DNA of 64,000 bases from NCBI GenBank assembly GCA_964035545.1, contig OZ037765.1, forward strand, positions 33,169,004 to 33,233,003, in the 5' to 3' direction. Made by a program: the position numbers and the translations under genes. Below are positions 1-64,000 of the stretch, one piece after another. How positions within the stretch are numbered: position 1 is the first letter of the stretch; each line of letters opens with the position of its first letter. Source of the DNA: Bugula neritina. Taxonomy: Eukaryota > Bryozoa > Gymnolaemata > Cheilostomatida > Bugulidae. The notes beneath the pieces are model-generated. The model was not told the DNA's origin, did not search any database, and saw only the letters and a program-made list of their open reading frames with translations.

Positions 1-113
1 AGCAATTATGACTGGATGCTCTTCCTAACATCACTAATGGCCCTTACTGGGGTTTGAACCCATAACTACCGCTTACTAGGCAAACGCTCTAACCCCTAGA
101 CCACAGCTACTCC
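1..113 (-). mobile_element. tRNA-derived SINE (partial at left edge)
   Basis: Read on the minus strand from 113 downwards, the sequence has a tRNA-like head. An A-box-like stretch (TGGTCTAGGGG) is followed about 35 bases later by a B box (GGTTCAAACCC), the internal RNA polymerase III promoter arrangement. It then runs into a non-tRNA body ending near the left edge with GGAAGAGCATCC. It is not a functional tRNA because the acceptor stem does not close. The family name is unknown to me; the other end may lie outside the window. Confidence 0.7.
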
Positions 114-352
114 TTTTGCTTTACAGTAAATGTTTCAACTAAAAGCAAAAACTCAAAACAAACAACATTCTAATTTTCATTCAAACAATCAAAACAAAAA
201 GACAAAACATGACTGCAGCAGTTACACAGCTCATTAGCCCGAGGTTACAGATGCTGCAGCTTCAGTTCTAGATATTTCAATGATCTCTAACAGACAGACA
301 AGAGTTGCTGTTAAACTTTCTAAAAGAACACAAAAATAGGAGTCTGTCTCAC

Positions 353-3300
353 CATGCAGAAGCCGAGGGTCTTGTCGTTGTAGCCACCAAACCTGTTCTT
401 CCTCTCCATAAGACGGGGCAGGTTCTCCAGGGACCCCATCTTCTTATAGAACACATCTTCAGGATCCATAGATAAGAACCAGCCTGCATTGACAAACAAA
501 AACCTATCAGAAAAAGTTCCACATTTACTATTACAATTATCTTCCCTTTTCTCCTCAGCTAAGAGCATGGATTACGGCTGGAAAACCGAGAGAGAAGGAA
601 AACTCGTTTCTAATCCCTTGGTGGGTGGAGTTACTCTATCAATATGTGAGGGGAATACTTCACAGTGTGCCTCTACAATGTCTAAACATGTGTACCACTG
701 CAACTGTGAGGCTATCAACCCTCTACCCAGTGCAGTGGCTGACGAAGGGTTGGGAAGCATAAAGTTTAATTACTAGCAACAGCAATTAACTGGAGAATGT
801 AACAAACCATTCACCCATGAATATTAGCCCATATCTACTAGCTGGCTGAGTTAGCCATATCAAGTAATATTAATGTAAAGATAACAACACTACAGCCCTG
901 TTACTTAGCGATGAAGTGATCAACTCTATCAACATGGTGGGTGAAAGCAAACAGAAATAGGCAAACCTTAGCTACAGGCTGTCTGCATGTAATATTTACA
1001 CACCATTTCATTCTAATAATACGTGTATTGCCTGCAGATAAGGGAGAGTTTACGCTGCGTGGGGGGAGGGGGGGTTATGGATGAAATCACTGCGGGCAGA
1101 TTCGGAGTTTTGGCCCCAATAATCCTTCCTTGTAGTAACAATCTCTATGAAGTGCTAAATAGTCTACTAGTGACAGCATCACTGGTTTCCATCAGCAACT
1201 ACTCACAGAAACTTTCAGTATTTACTTGTAGTGTTTTCATTAACAGATTTACTTTAGTAAAGCCATTCATAGTAACAAGTGAAGTGGAGCATTAAACAAT
1301 GCATTCCATGTCCACCTACGTCACTCCATATACAGTATAATATACTAGTTATACGCTGTTATACAGTATATACCAGTTACACTGTATATTATACAGAGTT
1401 ATACAGTATATTATACAGAGCTATAAGGTATATACAGAGGGTTACACAGCGCTATGAAGTGTTACACTGTATAGGCTAAGTAACCCACTCAGCTGTAAAG
1501 TAAACAAAGATCATCTCCGGAAGTAACACAGGCTAATCAATGCATTCCAATGGGTACTTTACACACAGAATATTATACACAGTATCTCTCTAGTACACAC
1601 AGTATAGTACACACAGTATAGTATACACAGTGAGTGGATCACACACAGCTTACTGTAAACACTCCTCACTCATTCACATATCCAAGTACATTACACAATA
1701 CTACACTTTAGGATATTAGTGCATGTAACAGCACGTCATGCTGCCCTAGCAGTGTCTGCTGTCAATAATTATTCAAATGACACCCGAGTAGGCGTGTCTC
1801 ACATAGCTTGAGATGACCTTGAAGGTCAACTAAGCAAGTAGATTATTCCGAAGCAGGGAGTGGGAGTAGATATAAATATATGAGTCATGATACAGAGCCT
1901 TGTCTGTGTATTACTATATAACTACTATATGATATGAGTAGGCCTATATACTACTATATGATATGAGTATATATTACTATATGATATGAGTACATATTAC
2001 TATATGATATGAGTATATATTACTATATGATATGAGTATATATTACTATATAATATGAGTACATATTACTATATGACATGAGTACATATTACTATATGAT
2101 ATGTGTATATATTACTATATGATATGTGTATATATTACTATATGACGTGATGTAGTATACTGTCTATAGCTATAGCCTTAGACCCAAGGGACTTACCATC
2201 AAACACATGCACCGGGTAGTTGCAGAGAAGGCCCCCATCTATATACACATTGGTCCCTTGTCTCACAGGCTGGAAGTATCCTACAAACAACCGACACAAT
2301 GTCCAGTATGTGAGGAGACATCTTATAAGGGGAGCTATAGCAGAGCCCCCTAATATGCTAGTTTTGTGTGGATACCAAGTCTATGCTTACCAAGCAGTTA
2401 TACTATAGCTATAGGGAAGGAATAGTGAAGGTTATACACTATAATATAATATTTAGTTAAGATTATCTTTTCTAAAACAACATTTCAAACATGTATATAC
2501 TAATCACTACCTGTAGCAGCAGCTTGTGCAGGTAAGTAAACAATGCACAGAGATTGTTACTGATTTATGTCAGCTGAATGAAAATGTAGCTGTCAAATTA
2601 AAATGTCAAGTTAGTGCTAACGGTGAGGTAAAGTGAATAGACCATGTAAAACTCAGCCAATCAGCGAAGTGTACCAGGTCAATGTCTTACCATTGTAACT
2701 GATATAAAATTCTGCAAGTTCAATTGCAAAATGCATGCTTCTAAAAGCTAGTTGTGCAACTTTTTTTTCATGCATTATTTAATTTCATATCTTAAATTGA
2801 TGACTCTTGAAATGATTTTTTAAAATGTCTAAATTAAGTGTTTATAAAACGCAATTAAAAATTGCATGTCTAGAAAAATGACCTGGTACACTTTTGCAAC
2901 TTAAGGCCAATTATTACATAACTGCCAGCTTAGTAGTTATTTGTTGTTGCAGCTTGAATGGGTTATTGTTTAGCATTGGAAGCTTGCAGTAAACATCTGT
3001 GAATTTCGTACATGACTTTGATTGGCTGGCTTTTGAATGGCCCTTTAGTATATGCATCTGGATGGCTGGGTAGTGTGGACTCCGCCTACATCTAGCTAAT
3101 GTACAGTAGCCAATCCACAGTAGTATTACAAAATTTCTGTTTAACAAATGAAATATTCTGGTCATTTGTTTTGTACTTTACAATAGTAAATATTCTATTC
3201 AACTAGAATTTTATTGTATGTAAGCCATGGGAACTACTAAGAGGTTAAATCAACCACCCATGCTGGTAATATTGTTGCTCGCAGTAATAGCAAGTCCACA

Positions 3301-6300
3301 CCGTATAAATATACACATAAGCTAGTATGTGCAGCTTATGAATGCTGAAATGACCCCATTTCTTACTTTCAACTTGAAAAAAATTGTATTACATATTCTG
3401 CCACTTCTGCACCAGGAACTTGTTTTCCTTTTAAATTTTGAAAATAGTAGTCAGTTTCTATAGCAGTCAACATCCACAACGTAAGCTTTCAAATAAACTA
3501 TAAATATATGGTAGCATATTGGCTTTGAAAGCTCAGAGGGATGTTCAGCTTTTCTCTTGGTGGAAAATATATTAGATTGTTCAGTTCTCTCGCTAAAATA
3601 TCTAATGCGTTTTTGAAGGTTTTGCTTGCTAGCAATCTAGAAATGTAAAAAAGGCCAGCAAGTATTTGAAACTGTAAACCTTGACGCAGCTTCATCAAAG
3701 CCAATAAAAGTTTATCTTGTCTTGTTAACTTTTTTCGGAGAGTAAGAACTTTCATCTTCGGACATATAAATCTAAATATCGTAAATAAAGAAAGAAAATT
3801 AAATTATGATTCAAATTATAATGTATGTGCTAAATAAATTTTGTGCTTAGTTTGTATTCATTCAGCAGTTTTTACCCTCTGGTAAATAGCTTCAGTTATA
3901 TTTTGCAAGAACTATGAAGTTTAAGAACTGCTAGCTGAAGGCTTGACCCAATATATCACCATCCAAACAGAATGTAATGTGTGTCAACATGTGTTACATA
4001 ATACTGTAACAGTACATAATAAGCTAGTTGTATGAATTCATGCTTTGAATGAAGTCATGAGTTTAAACAAATACTGTGGACAAACAATTATTACTTCATT
4101 TTATAATTATACTATAACTAATTCAAATCCATATTATTTCTAGAATAGCATTTAATAATGTTTGTGAATAAGTGAAACTAGTAACAAGTGTAAACCATTT
4201 TAGTTTTAAACACTGAGTTAGTTTCAGCTAAAAATTAGATTAGGAGGCCACTTTTGATAAGCTTTAAAATAACCAAGGAAAATTTAAGTTAAAACAATTT
4301 ACTTTTCCTTGAGAAAGTGAGTCAATTTGTCCACAAATAAAATACTGCTGCTTGTTTAAATAAAACCCTAAACTAAATAAGTCAAAGCATACAGATGACC
4401 ACTGTGGTATTTATGAATATCTTACATAAAACAACATCGTTAATAAAAAATGTATGAATGATGTACTCACACTGCAACAAATTTAATTAAAATGACAGTT
4501 TTACTACACATCAAATTTAATCAATGTAGAAATTTTAGCATAGTGAGACTTGCATTGTTTATTTGTAATAAACCATAGTCTATCTTTGCAATAAGAAAAT
4601 CATAATTTTCACCTTGCTAAAAAATAGTATAGAGAACGTGTAGGTATTCCAGTATAGAATTTAGTTTGCTCATCTGTAGTGGTGAAAGTTTTAAAAACTT
4701 TTACTTTTTCAATAGTTGCTTTTTGTTTAAACGTGGAACTTTTTGAGCCTTTTCTTCCAACTTTTGATTTTCGTCTATCAATAGAATGTGCAGATCTTTT
4801 TTTCTGAGTAGTTGATGATTCTGGTAACTCAGTTACTTCTGATGAAGTCTGACTATGAGGATGGCTGTCAGATGAGTTCTGTTGCTCTATATCAGCTGAC
4901 TCTGTTGATAACGTTTTCTGTTCGCTTCCTTCACATGTTTCATAAAAACCACTGTTTTTTGTTCGTCTTACATTATATGCTTTAGTGCATTGGTAACCCG
5001 AATGAAAGGTTGGAGTTGGATTTTGCTCAGTGGGCTGACCATCTTTATGATTATGATAGTCTGCTATGCTCTCTGTAATCTACAGCCACCATTGGTGACT
5101 GATGAAATTTAGAATTTGAAGTAAAAATGTGTTATTTTTACCTGTGCCATTTTATAGAAATCTATATCTAGCTTTTATAATATAATATTCTTGTAATTTT
5201 TCATCATAGCAAGAACTAAATTACATTGTTTCCACACTAATATTTCATATATTTATAGTTTATTTGAAAGCTTACGTTGTGGATGTTGACTGCTATAGAA
5301 ACTGACTACTATTTTCAAAATTTAAAAGGAAAACAAGTTCCTGGTGCAGAAGTGGCAGAATATGTAATACAATTTTTTTCAAGTTGAAAGTAAGAAATGG
5401 GGTCATTTCAGCATTCATAAGCTGCACATACTAGCTTATGTGTATATTTATACGGTGTGGACTTGCTATTACTGCGAGCAACAATATTACCAGCATGGGT
5501 GGTTGATTTAACCTCTTAGTAGTTCCCATGGCTTACATACAATAAAATTCTAGTTGAATAGAATATTTACTATTGTAAAGTACAAAACAAATGACCAGAA
5601 TATTTCATTTGTTAAACAGAAATTTTGTAATACTACTGTGGATTGGCTACTGTACATTAGCTAGATGTAGGCGGAATCCACACTACCCAGCCATCCAGAT
5701 GCATATACTAAAGGGCCATTCAAAAGCCAGCCAATCAAAGTCATGTACGAAATTCACAGATGTTTACTGCAAGCTTCCAATGCTAAACAATAACCCATTC
5801 AAGCTGCAACAACAAATAACTACTAAGCTGGCAGTTATGTAATAATTGGCCTTAAGTTGCAAAAGTGTACCAGGTCATTTTTCTAGACATGCAATTTTTA
5901 ATTGCGTTTTATAAACACTTAATTTAGACATTTTAAAAAATCATTTCAAGAGTCATCAATTTAAGATATGAAATTAAATAATGCATGAAAAAAAAGTTGC
6001 ACAACTAGCTTTTAGAAGCATGCATTTTGCAATTGAACTTGCAGAATTTTATATCAGTTACAATGGTAAGACATTGACCTGGTACACTTCGCTGATTGGC
6101 TGAGTTTTACATGGTCTATTGATTAGCAAACACAGAGTAGTGATGGAGGTTAAGTCATTGTGTACATAGAACTGTCTATTGTTCCAACAACTATGGGTTT
6201 TGTGGTCAGAAAAGTTGAATAAGATAGAAAGTAGAGGTGAAGTGGAACACTAACACTAATACAGCTACTAGTCACAATGGGTGATTCTAATTGATTTGTA

Positions 6301-9300
6301 TATCCTTTGGATCTTATGACACTCAATATAATTATTATGTTGAAATTAAGTTCTGTACAATTAGTCCATTCACTGATCACCAGAAAGGTGAATATCCTGA
6401 TATGGCAGTGAGATGGAGCTGGGAATGCAAATATTATATTACATATTACTATATGATACATAATATAATATTAAATGTAATATGATACCAGAGTATACAA
6501 TGTAATATTATATAATATTACATTGTACTCTACTACTCTGTACTCTACTACTCTGTACTCTACTACTCTGTACTCTACTACTCTGTACTCTACTACTCTG
6601 TACTCTACTACTCTGTACTCTACTACTCTGTACTCTACTACTCTGTACTCTACTACTCTATACTCTACTACACTGTTACTTGATTAAACTAGTTTGTTAT
6701 GTTTTGTTCATCTCGTGACATAGTACTCTTAGAATGACTGAAAAACAACACATCCAGGGTTGAGTAGAGAGAACTGAGTACAAGTTGAGTGCAGAAAGCT
6801 GGTTGGCTGATGAGACGGTTACCTGGCAACGAGGAGGACATCCGGGCGGCGAGTTTGATAGGCATGTGAGGGGAGGTCTTGGGGTGGAAGTATTCCTCGC
6901 ACCTGTTGCTAAGATTCACGGCCACGATACACAGCTCTACTCCGTACTGGTCGAGTACCTGTGGAATACAGAGTCAGCTGTGAGTCAGCTGTGAGTCAGC
7001 AGCACAGGCAGCACCTGTGTCAGCGTGAGTCTCTGATGCTGGAATAAACTAGTATTGACAAAGTTGTTTGTGAAATACCAGCATTTTAACATTAAATTAT
7101 AATCACTCGTAGGAAAATTTACGTTGTTTATCAATGCAGGTTCGCAGTAAATAAAATGAGTGGCTAAGTTCCGCAAATTAAACCTTCAAGTTGCTTCAAA
7201 TACGTCATAACTTTAATGATGAGTCCCCCATATAATATTCAGTTGGTTACTCCAATCACATGTGATAAAAGACGAGTGGAGTATGACAGTGTGGCGATAC
7301 AGCAACAAGTCTAGCTAAGGTGATACCAGGCAAAACCAAACCAACTGAGCAATATCAAGCAAACATAGTGCTGGAAAATTCCTCTAAAAACTTTCAAGAA
7401 TTTAATACAGATTTTCAAATATTTTACTGATACTTTAACCCATAAATATCAGTATTGGAGAGTAGCGAGGGGTAGTGAGGGGTGGAGAGGGGTAATGAGG
7501 AGTGGAGAGAGGTAGTGAAGGGGTAGTCAGGGGTAGTGAAGGGTACACAGTTAGAAGGGTACACAGTTAGAAGGGTACCGAGGTAGCAGATTGATGTTAT
7601 CAGGCTGCGAGAAGAGATGGGTGGAGTGGGTAGTCTGACGTGGTGGACACACAACAATGTTATCTACTAGAGATAAGTAGAGGACTGGAGATGGTGAATT
7701 AGTGTAAACAGGGTTTAAGTAGTTAGACTGAGGGTTTACAGGAGAAAGGGGGGCCTACAGTGTAACCCTATCAGTTTATCACACTCAGTATAACTACCAG
7801 TAAAGTTAACTTCCTGTAACCTAGTATTAGTCAGTCATTGAGGATAAATAGATACTGTATGTAATCTAGGTACTCCAACTATACTGTATATAGTATAATA
7901 CTATACCGTATAGTATACTGTACATAGTATGATACTATACCGTATAGTATACTGTACATAGTATAATACTATACCGCATAGTATACTGTACATAGTATGA
8001 TACTATACCGTATAGTATACTGTACATAGTGTGATACTATACTGTATAGTATACTGTACATAGTATGATACTATACCGTATAAGATATACTATACATAGT
8101 ATAATACTATACCGTATAATATATACTATACACTTCAGTGTATGCTGACCTCACTGACCCTGAGAGACAGCGGCAGCACCCACCTCCTGGAATGTGATGT
8201 CAGGGTTTCTGGTCTTCACAGCAAGACATTCCCCGAACCACTTGGTGGCCCGGTCACCCGGGTTCCAGCCGTAGTGTCTGAACATGTTGGGCAGGAGACT
8301 GAGTAGACCACATGTGCCGTCTGAATCATAGCATAGGAGATAACTAAGAGTAGTAGTGAGTAGTTAGAGTACTGAGTAGTTAGAGTACTGAGTAGTTAGA
8401 GTACTGAGTAGTTAGAGTGATACTGAGTAGTTAGAGTGATACTGAGTAGTTAGAGTAGTACTGAGTAGTTAGAGTACTGAGTAGTTAGAGTACTGAGTAG
8501 TTAGAGTACTGAGTAGTTAGAGTAGTGAGTAGTTAGAGTACTGAGTAGTTAGAGTACTGAGTAGTTAGAGTACTGAGTGTTTAGAGTACTGAGTAGTTAG
8601 AGTACTAAGTAGTTAGAGTAGTACTGAGTAGTTAGAGTACTGAGTAGTTAGAGTACTGAGTAGTTAGAGTACTGAGTAGTTAGAGTAGTGAGTAGTTAGA
8701 GTACTGAGTAGTTAGAGTACTGAGTAGTTAGAGTAGCAGTCTAGGTAAAGAGCATTTTCACACACAAACTCCTAGAAGGCATTTCTCAATAATCAATACT
8801 TTAAGGGTTGTAAGATAATCTTAATTTGTTAGAATGTAGCCGCAGACATGATTACGTAAGTCACTTTGATCTGAGTCAGTCAGTTATTGCTGATTCAATA
8901 TAACAACTTCGTGTATTAACTGTCATATAATAGATAGTATATGCAAACCTTTCTAATTCTGGTATAACAGTAGTAGCTAGTACTAACAGTATAGTAACTA
9001 GTACTACAGTATAGTAACTAGTACCACAGTATAGTAGCTAGTACTACAGTATAGTATTACAGTATAGTATTACAGTATATTATTACAGTATAGTATTACA
9101 GTATAGTATTACAGTATAATATTACAGTATAGTATTACAGTATAGTATTACAGTATAATATTACAGTATAGTATTACGGTATAGTATTACGGTATAGTAT
9201 TACGGTATAGTATTACAGTATAGTACTACAGTATAGTATTACAGTATAGTATTACAGTGTAGTATTACAGTATAGTACTACAGTATAGTATTACAGTATA

Positions 9301-11688
9301 GTATTACAGTATAGTATTACAGTATAGTATTACAGTATAGTATTACAGTATAGTATTACAGTATAGTATTACAGTATAGTATTACAGTATAGTATTACAG
9401 TATAGTATTACAGTATAGTATTACAGTATAGTACTACAGTATAGTATTACAGTATAGTATTACAGTATAGTATTACAGTATAGTATTACAGTACAGTATT
9501 ACAGTACAGTATTACAGTACACTATTACAGTACAGTATTACAGTATAGTGTTACAGTATAGTATTACTGAATACCTTTAACATTATACTCGACGTCATAC
9601 TCATATAGGATGTGGATTTCCTCTGAAGTGTAACCCACAGCAAGTAGACCTGCAGTTATGGCCCCTGCACTGGTGCCAGCCAACCGCTTTGGTTTAATCC
9701 CTGCTTCTTCTAGGCACTGCAAGAATACTTCAGTGTTATGTGACGTCATACTTTGTAATATAGTGTAATATAGTAATATATGACGTCATACTTTGTAATA
9801 TAGTGTAATATAGTAATATATGACGTCATACTTTGTAATATAGTGTAATATAGTAATATATGACGTCATACTTTGTAATATAGTGTTATATAGCAATATC
9901 ACAAGCCAACAATGTATGTATAGGGCTTTGTCTCATTAAATTGATTTCATAAGATAATACATCTATAAGTTTGAATGGAATAAACTATAAAGGATAATAT
10001 TTGAGTTACTCAAGTAACCAAAATGTAGAATATAGATAGTACATAGCATAGAATATAGATAGTACATATTATAGAATATAGATAGTACATATTATAGAAT
10101 ATAGATAGTACATAGTATAGAATATAAATAGTACATATTATAGAATATAGATAGTACATATTATAGAATATAGATAGTATATAGTATAGAATATAGATAG
10201 TACATATTATAGAATATAGATAGTACATATTATAGAATATAGATAGTACATAGTATAGAATATAGATAGTACATATTATAGAATATAGATAGTACATATT
10301 ATAGAATATAGATAGTACATAGTATAGAATATAAATAGTAAAGAGGAAGTGAAAGGTCAAAGTTCAGGAATGTAGCAAAAACAGGAGTTGATTAACTAAA
10401 GGAGTTAAAAGTATGAAGAGAGGAGAAAATAAAGCAGTTTAATGTCACTTTAGAGAATTGAGTCAAAGATAGAATGCATTAAAATGTCAACTTTTCAACA
10501 AAATTCTAGGAATTCATAGAACAAGGAACTAAAGGCTGAAATACAACACTCGTCTCTGTTCATCTTTATGCCCAACATTGCTTTCCTAACTCCACAGTAC
10601 TTGATATAACAGAAATAGGCCTACTGTGAATAGACCAGGTTAACAAATCAATAGTACTTCAAAAGCTCCAATTAACTGATTCTATATGATAAAAGGAAAT
10701 TAAGCCAAACTTATAGCATGTAGCGGAGAGAAAATAATTGTGTGCCATTTGAAGGTGATGGCCTGGAGGTTTGCCACCTTTGGTGTATTCAGATTAAAGG
10801 CATTTCAGGACAAAACTAACTCAACAGAAATAAACACGAGGAAACAATCAATTCACACAATCTCACCTTGATAGCTCCAATGTAGGTGTGTACTTTAGCT
10901 CCACCCCCTTCAAACACCAGATTCTCAAACGGGTAGTTGAAGTTCCAGAAGTCGATGTCATCCAGACAGTGCTGGGAGGAGTTCTTCTGCAAGTGTTTAA
11001 CCAGATCCATGTGAGCTGTCTGCGACGCGGAGTTGATCAGCGCTTTGGACCCGGAAACCGTGCTCCTCTTCTTAGTCTTCATGCTGGGCAGTCGAATCTG
11101 CTCTTGGTCATCTGTCTTTCGTTTATTCCTCTTTTTACTAATCTTCTTAGCTAAGAAAGAATCACTTTTGACATGACGCATGGAGGACGTTAGTCTATCC
11201 AGATTTCTCGCCCAAGTGCGTTTCCGCTTGTCGTTACTTTCGACGTTGGCATTTCGCCGATTTATGAAGGCCATAAATCGCTCTTTGGCATTGTGGGTAG
11301 TCCTTCGCTTGCTGACAGAATCAGCCGAAGATTTGTTTTTACCAAACTTCATTTCAAACCTTTCGAATATACTCAGGTACTTCCTTCTCATCTGTAGGGG
11401 CTCTTCGTCCACTTCGGCCTCGGTCGCTTTGTTTTGATTGAGTGAAGACAGGGCCTGGAAGATGCGCCGCAGTCTGTCCAAGTTGATGGAGTAATGAGGG
11501 GAAGGCGGCGTCACCACCGGGTCAGCTACTCCTGGTGCTGCCACAATGTTATTCACATCTGACGGAGGATCGTCCTGAGTACCGCTGACGGAAGCCATGT
11601 CTGTGGACAGGGACTCGGGGCTGGCTTCTTCAGGTGGGCCGGAGTTACCCATGAGAAGAGAGAACAGCTTCATTCTGTAAGGTGCCAT
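353..11688 (-). CDS. Patatin-like phospholipase, 5' six exons (3' end outside window)
   Basis: Coding exons (minus): 10867-11688, 9575-9716, 8184-8320, 6823-6958, 2197-2280, 353-483. All have GT-AG borders and consistent phases; together they encode 484 residues and the frame stays open past 353. The first ~250 residues are polar and basic (clusters such as KKISKKRNKRK) with no recognised domain. The patatin lipase domain follows: an oxyanion-hole glycine run GGGAK (261-265), the nucleophile elbow GTSAG with Ser290, and the DGG motif with catalytic Asp427, giving the Ser-Asp dyad of the family. Known members hydrolyse acyl esters of phospholipids or neutral lipids. The residue after GGGAK is Val rather than the common Gly. 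No signal peptide or clear membrane segment is seen, so the enzyme is probably intracellular. ATG at 11688 is the first in frame. Substrate and subfamily cannot be told. Confidence 0.88.
1323..1640. repeat. Degenerate TATACAGT-rich simple repeat
   Basis: A loose array of ACAGTATA/TTATACAG words, intronic in the patatin-like gene. Copies vary in length, so no single period is clear. No coding signal seen. Confidence 0.6.
1911..2150. repeat. 23-bp minisatellite
   Basis: About ten copies of a unit containing TATTACTATATGATATGAG, intronic, ending about 45 bp inside the donor of the patatin exon at 2197-2280. Confidence 0.85.
2636..3510. repeat. Left inverted arm of the transposon remnant
   Basis: Reverse complement of 5246-6120. 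The shared short open frame in both arms (2914-3165 minus and 5591-5842 plus, differing by one residue) merely reflects the palindrome and has no recognisable domain. Confidence 0.9.
3498..5079 (-). pseudogene. Truncated transposase (THAP/DDE_Tnp_4-like HTH region)
   Basis: Two minus-strand exon-like blocks join in frame: 4613-5079 (acceptor before 5079, donor AG|GTGAAA) and 3498-3771 (acceptor TTTAG). The first block is a Ser/Thr/Lys-rich linker ending in FYTGIPTRSLYYFLAR. The second continues with LTRQDKLLLALMKLR and a helix-turn-helix like that found before the DDE catalytic core of eukaryotic THAP-associated or Harbinger/ISL2EU-type transposases. The frame stops at 3498, within the left inverted arm, where the catalytic core should begin. 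No DNA-binding zinc finger was found upstream. Family assignment is by remembered motif only; a non-functional remnant is the safest call. Confidence 0.6.
5246..6120. repeat. Right inverted arm of the transposon remnant
   Basis: Near-perfect reverse complement of 2636-3510. Confidence 0.9.
6515..6672. repeat. 15-bp minisatellite (TACTCTACTACTCTG)
   Basis: About ten nearly identical tandem copies, intronic in the patatin-like gene, close to exon 6823-6958. Confidence 0.9.
7440..7640. repeat. Purine-rich degenerate repeat (GGGGTAGTGA)
   Basis: G-rich, strand-asymmetric tract of GGGGTAGTGAGG-type words in the intron between patatin exons at 6823-6958 and 8184-8320. On the coding strand it is pyrimidine-rich. 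Confidence 0.55.
7880..8132. repeat. 34-bp minisatellite of self-complementary words
   Basis: About seven copies of a unit with TATACTGTACATAGTAT and ACTATACCGTATAG. Each unit is rich in short palindromes (TATAC/GTATA) and could form cruciforms. Intronic. Confidence 0.85.
8345..8735. repeat. 16-bp minisatellite (AGTAGTTAGAGTACTG)
   Basis: About 24 copies, some with GTA insertions, starting about 25 bp upstream (in gene sense) of the acceptor of patatin exon 8184-8320. Confidence 0.92.
8967..9570. repeat. 13-bp minisatellite (CAGTATAGTATTA) abutting a 5' splice site
   Basis: Roughly 40 copies fill the start of the intron after patatin exon 9575-9716. In gene sense the repeat begins about five bases inside the intron (GTATTCAGTAATAC...), so it directly follows the donor. 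Confidence 0.92.
9741..9900. repeat. 40-bp tandem repeat carrying TGACGTCA palindromes
   Basis: Four 40-bp copies start at 9741, 9781, 9821 and 9861, each opening with TGACGTCA, the full cAMP-response-element palindrome bound by CREB/ATF factors in animals. It lies in the first intron of the patatin-like gene, just upstream of the acceptor of exon 9575-9716. Regulatory activity is only an inference. Confidence 0.85.
10020..10340. repeat. 23-bp minisatellite (ATAGAATATAGATAGTACATATT)
   Basis: About 14 copies in the first intron of the patatin-like gene. The 116-residue minus-strand frame across it is an artefact of a stop-free repeat. Confidence 0.92.
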
Positions 11689-14600
11689 CGCCGCTTATCC
11701 TTCTAGAATAATCCGAGAAACATGCTCTTAGAGAGTGCAGAAGAAAGTAAAATATAATATACCATGCTTTTTTGAAAGAAAGCTTGAATACAGAAAAGTT
11801 CGCCACAATTTCGGTCAATATTGAATTAATCTATCAGCCAGTAGCCTCAACTCATCTTGAGACTCTTAGCCTATCTTGTCTATATAGTAACCTACTAATA
11901 CTTGATTATTTCTCACTGCCAATAATCACATCTAATATTAACACATCTCACATATAAAATCAATAAATTACCTCCCATAACAAGATTATGATAATTACAA
12001 ACCTTAATATAGCACACCTGTGAATATGACAGATTATATTTTCAATATAGCAATAAGATATGGCATATGACACTTCAATACCACAAACATTTGCACTATA
12101 GTATTGAGTTTGTACAGAATTACCTATTGTAAATAATTATATAACACACATGAGTAAATTTCTATTATCTTGTTTTACTTGGAATGTGCTGTCACAGCAG
12201 ACTAAGCATTTTATGTATTTCTTTATTATAAATTAATCATAAGAATAAAATCTAAGTTTCCAATGATCAAAAATTACTAATGCGATAAAGTTAGACACAC
12301 CAGAATGAGCAATTATGATGCATAATAGGAAGTTTTTTCCTACAACTAAGGCATACTTATAACATATTTATGAATGAGATCATTGTTTTCATAGTCAGGC
12401 ATATGATTATAGTCTCTGCTGCTGAAACATTTAGCCCAGTCACTCATACTAACATTCACTTTAATTTTCAGCAATAATAAAAGTAAATAAATAAAAGTCA
12501 CACTAAATTATATATCAATAATTTAGTGTGACTTTCCTTTTAAGATGTTAAAACAAAAGCAGAACAATAAACCTTGCAATTGTGAAAATTAAATTTTTAA
12601 ACCTAATGATCAAACCTATTAAATTCTATTGGGATAGTCAGAGTGATAGTGGATATATGTGATTCAACATTCGAATTTTCGAAACAAAAAATTGAAAATG
12701 AAAGTGAAAATCAAAATGTAATAAACATCAAAATTATTACTTCAAGAAACAGGAAACTCATAGCCATACTAATAGTAATAATAATACTAATAGCCATACG
12801 CATAGTTGTAGCAATACTAAGAATTATAGTAACGATTACTATTAGTTTTAGTATACTCACTATTTACTGAGTATTATTAAATAACTATTACTATTCTTTA
12901 TTAAATCAAATAACTATAAAGCTTAGGTATGAAGAAAAGTTTATACGGCGTAGCCCATACGCATAGCTGCATAAGCAAAGTTTAAGTCAAATTTTAGTGT
13001 TGAAAATAAAAATGTTGGAAAAATTTAATAAAAGTACTACTTAGTCTATTAGTATTAGTATCACTATTAGCATTACTATTAGACTTAGAAACTACTGACT
13101 AGAGTTTACTGAGTTAGTTACTCACTGCCTCTACTGAATAACTGTTATTCTTAGTCTTACAGTTATTGTTAATGTTATTCATACTGACTTAGATTTACTT
13201 TTAGTTTTACTGTTTCACTTACTCATTACTGTTACAGTTACACATACTCATACTCTGATACTGTGTTAGTGTTACTGATACCCATATTGTAAGTCACTAA
13301 GTGTTAGAACAAGATATTTTCTTTATCTTAATCATAATCATAATGAATATGAATATCAACATGAAAATATTATTATTATATTTATAATTATATTTATTGT
13401 TAAACTTAATTATAATAAAAATATCCATTTCTAATTCTACAACTAATTCACTCTCAGTCATACTGCATTAAAAAATAATATAAAATAAACCGTAAGAGTT
13501 TAAATTGGCTATACTACTCATCTACTGCTTACACGAACTGCCGCTTGCCAAACGAGTTGCGATGATCATTACGAACTATTGTTTACCATTAGTATTACGA
13601 CTACTATCTTTAGTCACAAGTTGTAGATAAATAATTGCTAGCGGAAACAAACTGACGAAACGCAGTAAAGGCGTGCCCAGCTGCGATTAGCCATTTAGCA
13701 CGTTACCACAACAACGAAATAAAATGCGTTTAACGTTGCCGCAGTGGCCTACATTGCGCGTGTACTTCAAAGGAAAGACAACCACACACTTTTGGCATTC
13801 ATTGCTTAACACTATCAACATAGCATTATTATTTAAGGTTATTATAACATTATTCAAATAAAATGCTTTATGGATAACCAGAAAAAGCAATGAGATAATC
13901 ATATGTCTCTTTAACTGGTTGGCACTAAAATATTACCATAAAGTTTTAAGTTCACCATGTATCATGTTATCATCATGCATTGTGGTTTAAAAGGCTCTAC
14001 AACTATAATTGTATATGCTGCTTCACAAAGAAACTTATGTAGAATTTACAATCTTTCTAAACACTTTTTGATTAGTTCTATTTAAAAAAAACCGTTTTTA
14101 CTGTTCTTACAAGTTACAATAGTGAGTAAAGGTAACCTGTGATAAATATACTTCACTGAAATCACAACAATAACAATTAAACTTTCAAATCAACTATATA
14201 CTCATTGGAATTGTTAAATATACAAGGAAAACTCACTTGAAATGCCTTTTTGCAAACATGTTAAAGCTGGAAGTACTATCTGAATGCTAGTCCAATAACT
14301 GGGTATCACTTTGAGTTAATTGCTATCACTCTGAGACCAGATGTATTCTAGCAGACGACTAGTATTGTTCAATAAGCCGACAGAGTTAACTCAACGTGTA
14401 GACTACACCTTCCACTCGTCAGCTGTGCTAGCAACTGATAACATGTATTGAAATGCACAGTTTGAAAAAGCCTTGTTGAATGAAGGTATATTGCTGTTTA
14501 GTTTATCACGTAACTTAAGCAAACAAAGACTCGGTATCTAAATAATCTCTATAGTTCTTGTTTAATTTGCTAAATAGGTACGCGAATATTGAATGATTGA

Positions 14601-15264
14601 TTGATTATCACAGCTTATAATTATAATTACATCATATAGAAATATAAATTAACAGAAATTAATGTGAAGCTAGGAGAGTTAGGTAATAGTGGTATATTTA
14701 GTAAGTTCAATATGAAAGCACATGAAAATTGATTGATTAAACAAACAGTAGATTTTCATTGTTAAATATAATCTAGCCCGGTATGCATATTTACTTAATC
14801 AAAGTCAAAATCGGTTCTTATTTGAACATCATACAGACTCGGTCTGGTGTTGAATACAATATATTTAACTCAATGATAAATTATCTGACCCATAATCAAA
14901 AAATAACAAAACATTGCTGGCTGTTTGAGGCCACAAAGACAACTGAACAGAATACAAGAGGCCAACATATAGAATTTACCTTAGTGATAAGTAAAGTGGG
15001 TAATTCCAATGCCCTTTTTATAATAAAAAGTAACTAAGGTTGTAAAAAGGCAAAAAATGCATGCTTTGGAGGAAATGTTAAAATGTATGAACACACCGGG
15101 TGATAGCATGCAGCTAGAAATAGTAACAGGATGTGAACAAATAGTAGAAAATATACCAGAATTCAGCAGTAGAACAGACTTTTACATTCAGTACTTGAAC
15201 ACAACATTAATTTGCATAAAAAGCACTTTGATAAGATGACAAAAAATTGAAGAAAAACAGTAAT
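11689..15264. other. Intergenic AT-rich region
   Basis: Lies between the start of the patatin-like gene and the 3' end of the large gene; both genes are minus-strand, so the patatin promoter should lie near 11700-12000. It holds low-complexity AT-rich stretches (TACTATTA-type words near 12740-13280), one 17-bp hairpin at 12494-12535, and no exon-like signal I could support. Confidence 0.6.
12494..12535. repeat. Perfect 17-bp inverted repeat
   Basis: AAAGTCACACTAAATTA at 12494-12510 pairs with TAATTTAGTGTGACTTT at 12519-12535, with an 8-base loop. It may be a relic of a small palindromic transposon or a structural element. Confidence 0.85.
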
Positions 15265-15270
15265 TTTATT
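15265..15270 (-). promoter_or_regulatory. Probable polyadenylation signal (AATAAA) of the large gene
   Basis: AATAAA on the minus strand about 390 bases downstream of the stop codon at 15658-15660. It is the first canonical signal seen after the stop. Confidence 0.5.
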
Positions 15271-15657
15271 CATATTTACCACAAACTTAAATATTATCTT
15301 GTTATAGTAAACAAAGAACAATGATGAGTCATGATATTAACACAGCAGTTTGAATATGACCAGATACTACATTTCATAGACACAGAGATATCACATTTTA
15401 TATCACACTTGAATCATAAACTATAACAAAAAATTGAAACTTGTAATACTGATACATGGAGAAAATATCATACAAGTTGCAATACTTGACAATATAAAGA
15501 GCAATTCAATAGATGACTGCTTCCATGATATATTTGGTATTAAAAATACACACTACTGTATAAAATGTCTAGTATTAACTACTTTATAGAAAATAATTAA
15601 AAACTTTTTGTTTGTAATGATGTCCTCTTTTGCAAAAAGAGAAACTTGAAAATAATT

Positions 15658-16209
15658 TCACAGTTCGTCTGTTTGTCGGTTGGTGTCGAGATGGAAAAGT
15701 GACGTCTTACGACGAATAGCTCTTCTCTTGCGCACAGAGTCTTTTGCAAGAGAGGAACGATTAAGTTGACCCTTTTTCATAAGAGAGTCATAAACACTTC
15801 GCCTCTTTCTTTTGTTATCTGGGTAAGTTAGTCTGAAACGACTGCGGTGGGCGGAGCTCTGTTGGGGAAAATAAAAAATGTATAGCCTACGATAAAGATA
15901 ATGAGTTACAGGAAAAATTGGCCATAAGATAAAATGGATTGCATAATTAAATGAGTTACATAGTGAAACAAGTCACACGATGAAACGAGTCACATGTGTT
16001 CAAGGAATTGTAATCTAGCATTTACTTACTTATATACATTAAAGATCAGTAAATACTTTTGTGGTGGGTGTATTAAATGCAGTAGGATTAAAAAGTGAAT
16101 CAGCTAAAATAGTTAAGGTTTTATATAATACATACTTTGATAAATTGGGGAGAGCCAAATAACACCCCTTCTAAATTCTTTAAATACCCCAAGTTGGTTA
16201 GACCTCCTT
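15658..16209 (-). other. Large gene exons 47-48: basic tail with two furin-type sites
   Basis: Exons: 16136-16209 and 15658-15858. The tail contains RKRR at residues 2928-2931 (within KRKRR) and again at 2954-2957, both matching the furin rule RX(K/R)R. They flank a 22-residue segment beginning SVYDSLMKK. The last four residues are TDEL. Confidence 0.8.
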
Positions 16210-19200
16210 CTGTAAAAAAAGTAAACATCATAGTCTCAGTACATTTTATTCTAAACAAAAGTTGAAAATGAATAAAAACTAAACATAATAAGAACATCAT
16301 TAGGTCACTGTTACAATGAGTATTACTATAATTAGCAAGTTAATGTCTTTATTTATATCAGCTGATCGCACTGCATGGCACGTAACAAATACTTACTAAC
16401 TTTAGGGTGAAGTACTAACTATAACATATAATTATATTGTACTTTATGCATTCACAACTTACAAACAGCCTTCTACTTTTCTAATAGAATGGTTTCAAAT
16501 TAAGCCAAATAACTATTCTTATAAAACCAATTTAAATATTGCATTGAATTTTATTTATTGCTTCATAAAAATTCATATTTATTTATAGTATTAATATTTA
16601 TTACAACTATTAGTTAAACATTAACTAAATTTGATACAAATGATCTGATTGGCTGATTATTTGAGTATAACCAAGTACCACAGCTAATAGAAATAATGTA
16701 ATCATAACAGTTGAAGCACAAGCTCGTTGGCATGACACAACGGTATGCTGCCTACCATAGTCGCTGTCATCATTCATGGAGTAGTAGACTTTGAGATGTT
16801 CTGTGGCAGCGCTATGAGTGTATGAGGGTTGCTGCCATATTGTGTCTAAGTCAGCGTCATCCACACTGATGTCATAGATCCGAACCTGTAGCAGCACACC
16901 AAATGTTGATGAAAACACAGCACAGCACAGCACACGGTGTTATAAAAACTACTTCATGATTTGGTAAAAGAAAATTGCAGATTTTAAAATTTCTTCAAGA
17001 AGAAAAGTAACACACCTTTCAAAATGTGTGACTAAAAATCTATATACATTATGTAATCAATATATCAATTTAAGAGATGTCAATCCAATAAACACAGAAA
17101 TTATGTTTCATGCTTCACAACATTTCATGAAAATTGCAACAATGATGGCTTTTTACCATCTCATATTTTTAGTATAAGCTCCGAGCACTACAAATTATTG
17201 ACCAAACAGAATTTCATGTATACTATATTAAGCAGCAAAAATCCAAGGGCTAAACTATAGCTATTGAGTTGTTTTCTCTATTCTTAAGACAGCACATACT
17301 TTGCTGTTGTCATGGAAACATAACAACACTAAATATCTACCAGCTCTTATAATTTAGATTACCTCATCAATGTAGCCTGAGAAATAAAAACTGCGAGATC
17401 TGCCCAGATAGAGAGAGCGGTCCTCCGTCCCATTCCAAGTGTATGGTTCAACATCCGATAGGCTCACTGTGTTGCTACCATTCAGCAACATTGTCAGTAC
17501 GTGATCTGTGGGACATATTATCTTTATAATACAGCTGTAGAAAGCTAATGCTTGGGAAACACATAAAATATGGTTGACTTGGGTTGATTTAGTTTTTAGA
17601 AGACAAATCTTGAAAAAACCAGCTTCTACTAAACACTAATAACTTATTCTGAGTGATGAACAAACAGCTGTGTGCATTTATTATGATTAGCCAACATCAC
17701 CTAATTTTCTAAAATTAATATATTTCTTTACTAACAATAATATATTATTTATGAATAATGTGATGAAAACAACTTATCTCGCTTAATATAGCATCATATT
17801 AAATCCCATAAAATATGCTTTGACGTATGTAACTTTTAAGGAGCATGCATATAAAATATTCCAGAATGCAGAGTTGCCTTCTCAGAGTAAGAGAAAGTAA
17901 CTACGAAAACACTATTATAAACCTTCAGCATCATATCTGTAGAGGACATGGTGCCAGCCATCTTTGTTGAGGGGACGACTCTGAATAAGCTGAAATACAT
18001 CATGTCTTCCAACTAAGTATCCACTACTGTTTACTGACAGGCAGATTAGCTCAGTTTCTGTACACAACAGCGGGTATTCAATGGCGGGGTAGTCCGTAAC
18101 GTATACCCACATGCTAACAGTGAAACTGCAACATAATAAAGCATAAATAGCTGTTACATGCTCTACTCTATAAACTTTGGCAGAAACGCAAACTCTTGGA
18201 GATTTGTGTTTTGTCTTTCTTCTTACATTAAAAACTTCAAACTAAAACTAAGTTGCTGTGGGGACAGCTCAAATAGCTGAGCTCAGTCTAAGTGTAATAA
18301 AATTAAAGCTAATGCAATTCAATAAATAGAATTGTAGACTCAGTACCTATAATTCACAACTCATGGTCACACAAATTTCTATGTATCACATTGGAGTCAG
18401 GTGTGATTTTCGTAGCTTATGTTCTATGCAGACATGCACGAAATTAATCTTGGTTTACCAACAAGAAGATTTACCAGACCAAAAATTAAAAATTTAAGCT
18501 AAGGAAATCTAGTCATTAAACTCGTAGTACTATTCTACATGAAATCAGGGTTCTAGAAAGTTCCGTGAGAAGCACCTTTCCAGGATGTCAATCTCGGACT
18601 CCTTGATGGATCCAACATAGACGTAGTCAGTCACTTTGTTCAGCTTCAGGGCGTAGTTTACTGTATTCATGCACTTCACCTTCAAGTTAGACCAGATTCC
18701 AAAGTCCTGTTTGAAAGTGAACAAACCCACCCGACCTCCACCAATAGTTGTATCATAAACATTGCCGCTATCAGTGATCAGTGTTTCTTGCTGTTTAATT
18801 ACCACCCTGAAACACCAACACATCAAAATATTTATGATATTATTTGTAATCATTACAAAATTTGATAAAATTTTACTAAAAATCTGTCAAGAATTAGTTG
18901 AATAGAAAAAGATCAACCACCAAAGTAATTTCTTTTCAATTCATTTCACAGATGGTCTAAATGCATGACAGTAGTGGACAGATCTCACTAGAAGTTGTAA
19001 AACTAAAACTACTTGTTTAAATATAATATAACTTGATAGTTAGTATTATTCTGGATTATAACATTATTGCCATTTAATACCGGATTATTATGCATACATA
19101 CCAGATTTTAGGTAAAATGGCACAAATGAAAAAGCAGGTAAAACACACTGATGTTAATGTTTCCCAAACCCCCTGCTTGAAACCCGAACCCTCAACCCTT

Positions 19201-22200
19201 AATTCCCAAACCTAAACTCCCCCTTCCGAACTCCCTAACCCTAATATTGGAAATGTGCCATTTTTATTTACTTTGCCATTTGCGCCATTATTACCTATGC
19301 AACGTTTACAGGACACCTACATACCAACTGCATCAGCCTAAAGCAATTTAGCAGTTGTCTTCCCACTAGTAAACAAAAAATTAGCCATTACATTAATATA
19401 TGTACTAGAATATTAGCATACTATAAACTTTAATAAAACCTTGTATTATCCAAACATGAAGTAAATGAATATACTTCAACACCTTTGATACATGTGCTGT
19501 CTCACCACACCTGCGGCACGACATAAAGGGGAGATTACTCTCTATACACTCACCTCAATAAATACCACAGAGCAAGACTATAACTACACACCTGATTAAT
19601 CCAATCTCAGGTCTGTGTTTAATATGAAACTTGTAGCTTGTTTTACACTCCCAATTTCTTAGCCAGCGATCATGATATAAGATACTAACGTGGTCGGTAT
19701 CCACACTGCTCCACACACCTGAGGCTAGGTCATAACCTGGATCCACAGCCGAGTTCACCAACTGAAGAACATTAGATTCACATACCATGACATCATCTCA
19801 AAAATATAATGTATGAGTCATGCAGAGTCAGTAAATGAGTCACATGAACTAATTTGAAGTTATTGAAAAACATTTCTTTCAGATGCTATCTGGACTAAAA
19901 GAAGTAAAGATTATTGCTTAGAAATAAAGAAAACTAGTATTTTGGTCAGTTTATGCTATTCTATGCTTTTACCATAACATCTTTGAGCTCTTAATAACAA
20001 TGATTAAGGTCCATTTTATGATATCTACTTTTGCAGGTATATTTATGGGGTAATTTTTAGCTGGAATCCCACAAACAATATGGCTGTCAAAAGTATTCAT
20101 TACTTCTATAAACAAATGTTTTCATTTAGCTTATAATCACTAGCTCACATTCAAGATAAAGTCATAACAATTCCAACTGTTAGATGTTATGTAATATACC
20201 TAGTAAGACACAGATTGCTGCAGATGCATATATAAGATAGTAGAAAGTACAATATTCTATATCCACCACCTTGATCTGCAACCCCTGTAGTCCAGGAGTG
20301 TAGTCAGGGGGATAGTTCCTGTGGTTATGCTTCCAAGTAGCCAAGTAGAACTTGCGGTTGCTCTGGTATCCAAACACAAAGCCCAGGTACCCGTCACAAG
20401 TGTCGGAGTTGGCAAATACCGTCCCCGTATAGTCCATAGCATCGTAGGATGTGTCACCTAAATACACATTGTATAGTAATATGCTTTGCATGGGAAAACA
20501 GTGAATTCATTATAAATATCATGAGATGACAAAGCTTAGAAAGCTCAAGTAGGTTTTCATTTAAAATAACACGAATCTGGGACCAAGCAATATAAATAAA
20601 TACTTATTAACTTTTCTCAGCTGATAATTTTTTCAATAGCTTACTAGTACCAGTTAAAACAACTAAAAACATGTTTTGTTAATATAACAAAAGCAAACAC
20701 GGCTCCTTATAAAACAGTCAATTCTCACTCACTCAACTGTTCCACTCACCAACCAAGATGGCGGGCATATCCGTCTGCATCAGTTGTCTGACTTCTCTGC
20801 CATCATGGAGGACAAGCCAGGCCGGATCTGGAGCATCTGCCAGACTGGGGTAGAGGTTAATGCTGGTGTGACTGGAGAGGTCAGTGGTAGTTATGAATGG
20901 GTTGGATGGACAGTGGTCATCCTTATCTATCACTCCGTCTGCATCATAGTCCAACTCACACTCATCTCCTATGTAGTCCTCTACATAATATACAGACACG
21001 TGTGTGCCTATCGCTCATTACTCAGACTATAAAACTATAGTCTGACTCATATTTCTATATACTAGTCCTATATAATACTGATTGTAGCATTTACCATCCA
21101 TGTCGCCTTGCGAGGGGTTCACCACATACGGGCAATTATCGTTGTCATTATCGATACCATCATTATCGATATCTGTATCACACCTGTCTCCGATATCATC
21201 CGAGTCGGTGTCGGCCTGTTCGCTGTTAGCTGTATACTCACAGTTATCCAGAGAGTCTTGTATCCCGTCCCCGTCCGCATCATCTGTGAACACAAGAACT
21301 CAGGTCAACACTGGCTTGTCTGTTGGCAGACATAGGATGCTAACAAGGAAACAGGGCATTGCAGGTGGGGCTTGTATATTCTTAGCAAGAACTTATGTTT
21401 ATAAAATGTCTGTTCATTTAGTCAATTTACAGCAGAATAAAGCAGTATCAGGTGAGTATAATTTACTGATAAGATTTTGGTTGAAGAAAAACAGACAAAA
21501 AAATTCTATTTTTGTAAAATCTAAGCAATAAAAGTAACTTGCCAATTAAACAAAAACCCCAAACTTTCAAATAACCAGCAGAACATAAACTCAACAACAA
21601 TGAGTAAATTGTCACATGGACATACAGACAGACAGAGAAACAGGCAGACAAACAGACAGAGACAAACAGACAGATATACAGACGAAGAGACAAACAGACA
21701 GACAGACCCACCGTCTTCACAGTCATCTCCGATGCCATCTTGGTCAGTGTCTGTCTGTCCTGGATTACTTATTGAAGGGCAGTTGTCGCAGACGTCACCC
21801 ACAGTATCACCGTCTGAGTCCTCTTGACCTGTGATAGGAGGACACGTAACCTATTAGATCAGTGTACATGTCTAACAGAATAGTCTGCATTATTCTATTT
21901 GAGTATGGATGGAAGATAGAAGTGAGGTGAAACTTGGAGTTATCTGACCAGAGTTGGAATGTAGAGGACAATTGTCTGCTGCACTGAGTAACCCGTCACC
22001 ATCTTCGTCTGCGTCACAAACATCACCTTCACCATTTCCGTCCGCGTCTTTCTGGTCTGTATTTGATTCGCTCACACAGTTATCACATTCATCTCCTGTA
22101 ATGAAGAGCTTTCACTATTTATACCCCATTTATATCTAGCAGTAAGTTATAAACTTATTGTTTAATAAATGCAAATATATGAAAAAAGTAAAGCATTTGA

Positions 22201-25200
22201 ATGCAGCTACTTTAAACACCATGACCATTTAAGTAGTAAAAAAATTCAAGTTCATCTTAAAAACAAATGCTTTTCCTTTATTTTCAAAAAATAAATTAAA
22301 ACTTTCTACTAAATTGAAAATAATAATTCCTCAAAAAGGCTAAAAATACACTAAATTTTGTAGCCAATTAACTTGAAAGGTTATTTATTTTTGAGAAAAT
22401 ACCATAAGTACTTCTAAAAAGTAATATCAAACTGAATATACCAGACAATTACCAATCATATCAGAGTCGCCATCACTTTGATCTCTGTTGTAGTCGTACT
22501 GACAGTTGTCCAACAGATCCAAGATGCCATCATTATCGTCATCGTCATCGCAGACGTCACCTATGACAGCAAACAACTGATGTAAACAGTAAACAGAACG
22601 GCGTGCGAACTCCATCTGATCATATTGAATACACTACCAATCCAGTCGCCATCGTTATCCTCCTGGCCAGAGTTTGGCACATGGGGGCAGTTGTCCTTAG
22701 AGCAAGTTTCCTCCTCACAAGACTGAGCCACCGTGGGTAAACCGTCCTGATCAGCGTCTTCTGCACATATGAAACCATTTCCTGCCCAGCCATTGATACA
22801 CTACAGCATAGTATACAGTGTAATACACACTACAGTACAGTATATAGTGTAATACACACTACAACACAGTATAATACACACTACAGTATATAATACACAC
22901 TAAAGTATATAATACATACTACAATACAGTATACAGTGTAATACACACTACAACACAGTATAATACACACTACAACACAGTATAATACACACTACAGTAT
23001 ATAATACATACTAAAGTATATAATACATACTACAATACAGTATACAGTGTAATACACACTACAACACAGTATATAATGAAATACACACTACAGTATACAG
23101 TGGAATATACACTACAGCATAATATACAGGGAAATACAAAAGTGGATAATTTCTAAGCTCACAACACCAGACTAGCAGATGACACTCAGGTAACTGATGA
23201 GTAATTTTCTTTTCTATTATATGTGAGTCACTATTTCTAAAATAAATTAATCAGTCTAATAAAGCAGATTTTTGAGCAGTTAACCGCAAATGATGTCAGC
23301 ATAAGACTTGCCGATGGAATCATTTAATTTAATCTACTTTCTATCTCTACTCACGGGACAAGTTTTACTGAAAATTATAAACCACATTCTTACCATGCCT
23401 CATGTTGCGCAGTTACAAATTACTATTACACTTGTATGATGCACTACTGTAATACCACACTCACTTCCCTTTGTATAATGTACCGCTGTAACACCACACT
23501 CACCTCACACTTGTAAGCCCCGGGACCAGTGAAAATACACTCGGCATACTCAGAGCATGTGTGACGGTGGACCGGGTGGTCAGATGTGCAGAAGTTGTTG
23601 GAGTAACACTCAAACTGACTGCTCCCCATGTACCCCTCCTTACAGAACCCACAGTGGTAGCTACCTGGAAGGAAACGAACAAATAAACACAGTATGGGAT
23701 GATATGCTCATGTCTTATGATCCATATGTCTATGTTACATGACAGCAGTATATAGGTCACAACTGTCACATGCCTATAGTGTTGACACAGTAAGAGTTGA
23801 TGTCACATCCACCATTGTCAGTGTCACACTCATTGAGGTCTTCGCAAGTCTGATACGGGAGCTCATCACGTTCCAAGTTGTAGAGCTCAAAGGTTCGATC
23901 AGTGTAGTTGTAGGCCCAGGCGTCCTCAAACGTCCCGACGTAGCCTAGAGGGCAGGCCAGGCATTGGAAGCCGGGGGCAGTGTTGATACACCTCTCTGAA
24001 TCGTAGCAGGGACTGTAGTCCACACACTAAAGGAAACAGAGAGAAACAAAATATAAAGTCAAGCGCTTACTGTTGCTTATGAAAAAATTAGCTTAAATAA
24101 TAATTAGCAAGCAAGATTGAACTAAGGTCAAAGCAAAAGAGGCATTAAAATGTATATATAATACAAACAGTATTAAAAATTTGTATAGTGCAACTTTTAA
24201 TTAAAAAGCTCTTTTCACAAATAGATGCATCATTCCATATGCTTTCCTGTTTACACTCATCTCATTGATCTCTACACTCACCCCACTGATCTCTACACTC
24301 ACCTCATCCACGTCTGCACATGTCTCTCCGTCTCCAGTGAAGCCTCTAGGACAGTTGCCACAGTCATAGGAGCCGCTGCCGGTGTTGGTGCAGACTGCTC
24401 CGTCATAACAAGGAGGGTCAGCGGCCATACATGGGCACTCGGAGTCGGCAGCACAACTGTTACACAGCCCTCCCTCCGTGGAGAAGGTGCTGGTAGAGCA
24501 GGGGAGACAGCGATCTCTACCTCCACTACTAGAGTATCCTGCAGGGCAGGGGAAACAACTCGGCTGTCCAGTCAGATTCTGGAACTGGCCAGGCTCGCAG
24601 GGCAGGCAGAATTCTGTAACAGATTACATCACATCCTGCGTGACTCTAAGAGATGTATAATCAAGGGTAACACAGCAAGTAAAAGATTTAATTTTTGCTT
24701 AGTTTTTAAAGCATTAAAATATCTTTACGAAACTATTGCAGCTAAGCACTGGACTTTCAACAGTTTAATGTCATCAGTTTATTGTCAACAGTTAAGTGTC
24801 ATCGGTTTAGTGTCAACAGTTTATTGTCAACAGTTAAGTGTCATTGGTTTAGTGTCAACAGTTTATTGTCAACAGTTAAGTGTCATCGGTTTAGTGTCAA
24901 CAGTTTAATGTCAGCAGTTTAATCTCAACAGTTTAATGTCAACAGGATATCAATATTACTACCAACTAAAATCAAAATTCAATTATTGAATTAAAGTTTC
25001 TGCGAGGCTAAAACAAAAAGTTTAAAATAAATTATCTAAAATAGTCATTATGTTTGAGACACGAGAGTTAAAGAGCAAGTGGAGACAACTCCCACCTTCA
25101 TAGCCGTCACTGTATGTACCGACGTTACACTCATACTTGACACCCCCTCTGCAGGCGTGACCAGGTTCGCACTGAATGCAATCTTCACAGTGAGAGGTGT

Positions 25201-28200
25201 TACACACGGCATAGTGGTACTGAGGGCAAGGTGTGCCGTAACCGTCGACGCATTTCTGCAAAAAACAGTAGATTTCTTAATTTAAAGACTGCATTAACTG
25301 GAAACAACATGTTTTTCTATTTATCAAAAAACGTTGCAAGTCATAGAAAAAAACATAAAATGAATGAAAATATAATAAAAGAAATTGCCCAGTAGCTTTC
25401 ATAGGGAATGAATTAACTACAAAACAACAGATGTATACTTCCATACTTAGGGACAGAAAATGAGATGCCATGTCACTAAGGCTACCTTTTCAATCATATC
25501 TTAGCTAAGCGGGTGGGATGTATGAACCCCCACTTTGTTATCCTATTATATCTACCTTGCTAACTCTGACACTGGTTACAACACATTACTGCTGATATTT
25601 AGTCTAGCTAGTACACTATGTCGTATGTTTGTAAAACTGTCTACACTTTCTACTTGGTACTCAGTTGGGGATTCAACTGCATTAGTTATGGGACAAATAA
25701 CTTCTTACAAATATTTTCTGCAATTAAGCTGTTGTACAGATAACACTTGATTAATCAGTTTATAATTCATATCCTTAGAATACTACTCACCATAAAAAGC
25801 ATCCCTACCTAAACAACACAAATTATATTGCAGATTGCACCAACCCAGTGTTCAGCTATACGTACTGCTGGTTGCACCTACATAATGTTCAGCTATATGT
25901 ACTGCATATAACACCTACCCAGTGTTCAGCTATGAATACTGCAGATAACACCTACCCAGCACTCAGCTATACGTACTGCAGGTTACACCTACATAGTGTT
26001 CAGCTATACATACTGCAGGTTACACCTACCCAGTGTTCAGCTATGAGTGCTGCAGGTTACACCTACCCAGCCAACTGGACACGGCTCACACTCAGCTCTG
26101 TACCCAAAGGAATGTTCGGTGGGGGACCTGCCACAAGTTGAGTTACTCTGCGGGGGGTCACATCTACCACACGCTAACTTATTACCATCTCCCTCACAGT
26201 ACCACGAGGCTGCACACCGTAGACATGCCCTGTTCCCTGCAACACAATGTCACGCTAAATGTTCTATCAACTTGTAAAAAATAAGTTTGAGAAAAATAGA
26301 AAGCTTTAAAACCCAGTGAACATATAATGTTGTTTGTCACTAATTTCACCTGTAGGGTAGTACAACTCCGACGCTATATTGGAAAAAACTTTTTATATTC
26401 CTTAAGGAATCGCTGACACACTTTATATATGCAGTATTAGAATATTCATGTATATCTTAGTTATCTTCTACGCTCCATAGACTTAGTATACAACTCCCAG
26501 TCAGTGGATTATCGCTAAGATACATAATATGAATATTTTAATACTGCCTAAATAAAATGCGCAAGAGTTTCTGTAAACATAATATATGCAACAGACTGAG
26601 AGAGATAAGAGATGAACGTTATAGACTGAGAGAGAAGGTGATAGACTGAGAACACGTACAGTACTCCAGCTCTTCCTGCTGACAGCCATAAAGTTCCATC
26701 CGTAGGGAGACATTGCCATTCCACTCTAAAACTAGAAGCCTGATATATCTCCCGTATATCCATGGGTCAAGGTCAAAGTATGTTGTGTCGTTACCATTGG
26801 TTACATTTTCAACAGTGAACTCCACTACAGAACCTGTGAGTCATGAAATGGAATGCAGAGTGTAGAATTTAGAGGCATGTAAGATTTACAGTATCAAACC
26901 TAGCTTCAATAGTGAAACTGTTAGTAGCACTACTAACTTTCACTGTTTAGTAGTAGTACTAACCATAAAAATGATTTTAACACTTTAATAAAAAGCATTA
27001 AAAGTTCTAGCAGTTTCTCTGCTATTATCTGATAAAATCTTCACAACTCGACAGTCTGCATGACTCAGTCAGCTGCACGACTCAACTAACTGAATGACTC
27101 AACCGTCTGGGCAGGTAAATGCTTACCTAGGGTGTCCGCATGCTGAAACCATTCGATGCCATCATTACTAAAGTTGAGTGAGAATCTGCGTATCCAATAT
27201 GGAAGCTGGTCATGACCTTGAACTTTCAGTCCGCTGAATACATATGACTTTTCCATGTCTACCTAAGATATATCATCATACAGTGATGTACTATACAGCA
27301 ATACATTATACAGTATAATATTATATAGTAATACATTATACAGTAATACATTATATAGTAATACATTATATAGTAATACATTATATAGTAATACATTATA
27401 CAGTAATACACTATACAGTAATACATTATATAGTAATACATTATATAGTAATACATTATACAGTAATACACTATACAGTAATACATTATACAGTAATGTA
27501 GATTTGCCCAAGAATTCATCACATTTAAACAAAACGATTGTAGTTGCTGATAAAAAATAACCCGAATTCTCACCTGAATCCAAGGAGCTGAGTCATTAGC
27601 CTGAGGCCTCCATCCACCAGAGAAACCTGCTGCTAGGCCACCCACAATCGGCTCCAGTGTCAGCGCATTGAGCCGGGCTCTGCTGGCAGCAGCATACTCT
27701 TGTTCAGTTGATGCCGTCATCAGGCTGTCTCTAACCCACGCGAACTCTATTCCCACGCTTCCATCACACGCTGAGTTACATAATAGTAGTACTGTGACTA
27801 CTATGACTAAAGTGACTACTATGGCTACTGACTATTACTGCTGTGAGTACTGACTATGACTACTAATAATAGTACTATGAGCACAGTGACTAATAAGACA
27901 ATGACTATGACAATGAATAATGTGACTATGAATAATGTGACTATTACTACTGTGACTGGTATGACTACTATAATTATGTCTGCTATCACTACTATAACTA
28001 TGAATATGACTTTTGACTGACTCTTGACTATTACAACTATGACTATAACTACTATGACTACTACAAGCTGACAGGTACCTACCGAAAGGTTCACTGTAGT
28101 ACCCCGGCACCACGGCCCTCAGCTCCCCTGTGTTCTCATCCACCTTCTGGTCACTGGGTATAGCTGAGAACCAAGTGTCTAGTATACAGGTATTGGATAT

Positions 28201-31200
28201 CTCATACGTGACGTTAGCGGTGGTGCCCCGAGTGGGGGAACCCTTGTCCGTTATGACCACAGTATAGGTTAGGTTGGTGTTTAGAGGGTAGATTTGTCGG
28301 TAGATGTCGAGTGTGTTGTTGGCAATCTCAGAGAAAGGTGGACTGTGTAATGATATAGTGAGGACAATAATGTACTGGTAGGTAGATGAATAGATGCTGA
28401 AACACACACCATACACATAGAGCTGATCTTTAACTTATAAAACGAATAAGTTACAAAGATAAATTGAAGGATTTAAATTTGAATTTTGTATTGTCAAGGG
28501 AAACCTTAGCTCAGAAGGCGTGGAGTTTATCACAATTATAATTTGTGTTGAAGCTTAAGATGAAAATCATCATTAAAAATGGTTACATAAAATATATAAA
28601 TTTATTACAATTTTGGAGATTTTTAAAATATTTGAACATAAAAATTATATTTGGGAGTTATCATCTCATAAGACAGTTGACTGTAGAGATGTTATTCACA
28701 GCTAACCTTAGTTCAGGAATTGTCCTCTGATAGATAAGGACAGCGTTGGAGGTGCTGTCGGCATCAGTGGCGTTGAGTTTGAGGTAAGGTTCAGGGGTCA
28801 TTGGGGGAACTCCTTTGACAAAATATTCCCTGATGTCCAGCAGGGGGCAATTGTCGTTAAGATCATTTAAATTCACCTGTAAATAATACATTCACCTGTA
28901 AACAATACATTTAGCTGTAAATAATATATTTAGCTGTAAATAATATATTTTCTTGTAAATAATACTAATTATTCAGAAGTTATAATTATTTTGATGATAA
29001 AAACAACTCAGGGCTAGATGCTGTCAGCAGCGCTATACAAAGTTGCTTAGAAAACTGCAATCAGCAATAAAACATCACAAGATTTACTTACAATAACTAA
29101 CTTATGATTCATAAGATGACACATAATATAAGTAATGTCTGACACTTTTATCTCACTGAGTTGACACATTATATATACTAGTATTACTACCATCATTGTG
29201 AAGAGACAACTGAAGTGGTCTGGCCATGTGGTAAGAATGGATGATAACCGGCTACCAAAAAAGACCATGTGCTCTGAGCTGAACACTGGAAATCGCTCAC
29301 AGGGTGGTCAGAGGAAAAGGTATAAAGACACTCTACACGAGAGCCTTAAGCAGTGTTTCATTCGACCACAGACCTGGGAAGTTCAGGCCTTGGACAGAAA
29401 AAATTGGAGAACTGTTGTGCATCAAGGGACAGCGATTTTTGAACAACAACAACGCCAAAAACGAGAGCACAAACGGTTGCTAAGGAAAAACAGGGAGTTA
29501 TGCTCTGTTACACACCCATCAGTGACTGACTCTAGTAACATTTGTCCTCACTGTGGCAAATTATGCCGATCTCGAATTGGGCTTGTGAGTCACCTCAGAA
29601 CTCACAACCTCTAGTAGGATTTTACGGATTTTCGAACTGGAACGGATTACGGATCACGGCACAGACTAGGGCTTGCAAGCAGACATCATACTCGTCACAC
29701 GAGGGATTGCTGACACACACTAGTATTATAGTGAGTTGACACATTACATACACTAGTATTATAGTAAGCTGACACATTAGATATACTAGTATTTTAGTGA
29801 GTTGACACATTACATATACTAGTATTTTAGTGAGTTGACACATTACATATACTAGTATTATAGTGAGTTGACACATTACATATACTAGTATTATAGTGAG
29901 TTGACACATTATATATACTAGTATTATAGTAAGCTGACACATTACATATACTAGTATTATAGTGAGTTGACACATTACATATACTAGTATTATAGTGAGT
30001 TGACACATTACATATACTAGTATTATAGTGAGTTGACACATTATATATACTAGTATTATAGTAAGCTGACACATTACATATACTAGTATTATAGTAAGTT
30101 GACACATTATATATACTAGTATTATAGTGAGTTGACACATTACATATACTAGTATTATAGTGAGTTGACACATTACATATACTAGTATTATAGTGAGTTG
30201 ACACATTACATATACTAGTATTTTAGTGAGTTGACACATTACATACACTAGTATTATAGTAAGCTGACACATTAGATATACTAGTATTTTAGTGAGTTGA
30301 CACATTACATATACTAGTATTTTAGTGAGTTGACACATTACATATACTAGTATTATAGTGAGTTGACACATTACATATACTAGTATTATAGTGAGTTGAC
30401 ACATTATATATACTAGTATTATAGTAAGCTGACACATTACATATACTAGTATTATAGTGAGTTGACACATTACATATACTAGTATTATAGTGAGTTGACA
30501 CATTACATATACTAGTATTATAGTGAGTTGACACATTACATATACTAGTATTATAGTGAGTTGACACATTACATACACTAGTATTATAGTAAGCTGACAC
30601 ATTATATATACTAGTATTTTAGTGAGTTGACACATTACATATACTAGTATTTTAGTGAGTTGACACATTACATATACTAGTATTATAGTGAGTTGACACA
30701 TTACATATACTAGTATTATAGTGAGTTGACACATTATATATACTAGTATTATAGTAAGCTGACACATTACATATACTAGTATTATAGTGAGTTGACACAT
30801 TACATATACTAGTATTATAGTGAGTTGACACATTACATATACTAGTATTATAGTGAGTTGACACATTATGTATACTAGTATTATAGTAAGTTGACACATT
30901 ATATATACTAGTATTATAGTGAGTTGACACATTACATATACTAGTATTATAGTGAGTTGACACATTACATATACTAGTATTATAGTGAGTTGACACATTA
31001 CATATACTAGTATTTTAGTGAGTTGACACATTACATATACTAGTATTATAGTGAGTTGACACATTACATATACTAGTATTATAGTGAGTTGACACATTAT
31101 ATATACTAGTATTATAGTAAGCTGACACATTACATATACTAGTATTATAGTAAGTTGACACATTATATATACTAGTATTATAGTGAGTTGACACATTACA

Positions 31201-34200
31201 TATACTAGTATTTTAGTGAGTTGACACATTACATATACTAGTATTATAGTGAGTTGACACATTACATATACTAGTATTTTAGTGAGTTGACACATTACAT
31301 ATACTAGTATTATAGTGAGTTGACACATTACATATACTAGCATTATAGTGAGTTGACACATTACATATACTAGTATTATAGTAAGCTGACACATTAGATA
31401 TACTAGTATTATAGTAAGCTGACACATTAGATATACTAGTATTATAGTGAGTTGACACATTACATATACTAGTATTATAGTAAGCTGACACATTATATAT
31501 ACTAGTATTATAGTAAGTTGACACATTACATATACTAGTATTATAGTGAGTTGACACATTATATATACTAGTATTATAGTGAGTTGACACATTATATATA
31601 CTAGTATTTTAGTGAGTTGACACATTACATATACTAGTATTATAGTGAGTTGACACATTACATATACTAGTATTTTAGTGAGTTGACACATTATATATAC
31701 TAGTATTATAGTGAGTTGACACATTACATATACTAGTATTATAGTGAGTTGACACATTACATATACTAGTATTATAGTGAGTTGACACATTACATATACT
31801 AGTATTTTAGTGAGTTGACACATTACATATACTAGTATTATAGTGAGTTGACACATTACATATACTAGTATTATAGTGAGTTGACACATTATATATACTA
31901 GTATTATAGTAAGCTGACACATTACATATACTAGTATTTTAGTGAGTTGACACATTACATATACTAGTATTATAGTGAGTTGACACATTACATATACTAG
32001 CATTATAGTGAGTTGACACATTACATATACTAGTATTATAGTAAGCTGACACATTAGATATACTAGTATTATAGTAAGCTGACACATTAGATATACTAGT
32101 ATTATAGTGAGTTGACACATTACATATACTAGTATTATAGTAAGCTGACACATTATATATACTAGTATTATAGTAAGTTGACACATTACATATACTAGTA
32201 TTATAGTGAGTTGACACATTATATATACTAGTATTATAGTGAGCTGACACATTACATATACTAGTATTATAGTGAGTTGACACATTATATATACTAGTAT
32301 TATAGTGAGTTGACACATTACATATACTAGTATTTTAGTGAGTTGACACATTACATATACTAGTATTATAGTGAGTTGACACATTACATATACTAGTATT
32401 ATAGTGAGCTGACACATTACATATACTAGTATTATAGTGAGTTGACACATTACATATACTAGTATTACAGTGAGTTGACACATTACATATACTAGTATTA
32501 TAGTGAGTTGACACATTACATATACTAGTATTATAGTGAGTTGACACATTACATATACTAGTATTATAGTGAGTTGACACATTACATATACTAGTATTAT
32601 AGTGAGTTGACACATTACATATACTAGTATTTTAGTGAGTTGACACATTACATATACTAGTATTATAGTGAGTTGACACATTACATATACTAGTATTATA
32701 GTAGGTTGACACATTACATATACTAGTATTATAGTGAGTTGACACATTACATATACTAGTATTATAGTGAGTTGACACATTACATATACTAGTATTATAG
32801 TGAGTTGACACATTATATATACTAGTATTATAGTAAGCTGACACATTAGATTTACTAGTATTATAGTAAGCTGACACATTAGATATACTAGTATTTTAGT
32901 GAGTTGACACATTAGATATACTAGTATTTTAGTGAGTTGACACATTACATATACTAGTATTATAGTGAGTTGACACATTACATATACTAGTATTATAGTG
33001 AGTTGACACATTACATATACTAGTATTATAGTGAGTTGACACATTACATATACTAGTATTATAGTGAGTTGACACATTACATATACTAGTATTATAGTAA
33101 GTTGACACATTACATATACTAGTATTTTAGTGAGTTGACACATTATATATACTAGTATTTTAGTGAGCTGACACATTACATATACTAGTATTATAGTGAG
33201 TTGACACATTATATATACTAGTATTTTAGTGAGCTGACACATTATATATACTAGTATTATAGTGAGTTGACACATTATATATACTAGTATTTTAGTGAGT
33301 TGACACATTATATATACTAGTATTTTAGTAAGCTGACACCTTGACTGTGATCTGACCAGTGAGAGCAGGTACTTTGAGGTAGTCAATGACCTCTACAATG
33401 AGCGTGTAGTAAGTGGAGACCTCATAGTCAACTGGTGAAAACAGAGTAACAAGCATGGTTTCCGTGGTAACCTCAAAGATCTCTACACCAGTCGCGTTAT
33501 CTACAAAATAGAGATTGGTGTAAGCTGCTAATAAAGATGTTTATACCCGTACTACCAATACTAATACTTTGTAATACTGATTATGACACCCTACTGTACT
33601 ACTAATATTAATGCTCATGATAAATACTTGTAATACGTACTAATACATGTAATATTAGTAAACATATTGTATTAAATGATGCTATATAAGATCAGTTGAA
33701 ATAAAGTTGAAAAATACTAAAAATACTTGTGTAAATTATCCCCAAAAACACAATACTAGTACATAGGTTAGAGAAATGTCATAAATGCATACTAATTGAC
33801 AATAAAATTTGTAATATTGGGTTTTACATTATAATAAAGTCAACATGAAATTAAAAGAATTGCTTTTTTGGTACGAGCAAATGTTGGTAAATTTATACGC
33901 AGAGTCTACCAGCCTGAAACATAATAAAAACATTTAACACTGAAATACACGACGGCAACTAAAAGCTAAGAGTCTCTGTCTCACCATCTGGTGTGATAAC
34001 AGCTGGCCCATCACACTCCACAAAGGAAACATCTACCCCCGATACAGACAGAGTGGTGTAAGTGTAGTTTACAGGAGCAGGGACAGCGGCAGCAGCAGCA
34101 GCCTCATTCGCTGACGTAGCATTCTTCATAGTGATATGTTTAGCTTCATTTCCTAACACAGAGAAGACACAGTGATGGTTAGATGGAGCACAGTATAATA

Positions 34201-37200
34201 TACATCCAGCAGTAGCAACTTGTACTCATAAAGAATACTGTTTGCATGACCAAATAAAAAAGCAGACGATTGGTTTTATGCATTTTATACTAGGTTGTCT
34301 CCATTTAAATTTTCCTTTGCTTTAAACGTTCTCTGCTACACCCTGGCACTACATCTGTTACAAAGTTGATGAAATAAAAGTTGAGCTTTGGCCCGTGGAC
34401 AAATAAAATGCAGTCCATACAATACAACACACTACAATACTGTATCTTATACTGCCTTGCAATGACAATATGCTACTACTACAATTTATATTGCACTACA
34501 GTACAATGTCTTGCAGCTCGTAATAATAGTACAGCAAACCATAATACAATATATTATACTGCCATGAAATGATAATAAACTACTTTTATTATAATACAAT
34601 GCAATATCTTGCAGGTCTTAGTATAAGAGAGGCACCTCGTAGGATGTTGACTTGGAAAGGAGGACCAGCAGAGAATGAGTCAGCAAGAACTATCCTCTCG
34701 ATGATGCCGTCTACGTGGAAGTCCTCATCAATGTAGACAATATAGTCCCTGGGGGGCTCCTCCAACTCGTCTAGTATAAAGTCAAAGTCTGTGAGGTCAA
34801 TCAGCAGCTCAGAGCCACACCCCTCTCTCTCAGTATGGAAGATGGTGAAGTGGTACCTTTCCCCTATCTAATATATTTGCATAAATCATACTTTCAGCAA
34901 TAAAGAAAAAACAACACAGGTTCGTGCTAATTTTAAAACTTGGTACTAAAACAAATCACTAAAAGAAATAATTTTTTTAAAATCAATTAAATTGAGTAAA
35001 AAATGAGTTTAGGAAACCTCCAGTTGCAGCTGGACTTCCTCGTCTGGCAAATCAGAAGTTATGGAACACGCTCCGCCAACAACATACCCTAGTTGGGGGG
35101 TGAGTACAGCGCCCCCTACAACAGCAACCAAACTCAAGGCTAATACCAGACCACTATGCAGAAATATGAGAACAAACATAAATTTACACTCACAGAATGA
35201 ACTTTGGAACTGGTATTTAAAAATAAGAAAAGCCCCAAATAATATACTAAACCTTATTCACAAGTTCACCTTATTCTGTAGAATAAACTCACCCTGTTCT
35301 GCAGCTCTACTGATGTTGACATGTTTACAGATTTTCACTGAATCACTTTCCTCATTGAACACCTAGAAACAAACTACTTAGCTTTTCAACAAATAAAGTA
35401 GGAAAAGATACTAAATTGACCTAAAAGAGAATCTAAATCTGAACCTCCTTTACTGACTTAAACACACGCTGCCATTTACGCTATGCTTGGCTAAATTCAC
35501 CACAAAGATGACTGCATCGTCCAAGCTTTTAAAAAGTATATTATAGTGCTGTTCACACTACAGAAGAGATCATAGTGTTGCTAGCCACACCCACCTGCAG
35601 CACCAACTTCCTGTTTAGATACAGCCACATCATCTCACCACCTGAGAGAGAAATAGTCTCATTTCCTTGAAACACAAACCCGGTACGGATGGCTGAGGTG
35701 AAGCCCAGATTGGAAGGAATGCCAGAGCAGTCTGTTTGTCCCTCATCCAACCAACCCATGTGGTCCACAGGGTAGAAGTCGGTAGACGAAAACCTAAAGT
35801 GTATTGTTACTAGATGTTTCAGAGGTTAGGTGAGAAGAATAAAATGTTAGCTGGGATTTGAACTCCTGTTGGATGGAACTGTCTAGTGTTGGGTGCTCTT
35901 ACACTTCCCCCCACCAAACCCTTGACAAAAAGTTCAACTATTAGTTTCATATAAGCTTTCTCCACACTATACAGAGCGTACATTGACTTAGTAGTTAGGA
36001 TATCTTGTGAATTCTGCCATATACAACTGAACAAAAATATCATAAAAACAAAATATTAATAAAACACAAAACACCTCCACATGTTTGAGATTTTCACCTG
36101 TGTGCTCCTTCAGACGCGACTCCTTTAAGTACAAGCGTACTCTCAAACTCAAAGGTCATGTCCTCCACATATCTGAACCAATCAGAGAAGGTGTCTGTGC
36201 TGGGCGTGTTTGAAATAGCTAGCCACGCCCCAAAGGGACTGGGCACATACGTAGGAGAGTTTATGGTGTACGACAAGGGAAACCCAGTGAAGTCAACATG
36301 GTGGATGCTACAGCATAAGATATAATGTAAATGTTTTACCCAATCTTATCATAATTACACATATTAAAAAGTTATCCAATGATTCAAAAAGAAACATTTT
36401 CAACAAATTTGTTTTCACTAAAGCAAACTGTGTACAGAAAAATCTAAAAATTAAAGAATTTTCTAAAAACTTGCAAAAAGTAAATTTTATAAATAGTCTA
36501 AAAAATTATTCAAAGTAAAGAAATATCAACAACTATAACGACTGATAAGTATTCACATTAACCAACCGATAATGTTGAGTCATCCTTACCTGAAGTCATA
36601 ATACTTGATGGGCAAAGAAATATCTCCCAACTCAGTTGACACATTCTTTCCTACAATAACACTATTTTTTATATACTATCCTATATACTCTCTTACAGTA
36701 TATACTCTCTTATGCAATATCTTATATACAGTGACCTGTATGATGACTATAATAAGAAGATAATTTACATAGGAGTTATCTGCACATGAAAATAACCGAG
36801 AGATGTTTAGCTTGTACCAATAATGTGAAGTTCAGTAAACAAAAAAATAAAACCCAACTTCAAGAAACAGACATGAATTCAGTTAAATACTTTTAATAAC
36901 AAATCTGAATGTGCTTCAAAATTCAGCAACGAAATAAAGAAATGTTAGCTACAAGTTATCACATTTTTAACAAAATATTCCACATTGTAATAAAAACTAA
37001 ATTATAATGCAAAATACAAACACAGTAACGTATTATAAGTATAACTATGAGTATATTGCATTGCATTCAATTAAGAGTTATAAATATTATGATGTACTAT
37101 TTCTGTCACAATGTAGTTTAAACACAAAGCAAAACCCATTTACAACCAGTCTACTGAGACACTGATACACAGAGATACTAGAATGAACTGTAGCAGACGT

Positions 37201-40200
37201 ACGTGTATCGAGTAGAGAGACAAAGCTGACAGGGGAGCTGGCAGCAGAGTGATCGCTGCCGATACGGAGATACACAACACAGATGTATATAGTGTTGTCT
37301 AACACCCCCTCAGACTCGAAGAATGTGTGGTTTGCTGTTCCGTTGACCGTAGCATTGAGATCTACGCCATTGGCTAGTGGAGTCCAGCATTGTACAAAAA
37401 AACTACAAGTAGAGATGTGTGAGCAGCACAGGGAGGCAACTACGGAATATTTATACAAAGTAGTAGGGGGTGTTGTAGAAGTTAAGGCTCTATATCACAA
37501 AAATAAAGAAAATTTAATATCTATAATAAAATGACCCAAATGTAGAGCATGCAGTGCTATGAAAAGTATTTTGCTTCTGAAGTTTTTGATTAGACAAATT
37601 ATAAAATATACAGTGCAAATAAATATGACTGTAAAATTTTGCTTAATTATAACTCCTTAAATACGATGAAAATAGTTAAATAAAATTGTCAGATTTTGTT
37701 TGAATGGTAAACACACTGAGTAGTTAGTAGCAATTTAGAATTTTCTGCCAGCAACAAAAAATTCTTTTTTTAAGTCAAAGTAAGCTTTCTAAAACAATTC
37801 AATTTATCTAAGTAAAAATAATTATTAAAAAGCTTCACTGACCTGTAGTTTGTATAATCAACAATTTCCACTCCACTCTCATTGTAAGCAGACCAGTTCA
37901 GGTCTATCACATTGATGCTGGGTTGACTATAACTCAGATTAAATGGAGCACACGTAATGGTGGTTGGATCTCCTTTGTACCAGCTAGAGGAAAGCAGACT
38001 AACGCCACTAGTTAAGGGAGGATAAGAGCACGTCGCCGCACCATCGACTGTGATATTAGGATATAGCAGGGAATCATAAACAGCACAGCCACATTGCAGC
38101 GACGTTGTGTCTAGACTAACGCTACCCATACTGATGGAAGTAAAAGCATTTTCAGCTATTGTGGAAATTGGATTGCCCGAGAAATCGGCGGTTAGTTCAA
38201 GGGAAATACTATCGGAGCCTCCAATCTTAGGGATGTGGTATAAGTGATTGCCAGAGAAATCTATGCTAGTCAGCGAATCACAGTTGTCAAACAGACCGGC
38301 AGCTATGAAGGTCAGCTGATTATCTCGAATAGATAACGTCTGCAGAGAGACAGCGTTGTCCAGCAGGTCAGCTTGAAGATGGGTGATCTGGTTAGAGTCG
38401 AGAACCAAACTCGTCATTGTAGTTTCGGTATCGAATGAGTCATCCGGGATTTCACTGATGAGATTCCCCGTAAAGTCAATGACGTCTAGACCAAGAACAG
38501 AAATGGCTGAGCCAGGATACTGAGTCAGCAAGTTGTTCTGTAAGTTGAGGACGCCAACCGACAGCCCTACAAACGTCACTGGAAGCAGCGAGGATAAACC
38601 GTTGTCGTTCAGAGAAAGAGTAGTTACCGAAGACGCATTGAACATGGCGCCCAAGATGTCTGCCAAACCATTATTAGATAAGTCGACAGATGAGTAACTC
38701 ACTTTGAACGCAGCTTCTTCGACATAAGTGATGAGATTATGGCTGAGATCTAGTTTATTACCAGAAATATCGTAGAAAGAGTGACTCGGAACATGTCTGA
38801 TCTGGTTGTAACCGAGATAAATGTAGGAGTATGTGCCGGTATTAAACGCGTATTCTCTCAGATATTTCACAGCATTTCCTGTCAAGTAGAGGTATGATAT
38901 GGAGCAGTCGACAAAAGCATTTGAGTCGATGTAAGCAATTTTATTATCCCTGAAGTAAATATGAGTTGCAGACGTCTGGTTGAATGTATCCGTCTGTATC
39001 GAAGTAATCATGTTGCTGTCTAGAGTCAGAAAAGTGAAAGTGATGTGGTGAAAATCTTTAGAGGTCTTTGAGAGCTCTGTGAGTCTGTTGTGACCTAAAT
39101 CCAAAGCATACATAGAAGAAAGATGGCTGAAGGTGTTGTCCCCGAGGTAAGCAATCTCATTGTTACTCACGTAGAACCTGTCTAGAGCTGTGCAGTCGGG
39201 AAACATAGAGCTGTTGAGCCAACTGATCCGATTGGACGTCATGGACAAGTAGCTGAGGCTGGTACAGTTTTGAAATGTCGTAGGACTGATTATTGATATT
39301 CGATTGTCATCTAAGAAAAGTTGTAGGAGATTGGTCAATTGGGCGAAGGTGCTGGTGTGAGTGAAGTCTATTTGATTACTCCGCAGGTTCAGGATTGTGA
39401 GGGATTCTGGGAAAGCATTATCCTCGATGGTCACAATTAGGTTGTTCTACAAGACACATCATCTTTTATAGATAGTGTACAAATATACTGAGCTGTAATT
39501 CGTACCATTCCAATGCGTATGCAATTGACTAGGACTAAGACTGAGTCATTACTCTAATTATCAAAAGCCAATAACATTCTCATAAAATTATTATATAAAT
39601 AAAACAATAATTTATGAACTAAACTACCAGCAAAAATCTAATTCAAATGGTACTTTGCGGCAAAAAAGAACATAACTCCGAATTCTGTGACCACTAAACT
39701 TACAATATCAGGTAGTAACAGCATAGTAAATTACTCACCTCAAGGTAAAGATCAGTGAGAAGGGAGTGATTAGAGAATGAGTTTGACTCAATTACTGTTA
39801 GTTTGTTATAGTTGAGAGTGAGTACACTGATAGCTAACAAACTATTGCTGTCCGTGATAGACTCAGGTAAGTACTGTATGAGGTTGCTACCCAAATCTCT
39901 AGAAGTACAAATAATATATTGAAGTTTTCTATCAATAGAAATTATAGAAGTAGAGAAATTAGTCATATTAAAATAAGTAATTGTTAGTCTGTAAAAAGAA
40001 TCCATATTGATACCTAATTTATAATAAAAAGCGCATTTATATGTATTTTTAGTACTACTTTCTCTTACAACCTCTAATTACACTAGGCTAGCTAACGAAA
40101 AATGTTTAAAATGAGAAAAATAATGCTTTTTACAATAAAATTGACAGGTGAATCAACGTTTCATTCACCTATTGACAATTGTAAAGAGAATTGTAAATTA

Positions 40201-43200
40201 GCTGACAGCAGATAGAGACTTTCAGATTCTAACAAGATAGGTTATATCTCTCTGCTAAAAAGCATAGCAAATAAGAAAATAAATTCAAAAGCAGAAGATG
40301 TCTAGATCGCAGCTAATATACACACATGACTCACAGCATGCTGAGTACAGGGTTACAGGAGAAGAGGTCAGTGGGGATGCTCGAAGTCTCCTCTGTCAGT
40401 GAATTGCCGTTCAGATTCAACTCACTCAAATGTTTCAGCTCACAGAAGGCTTTCTCAGCCAGAGCTGTAATCTCATTGCCATCCAAATGCCTAAACAACA
40501 GGAGGAGAAAACTACTAACATGACGGCTAAAAGTTGGAGCAATATGAAAATACTATGATAACTAACAGTGAGATTAATATTAACAGTAATACTAAAAGTA
40601 ATACTAAAAGTAATACTACAGTAACAGTGAAAGTAACATGAAAAGTAACAAAACTAACACTGATACTCAGTATGAATAATTTTTAGTAGCTTTATTAATT
40701 TATAACATCAATAATTATAATTATGGTTATACATAATAATATTAGTGAGTCTAAATTCCAATTCCCTCGCTCACCCACTCGAACAAAGTTGTTAATTAAT
40801 ACTTTCATTTACTATTCAACTGTAAATTCAACAGCAAATTCAACATGCTAAACAGCTTTTTTTCTATTAAACACTTCTTCCTGTGAGTAAATCCAACAAC
40901 ATGTAAACATGTGTGAATGGTAAACATACAAAACTTGTATGTTTGGAGTTGTCACATTCCACTTGGACCAGACCCGGAGTCTAGACTTGTGTAGTGGACC
41001 TTGGTCGTCAGGGAAACCATCGACTCCGTAGAGGAGAGGGTCAGATATAGAGTTGTCTCCAGCATATCTATTGGGAGTAGATGTAGAACATGGTAATATA
41101 CAACTATATATCTATAGGAGTAGTTGTACAACATGGTATTATACAGCAACATATCTACTGGGAGTAGATGTAGAATTTATTACCAGTTTATAATGTAAGT
41201 GTATATCTTACTTACAATATTTATACAATCATGTAAATACTAACCATGCATCATAACTCTATAAATAACATAAACAAACTTCCAAACTAACATTTCCTAA
41301 CTTCTAATCTGCAATAACATATTGTTATTTTGAGTTATTTTAGCTTCATACATTTTTGCTGCTATAACTTTAAATAAATAAAGCTATTAGACATAAAACT
41401 AAACCTAACAAGTACACATAACTACTAGTACAGCATCTAAAATTAAGATGATAATGTTTCTCACTATTTAAACCAATCACGGCTATTTTTTCAGTTCAGA
41501 TGAGCTGAAACTGAGCCAATCAGAGCCTGACTTACATTTTAGACAATGAGAAGTAGTTTTGCTCAAACAGCACTTGATGGGGAAAGGAGACCAGACTATT
41601 GTCGCTCACCCACCTACAATGAAAGAGGCAGCAAAACATGCTAAACTTATATACTATGAGCTTTCTTTATATTGGAGTTATTCTCCCATTAAATACAGTT
41701 ATGTTATGCAAAGTACTTATACATAAAGAGAAGTAACAATACCTTGAATCTAAATTTATACAAAACAGCCCTTTTAAAACAGTGAATAAAAGTTGGGAAT
41801 ACATCAAGAAGCTAAAATACTTGCAGCAGTGATATTTTATAATTACAGGCATGTGGCAATGTAGCGCTATTGTTATATAGCATTGCACAACTATACAGCT
41901 GGCACACGCATTGTCTTGCAAATAAGTTGTATTATACAACCTCAGGTCAATATTTCTTAAAGCACCCAACATACAGGTGTTTGAGTGCATGAGTAATCAA
42001 TGAGTAACCTATGTACCACTTGAAGTAATTATTGGTGAAATAAAACTAAAATTTTACAAGTTATCTCCTCTGGTTTGAGCATGATCAGGTTTAATACATT
42101 GATCAAGCAAAAGACATTTAAACTATTGTTTTGTGGGTCACAAAGAAAAATGTCTAAGAAATATAGATATTAAGATGTACTTTTTTAATTGTACATATAA
42201 CACTTACACAACATATGTGTTATATTTTTGCATTTACTTAAATTGCATCTACTATACTTACAAATAGAATACATTATACTTATATTGTATACATGTATAC
42301 TACACTTCGATTGTACTTACAATACTTGGAGCACATATTTACACTTACACTTTCATTTGTAATAAATGTCATACTTACAATAAACATCACACAATTACAC
42401 TTACAGTTCATATAAACTCTGATTGATATCCCAGAATGCATTGTAATACAAGTTGAGCATTGGAGGATTCTGGGAATGTAGTCTGAGTTCCTTTAGTTTG
42501 GGCAGCTCCATTATAGAATATGAGTACATCCTCTCTAAACCGTTGCCATGCAACGATCTACACAAAAACATCTTTAATTAATAAGACTAAAAATTGTTCA
42601 TGATATCCTATGAAATAGTATATAACATAGTCTAATATTATGGGACTTTTAGACTGTTTTAACGTCTTTAGTGAGCGATTTAAAGATTTTTTTTATAAAG
42701 TTTTGTGACTCAGGAGCTAATCTAAGATTACTCTTATCTCAGTACAACACATATAGAAGGAACATTCTTTTAATTTAACATTAAATTTTAAACTAAACCC
42801 TATTAGCCCGGCAAACTCCTCACTCCAGGTCTTGTATTAAAAACAAAATATTGATGAATAATATTTATGTATATAAATAAAAGGGTGTAAACAGATTAGA
42901 TAATGATACAAATTAACATTAAATAAGAGATCCTAAATATTTCTACATCACATAATAATTGTGATTCCAGCTTTCAATAAAAAGAACAAAAGAGATTAAT
43001 AGAATATAATAGCTCCAATCCATATAAAACAATAATATATTATATAGATTGAGTTCTAAAGTTATGCTAACACCCTAACTTAACTGGTGCGATATTATAC
43101 AGCATGTGTAATTGTGTAGTATTACCTAGCACTGTGCAGTGTGATGTAACAGTGTGCAGTGTTATGTAGCAGTGTGTAGTGTTATGTAGCAGTGTGATGT

Positions 43201-46200
43201 AGCAGTGTGTAGTGTTATGTCTCACTGTGTAGTGTTATGTAGCAGTGTGTAGTGTTATGTAGCACTGTGCAGTGTTATGTAGCACTGTGTAGTATTATGT
43301 AACAGTGTGTAGTTTTATGTAGTCCTGTGTAGCAGTGTGTAGCGTTATGTCTCAATGTAGCATACTTACAGATATTCCAGACTTGGTATGTTCCGGAAAA
43401 CCCCTTTAACCACCTGAGACAGCTTATTAGCATGCAGCTCTCTGTAACACAGATATACTACACATTATTAGGAGAGGGCAACTCTAACACCAAACTCAAC
43501 CAGTCATAATTCACTAGCCGACAATATTGCTATTTGTTTAATGGCATGCTGTAATAACGTTGGCTTTTGATCAGATATAATCATTTAAAGTGGTGATTTA
43601 CTATATCAGTCGTATCTTTGATGGCTTTCCAATTTGTAGATGTAACATAACTGCTTTACTTTAATCTTCAACATAGAAATTAGCATAAATCACAGAATCT
43701 ACTATATCAAAGCTGGCAAAGGTAGTTGAAAATTAAGATGGGCGGCTTTTCATATCTATTTGTAAATATTTTCCTAAAATGTTAATAAGAAATCATAAGC
43801 AGGTATGTAGCTAATACACCTACACCATTATATTTCTCCCCAAATCTTACCTATGATTACCTATAATGACAATATTATAGATACATGAAAAAACTTCACA
43901 GTTGCATATAAATCTTGCATAATCTTGAGAAATAGTAATGACAGCTGTAATGTAGCAAACGCAGTCGGTAAATTAGTAGACTATGAAATTGCCTAAGATA
44001 AGTTTCTGTATGCTTCACTGCTTTGTAGAAAATATAATAGACAGCAAATTACAAGAGCTCATGGCAATTGTGTAACAAAAAGTTTTAGTGGAGTCACTGT
44101 TATATAATATTGGTACAACATATTACAGATGAATGGTTCATTAAATTTTATATAATTATTATCACATAAACAATTTAGACAGTTTAGATAGAAATTGTAA
44201 TTTGATTTTTTGATTTTTTGCCAAATAATAGCTGAGTATTGGCATCAGTTCAAGTTATTATAGAGAGGAAGGCTGCAGGTAAACTGTTGCTTTGAAGTAT
44301 ATATTAATTATTTTCCTCCTTAATATAAAATTCAGTTGAGATTACATAACTGATTATATTCTGCAATTCCCCTGGTGGAGTTGAAAGAGACAATCATTGT
44401 GGATTCCACTTATTAAATTGCAAAGCAAGGTTTATGAAATTTAAATTGAGTTTAAAATGAGATTTTCTAATAAAATTTATTTCTACAAGCACACTGATGT
44501 TTAATAGAAGAAGAAAATAATAAGTGAACTAGGAAAGAGTATACATATAATATAATGAGAGCTACAAAAAGCTATAAATTAAAGCTATAATAATAAACAG
44601 GTAGCTAAGGCTGATTATAGTAATAAATAAAAGCATAGAAAGTAACTATTTCTTCTAACAATACTTACATAATAATTAGGTCACTTACAGTACTTACAGT
44701 ATAATATAATCACATACAGTACTTACAGTATAATTAGGTCACATACAGTACTTATAGCATAAGTAGGTCACATATAGCACTTACAGTATAATTAGGTCAC
44801 ATACAGTACTTACAGTATAATTAGGTCTTGTAGCCCAGTAAGAGCTCCAGGCTGAATATAGTCTATAGCATTGTTACTCAGATTGAGGCTGAGAAGCCTT
44901 GACTTTGCGTAGCTATTTCCTGTCAGGTGACGTTTAGATATCTGCGGAATTTCATTCTCGCTCAGACCTCTACAAACAAAATGCATTGAGATACATACAA
45001 TGGCAGCTGAAAATAATCCTGGAAGGCAGTGAATTTATTCAACAAGAGACTATATGTGAAGAATATGAAACTACTTTGGATATTGATGGACTTGGGCTTT
45101 TGGAAATTTTCCATTAACACAGAATTTGAAAGAATATATTTTTAGGCTAGACCAAACACAAGGCCATGGTCACTGAAGCAATAACAAACTTTTCAGTGTA
45201 ATACTAAACTCATTTAAATTTTATAGTTGCTTTAAAAAGGTTTTCTCTTTTATTGACATTCTCATGATAAAATGGAATTTATGTATCCTTGAAACCACAG
45301 AGTATGTGACACTCTTTTATAATCAATTACTGTCACCACAGCTCATTTATTACATAATTTATGTTTCAGATTCACTAAAGAAAAGATTAGGCAAATTCTG
45401 TACACAGTTGCTGGGTGACAGAAGATATTCTTATACTAATAGTATTACTAACACTACTTATACTAATAGTTTTACTAACACTACAAGTCTTGTACTATGA
45501 TATACTCATACTAATAGTATTACTAACACTACAAGTCTTGTACTATGATATACTCATACTAATAGTATTACTAACACTACAACTCTTGTACTATGATATA
45601 CTCATACTAATAGTATTACTAACACTACAACTCTTGTACTATGATATACTCATACTAATAGTATTACTAACACTACAACTCTTGTACTATGATATACTCA
45701 TACTAATAGTATTACTAACAATATACCAATGACTACACAGTTACACCACTTGTTGCTGTCATAGCAGCAACATACAAGCCTCGCTTTAACTGATTAAACT
45801 ACATAAAAAAGAAACCAAGTACAAGCAATGTGCTATATTCATGTATTTCAGTTGCTACGATCCTTAGTTAAATTTGATAAGATTAATTTATTAGATTAAA
45901 CATTCAATAACTTGATAATAATTACGAAAATTACTAGAAGTTAGTGTTACCAGAATCAATGACAAAATACACTATCAAATGAAAGACAGCATGTAATAAC
46001 TTGAGTAAACATATCATTAACTAAGAGTAACTTTTCTTTTATTTATTCACTCAAAAGCAATTTGTCCCAAGTTTAGTAACTTATCATTATAATAAAATAT
46101 AAATAAACTCATAACATGGACATGGAGCAAGTAGTCTGCATGACTCACAAATGACTCAGCTCCGGCATATTCCGGAATGCCAAGAAGGGATAGTGATTCA

Positions 46201-49200
46201 AGTTGTTTCTGGCCAACTGCCTGCAAAATATTCATATTCTGTAAAACTGTAACAAGAAATGAAAACATCGGGTGTTTAGTCTGAAGTTTGGCGGCAATGA
46301 AAGTTTATTGCAATGTTAAATATTAGTGCGTAGGTATTACATCAAACTTTCACAGCTGGACAAAAATTTAGAAACAAATTGCAAAAGGCGGAGTATACAT
46401 AGTCACTTTTCTATTATTAGTCTATTCAACAGTTAATTTGAAAAAATCTATTTATAGATTTAATACAATAAATGAATTTTAAGACAAGTGTGTAACAAGA
46501 TTTGATAAATACAAATACACACTCAAGTAATGAGAGATTAATGCAGTGAATAAACAGAGAGCTGACAGTGTGAATAGTGAAATGCAGATGAAGTTAATAT
46601 TTGAATAAATAATCAAACTGAAGTATTGATGTTGAAATGAAAAGATTCGGCAGCTAAACAAATACCTAAGCTATAGATTACAGAATTCTATCTCAATATT
46701 TGTAGAGAATAAATGCTGAGCTTCTGTATTACACTTTAACCATTGTTGGCAGTTTAAAACCAATTGAAATATTTTCATATAGTGTGCAACCATCACTATG
46801 TAATAACATAACATAATAATAATATTATGTAACGAAATGTAACTTACAGAAATTGGATGTTGCTGCCTGAAAAATAACCATCTGGGAGGTAATCAATGTT
46901 GTTGTCTTGCAGAGCACTGAAATAGATAGACATCAGGGTTAGGGTCAATTACATATGAATGTAATTAATTACAATTACATGAGAATTTGTCAATTACAAT
47001 TACAATCACAGTTGAAATAAATGTAAAATTACAATTACATGGTAATATAATTAATTACAATTACAATAATTTTTGTTCTCACAAGAGACAGATAAAAGTT
47101 ATAAATATAATCTCACTTCTGGGGTCCAACTACCAGGGGTAATTTTGACAACTGAAAACCTTCTTTGTTCTCAACAGTAACAAATAGGGTGATAAATACA
47201 TGAAATTAATCTGAACCTTTTATTAAACGGTAGACAAGGCAGAAAAAATATGAATTTTACAATATTTAAAAAATTGAAGTAATTGTTATGTAATTATAAA
47301 GTAATTGTTAATTTCAATTACATTAGCAATGTGATTAATTACAATTACACTTACATTTTTTACATCAATTACAAATTACATTCAATTACTTGAGAAAATG
47401 TAATTAATTACAACCAATTACAATTACCAATTACAATTACCCCAACCCTGGTAACAACAAAATATATTTTGGGCTTTGACATGCTTCATAACAAGATGCA
47501 TCTTTTAGTCACTGTGCAGAGCACTTAGGAGCAGTAGTGGAGAAATTGAGATAGCCTAAGTTGTTTAAATTTCTTTATAAATTTTGTTCTGGGACTCAGG
47601 TTGAAATTCTTGCTAGAATATACTTTCTTATGCTACATTTCTAATCTAGAACGCAGGCTTTTCTCAAACTTAGATGCAAGCATTGCACATGCAGCAGAGT
47701 GTGGGAAATTACTGAAACATAACAAGGTAATCCCTAAACAAACAGAAGTTAAAAATAGTAGCAATGTTTGCTGCAAATAAAATTAATGAGTGTAAAGTAA
47801 AACCAAACAAACATTTAGTTAGTAACAAATCTGAAGATATAAAGAACATTTGTGTATAATGTGATCAGCAATGCATTATGGGATACTTGCAATGTATTAT
47901 GGGATACTTGCAGTGTATTATGGGATACCTGCAATGCACCATGGGATACTTGCAGTGTACTATGGGATACCTGCAATGCACCATGGGATACTTGCAGTGC
48001 ATTATGGGATACTTGCAATGCACCATGGGATACTTGCAATGCACCATGGGATACTTGCAATGCACCATGGGATACCTGCAGTGTACTATGGGATACTTGC
48101 AATGCACCATGGAATACCTACACATGAGTTAGCTCATTGGGCCAGCTAATCTTGGTGTAGTTGTGTGGAAAAAGCTGAATCTCGTTCTCTCCAAGCATAA
48201 GGAGAGAGAGTTTAGTATTAGATATATCAGGTACTGTGGTAACACCAGTCCTATGAATGATCCTGCAACGTATCAACAACAGTAATATAAATTATACAAT
48301 GGCTTGTGTGTGGTGAACATGGCTAATGAATGAAAACCAATTTTATGCAAAACACAGAGGTTGGTTTAATTTACTAGTTTCTGGACAAAGTGATGTATTT
48401 ATATGCTGAATAATTAGACAGGTTAACAAATTCAGTGAATGGAAAGGAAACCAGCTACAAACCACTATAACATGAGCCTACTCAGCAGGTGTAGTGGGCA
48501 ATGTGATTGGGCAGAAATAAGCCAATCACAACACACTATATGTTAGATAAACAACAACCACACATGCAGCATATAATATACGAATATAGATATATGAATA
48601 GTTTGCTATTAAATGGTTATAGGGTCAACAGTTACTTATAAAACATTAAATTAAGTTCTCACATCTGACCATGTAATGGTTATATAGCACTTAAAAGAAA
48701 CAATAAAACGAATCAATACATTATGACAGGAATTTGGTGAGTGACTGAAACACTACTGCTAACATAGAACAACATCATATGACATGTGAGCTAGCACACA
48801 TTTACTAGCTAGGCAGGAAGAGGCTCTCGGTGAACAGGAAATTGTGTTTTCTAGCTAATCAAACTTTAATAGAATCACAAAAACTGGCGCAGTATTCCAG
48901 AAATATACGAGAAACAGCCAGAAGAAAATAGGGGTTTAAAGCTGGCCGTGTATGACTTGGTGAAAAGTTTTATTGAACAACTTTTGATGAACTTTGAAAT
49001 TTCCAGAACTTTTTAAATTTACTCACTCAATTTAAAACTTTTTGCTTAGCCCATTTCATTTCGAATAAAACAGATATTGTAAGGAATATAATTTCCTTTC
49101 ATATTTAAAAATTAGACAGTATTATTACATAACACTCATAGCATGCGATTGCTAAAATCAACTTACAATAACATAAATATGATGTTGGATTAAGTGAATT

Positions 49201-52200
49201 AATTTAACATTAACTTGAAATTAGGATGAGCAAATTTCTTCAACTTACAGAGATGTGAGATCAGTCAGATGGTCAAAAGTGCCTTCACCAATCACAGTGA
49301 GCTGAGGAATATTGTAGATTTTACTACAATCAGATATTATAGAATACATAATACTAATCCCAAGGAGTTGATAAAATCATTTAATTATCACATGTATTAT
49401 AACATGCAACAACTTAGTTATCCTTGTGCTTTGAGATTTCTATAGTATAACACAACTGCAATTGTTGACAATTCTAAGTACGATACTTGAAAAAGACTTG
49501 AAAAAATTATTAGTTGAATTACTAATCATCTTAACTTATAACTACTAATTACTGTTAGGCCTAATATTTTTATTGCAAAAAACTATTTGTAAAAACTCAT
49601 TAAAATCATCAAAAACAAAAAGTATAAATTGCCAAAGATTCCATAGAGCATTAGTTTTCTTTTATTCAGGTATGAAAGAAGCCTACAGACACTTTGGAAA
49701 GTAACGATACACTCACATAGATGTAGTGGCAGAGGTGAAGGTCTCAGCTGTTAGACTCAGGATGTTGTATTTAGTCAGGGTGCTACATAGACATATACAG
49801 TGTAATTAAATCTTAAAGGATACATGCATACTATAAAGATATCTATGTCTATTGGAATATAACCATATACATCTAGAAAATAGAAAGCACTTCTATAATA
49901 GGCCTTTGATTTCATGTTAAAAGATTTACTAATCTGAACCAACACGGAAGTTCTTGAACTGTAAAAGGTACTTATTTTATAACAAAAGAAATATTTTCAA
50001 ATATCATCTAGCCACCATTTTAGCATATAAAGGAGCTCCTTCCTTAATGTGTTTGTGAGAATTAGATTGGATGAACATCATGTTTTAAAGGTATATGAAA
50101 AGTACTGTATAGTAGACTATACACTAGACTGTATACTCTTCTAATGTTCAGTTGAAAGACTTTTAGGCAGAGCTGGGTTTCTTAAAACCAAATTGTTGTA
50201 TTATAGCTATACAGGCTTTCAGAGAAAAAGCTGTGAAAAGCTTTCAGTTAAATAGCTAATACTTTACATCCTGATTTCTGCGCAATACAACTATAGCTAA
50301 CATCCTCTGTGCACAATAAAACATAATATCATCATAATCCTACACAAATAGCATATCCAATGCAGAGATGTGATTCACCACAGAAAAATAACTGAACTAT
50401 AAAAACAATAAACAGTAAATTATAAAAACTAAGAAAATCTCCCAAAAACTACAATTCATCTGTGTTCTCAATAACTGAGACAATGGCCCCTGACACGAAT
50501 CACCTCAGCTTACACGGATTAGCATCATAACTTTTATTGTTAACCAAAATATTGGCAGGGATTAAATTTCAACAGCTTAGATTAGATGTAATTAGAGCTG
50601 TAAACAGGTGGGATTTGCTAGGCTAACCGTCTGAGCACCATTAATATTATGTATTTTTTATCTACTTGAAAAGACTCGATACTAGCCCCAGGGACTCAAA
50701 TTACTAGCCCCAGGGAATCAAACTCAATATCTCTTGAGTTGATCTGTCTCCAAACAGCTCTTGTAAGGACCTTAAGGCTACATATGTTCTCGTGATAATC
50801 TCATATTGTGCTCCAACTAGATTCTTATCTGAAAGATTGAGGTTTGCAACCAACTGGAAACTGCATGGCTGTCCATGTCGTGTCTACATACACCTACACT
50901 ATACGAGTATATATATTATATACACTCTATATACTTACACCATACTTACTCTATGTACTTACACAGTATATACTTACACCATACTTACTCTGTATATACT
51001 TACACAGTATATACTTACACCATACTTACTCTGTATGTACTTACACTCTACACACTCAGTATGTACATACACTCTTTAGATTTACACAGTATATACTTAC
51101 ACCATATATACACTTACTCTGCATGTACTTACACCGTATAATTTATATTTGCACTGTGTATACTCACAATGTACACACTTACACTACAAGCTACATAATT
51201 CACATTACATAGTATATTTCACATGTTACTTACACTGCACCAGAACACCCTGTGGCCAGTCCTGCTACTTCATCACAAAAACAGGTACAAGTTCTGACAC
51301 TGTATGAGGCTGGAGAGAAATAGAAATTGGAAGTTATGACACTTGGGTTGTCACTCCACAGCAGGTGCTGGTCTGTGGCTATAAACATGTACAATGTAGC
51401 ATATATTAACATATATACTATAACTATTACTTTGACTATATATGATATTATTACATATATTATAAAATATTGTTCTAGTTATATATAAGTTACATAATCT
51501 CGCAGTATTCTATTATATTTATTATAACAAATATTATTATAGTTACTATATCACTGCTAGCAACATAGATAGCTGCATCAAATATAATGTGCTATGTAAT
51601 AAATTCATATTACGTTTGGTGCTGAATGATTAAATTCAAATGTTTATGTGTGGTGGAGGACTTATAGTATTAGTTGGCTTATTTGGCAGGTAAAATTCAT
51701 TCAAAGCTCCATGATTGATACAGTGACAGGTAACCTTGAACACCACTTGCATGTGACAAACTTGTGACATACATGTGACATGTGACATACATGTAGCATG
51801 TGACAAACTTGTGACATGTGGCAATGCATGTGGCATGTGACAAGTGGTATAGATGTGACACTTAATATAAATGCAAGCACTGCACATTACATTTCACTGG
51901 ATCATCTGATATTAACAAGTAATTTCATGTATTCAAGTATTACTATTGCTAATACAGACGGCACAAGTAATTTCAGTATTTGCTGCTTGCACTATTATGT
52001 TTACAATTTCTAGGAAGCACTAGTAGTTGAACAGTCACTAATAATTATACAAGGAAGCTGTGTTAATAGTATATATGTCTAGCTAGAGGCTTTCCTCTGG
52101 GAAAAGTACACGAGTGTACTAAACAAAAGCTTATAAATTATTTATTTGTTTTCGCGATACTGTTTCAACTAAACATTAAAACTAATGTTTAGAAAATGCA

Positions 52201-52681
52201 GGAAGAGAAAAATGAAAAACTGTATTCAGACAAGGGTTTGCGTGCATTGTCTCTTGGAAATTCCTACTTATTTGAAAGAATCATATATTCACAAATTTAC
52301 AATTTTTAAACAGATCTATAATCACAAAAAATCAATATTTTTATGAAATATATATTTAATGTATTCTAAATCTGCCAGAGTTTAAATCTATTTGGGTTGA
52401 AGCAATTTTATTTTTGCCAAATGAAAACTCTAAAAGTATTTAACAAATCTTAAACTAATGCTTGATTGTTTCAAAAGTTTCCAAAATTGAATGTTTTAAA
52501 GAAAATAAAATCCTTTACCAGAGTCAAAGTTGATGGAGAATCTGTCATTGTAGTATTCCCAGCCATTCCAGGTGACGTAGGGTCTGCAGAGGGGGAGAGT
52601 AACTGCTAGCAGCAGAAGAATATATCCACCCCTGGCAGCATATCCACCCCTGGCAGCAAATCTACCCCTGGCAGCAGTCAT
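15658..52681 (-). CDS. Giant secreted mosaic protein: LRR, fibro-slime, cadherin, F5/8C, EGF, TSP3/TSP-C, LamG (48 coding exons, 2977 aa)
   Basis: Exons were traced by hand from ATG 52681 to TGA 15658-15660. All 48 lengths sum to 8934 nt and every junction is phase-consistent, so the domains belong to one reading frame. Residues (approximate): signal peptide 1-33; LRRNT-like Cys cluster 85-103; about 35 LRRs 104-997; LRRCT 998-1047; FN3-like 1048-1149; fibro-slime 1150-1439; cadherin-like 1440-1692; F5/8C 1693-1861; Cys-rich/EGF 1862-2213; TSP3 2235-2495; TSP C-terminal lectin domain 2495-2690; LamG-like 2690-2886; basic tail 2887-2977. No membrane segment was found. Known roles of these modules are calcium-dependent adhesion and matrix or carbohydrate binding; the role of the whole protein is not known to me. 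The blocks below list exon positions. Transcription as one mRNA is inferred from phase and lack of internal starts or stops; a split into several genes is possible but less likely. Confidence 0.85.
16756..18125 (-). other. Large gene exons 44-46: LamG/concanavalin-like lectin fold
   Basis: Exons: 17923-18125, 17363-17505, 16756-16885. [45 protein letters not shown] follow the LamG/pentraxin-like jellyroll pattern (WxxV...RxDxG...GxIDEVRIY). It sits after the thrombospondin C-terminal domain, where known thrombospondins end. Confidence 0.85.
18576..20457 (-). other. Large gene exons 41-43: thrombospondin C-terminal domain
   Basis: Exons: 20270-20457, 19592-19761, 18576-18806. Diagnostic stretches are [23 protein letters not shown], abbreviated here as [17 protein letters not shown], then [34 protein letters not shown] and [18 protein letters not shown]. 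These follow canonical thrombospondins strand by strand. The last third of exon 43 starts the next module. Confidence 0.95.
20750..22800 (-). other. Large gene exons 35-40: thrombospondin type 3 repeats
   Basis: Exons: 22638-22800, 22453-22560, 21949-22095, 21712-21828, 21095-21283, 20750-20980. All internal introns are phase 1. They encode runs of DxDxDGxxDxxDNC repeats ([43 protein letters not shown]), the calcium-wrapping wire of thrombospondins and COMP. Exon 40 passes into the start of the C-terminal lectin domain ([13 protein letters not shown]). Confidence 0.95.
21615..21711. repeat. CAGA-type repeat starting at a 5' splice site
   Basis: In gene sense the intron after exon 38 opens GTGGGTCTGTCTGTCTG and continues as TCTG/TTTG words, so the array starts within the donor region. 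Confidence 0.85.
22801..23130. repeat. Degenerate repeat (ACACTACAACACAGTATAATAC)
   Basis: About 330 bp of variable 19-24 bp copies, immediately upstream (gene sense) of the acceptor of exon 35. Confidence 0.8.
23425..23503. repeat. 39-bp duplication of an intron 5' end
   Basis: In gene sense the intron after exon 34 starts GTGAGTGTGGTGTTACAG at 23503. The same start recurs at 23464 (GTGAGTGTGGTATTACAG), 39 bp later. Confidence 0.85.
24240..24302. repeat. 21-bp repeat of an intron 5' end
   Basis: In gene sense the donor start GTGAGTGTAGAGATCA at 24302 recurs at 24281; a third copy begins ATGAGTGTA at 24260. The unit is 21 bp and stays open in the exon's frame. Confidence 0.88.
24755..24950. 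repeat. Tandem repeat (GTCAACAGTTTATTGTCAAC type)
   Basis: About four 42-bp copies made of three related 13-15 bp sub-units (TGTCAACAGTT, TGTCATCGGTT), intronic between exons 31 and 32. Confidence 0.85.
25840..26070. repeat. 37-bp minisatellite containing the exon 30 donor
   Basis: Exon 30 ends CTGG|GTAGGTGTAACC, and in gene sense the block CTGGGTAGGTGTAACCTGCA recurs about every 37 bp, around six times. Each unit therefore includes the last exon bases and a 5' splice site. Confidence 0.92.
26660..27770 (-). other. Large gene exons 27-29: discoidin (F5/8 type C) domain
   Basis: Exons: 27574-27770, 27127-27262, 26660-26833. ARLN ... [18 protein letters not shown] is the family core. [19 protein letters not shown] and [22 protein letters not shown] form the remaining strands, with the terminal LYGC cysteine. 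Such domains bind phospholipids, glycans or collagens. Confidence 0.9.
27265..27500. repeat. 15-bp minisatellite (AGTAATACATTATAT)
   Basis: About 15 copies just upstream (gene sense) of the acceptor of exon 28. The acceptor at 27263-27264 lies at the end of the array. Confidence 0.9.
27780..28075. repeat. ACTATGACTA degenerate repeat filling an intron
   Basis: The whole intron between exons 26 and 27 is made of GACTA(T/C)(T/G)A words without a constant period. Confidence 0.75.
29185..29724 (+). mobile_element. 3' fragment of a non-LTR retrotransposon
   Basis: Plus-strand frame 29198-29614 encodes a reverse-transcriptase ORF tail: [17 protein letters not shown], then [14 protein letters not shown] and a closing C2H2-like finger [21 protein letters not shown], written here as CPHCGK...HLRTH. 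This tail is common in invertebrate LINEs. The polymerase and endonuclease parts are missing (5' truncation). It lies in antisense inside an intron of the large gene and inside the 33-bp minisatellite; ACTAGTATTA occurs on both flanks. Confidence 0.85.
29725..33339. repeat. 33-bp minisatellite, about 109 copies
   Basis: The unit is about AGTGAGTTGACACATTACAT plus ATACTAGTATTAT. It contains the perfect 10-bp palindrome ATACTAGTAT. It runs from the donor of exon 24 (33339) to the retrotransposon fragment, with a few degenerate copies on the far side (29100-29180). Higher-order blocks are visible. Because 33 is divisible by three and the unit lacks stops in one minus frame, a spurious 1254-residue frame results. 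Confidence 0.97.
34636..36650 (-). other. Large gene exons 17-22: fibro-slime domain
   Basis: Exons: 36590-36650, 36098-36307, 35595-35793, 35293-35362, 35018-35115, 34636-34867. The order matches the fibro-slime/PA14-like fold: [10 protein letters not shown] then HHVDFTGF, a middle part [31 protein letters not shown], the [14 protein letters not shown] strand that corresponds to the family's 'DDVWVFINGKLV' motif, and a closing [12 protein letters not shown]. The family is best known from Dictyostelium prespore-inducing proteins, slime mould matrix proteins and bacteria. Recognition is from memory of the family pattern; the intron splitting is consistent throughout. Confidence 0.78.
35835..35940 (-). 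mobile_element. Possible tRNA-derived SINE relic
   Basis: In minus sense a B-box-like GAGTTCAAATCCC is preceded by GTGTAAGAGCACCC about 40 bases upstream. It lies in the intron between exons 18 and 19 of the large gene. Similar weak B-box-like sequence (GAGTTTGATTCCC, minus) occurs near 50725. Confidence 0.3.
37203..37402 (-). other. Large gene exon 16: FN3-like second half
   Basis: Continues the domain begun in exon 15 ([12 protein letters not shown] ... [18 protein letters not shown]), ending in a phase-1 donor (ACAC|GTACGT). Confidence 0.75.
37843..39446 (-). other. Large gene exon 15: second LRR block, LRRCT and FN3 start
   Basis: A single 1604-nt exon, about ten times longer than its neighbours. 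It encodes about 19 LRRs of the LxxLxLxxNxI type, then an LRR C-cap ([10 protein letters not shown] ... ATCSYPP ... TITC), then the first half of a fibronectin III-like domain ([15 protein letters not shown]). It is fully open with strong codon-level LRR periodicity. Confidence 0.92.
42180..42404. repeat. Degenerate GTAAGT-rich repeat after exon 10
   Basis: In gene sense the intron opens GTAAGTGTAATTGTG, and TGTAAGT recurs at least five more times within about 220 bp at irregular spacing. Confidence 0.65.
43130..43362. repeat. 20-bp minisatellite (CAGTGTGTAGTGTTATGTAG)
   Basis: About 11 copies with small deletions, starting about 8 bp inside the intron after exon 9. Confidence 0.88.
44650..44827. 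repeat. 29-bp minisatellite spanning the exon 8/intron junction
   Basis: Exon 8 ends GACCTAATTATACT|GTAAGT. In gene sense the block (T)GACCTAATTATACTGTAAGT recurs about every 29 bp for five or six copies. The first copy's left part is exon sequence. Confidence 0.92.
45420..45725. repeat. 48-bp minisatellite
   Basis: Five to six copies of a unit with TACTATGATATACTCATACT, intronic between exons 7 and 8. The open frame through it is an artefact. Confidence 0.92.
46935..47450. repeat. ATTACAATTAC simple-sequence tract
   Basis: Interrupted runs of TTACAATTACA over about 500 bp in the intron between exons 5 and 6. Confidence 0.7.
47870..48121. repeat. 21-bp minisatellite starting at the exon 5 donor
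   Basis: In gene sense the intron opens GTAGGTATTCCATGGTGCA and continues in 21-bp units with (A/G)AGTATCCCATGGTGCATTG, about 12 copies. Several units contain CAGGTATCC, a donor-like site. Confidence 0.92.
50880..51235. repeat. GTGTAAGTATATAC minisatellite starting at the exon 2 donor
   Basis: Exon 2 ends GCAGT|GTAAGT. In gene sense about 350 bp of variable 15-25 bp copies follow, with more than ten further GTAAGT hexamers. Confidence 0.88.
51700..51860. repeat. CATGTGACA degenerate repeat
   Basis: Words such as ACTTGTGACATGTGACATAC in the intron between exons 1 and 2. Confidence 0.65.
52519..52681 (-). other. Large gene exon 1: signal peptide
   Basis: Starts MTAARGRF. A three-fold AARGG(Y/F) repeat precedes a hydrophobic core ([13 protein letters not shown]), which fits a secretory signal peptide with a long basic n-region. 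An 18-bp tandem repeat underlies the n-region. The donor is TCTG|GTAAAG, phase 1. An upstream non-coding exon was not identified. Confidence 0.8.
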
Positions 52682-54403
52682 AATTTCTAGAAAATGCAGC
52701 AGAAGTAGTCATGTAACATAGGCTATCTACTTCAGTCTATAGCAAACCTCTAATCAATGTTAATTTGTACATACAAAAGACAAGGGCTTCCCTTATTGGT
52801 ATGAATTGAATGAATGCAGTTGAAACTACTCAGAGCTCTAAAAGCTATTCAGGGAATTATGATTTAATTTAAAATAAATCATTGAATATATCAACAGTAA
52901 ACTATAGCAACATTGTTGACATCCTGTATAATTACAGTCAGCTTGTCAAAGATTTCTCTAATAACAAATCCAGCTTGTACATTGAGCATTGAAAGAATGT
53001 AGAAACAAGCTATTATAATTCCTATTTGCTGAAAATCTTCAAATAAAGTTAAATTTATATAATATAATTTCCAAACAAAGTGAACCATACATGGTGTTTC
53101 TGCACGCCTTAACTATAGTTACTAATAAATAGTTATGCTTATATAATAACTGATGAATTTTTAGCTGTAAAGTAAATGTATATGCATAAAAATAAATTTA
53201 CTTTAAATGCTTACAAATCTAGAAAAATATTTCACTACACACCGTAAGTTAGTATATAGCTACTATTAGCTATAATATATACTATTAAATACACCATTTC
53301 AGTTGCTATTGAAACAAAACATTACGTACAGAAGTAAAATTGCCTTCCTTGAGTTTTCATTATGTAATATATTACTTTACAAAAATATACTGTATAATAG
53401 TGTATAACTATACAACAATACACTATTATTATAATGTAATAAATATAATATAACGCAACACAATATCATATAACTTAATATGTGACTTACAAGAAGTATA
53501 TGTTACTGCCAGAAAAGCAACCATCAAGGAAGTGAGTGAAATATTATAAACTAAAGTTACTGTGAGGTTTATTAATTTAAAGTTCATGAGCATTCAGTAG
53601 AATACAATTCTGAGTTTACAAACAGCAAGTTGTTTACTCTCAGTCAGCTATGAGGTGTAATTTGAGCATTGTGACAATAGTCTACTAATATACATGTGGA
53701 GGCTCTATTATATTCACTGATCATTCATTACAGTTTAGTGACAATGAACATTGACTCCTGATTAATCACAGCACAGCTTCTTACCAGTTTACATGTTTAA
53801 GGACAGATAACTTCTATGATAGATAGTGTTTCATATATAAACATGTACCCAGACTATGTGTATTTAATGTTACAACACAAATCTACGAAATATCAGAATG
53901 ACAGTGAAATATTTACACAATACTTGATAGTATAATTTGTATATATGAGCTTACATCTGAGCACAGGCTAAGAATGAGAGAATTTGTCAACCTTTCGTCA
54001 AGGAACTCATGCTAAATTCTACTGGTACAGAGCGTGGCAGCTTCATAGGCAGCATGACTCATCTCCCTAAACATACTATAGAATAATAATACAGGATTAC
54101 AGAATAGAAGGCACGTTAAGATGTAAACACATAGGGACAGAGAGCAGCTGCAGCAGAAAGCATATCATGTAGGATTTGAAGAAGTTGGCACTAATTAAAA
54201 GCATATCTGCAGGTTAATGCAGGTTAACAGCTTTCCACATGGTCCAATAGTTTAATACCACATTATATTCTAGAATCTTCTCAATGCAGAGATAGGTTTT
54301 CACCATGAGCATGGATCATCACCATGGCAACCAAGTGATTCAAATATACTATATTTACCAAGAAAGTTCTAGATAAAATCAGTGTGGTGTGAATAGAGCA
54401 GGG
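52682..54403. promoter_or_regulatory. Divergent intergenic region
   Basis: The large gene leaves to the minus side and the first propeller-like gene starts at 54404 on the plus side, so both promoters should lie here. No TATA box or initiator can be assigned with confidence. It also holds an LRR exon-like relic at 53490-53540. Confidence 0.5.
53490..53540 (-). pseudogene. Orphan LRR exon relic resembling exon 6
   Basis: Minus-strand reading HFLDGCFSGSNIYFL followed by |GTAAGT aligns with the end of exon 6 ([21 protein letters not shown]). No acceptor AG lies at the expected position, and it sits upstream of the signal-peptide exon. Confidence 0.55.
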
Positions 54404-56261
54404 ATGAGGGTGTTCCAGTTGAGAAGGAAAGAGTTGATTACGACAGTAGGCTTCATACTGGTGATATCATGCATAGCCATGTTGCAATACGCGGTGACGG
54501 GAAGGGGCGGTGATCTAACGGGATACGTGAAATACCCCGACAACCTCAACACCTTCAAATTGTATGAAGATGCGACGACAGCCTCGCCAATCGGACCTAC
54601 CCTCCACAAGAAGGTGCAGAGGGAGGGGACGCATGCCAGACGCCACCTCTTATACGGATCAATAGTTGACAGCAGAGGAATTGTGGCTAGCATTACTCAT
54701 AATGTTACGTCTGAGCTGATCTTCTCTTTCTCACCCACCGCTGAAGAGCACTTCAAAGCCAAACTTGTGGATCCGAATCACGAGCAGCAGGTGTACGCCA
54801 ACAGCCCGGCAATGATCTGGGACGGCAAGAAGTTTATTGTCATCATGAGAATGTGGCTTGACCAGGAACACACCATCAAGAAGACTAAGAATATATTCTC
54901 AGACAACTACCTCTACACCAGAACATACAACGACAAGATGGAGCCTCTAGATGTCAGTGGAAAAATATTGGGAATACCCACGAGAGTCCTGGAGACTTTA
55001 GGTGAGTGTAAACCTCAGGCTAGGAGTTGTATTCAAGTATTGCTGCTGGGCAACATTTTGGCATAAAAACAATAGTATTAGAAGAGACAACTCTTAATCA
55101 AACTATCAATGGTAATCTCAAAAATTCTTTGATATAAAACATATTTTTTAAATCTCAGTGCTTTACAAAATAGAAAGGACAACATTTTGGTCTAAATATG
55201 ATTGTAATAATCTAATAGAACAGACAACTCCAGATCTAAATATTGTGATGGTAATTTAAAGGGCCTTAAAATCTCAAAAAATTGTTAATCTCAGTGCTTT
55301 ACAGATTATAAAGGTTCCTAGGCACAAAAATAACAAATTACATCAGCAATTATTTTGGCAGACTGCAAACTTGTTCGTATTGTATAACTCAATACTAAGA
55401 CACTTGATAAATGACAGCTGACCAATAAAAATTTGTTTTACAGGAGATGGACCAATAGAACCAAGAGCATTCCCCTTCTACAACAAGCTATACCTCTCTT
55501 TCAACAACGCCCTCTACGTTGGTAAGAAAGAAATGGACACCACAATATTCTGGGACTGGGAGGGAGACAGATTCGTGATGCCGAAGATAACAGACGGTCA
55601 GCCGAACATCCAATCGAGACGAATAATGCCGAGAGACAAACACTGGTCTTCCTACATGTTTGACGACAGCAACTACATGATATACAGCGTCGACCCTCTA
55701 CGAATAATAAAATGTGACAATAACTCCGTGTGTGGGTTCTACCAGAATTCCGCCAAACCAGACTACAGATTTATAGATTTGTTTGACTGTCTGAGAGGCG
55801 GTACACCCACCCTACATTACCGAGACAATTTCTTCATAACCATCACACACGTGACTCTGTTCAAAACCGGCTACAAGAGATATTACACGGTGAATATAGC
55901 CGTGTTGAGAGCGGAGAAGGGAGCAAACCATGAGATAGTATACTTGAGTTCACCTCTTCAGTTTGACGAGTCTATAATGACTGAGACACCAATAATACGG
56001 ACCAGGTGGATAGAGGACCCCTTTTTCTTCCCAGTGAGTCTCCTGCTAGAGGATGAGGACAATATAGTCATAGGGGGGCATGTGAACGACCACAGTGCCT
56101 ACCTATTCAGAGTTAAGGGTATTAAAGCCCTGATGGACAGCGTTATAGCTCAAAGCAAATCTCTAAGTAAAGATGGCCCAGCTAACGGCGTGCTTCACAA
56201 CCTAGCTAGGTCATATGCTGCAAAACAATCAGGGTACACTTTTGAAAAACCTAAAAATTAG
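54404..56261 (+). CDS. Type II membrane protein with GH130-like five-bladed propeller motifs, copy A
   Basis: Two coding exons, 54404-55001 and 55444-56261 (TTAG|GTGAGT ... TACAG|GA), giving 471 residues. ATG at 54404 is the first in-frame ATG. A short basic tail (MRVFQLRRKELI) precedes one hydrophobic anchor (TVGFILVISCIAMLQYAV), the layout of Golgi glycosyltransferases. The luminal part shows spaced motifs: YANSPAMIW, IVIMRMWL, GDGPIEPRAF, PRDKHWSSY, IYSVDPLRII, LRGGTP, HVTLF, FFFPVSLLLED, IGGHVNDHSAYLFRVKG. The GPIEPR and DKHW segments recall the acidic and substrate-phosphate motifs of GH130/GT108-type mannoside enzymes; this is an inference. AATAAA lies at 56344-56349. It shares about half its residues with the next gene. 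Confidence 0.85.
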
Positions 56262-57334
56262 TAGTGTGCTTTATTTTTTAACTTAAGTCATTTAGATTTT
56301 GTTATCACCATTTTTTATTCTTTGGGAATTTTACAAGGGAACAAATAAACAGCCAAAATATAAAAACACTTCAATTTTATTACTATTTCAAATTAATTCA
56401 GCTGTGTCACACTTGGAATAAATTTATTCTGACATAGGAATAACGCAATGACCTACGTGATGTTGGAATCATACCAACATGTCAAAACAGAGAAATCACG
56501 CGTAGAAGTGTTTTGTGACGCATGCATTAGAAGTTGCAGTGACCTTACTCTGAATATATTACATTATCATTACTACACAGGGCAGGCTTAGACCAATCAG
56601 CTGCATAGCATGCAGAAAATTCCGGAAAGATTGGAATAATAATTACTTTAATGAAATATCTTAGTTCGAGGCAGTTTTTCTTGGTAGTCTATCATCCAGA
56701 TATAAATTATGCAGCTATTAAAGGGCAATAAGAAAGACACTGTGCAGTTCATGTTTTCTGATGATTTAGGTTGAAATTCTACAACATGCACATACATACT
56801 TTCTAAACCAACACTTCAGTAGTACCTATGCATACAAATAGGAATACACTGTCTATCTCTACTAATTAGTGTAAAGTATTTGTATAATTAATTTGAAAAC
56901 TCAAGCATGGAATATGTTACCTATGCAAATATTTAAACTTGAGCACTTTAGGAAGCAAAAATTAAGGTGTTTTAGGAAGCAAAACAACTTTTAATAAGCT
57001 TTACTGCAGGTAAAAATGAACTAATTATTATTCATTTTTCAAACTAGACATTAATTGAAGAAGTCAAGTGAAACCACCTGTTATCTATTATTGCTTAAAT
57101 GTACCTACCATTGCTCTACTCTAAATTCTAGCATTGGATACTCAAGGAAATAAATAACCAGTTTTATGGTACATTGTTGAGTTATAATTGCTTAATGCAA
57201 ACTTGCCTATTGCATGATGTTGTGCTTGAAAACTGCAAGAGAAAATTTTTTAGGTAGCCTACTATTCACATTGAAATCAGCGATATAATGGAAATAGAGT
57301 TGGAATTTGTTAAAGTCAGCTGAGAGTCTGACAG

Positions 57335-57417
57335 TGAGGGTTCGGCAGCAGTTTATTGGTTAGATGCTGGTGGGAGACCTGTGTGCTCATGGGTTCAACT
57401 CCTGGCAGCAAGGGGAG
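57335..57417 (+). mobile_element. tRNA-like SINE head
   Basis: GGTTAGATGCTGG serves as an A-box-like segment and GGGTTCAACTCC as a good B box, about 35 bases apart. The downstream tail CTGGCAGCAAGG leads straight into a 33-bp tandem array. Confidence 0.55.
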
Positions 57418-57640
57418 GTAAGTAACATAACATCCTGGCAGCAAGAAGAGGTAAGTGACAAAACATCCTGGCAGCAAGGAGAGGTAAGTAACAAAACATC
57501 CTGGCAGCAAGGAGAGGTAAGTAATAAAACATCCTGGCAGCAAAGGAAGGTAAGTGACATAACATCCTGGCAGCAAGGGGAGGTAAGTAACAAAACATCC
57601 TGGCAGCAAGAAGAGGTAAGTGACAAAACATCAAGTAGCG
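57405..57640. repeat. 33-bp minisatellite (GAGGTAAGTAACAAAACATC)
   Basis: Seven copies of CTGGCAGCAAGGRGAGGTAAG followed by TRACAAAACATC. Each contains GAG|GTAAGT, a perfect consensus 5' splice site on the plus strand, although no coding exon precedes it. Confidence 0.92.
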
Positions 57641-59439
57641 CTTAGTGCTGATAGCAAAAGCCCGTAAGGGGTTCTCTTGAGAATGGAGACTTGAAACAAA
57701 CGTGATTGTTTCTGGTATCGAAGTATAAACATAATTTTCTAATAGGATCAGCATCACAACATTATCCTCACATGATTATAGTATGACATTAGAGTTTTAA
57801 ACTGTAATAATCCCATTATCATGTCATTAGCTGTAATGACACACAATTATACATGCATTAGTAAGTCATTACTAACCACAATATAGAGTTATACATTCTG
57901 CACTACTTCCGTATATGTAAGGTAACAATTTCAGCTCATCATGCTGTTCATGTCAAAAAGAGTAAATTACTATTTAAAGAATTAGATAATTTGATAATGT
58001 AGTTAAATAACTACAGTGGAGTGTATTATTTTACAGGAAGAGGTAATAAGGAGGGGCTTTCCTTTAGCCAAATGAGTCTAGAATCTTGCAGTGGTCACAT
58101 GCTTCCTTTTGCTCAAAGTGGTGAATGTTTACTGGCACAGCGGTGACTATATTGCAAATTGCTAGCTGAAAGAGATATGAAATAGTTAATATCTGAAATG
58201 CTTAGTTTCAGCTGAGCCATTTTTTCCTAACTTAAGCTCATGTCAAGTTGAAGAGATAGTCATGATACTATAATATGAAACTGGCATCATCTATATTAGT
58301 CATAAAATAATTCTAAAAATTTTCCACTAAGGCTATATGTAGGGAAAGTAACTCCAAGGTAACTCTATATTCTTTAAAAGAATAGCCTTTATTCTATAGT
58401 TTGAAAGAACGTTGAGACAGGGGGTACAGCATGAGCTTCAAAATGTTGTGAAGAAATTTCGATTTGATTTCTATTTCAACCTTAGAATGTAAGAACATGT
58501 TGGTTTCAAAAAACTTTGCAAGGCACCAATACTTGCGCTAATATATATTTATTTGATATTCTTGGGTGGTTATCAGAGTATAAAATGTACTTAGAAATGT
58601 CAATGTTGTATATAACTTGACACTTGTTGAAGACTAAAGGGAAGAAATGTTGAAAATAAACGTCAAGTAATTTGTTTATAAAATTCTTATGTGTGTCTGC
58701 CAAAAATGTTATTAAAATATTATTTAGGTGCACCATAGTAAAAGTTTGCATAGGAAGCCTTTCTATTGTGCAAAAATAAACTTGAAATAAAACTAAGGCC
58801 ATTTTTTTTATAAATGCTTTAAAATCACAGTTCTGTAAATTAAATATCAGCATTAGAGGTCTCGCAAAAAGAGTGTGAAAACTAATATTTGATGAAAGCA
58901 ATAAATAAGGACTGGAGGAGATTATAACCTAGTGTCTGTGAATGGTAGGAGGCGACCTAGTATAATATTTAGTGTGGAGCACAACACTTTATGGACAAAA
59001 TATCTCTCCGCCTCAAAATCAAACTCCTACTTGATAAATTCTATTTTTTCCAAAACACTACATTCTTCTTAACCGCAATAAATGAGAATTTGAAGGTTGT
59101 AAAGTTATGAATAATGCATGCATGGCACAAGCGGAGTAGAAACAAAAGCATTGATGAAGTGCTATACAATCATCATACACTTGCAATTTATAAAGCTTTC
59201 GATGACAGCTATAAGCGCGTGCCCACTCAACTATACAAAATATTTCCCACCGACAAATAATCCTATTGATGTAAGGCTCTCTATAGACATAGTATTTATT
59301 CGCTTGCTATACGAGCCATGCTAAGCAGTCTATTGTGATTACTAGTAGAAAGAAGACGCATGAAATGAATCACTAGTGAGACTGAGTCATACCATACTAG
59401 TAGTAACTAGTAACCAGTGCTCTCAGTAACTCAGTGCTG

Positions 59440-59497
59440 GTGAATAGAGAGAGACTTTATAGCTTGATGTGAAGATGCAGTAACGGTACAGCCACAG
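59440..59497 (+). other. Probable 5' untranslated exon of copy B
   Basis: CCACAG|GTAAGT at 59492-59503 is a strong donor, and TTTTCCAG|AATG at 59916-59927 is a matching acceptor two bases upstream of the start codon. The transcription start is not known; the left limit is arbitrary. Confidence 0.5.
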
Positions 59498-59924
59498 GTA
59501 AGTTATTAATCTCAGTACTATTAGACTGTGGGTGTGACCTGGTAACGACTAATGTCTGCTGGTATATCAGGGCATAACTGCAACTTTTCGCTCTGCTTTT
59601 AGTAGACATAAACTAGATAGTAACCTTACAGTAAAGAACCATTTTTTTAATTGATACAAAAAATAGATTTCAATAAGCTTGGCTATGGAGCTATGTCAGT
59701 ATGTGTGATACATTTCATTATACATGCTTTTTACATATGCCCAACTTCATGACATTATGTAATCATGTGAGTATAACTTTCAGTGTATCGTTTTTGAGAA
59801 GAATTGGGTCACAGATATTCCTAGGAAATGAGAAATTTTACTAAAGTCAAGACAGTAATGTTGATAAGATAGGATTGTCCTAGTAATTTAGAGATCTGAT
59901 ATCACAGACATCGTGTTTTCCAGA

Positions 59925-62011
59925 ATGACTTGGAGAATAGCAAGAAACAGAAACTCTGTGGTTCTGATACTCATAGCCTTCGTCATCTTCATGATATATT
60001 TGATGCCAGCCAGCAACCAGTTGTCAGTGAGTCCAGTAGAAACACATTTCACACTTTCCTCTAAGTATGAGTCAGTCAGCAACAGTGACCAACATATTCA
60101 TGCTGCTGATATGTTTCAACACAAGTTTAAAGTTGAGGGTCACAGGTTTGGAGAACAGGGAACAGTGCAGTATTACCAACACTCTCTAGAATCTTCTGTC
60201 ATTCACTCCTTCTCACCATACACAGAGGACAGAGTTAGGGAGATCATGTTGGAGCCCAGACATGAGCAGAGAATCTATGCTAACAGGTCTGTCTTCTCAT
60301 TGGCTCTTCTTATTGGCTGAGACTGACCGATTATCTTCCAATGCAATGTGCAAGATTCTGGTCAGATTTAAGCTAATCTGTGAATTTATGTTGGGCTTTC
60401 AATTTCTTTTTAGAAGTACTTTTTGCATTTGATAATAATCTTTATACATTAACCACTTATGGTAGGTATAAGTCTTGAAACTGGTAAAGCATACTATCAA
60501 GTTTTAACATTAATTGAGAGTAGAAAAAATGAAGCTATTCTTTTACAAAAACATCTGTTCAATTTCACACTTTTTTTACTTGCTTGTGTTACTAAAGCTG
60601 ATTATTATTCAAGAGGCATGCATGGGTGTATTTTAGCCTGTGATTCCTGACAAAAGGTGGCCCTACCTTGATTGGTGTAAACTAATGTAATGACAAGGGA
60701 GAACAATTGAAACTATTCCAACTAGATGTCTGTTTGTCATGTATGCTAATTTATCAGGCAGCTTTCGTAGCTTGTACTTTATTTTCCACCTAGTGAAAAT
60801 TTGAATTTAAAATGAGTTTAGGGCCTGCTGCACGCATATTGAAGCATTAACTGACTGAGACATTTGGTTTAGAATATTTTAGCCCGCAATTTATAGACGG
60901 TTACTACTATACCATAATGAACATTGTGCTAGAATAATCTGTAGACACTAGACAGTTACCAATATATCACAACATATGTTTCAGCCCAGCCATACTGTGG
61001 CACAAAGGAGAGATCATATGTGTGATGAGGATATGGCTGGAGAAAGAGAAGTACATGGAGGAAGGAGCTCACAAACCACCAAATGACTTCAACGACAACT
61101 TTCTCTATACCCAAAAGTTCAACAGGCAAATGAAGCCAAAGACACCCGGCAGTATATTAGGCATACCTACACCTCGCCAGTGGTTAATAGGTGATGGCCC
61201 TATAGAGCCTAGACTATTCAAAACTGATGATGAGAATGTGTTTGTATCCTTCAACACTGGAGTTTACCTGCAGGATGGCAGAGCACTAGACGGTACGTTC
61301 ATCTGGGACTATCTACGACACAAAACATTGGTACCATCAATCAGAGGTGGTTCTCCAATTCAGAAAAATGTGGATCCCAACAAGATTCCACGAGACAAAC
61401 ACTGGACACCATACAACGACAACAACACATTGAAAATGGTGTATAACCTTGACCCTTTGAGGGTGCTCACGTGTGACCTTAACTTCTCGTGCCACTTTAA
61501 CCATTTTGAGGGACCCAAAAACTATAAATTCACTCAGTACCAAGACTCTCTTAGAGGTGGCACCCCTTGGGTCCTCTATAAGTATCCCTACTATTACTCT
61601 ATCAGTCACTCCACCCTCTTCAAAAACCCTTCCTCTGACAGAATCTACACAATAAACCTCATCGTGTACAGAGCTGCGCCTACACCCAGGGTTGTGTACC
61701 TCAGCGGACCCATACAAATTCATGAGAAGCCGATGAACGACGTACCAATAGTGAGATATAATTATATTAGGGACCCATTTTTCTTCCCCGTTAGTCTGGT
61801 TGAGGAAGATTCAAACTCTATTATTATTGGTGGACATATCAATGACTACAGCAGCGTTCTGCTGAGAGTGAAAGGTGTTCAGAAGCTACTTGAAGAAGTA
61901 GTAAATGACGATAGGAAAATGCCAGCACACACCACTGGCCCACCCCTAGGAACTTTACATAATAGCACAAAAAAATTCGCGTCCAAACAGACTAATAGCA
62001 CATTCTTTTGA
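59925..62011 (+). CDS. Type II membrane protein with GH130-like five-bladed propeller motifs, copy B
   Basis: Coding exons 59925-60286 and 60985-62011 (AACAG|GTCTGT ... TTTCAG|C) give 462 residues. A basic start (MTWRIARNRN) is followed by one membrane anchor (SVVLILIAFVIFMIYLM). Luminal motifs match copy A in order: YANSPAILW, VMRIWL, GDGPIEPRLF, PRDKHWTPY, YNLDPLRVL, LRGGTPWV, HSTLF, FFFPVSLVEED, IGGHINDYSSVLLRVKG. The tail is Lys/Ser/Thr-rich and ends NSTFF. An ATTAAA at 62055-62060 and an AATAAA at 62447-62452 are candidate polyadenylation signals. Likely Golgi-located carbohydrate-active enzyme; substrate unknown. Confidence 0.85.
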
Positions 62012-62269
62012 ATTGTTTTATATTTAAACTAATTTATTAGAAATTGGTATAAAAATTAAAATTATATAACTGTGAAGGGGCTATCAGAAGAATTCAATAC
62101 ATTTATGATATTATGATATTCAGTCTACCTGTTTTAGCATATTTACCATAAAGATACTCAAGTTATTGCACTTGTCATCACTCAATACTGAGCATTGTAT
62201 TAAATATGTACCCAACTTGACTGAGGTGTGCACTTTAGCTGAAGTATTTAACTTGACAGTGTATCAGAT

Positions 62270-62360
62270 GGACTGGTAGTTATAGAACTGGTAGTTATAG
62301 AACTGGTAGTTATAGAACTGGTAGTTATAGAACTGGTAGTCATAGAACTGGTAGTTATGG
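62270..62360. repeat. 15-bp minisatellite (TAGTTATAGAACTGG)
   Basis: Six copies downstream of copy B, between its two candidate polyadenylation signals. Confidence 0.9.
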
Positions 62361-62770
62361 CATTGTTGCTGGACGATGACCAAGAATCAGGTTTTTAAGC
62401 TAACTAATGTCAAGTAATTATCTAAAGAATGTGATAGAACGAAGGGAATAAAATGGACATGGAACGTTTCTTCTTACAATTCATATGCACCTCACCTACA
62501 AAACAGAAAGCAACATTCAGTTGGCTTACAAAGACAGGAAATAATTTCAAATAATCCTCTGCATTAGATAACTGCATGCATTAGATAAGAATCTGAGAGA
62601 TATTGATGAATAGAAACCCTCTCAACTCTCTTTAACAGCTCATGAATATGTCACGTGATATTAGACTGCGGGACTAAATAGCATGTCTTTATAGTATATA
62701 AACTCTTTTGAAGGAAAAAAATTGACAAATTTCAACATAAAACTGTTGCCAATGGAAAGCAATTTTACAA

Positions 62771-62776
62771 TTTATT
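62771..62776 (-). promoter_or_regulatory. Possible polyadenylation signal of the right-edge gene
   Basis: AATAAA on the minus strand about 315 bases after the proposed stop at 63088. Confidence 0.35.
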
Positions 62777-63087
62777 AACAATATTTTGGCAATACAAGTA
62801 TATACAGCACTTAAACCTTGAGAGTGTATTTAATTATATTACTTGGTAGAGAGAGCATGGGCGAGGGTTGAGGGAGAGAATGGTAGGGGTAGAAGAGGGG
62901 GGTAGGTAGGGAAAGGATAGATGGGGCAGAGGATGGAGTTGGTCATCTGGATGCAGTTGAAAATAAACAGAAGTCATAATAAAACAGGATGTACAAGTTT
63001 GCTTAACATAATATATGAAAATAAAAACTTTTAAAAGATACACAATTCCTGTTAGAATCAGTTACCTGTTGGCATCTCTGGTACATC

Positions 63088-63838
63088 TCACTCATTCTTC
63101 TTTGATGGCGAGGAACCTCCCTGTAAATTAAAGAAGGAATTTTTATAGGTCAGATTAGAGTGAGGCAAGGCAATTAGTATTAAGTATGTCAACTTAATGT
63201 ACTTATAAATAACATTTATATCTAAAAATATGGGGGGCTGAGTGAAAAACACAATGAATCAGAAAAACAAGTTGTGTCGCATGTAAAAAGCCAAGTTTAT
63301 CGAAGTTGTAGCCACGTATGTATATCCTAGTGAATACCTTAGCCATGACACATAAATGAAGATGGAAGTGGCCAAATTTTCACCCGAAGTAATAGTCACT
63401 TTATCTTTAAAATGTTAACCCCAAACTTGCCAACTCTTTTAAGCAGACTAAGAATGGACTTTGCCACACAGTGATTCCAAGAAACACGTTTATAAAGTTG
63501 ATGCATGCCTATATGTTCACTTAGGCAACAAACTTAAAATTTTTTTAGAAAACTGGAATATTTTCTGCATGTAGATAGTTGCTATGGCAACCATATAACA
63601 TATCAAACAGTTCCATACATCAAATGGAAGAATGATCAGTTAGTTAGCTTATAAAATAGCCAGTTTCTAAAACTTGCTAAAACTAATGAAAGGGGCACTC
63701 TACAGTGCCCCCTCTGTTGCTACTAACAAACCTGTATGGAGAGTAGTCTAGTCTTGAGCTGGTAGGCATCTCTAGCCATGGCAATCTGCACCCACTTAGG
63801 AGCGTTGGGAATCATGTATGACACTGACACTCTGATTA
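63088..63838 (-). CDS. Unidentified gene, last two exons (5' part outside window)
   Basis: Exon 63732-63838 (phase-1 acceptor TGATAG|TA, donor ATACAG|GTTTGT) encodes IRVSVSYMIPNAPKWVQIAM and ARDAYQLKTRLLSIQ. Last exon 63088-63120 (TTTACAG|GGAGG) adds GGSSPSKKNE and a TGA. I do not recognise the product. The codon usage and splice sites look genuine, but only 46 residues are visible, so the model is tentative. The stretch 63840-64000 shows nothing further. Confidence 0.45.
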
Positions 63839-64000
63839 CTATCAGCAGGTGCTACAAGTGGCAACAGGATAGCTATACATTACAGCATCTCAGTGGGATC
63901 CATATAACATATACTTCTTGCTACAAACTAACCGCTTCAGCTCATATTGTCTGCTCAATATATTCAACTTATACACAAAATTACCAACTTAAAGCTTGGA

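Follow-up and report, generated by a model that had tools for sequence, protein, structure and literature searches.

Introduction

Mega-thrombospondins (mega-TSPs), described by Shoemark et al. 2019 with members in many animal phyla and no bryozoan in their table, have an N-terminal secretory signal peptide and one or more cadherin domains in their central part; they lack the DDD motif, and bilaterian members typically contain F5_F8, fibronectin III and a cysteine-rich domain (PMC6526912). Silencing of the Hydra mega-TSP blocks head regeneration (PMC6526912). Carboxylesterase 2 is kept in the ER by its HTEL end and is released when that end is removed, according to the passages of PMC4624787 drawn on here. 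A paper on the human KDEL receptors calls for D or E at position -3 of such signals and has these receptors rejecting A and D at -4; TDEL is missing from its text.

Results

We analysed a stretch of 64,000 nucleotides from the bryozoan Bugula neritina (the window) and conclude, from gene structure and homology, that positions 15658..52681 of its minus strand very probably (roughly 95%) form a single mega-thrombospondin gene (Table 1), which corresponds to C1:33184661-33221684 of the assembly. The COX1 of this assembly is 100% identical to that of Bugula neritina, and a tunicate origin was rejected; a GH6 search of the assembly had no match, which says little because the control genomes gave none either. 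Our curated model, with exon borders placed by reading against homologs, runs from 52681 to 15658 in 48 coding exons (8937 nt including the stop, 2978 residues), with GT at 47/47 and AG at 47/47 splice borders, agreeing phases at 47/47 junctions and zero internal stops. This bears out the single frame over 48 phase-matched exons proposed in an earlier note on this DNA; its exon count and its size of about 3000 residues also stand, and its totals of 8934 nt and 2977 residues differ slightly from those of the model.

Table 1. Parts of the Bugula neritina gene, 5' to 3' (positions in the window).
Feature	Position	Strand	Evidence
Exon 1	52519..52681	-	Start codon and hydrophobic signal-peptide-like stretch, read by eye
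Exons 2-15, leucine-rich-repeat ectodomain, ~residues 100-1000	37843..51378	-	LRR_8 279.2 bits, 12 stretches; tblastn
Exons 16-22, linker and fibro-slime region, core ~residues 1268-1350	34636..37402	-	Fibro_Slime; invariant alignment columns
Exons 23-26, cadherin-type region, Pfam stretch 1502-1552	28083..34152	-	Cadherin 28.5 bits
Minisatellite, 33-nt unit, 109.7 copies	29719..33339	.	TRF
Exons 27-29, F5/8 type C (discoidin) domain, residues 1711-1851	26660..27770	-	67.7 bits
Exons 30-32, cysteine-rich ephrin-receptor-like region	24303..26236	-	Ephrin_rec_like; invariant Cys columns
Exons 33-35, EGF domains and first TSP type 3 repeats	22638..24026	-	EGF_3 36.7 bits; EGF_CA 41.7 in draft
Exons 36-43, TSP type 3 repeats and TSP_C (L-lectin-like), without DDD motif	18576..22560	-	TSP_3 158.8, TSP_C 210.7
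Exons 44-47, second ConA/LamG-type domain, residues 2712-2855	16136..18125	-	Laminin_G_3 52.3 bits
Exon 48, C-terminal tail: YPDN, KRKRR furin-type site, second RKRR, terminal TDEL	15658..15858	-	DNA read directly

By eye, a 12-residue hydrophobic stretch begins after 20 residues of the N-terminus. Exon 15 is 1604 nt long, and the second ConA/LamG-type domain opens at the end of exon 43. The minisatellite occupies most of intron 24 and touches the donor of exon 24; we take it as intron because the listed homologs pass directly from exon 24 to exon 25.

A small gene finder was trained on the ORFs of the window, with the model of the earlier note left out of training. Run unconfined on the whole minus strand, it fused the locus with its neighbours (54325..245, 65 exons); confined to 52690-15500, an interval that came from the earlier note, it placed the start ATG at 52681 and the stop at 15658, with 50, 53 or 59 exons depending on the intron penalty. 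Since both ends were reached only in the confined run, the finder did not locate them unaided. In favour of these ends, position 52681 is the first ATG in its open stretch, though exon 1 had no tblastn match to homologs, and exon 48 had weak matches to two of the 4 homologs listed (E 0.017 and 0.18). When a homology bonus was added, the confined finder returned at one penalty a single gene with both ends kept and 56 over-extended exons, and at a higher intron penalty it broke the locus near 26 kb. Early gene models were dropped for fusing neighbours or for spurious micro-exons and repeat extensions, and exons at 29479 and 29332, among others, were removed as lacking homology support.

Proteins predicted in molluscs, an annelid, echinoderms, a hemichordate, amphioxus and cnidarians, 15 in all, aligned along the curated chain at 33-43% identity, and it is because these proteins of other phyla align along the chain that we read the locus as one gene. 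Thirty-nine homologs gave 2267 tblastn matches on the minus strand and 48 on the plus strand, the plus-strand ones all at E 1e-3 or above; apart from repeat-to-repeat matches, the order of matches follows that of the gene in the 4 homologs listed. With the cnidarian proteins, just 53-56% of residues 1000-2900 of the draft model fall within the best single local alignment. Draft models also served for the first homolog listing, the first EGF/ephrin-receptor-like scan and the fibro-slime score of the central piece, and the curated chain for the 15-protein alignment, the 16-member Fibro_Slime scan, the Pfam scan and the second homolog listing.

In the curated chain, LRR_8, F5_F8_type_C, TSP_3, TSP_C, Laminin_G_3 and EGF_3 score above their Pfam cut-offs; Cadherin is marginal (E 2.1e-06, cut-off 28.8), Ephrin_rec_like reaches 22.7 bits against a cut-off of 23.1 (24.3 in a draft), and Fibro_Slime (TIGR02148) stays below its cut-off of 45 (37.0 bits for the central piece in a draft, 27.0 for the whole chain). 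The domains named in the earlier note stand in the order that it gives, Cadherin and Fibro_Slime among them being below cut-off. At E 0.01, LRR_8, Cadherin, EGF_3, TSP_3, TSP_C and Laminin_G_3 match all 16 aligned members and F5_F8 matches 14/16; fn3 (fibronectin III, Pfam) has no match in the Bugula chain and matches in 5/16 members. The protein is within the size typical of mega-TSPs, over 2,700 aa, its tandem LRRs take up about 1,000 aa, and TSP_3 and TSP_C are followed by a second ConA-like domain. Canonical TSPs are short chains in which an N-terminal domain of their own and a coiled coil precede the EGF-TSP3-TSP_C core, and they have a DDD motif. The LRR N-terminus and missing DDD motif of the Bugula protein set it apart from them; the motif is missing from the L-lectin domain in 16/16 aligned rows, but Bugula's canonical TSP, encoded on contig C4, has it (NSEIDDDYVGF), and in that protein, too, the Pfam coiled-coil models find no match. 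The earlier note knew the architecture from no described family; on this point it does not hold, as the order is that of the mega-thrombospondins (PMC6526912). Nor is the fibro-slime domain a special addition, since the Fibro_Slime model matches 16/16 mega-TSPs scanned, two cnidarians among them. PA14 (PF07691) matches 1/16 mega-TSPs, and an assembly search scoring best candidates only found none in the window and three matches over the cut-off on contigs C120 and C128; equating the PA14 of Hydra with the fibro-slime region therefore stays a guess.

Against solved structures of COMP and TSP-2, the core gives E about 1e-140 (COMP 3fby, E 1.1e-140). Two trees, one of 25 of the 45 mega-TSP rows described below and one of 29 protein rows, both without any canonical TSP, place the Bugula protein within spiralian mega-TSPs (SH-aLRT 100). 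By itself core identity hardly tells the two families apart, being 42-53% to eight mega-TSPs vs. 43% to the canonical Bugula TSP on contig C4.

We compared C-termini in 45 mega-TSP rows: 40 from the first homolog listing (P0001-P0036, P0038, P0040, P0041 and P0045, out of 120 listed of 214), 4 from the second (P0121-P0124) and the Bugula protein. The other 80 of the 120 were excluded as showing no mega-TSP architecture by their listed domains, mostly TSP3 without TSP_C; of the 24 proteins in the second listing, 4 were new, 13 already counted and 7 excluded (protocadherin-like and others). A furin-type R-X-[KR]-R site lies near the C-terminus in 25/45 rows, and a terminal [HRT]-X-E-L accompanies it in 25/25, vs. 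0/20 rows without the site. The residue after the basic site is S or D in 23/25 rows, and the linker from the site to the XEL end varies from 2 to 42 residues. Within the end itself, all 25 rows have E at -2 and L at -1; S or T occupies position -3 in 16/25 rows and an acidic residue in 6/25, and position -4 is H in 23/25 and H or R in 24/25, with T in Bugula. TDEL thus fits the KDEL-type pattern K/H/R-D/E-E-L at -1 to -3, but not at -4.

Among the 20 rows without the tail, 14 end, counted by eye, within about 2 residues of the would-be cut (e.g. YPNN, YPDN, YPTN); of the other 6, P0021, P0030 and P0045 (a doubtful mega-TSP member) stop early or in another way, and P0004, P0008 and P0023 have different ends. 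Cnidarians, echinoderms, a hemichordate, amphioxus and Bugula have the tail, and the sampled molluscs and annelid lack it. By their names, no ctenophore, sponge or placozoan mega-TSPs are among the matches listed (120 of 214, plus the second listing), so the tail cannot be dated further back. The background set for the tail, 207 other proteins including 120 COX1 chains, is a weak control.

Discussion

Could the locus be two or more neighbouring genes, an LRR receptor-like and a thrombospondin-like one, taken for one? The break near 26 kb under a high intron penalty and the 3.6-kb minisatellite inside intron 24 might suggest so, and the unconfined run shows that the finder fuses genes easily. 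However, phases agree at every junction, in several phyla one predicted protein crosses both halves in order, and the opening exon of the split-off second gene lacks homology support; we consider such a division very improbable. For the protein of this single gene, an adhesion or matrix role, as the earlier note had it, is very probable; the secretion claimed with it is less sure, resting on the hydrophobic N-terminus and family knowledge, and constitutive secretion is less certain because the C-terminus is KDEL-like.

We tentatively propose, at not far below even odds, that across the family the tail works as a switch in two parts, an ER-retrieval signal of KDEL-like type that a convertase can remove. 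From family knowledge, the mega-TSP would enter the secretory pathway, its TSP core would bind many calcium ions, and its LRR, discoidin and ConA faces would bind cell-surface and matrix partners. KDEL receptors would capture the precursor in the early Golgi by its KDEL-like end and bring it back to the ER; in molecules that escape, a furin-type convertase would cleave the basic site, and cleavage would strip the retrieval signal and make export irreversible. KDEL receptors act upstream of furin's compartment, so this sequence of events is a guess. Slightly more tentative is the evolutionary reading, in which such a tail would be ancient, shared by cnidarians and deuterostomes, kept in a bryozoan, missing in the sampled molluscs and annelid, most of whose chains end close to the would-be cut, and would hold a giant calcium-loaded matrix protein in the ER until cleavage, with release perhaps in bursts upon a drop in ER calcium or saturation of KDEL receptors, as in wounding and regeneration. 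In Bugula itself a working switch is less likely than in the family at large: one of its KDEL receptors, aligned to chicken KDELR2, keeps D50, E117 and W120, a second has the same look by eye, and with receptors so conserved and T at -4, TDEL may function poorly.

The same tail might instead mark a permanent ER resident, a calcium-rich, chaperone-like protein that is not conditionally secreted. KDEL-like ends in over half of the rows are consistent with this, as is vertebrate Thbs4, which when overexpressed in skeletal muscle lies mainly in the ER and post-ER vesicles in the part of PMC5063588 drawn on here; moreover, for the Hydra mega-TSP, the Hydra section of PMC6526912 reports transcripts and knockdown but no protein localisation. 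Yet a resident would not need the furin-type site that precedes every KDEL-like end, the 14 tail-less rows (molluscs, an annelid and one other source) end near the predicted cut, the adhesion domains fit a role outside the cell, and Ciona TSP-DD is called secreted in the introduction of PMC6526912. We regard permanent residence as unlikely. An appreciable possibility, though short of an even chance, is that the basic run serves as a patch for binding glycosaminoglycans and that the XEL end is an inherited accident without ER function. Basic runs of many proteins bind heparin, the TDEL of Bugula differs from the H consensus, and position -3 is non-acidic in 19/25 rows. What argues against this is that the last two residues are invariant despite so variable a linker, and that the XEL end and the basic site occur or are missing together in 45/45 rows. 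Convertases prefer S or D and then an aliphatic residue after the cleavage site, and the residues after the basic site, which resemble this, also speak against a mere patch.

Bryozoa hereby joins a family that the 2019 survey (PMC6526912) listed for other phyla, the fibro-slime region emerges as common to the sampled mega-TSPs, and a C-terminal pattern common to cnidarians and deuterostomes is brought to light. If the removable ER-retrieval signal is real, mega-TSP secretion would be regulated, which would bear on the block of head regeneration in Hydra after mega-TSP silencing and on the debate about intracellular roles of thrombospondins.

Among known systems, the tail resembles the ER-retained carboxylesterases (HTEL/HIEL) in its terminal H-X-E-L with a non-acidic -3, as far as these are presented in the passages used of PMC4624787. 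The conserved two-part tail of the mega-TSPs seems to be new. The carboxylesterases presumably have no furin-type site before their signal, and we take their sequence to be unrelated to that of mega-TSPs. With canonical thrombospondins and COMP (3fby, 2rhp, 1ux6; the Bugula C4 gene), the protein shares the EGF, TSP3 and TSP_C core; unlike them, it has LRR, fibro-slime, cadherin and discoidin domains ahead of that core, a second ConA domain after it and no DDD motif. Its closest likeness is to the mega-thrombospondins of Crassostrea, Ciona and Hydra, with a length near 2,900, LRRs of about 1000 aa, a central cadherin, the discoidin and cysteine-rich parts of bilaterians, the TSP core, a second ConA-like domain and no DDD motif. 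Beyond PMC6526912, Bugula adds the phylum Bryozoa to that paper's table; fibro-slime is unnamed in its main text, which names PA14 for Hydra only, and the tail that it calls nonconserved appears here as a conserved two-part end.

Gene model of the locus

The minus strand carries a single long split reading frame that starts at 52681, where its open stretch has the first ATG, and stops at 15658; our curated model comprises 48 exons, 8937 nt and a protein of 2978 residues, with agreeing phases and GT-AG borders at 47/47 introns. An earlier note, made without tools, had arrived at 48 exons and 8934 nt, which matches the curated model to within one codon. Our gene finder, purpose-written and trained on the window's ORFs, found the frame fused with adjacent genes when run over the whole minus strand (54325..245); confined to 52690-15500, it ended the gene at 52681 and 15658 with 50, 53 or 59 exons depending on the intron penalty, the confining interval being derived from the earlier note, so that the gene ends were not recovered unaided. 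Confinement combined with a homology bonus gave one gene with these ends at one intron penalty and a split locus at another. The final exon borders were placed by hand against homologs, and near-equal alternative sites at the exon 2 start, the exon 5 end and the exon 21 donor mean that the borders there are choices.

Positions of the curated exons and of other features, in window coordinates unless a contig of the same assembly is named
Feature	Location	Strand	Remark
Exons 1-6	52681-52519, 51378-51234, 49782-49717, 49323-49249, 48262-48122, 46916-46848	minus	curated model
Exons 7-12	46220-46149, 44969-44814, 43441-43370, 42557-42405, 41613-41536, 41067-40930	minus	curated model
Exons 13-18	40490-40335, 39898-39739, 39446-37843, 37402-37203, 36650-36590, 36307-36098	minus	curated model
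Exons 19-24	35793-35595, 35362-35293, 35115-35018, 34867-34636, 34152-33985, 33500-33340	minus	curated model
Exons 25-30	28876-28707, 28342-28083, 27770-27574, 27262-27127, 26833-26660, 26236-26067	minus	curated model
Exons 31-36	25255-25096, 24613-24303, 24026-23770, 23660-23504, 22800-22638, 22560-22453	minus	curated model
Exons 37-42	22095-21949, 21828-21712, 21283-21095, 20980-20750, 20457-20267, 19761-19592	minus	curated model
Exons 43-48	18806-18576, 18125-17923, 17505-17363, 16885-16756, 16209-16136, 15858-15658	minus	curated model
Minisatellite	29719-33339		intron 24; 109.7 copies of a 33-nt unit
Predicted patatin-like phospholipase gene	~245-11674	minus	Patatin 59.3 bits on joined piece
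Inverted repeat	2636-3510 and 5246-6120		perfect, 875 nt; arms 1735 nt apart
Two genes related by eye	54377-56258 and 59892-62008	plus	membrane-anchor-like start
Canonical thrombospondin gene and P-domain gene	C4:6643500-6673200		same strand
Second COX1 copy	C6:11174072-11175412		433.3 bits

Homology, rather than transcripts, settles the locus as a single predicted gene. With residues 1000-2900 of a draft chain as query, the matches listed included predicted proteins from molluscs, an annelid, echinoderms, hemichordates, amphioxus and cnidarians, and the best single local alignment spanned 91-98% of these residues in the first twelve rows among those matches, 53-56% in three cnidarians and a reduced share in some other rows too. 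When the window protein was aligned with 15 of the 120 listed homologs, identity to it was 33-43% and mean column identity 47%. With 39 homologs as queries, nearly every tblastn match fell on the minus strand; for the four homologs examined among them, the matches followed the order of the locus, a hydrozoan homolog spanning the LRR exons through the last exon. The earlier proposal of one frame and one gene is thus upheld on a homology basis, as single predicted homologs align along the chain and tblastn matches fall in order.

The minisatellite of intron 24 begins exactly at the exon 24 donor, and its unit therefore repeats the donor-like word GTGTCA. The inverted repeat falls in the area of the neighbouring predicted patatin-like gene, between whose predicted exons several minisatellites occur; the gene at 59892-62008 matched beta-mannosyltransferase (BMT) at 20.5 bits, below the cut-off of 28.3.

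A bryozoan mega-thrombospondin

Pfam domains over cut-off in the window protein were LRR, F5/8 type C, EGF, TSP type 3, TSP-C and a second ConA/LamG-type domain, with cadherin and ephrin-receptor-like matches slightly below. By the definition that Shoemark et al. gave in 2019 (PMC6526912), mega-thrombospondins (mega-TSPs) begin with a signal peptide and an LRR part of ~1000 aa, continue with a central region that contains cadherin and, in bilaterians, a discoidin and a cysteine-rich domain, and then have the TSP C-terminal region, behind which lies a second ConA-like domain. The earlier note had taken this architecture to be undescribed; because the domain order of the window protein equals that of mega-TSPs, its LRR-first layout was in fact already known, and the gene is a bryozoan member of this family. 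The table of that paper lists ctenophores, calcareous sponges, a placozoan, cnidarians, an orthonectid, annelids, a nemertean, a phoronid, a brachiopod, molluscs, echinoderms, hemichordates, cephalochordates and Ciona, and contains no bryozoan. In our trees the Bugula protein sits inside Spiralia (SH-aLRT 100). The DDD calcium motif, absent from mega-TSPs according to the same paper, is missing from the window protein and, at the same place, from its 15 aligned homologs; unlike it, the canonical thrombospondin of Bugula neritina, on contig C4, has the motif. That gene lies downstream of a same-strand proprotein-convertase P-domain gene, with which our gene finder fused it.

At an E value of 0.01 or better, the NCBIfam Fibro_Slime model matched 16/16 of the mega-TSPs in the alignment, the window protein scoring below the curated cut-off. 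PMC6526912 names a PA14 domain only for Hydra, and we suspect that this domain is the fibro-slime region, but PF07691 (PA14) matched 1/16 mega-TSPs. F5/8C was present in 14/16, and its lack from the precomputed domain lists of the set's two cnidarians (P0035 and P0041) agrees with the description in that paper of discoidin as a bilaterian addition. Among the papers listed in a literature search that left most subscription papers and all preprints outside its scope, no other mega-TSP paper was recognisable by title or abstract start, and none joined 'fibro-slime' with 'thrombospondin'.

A recurrent C-terminal tail

The aspect of the window protein that merits a specialist's second look is its C-terminal tail, a basic furin-type site followed by a KDEL-like last four residues (TDEL in Bugula). 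PMC6526912 describes the mega-TSP end as terminal and nonconserved, and its main text contains neither 'KDEL' nor 'furin'; when lined up, the ends contradict that description. An R-X-[KR]-R run lay within the last 60 residues of 25/45 proteins (the window protein and 44 homologs); 25/25 of these ended in X-X-E-L (position -4: H 23, R 1, and T 1, the window protein), and 0/20 of the rest had such an ending. Away from the ends of these proteins, the pattern occurred in 96 of 119,863 four-residue words (0.0008), and 1 of 207 other proteins, 120 of them COX1 chains, ended so. Directly behind the basic run stood S (16), D (7), N (1) or G (1), and the next residue was V, L, I or A in 24/25; between the cut and the final four residues lay a linker of 2 to 42 residues. 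Both ends of the tail are kept and the middle is variable. These counts are not independent events, since the proteins are related (22 distinct 20-residue ends among 25), and the weight of the pattern lies instead in its being kept across lineages that include corals, a hydrozoan, echinoderms, amphioxus and a bryozoan.

Among the tail-less proteins, 14 as counted by eye (12 mollusc, 1 annelid, 1 other) stop near the would-be cut, with ends such as YPNN, YPDN, YPTN and HPEN, where tailed proteins read YPDN or YPEN and then RRRRR; by eye, the scallop, oyster and Haliotis ends are ~2 residues shorter than the would-be cut and that of Owenia 1 longer. On a tree of 25 proteins built with the last 80 residues left out, tail presence required 2 changes, against a shuffled mean of 7.5 (0/500 shuffles as low). 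Most simply, an ancestral tail would have disappeared on two occasions in Spiralia and been retained in the bryozoan; one loss and one regain would be an equally short history.

The mitochondrial-type COX1 observed on contig C295 (435.4 bits) matches that of Bugula neritina with 100% identity over 511 residues, and the near-equal copy on C6, located beyond 11 Mb, is probably a recent nuclear insertion. By eye, C17 carries a bacterial-looking terminal (cytochrome) oxidase subunit and may come from a bryozoan symbiont, and C196, which looks like another organism's, carries a COX1 with an apparent intron. With at least one bacterial-looking contig in the assembly, COX1 taken by itself might be a false guide to the organism, but C6 has its near-equal copy of the C295 gene.

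Comparison with known retrieval signals

We propose that a tail of this kind could act in the secretory pathway: KDEL receptors would retrieve the mega-TSP until a convertase removes the C-terminal signal. Bugula has at least one proprotein-convertase P-domain gene, that adjoining the canonical thrombospondin, and two KDEL-receptor genes, on contigs C1 and C2, with a third, partial match on C207. Aligned position by position to chicken KDELR2, the C1 receptor keeps D50, E117 and W120 and has H at position 54 (vs S in chicken); by eye, D50, E117 and W120 are also there in the C2 receptor. Human KDEL receptors are described as failing with A or D at -4 and needing D or E at -3 (PMC8248988), and the S or T found at -3 in 16/25 mega-TSP ends argues against retrieval, as does T at -4 in Bugula. 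Because of that T, set against a receptor with D50, E117 and W120 kept, the Bugula tail may be a weak one, even if the tails of echinoderms or corals work. HTEL, the ending of 6/25 tailed proteins, is reported to hold carboxylesterase 2 in the ER, its removal releasing the enzyme (PMC4624787), and the documented action of Thbs4 inside the secretory pathway (PMC5063588), though no proof for mega-TSPs, makes a regulated exit plausible.
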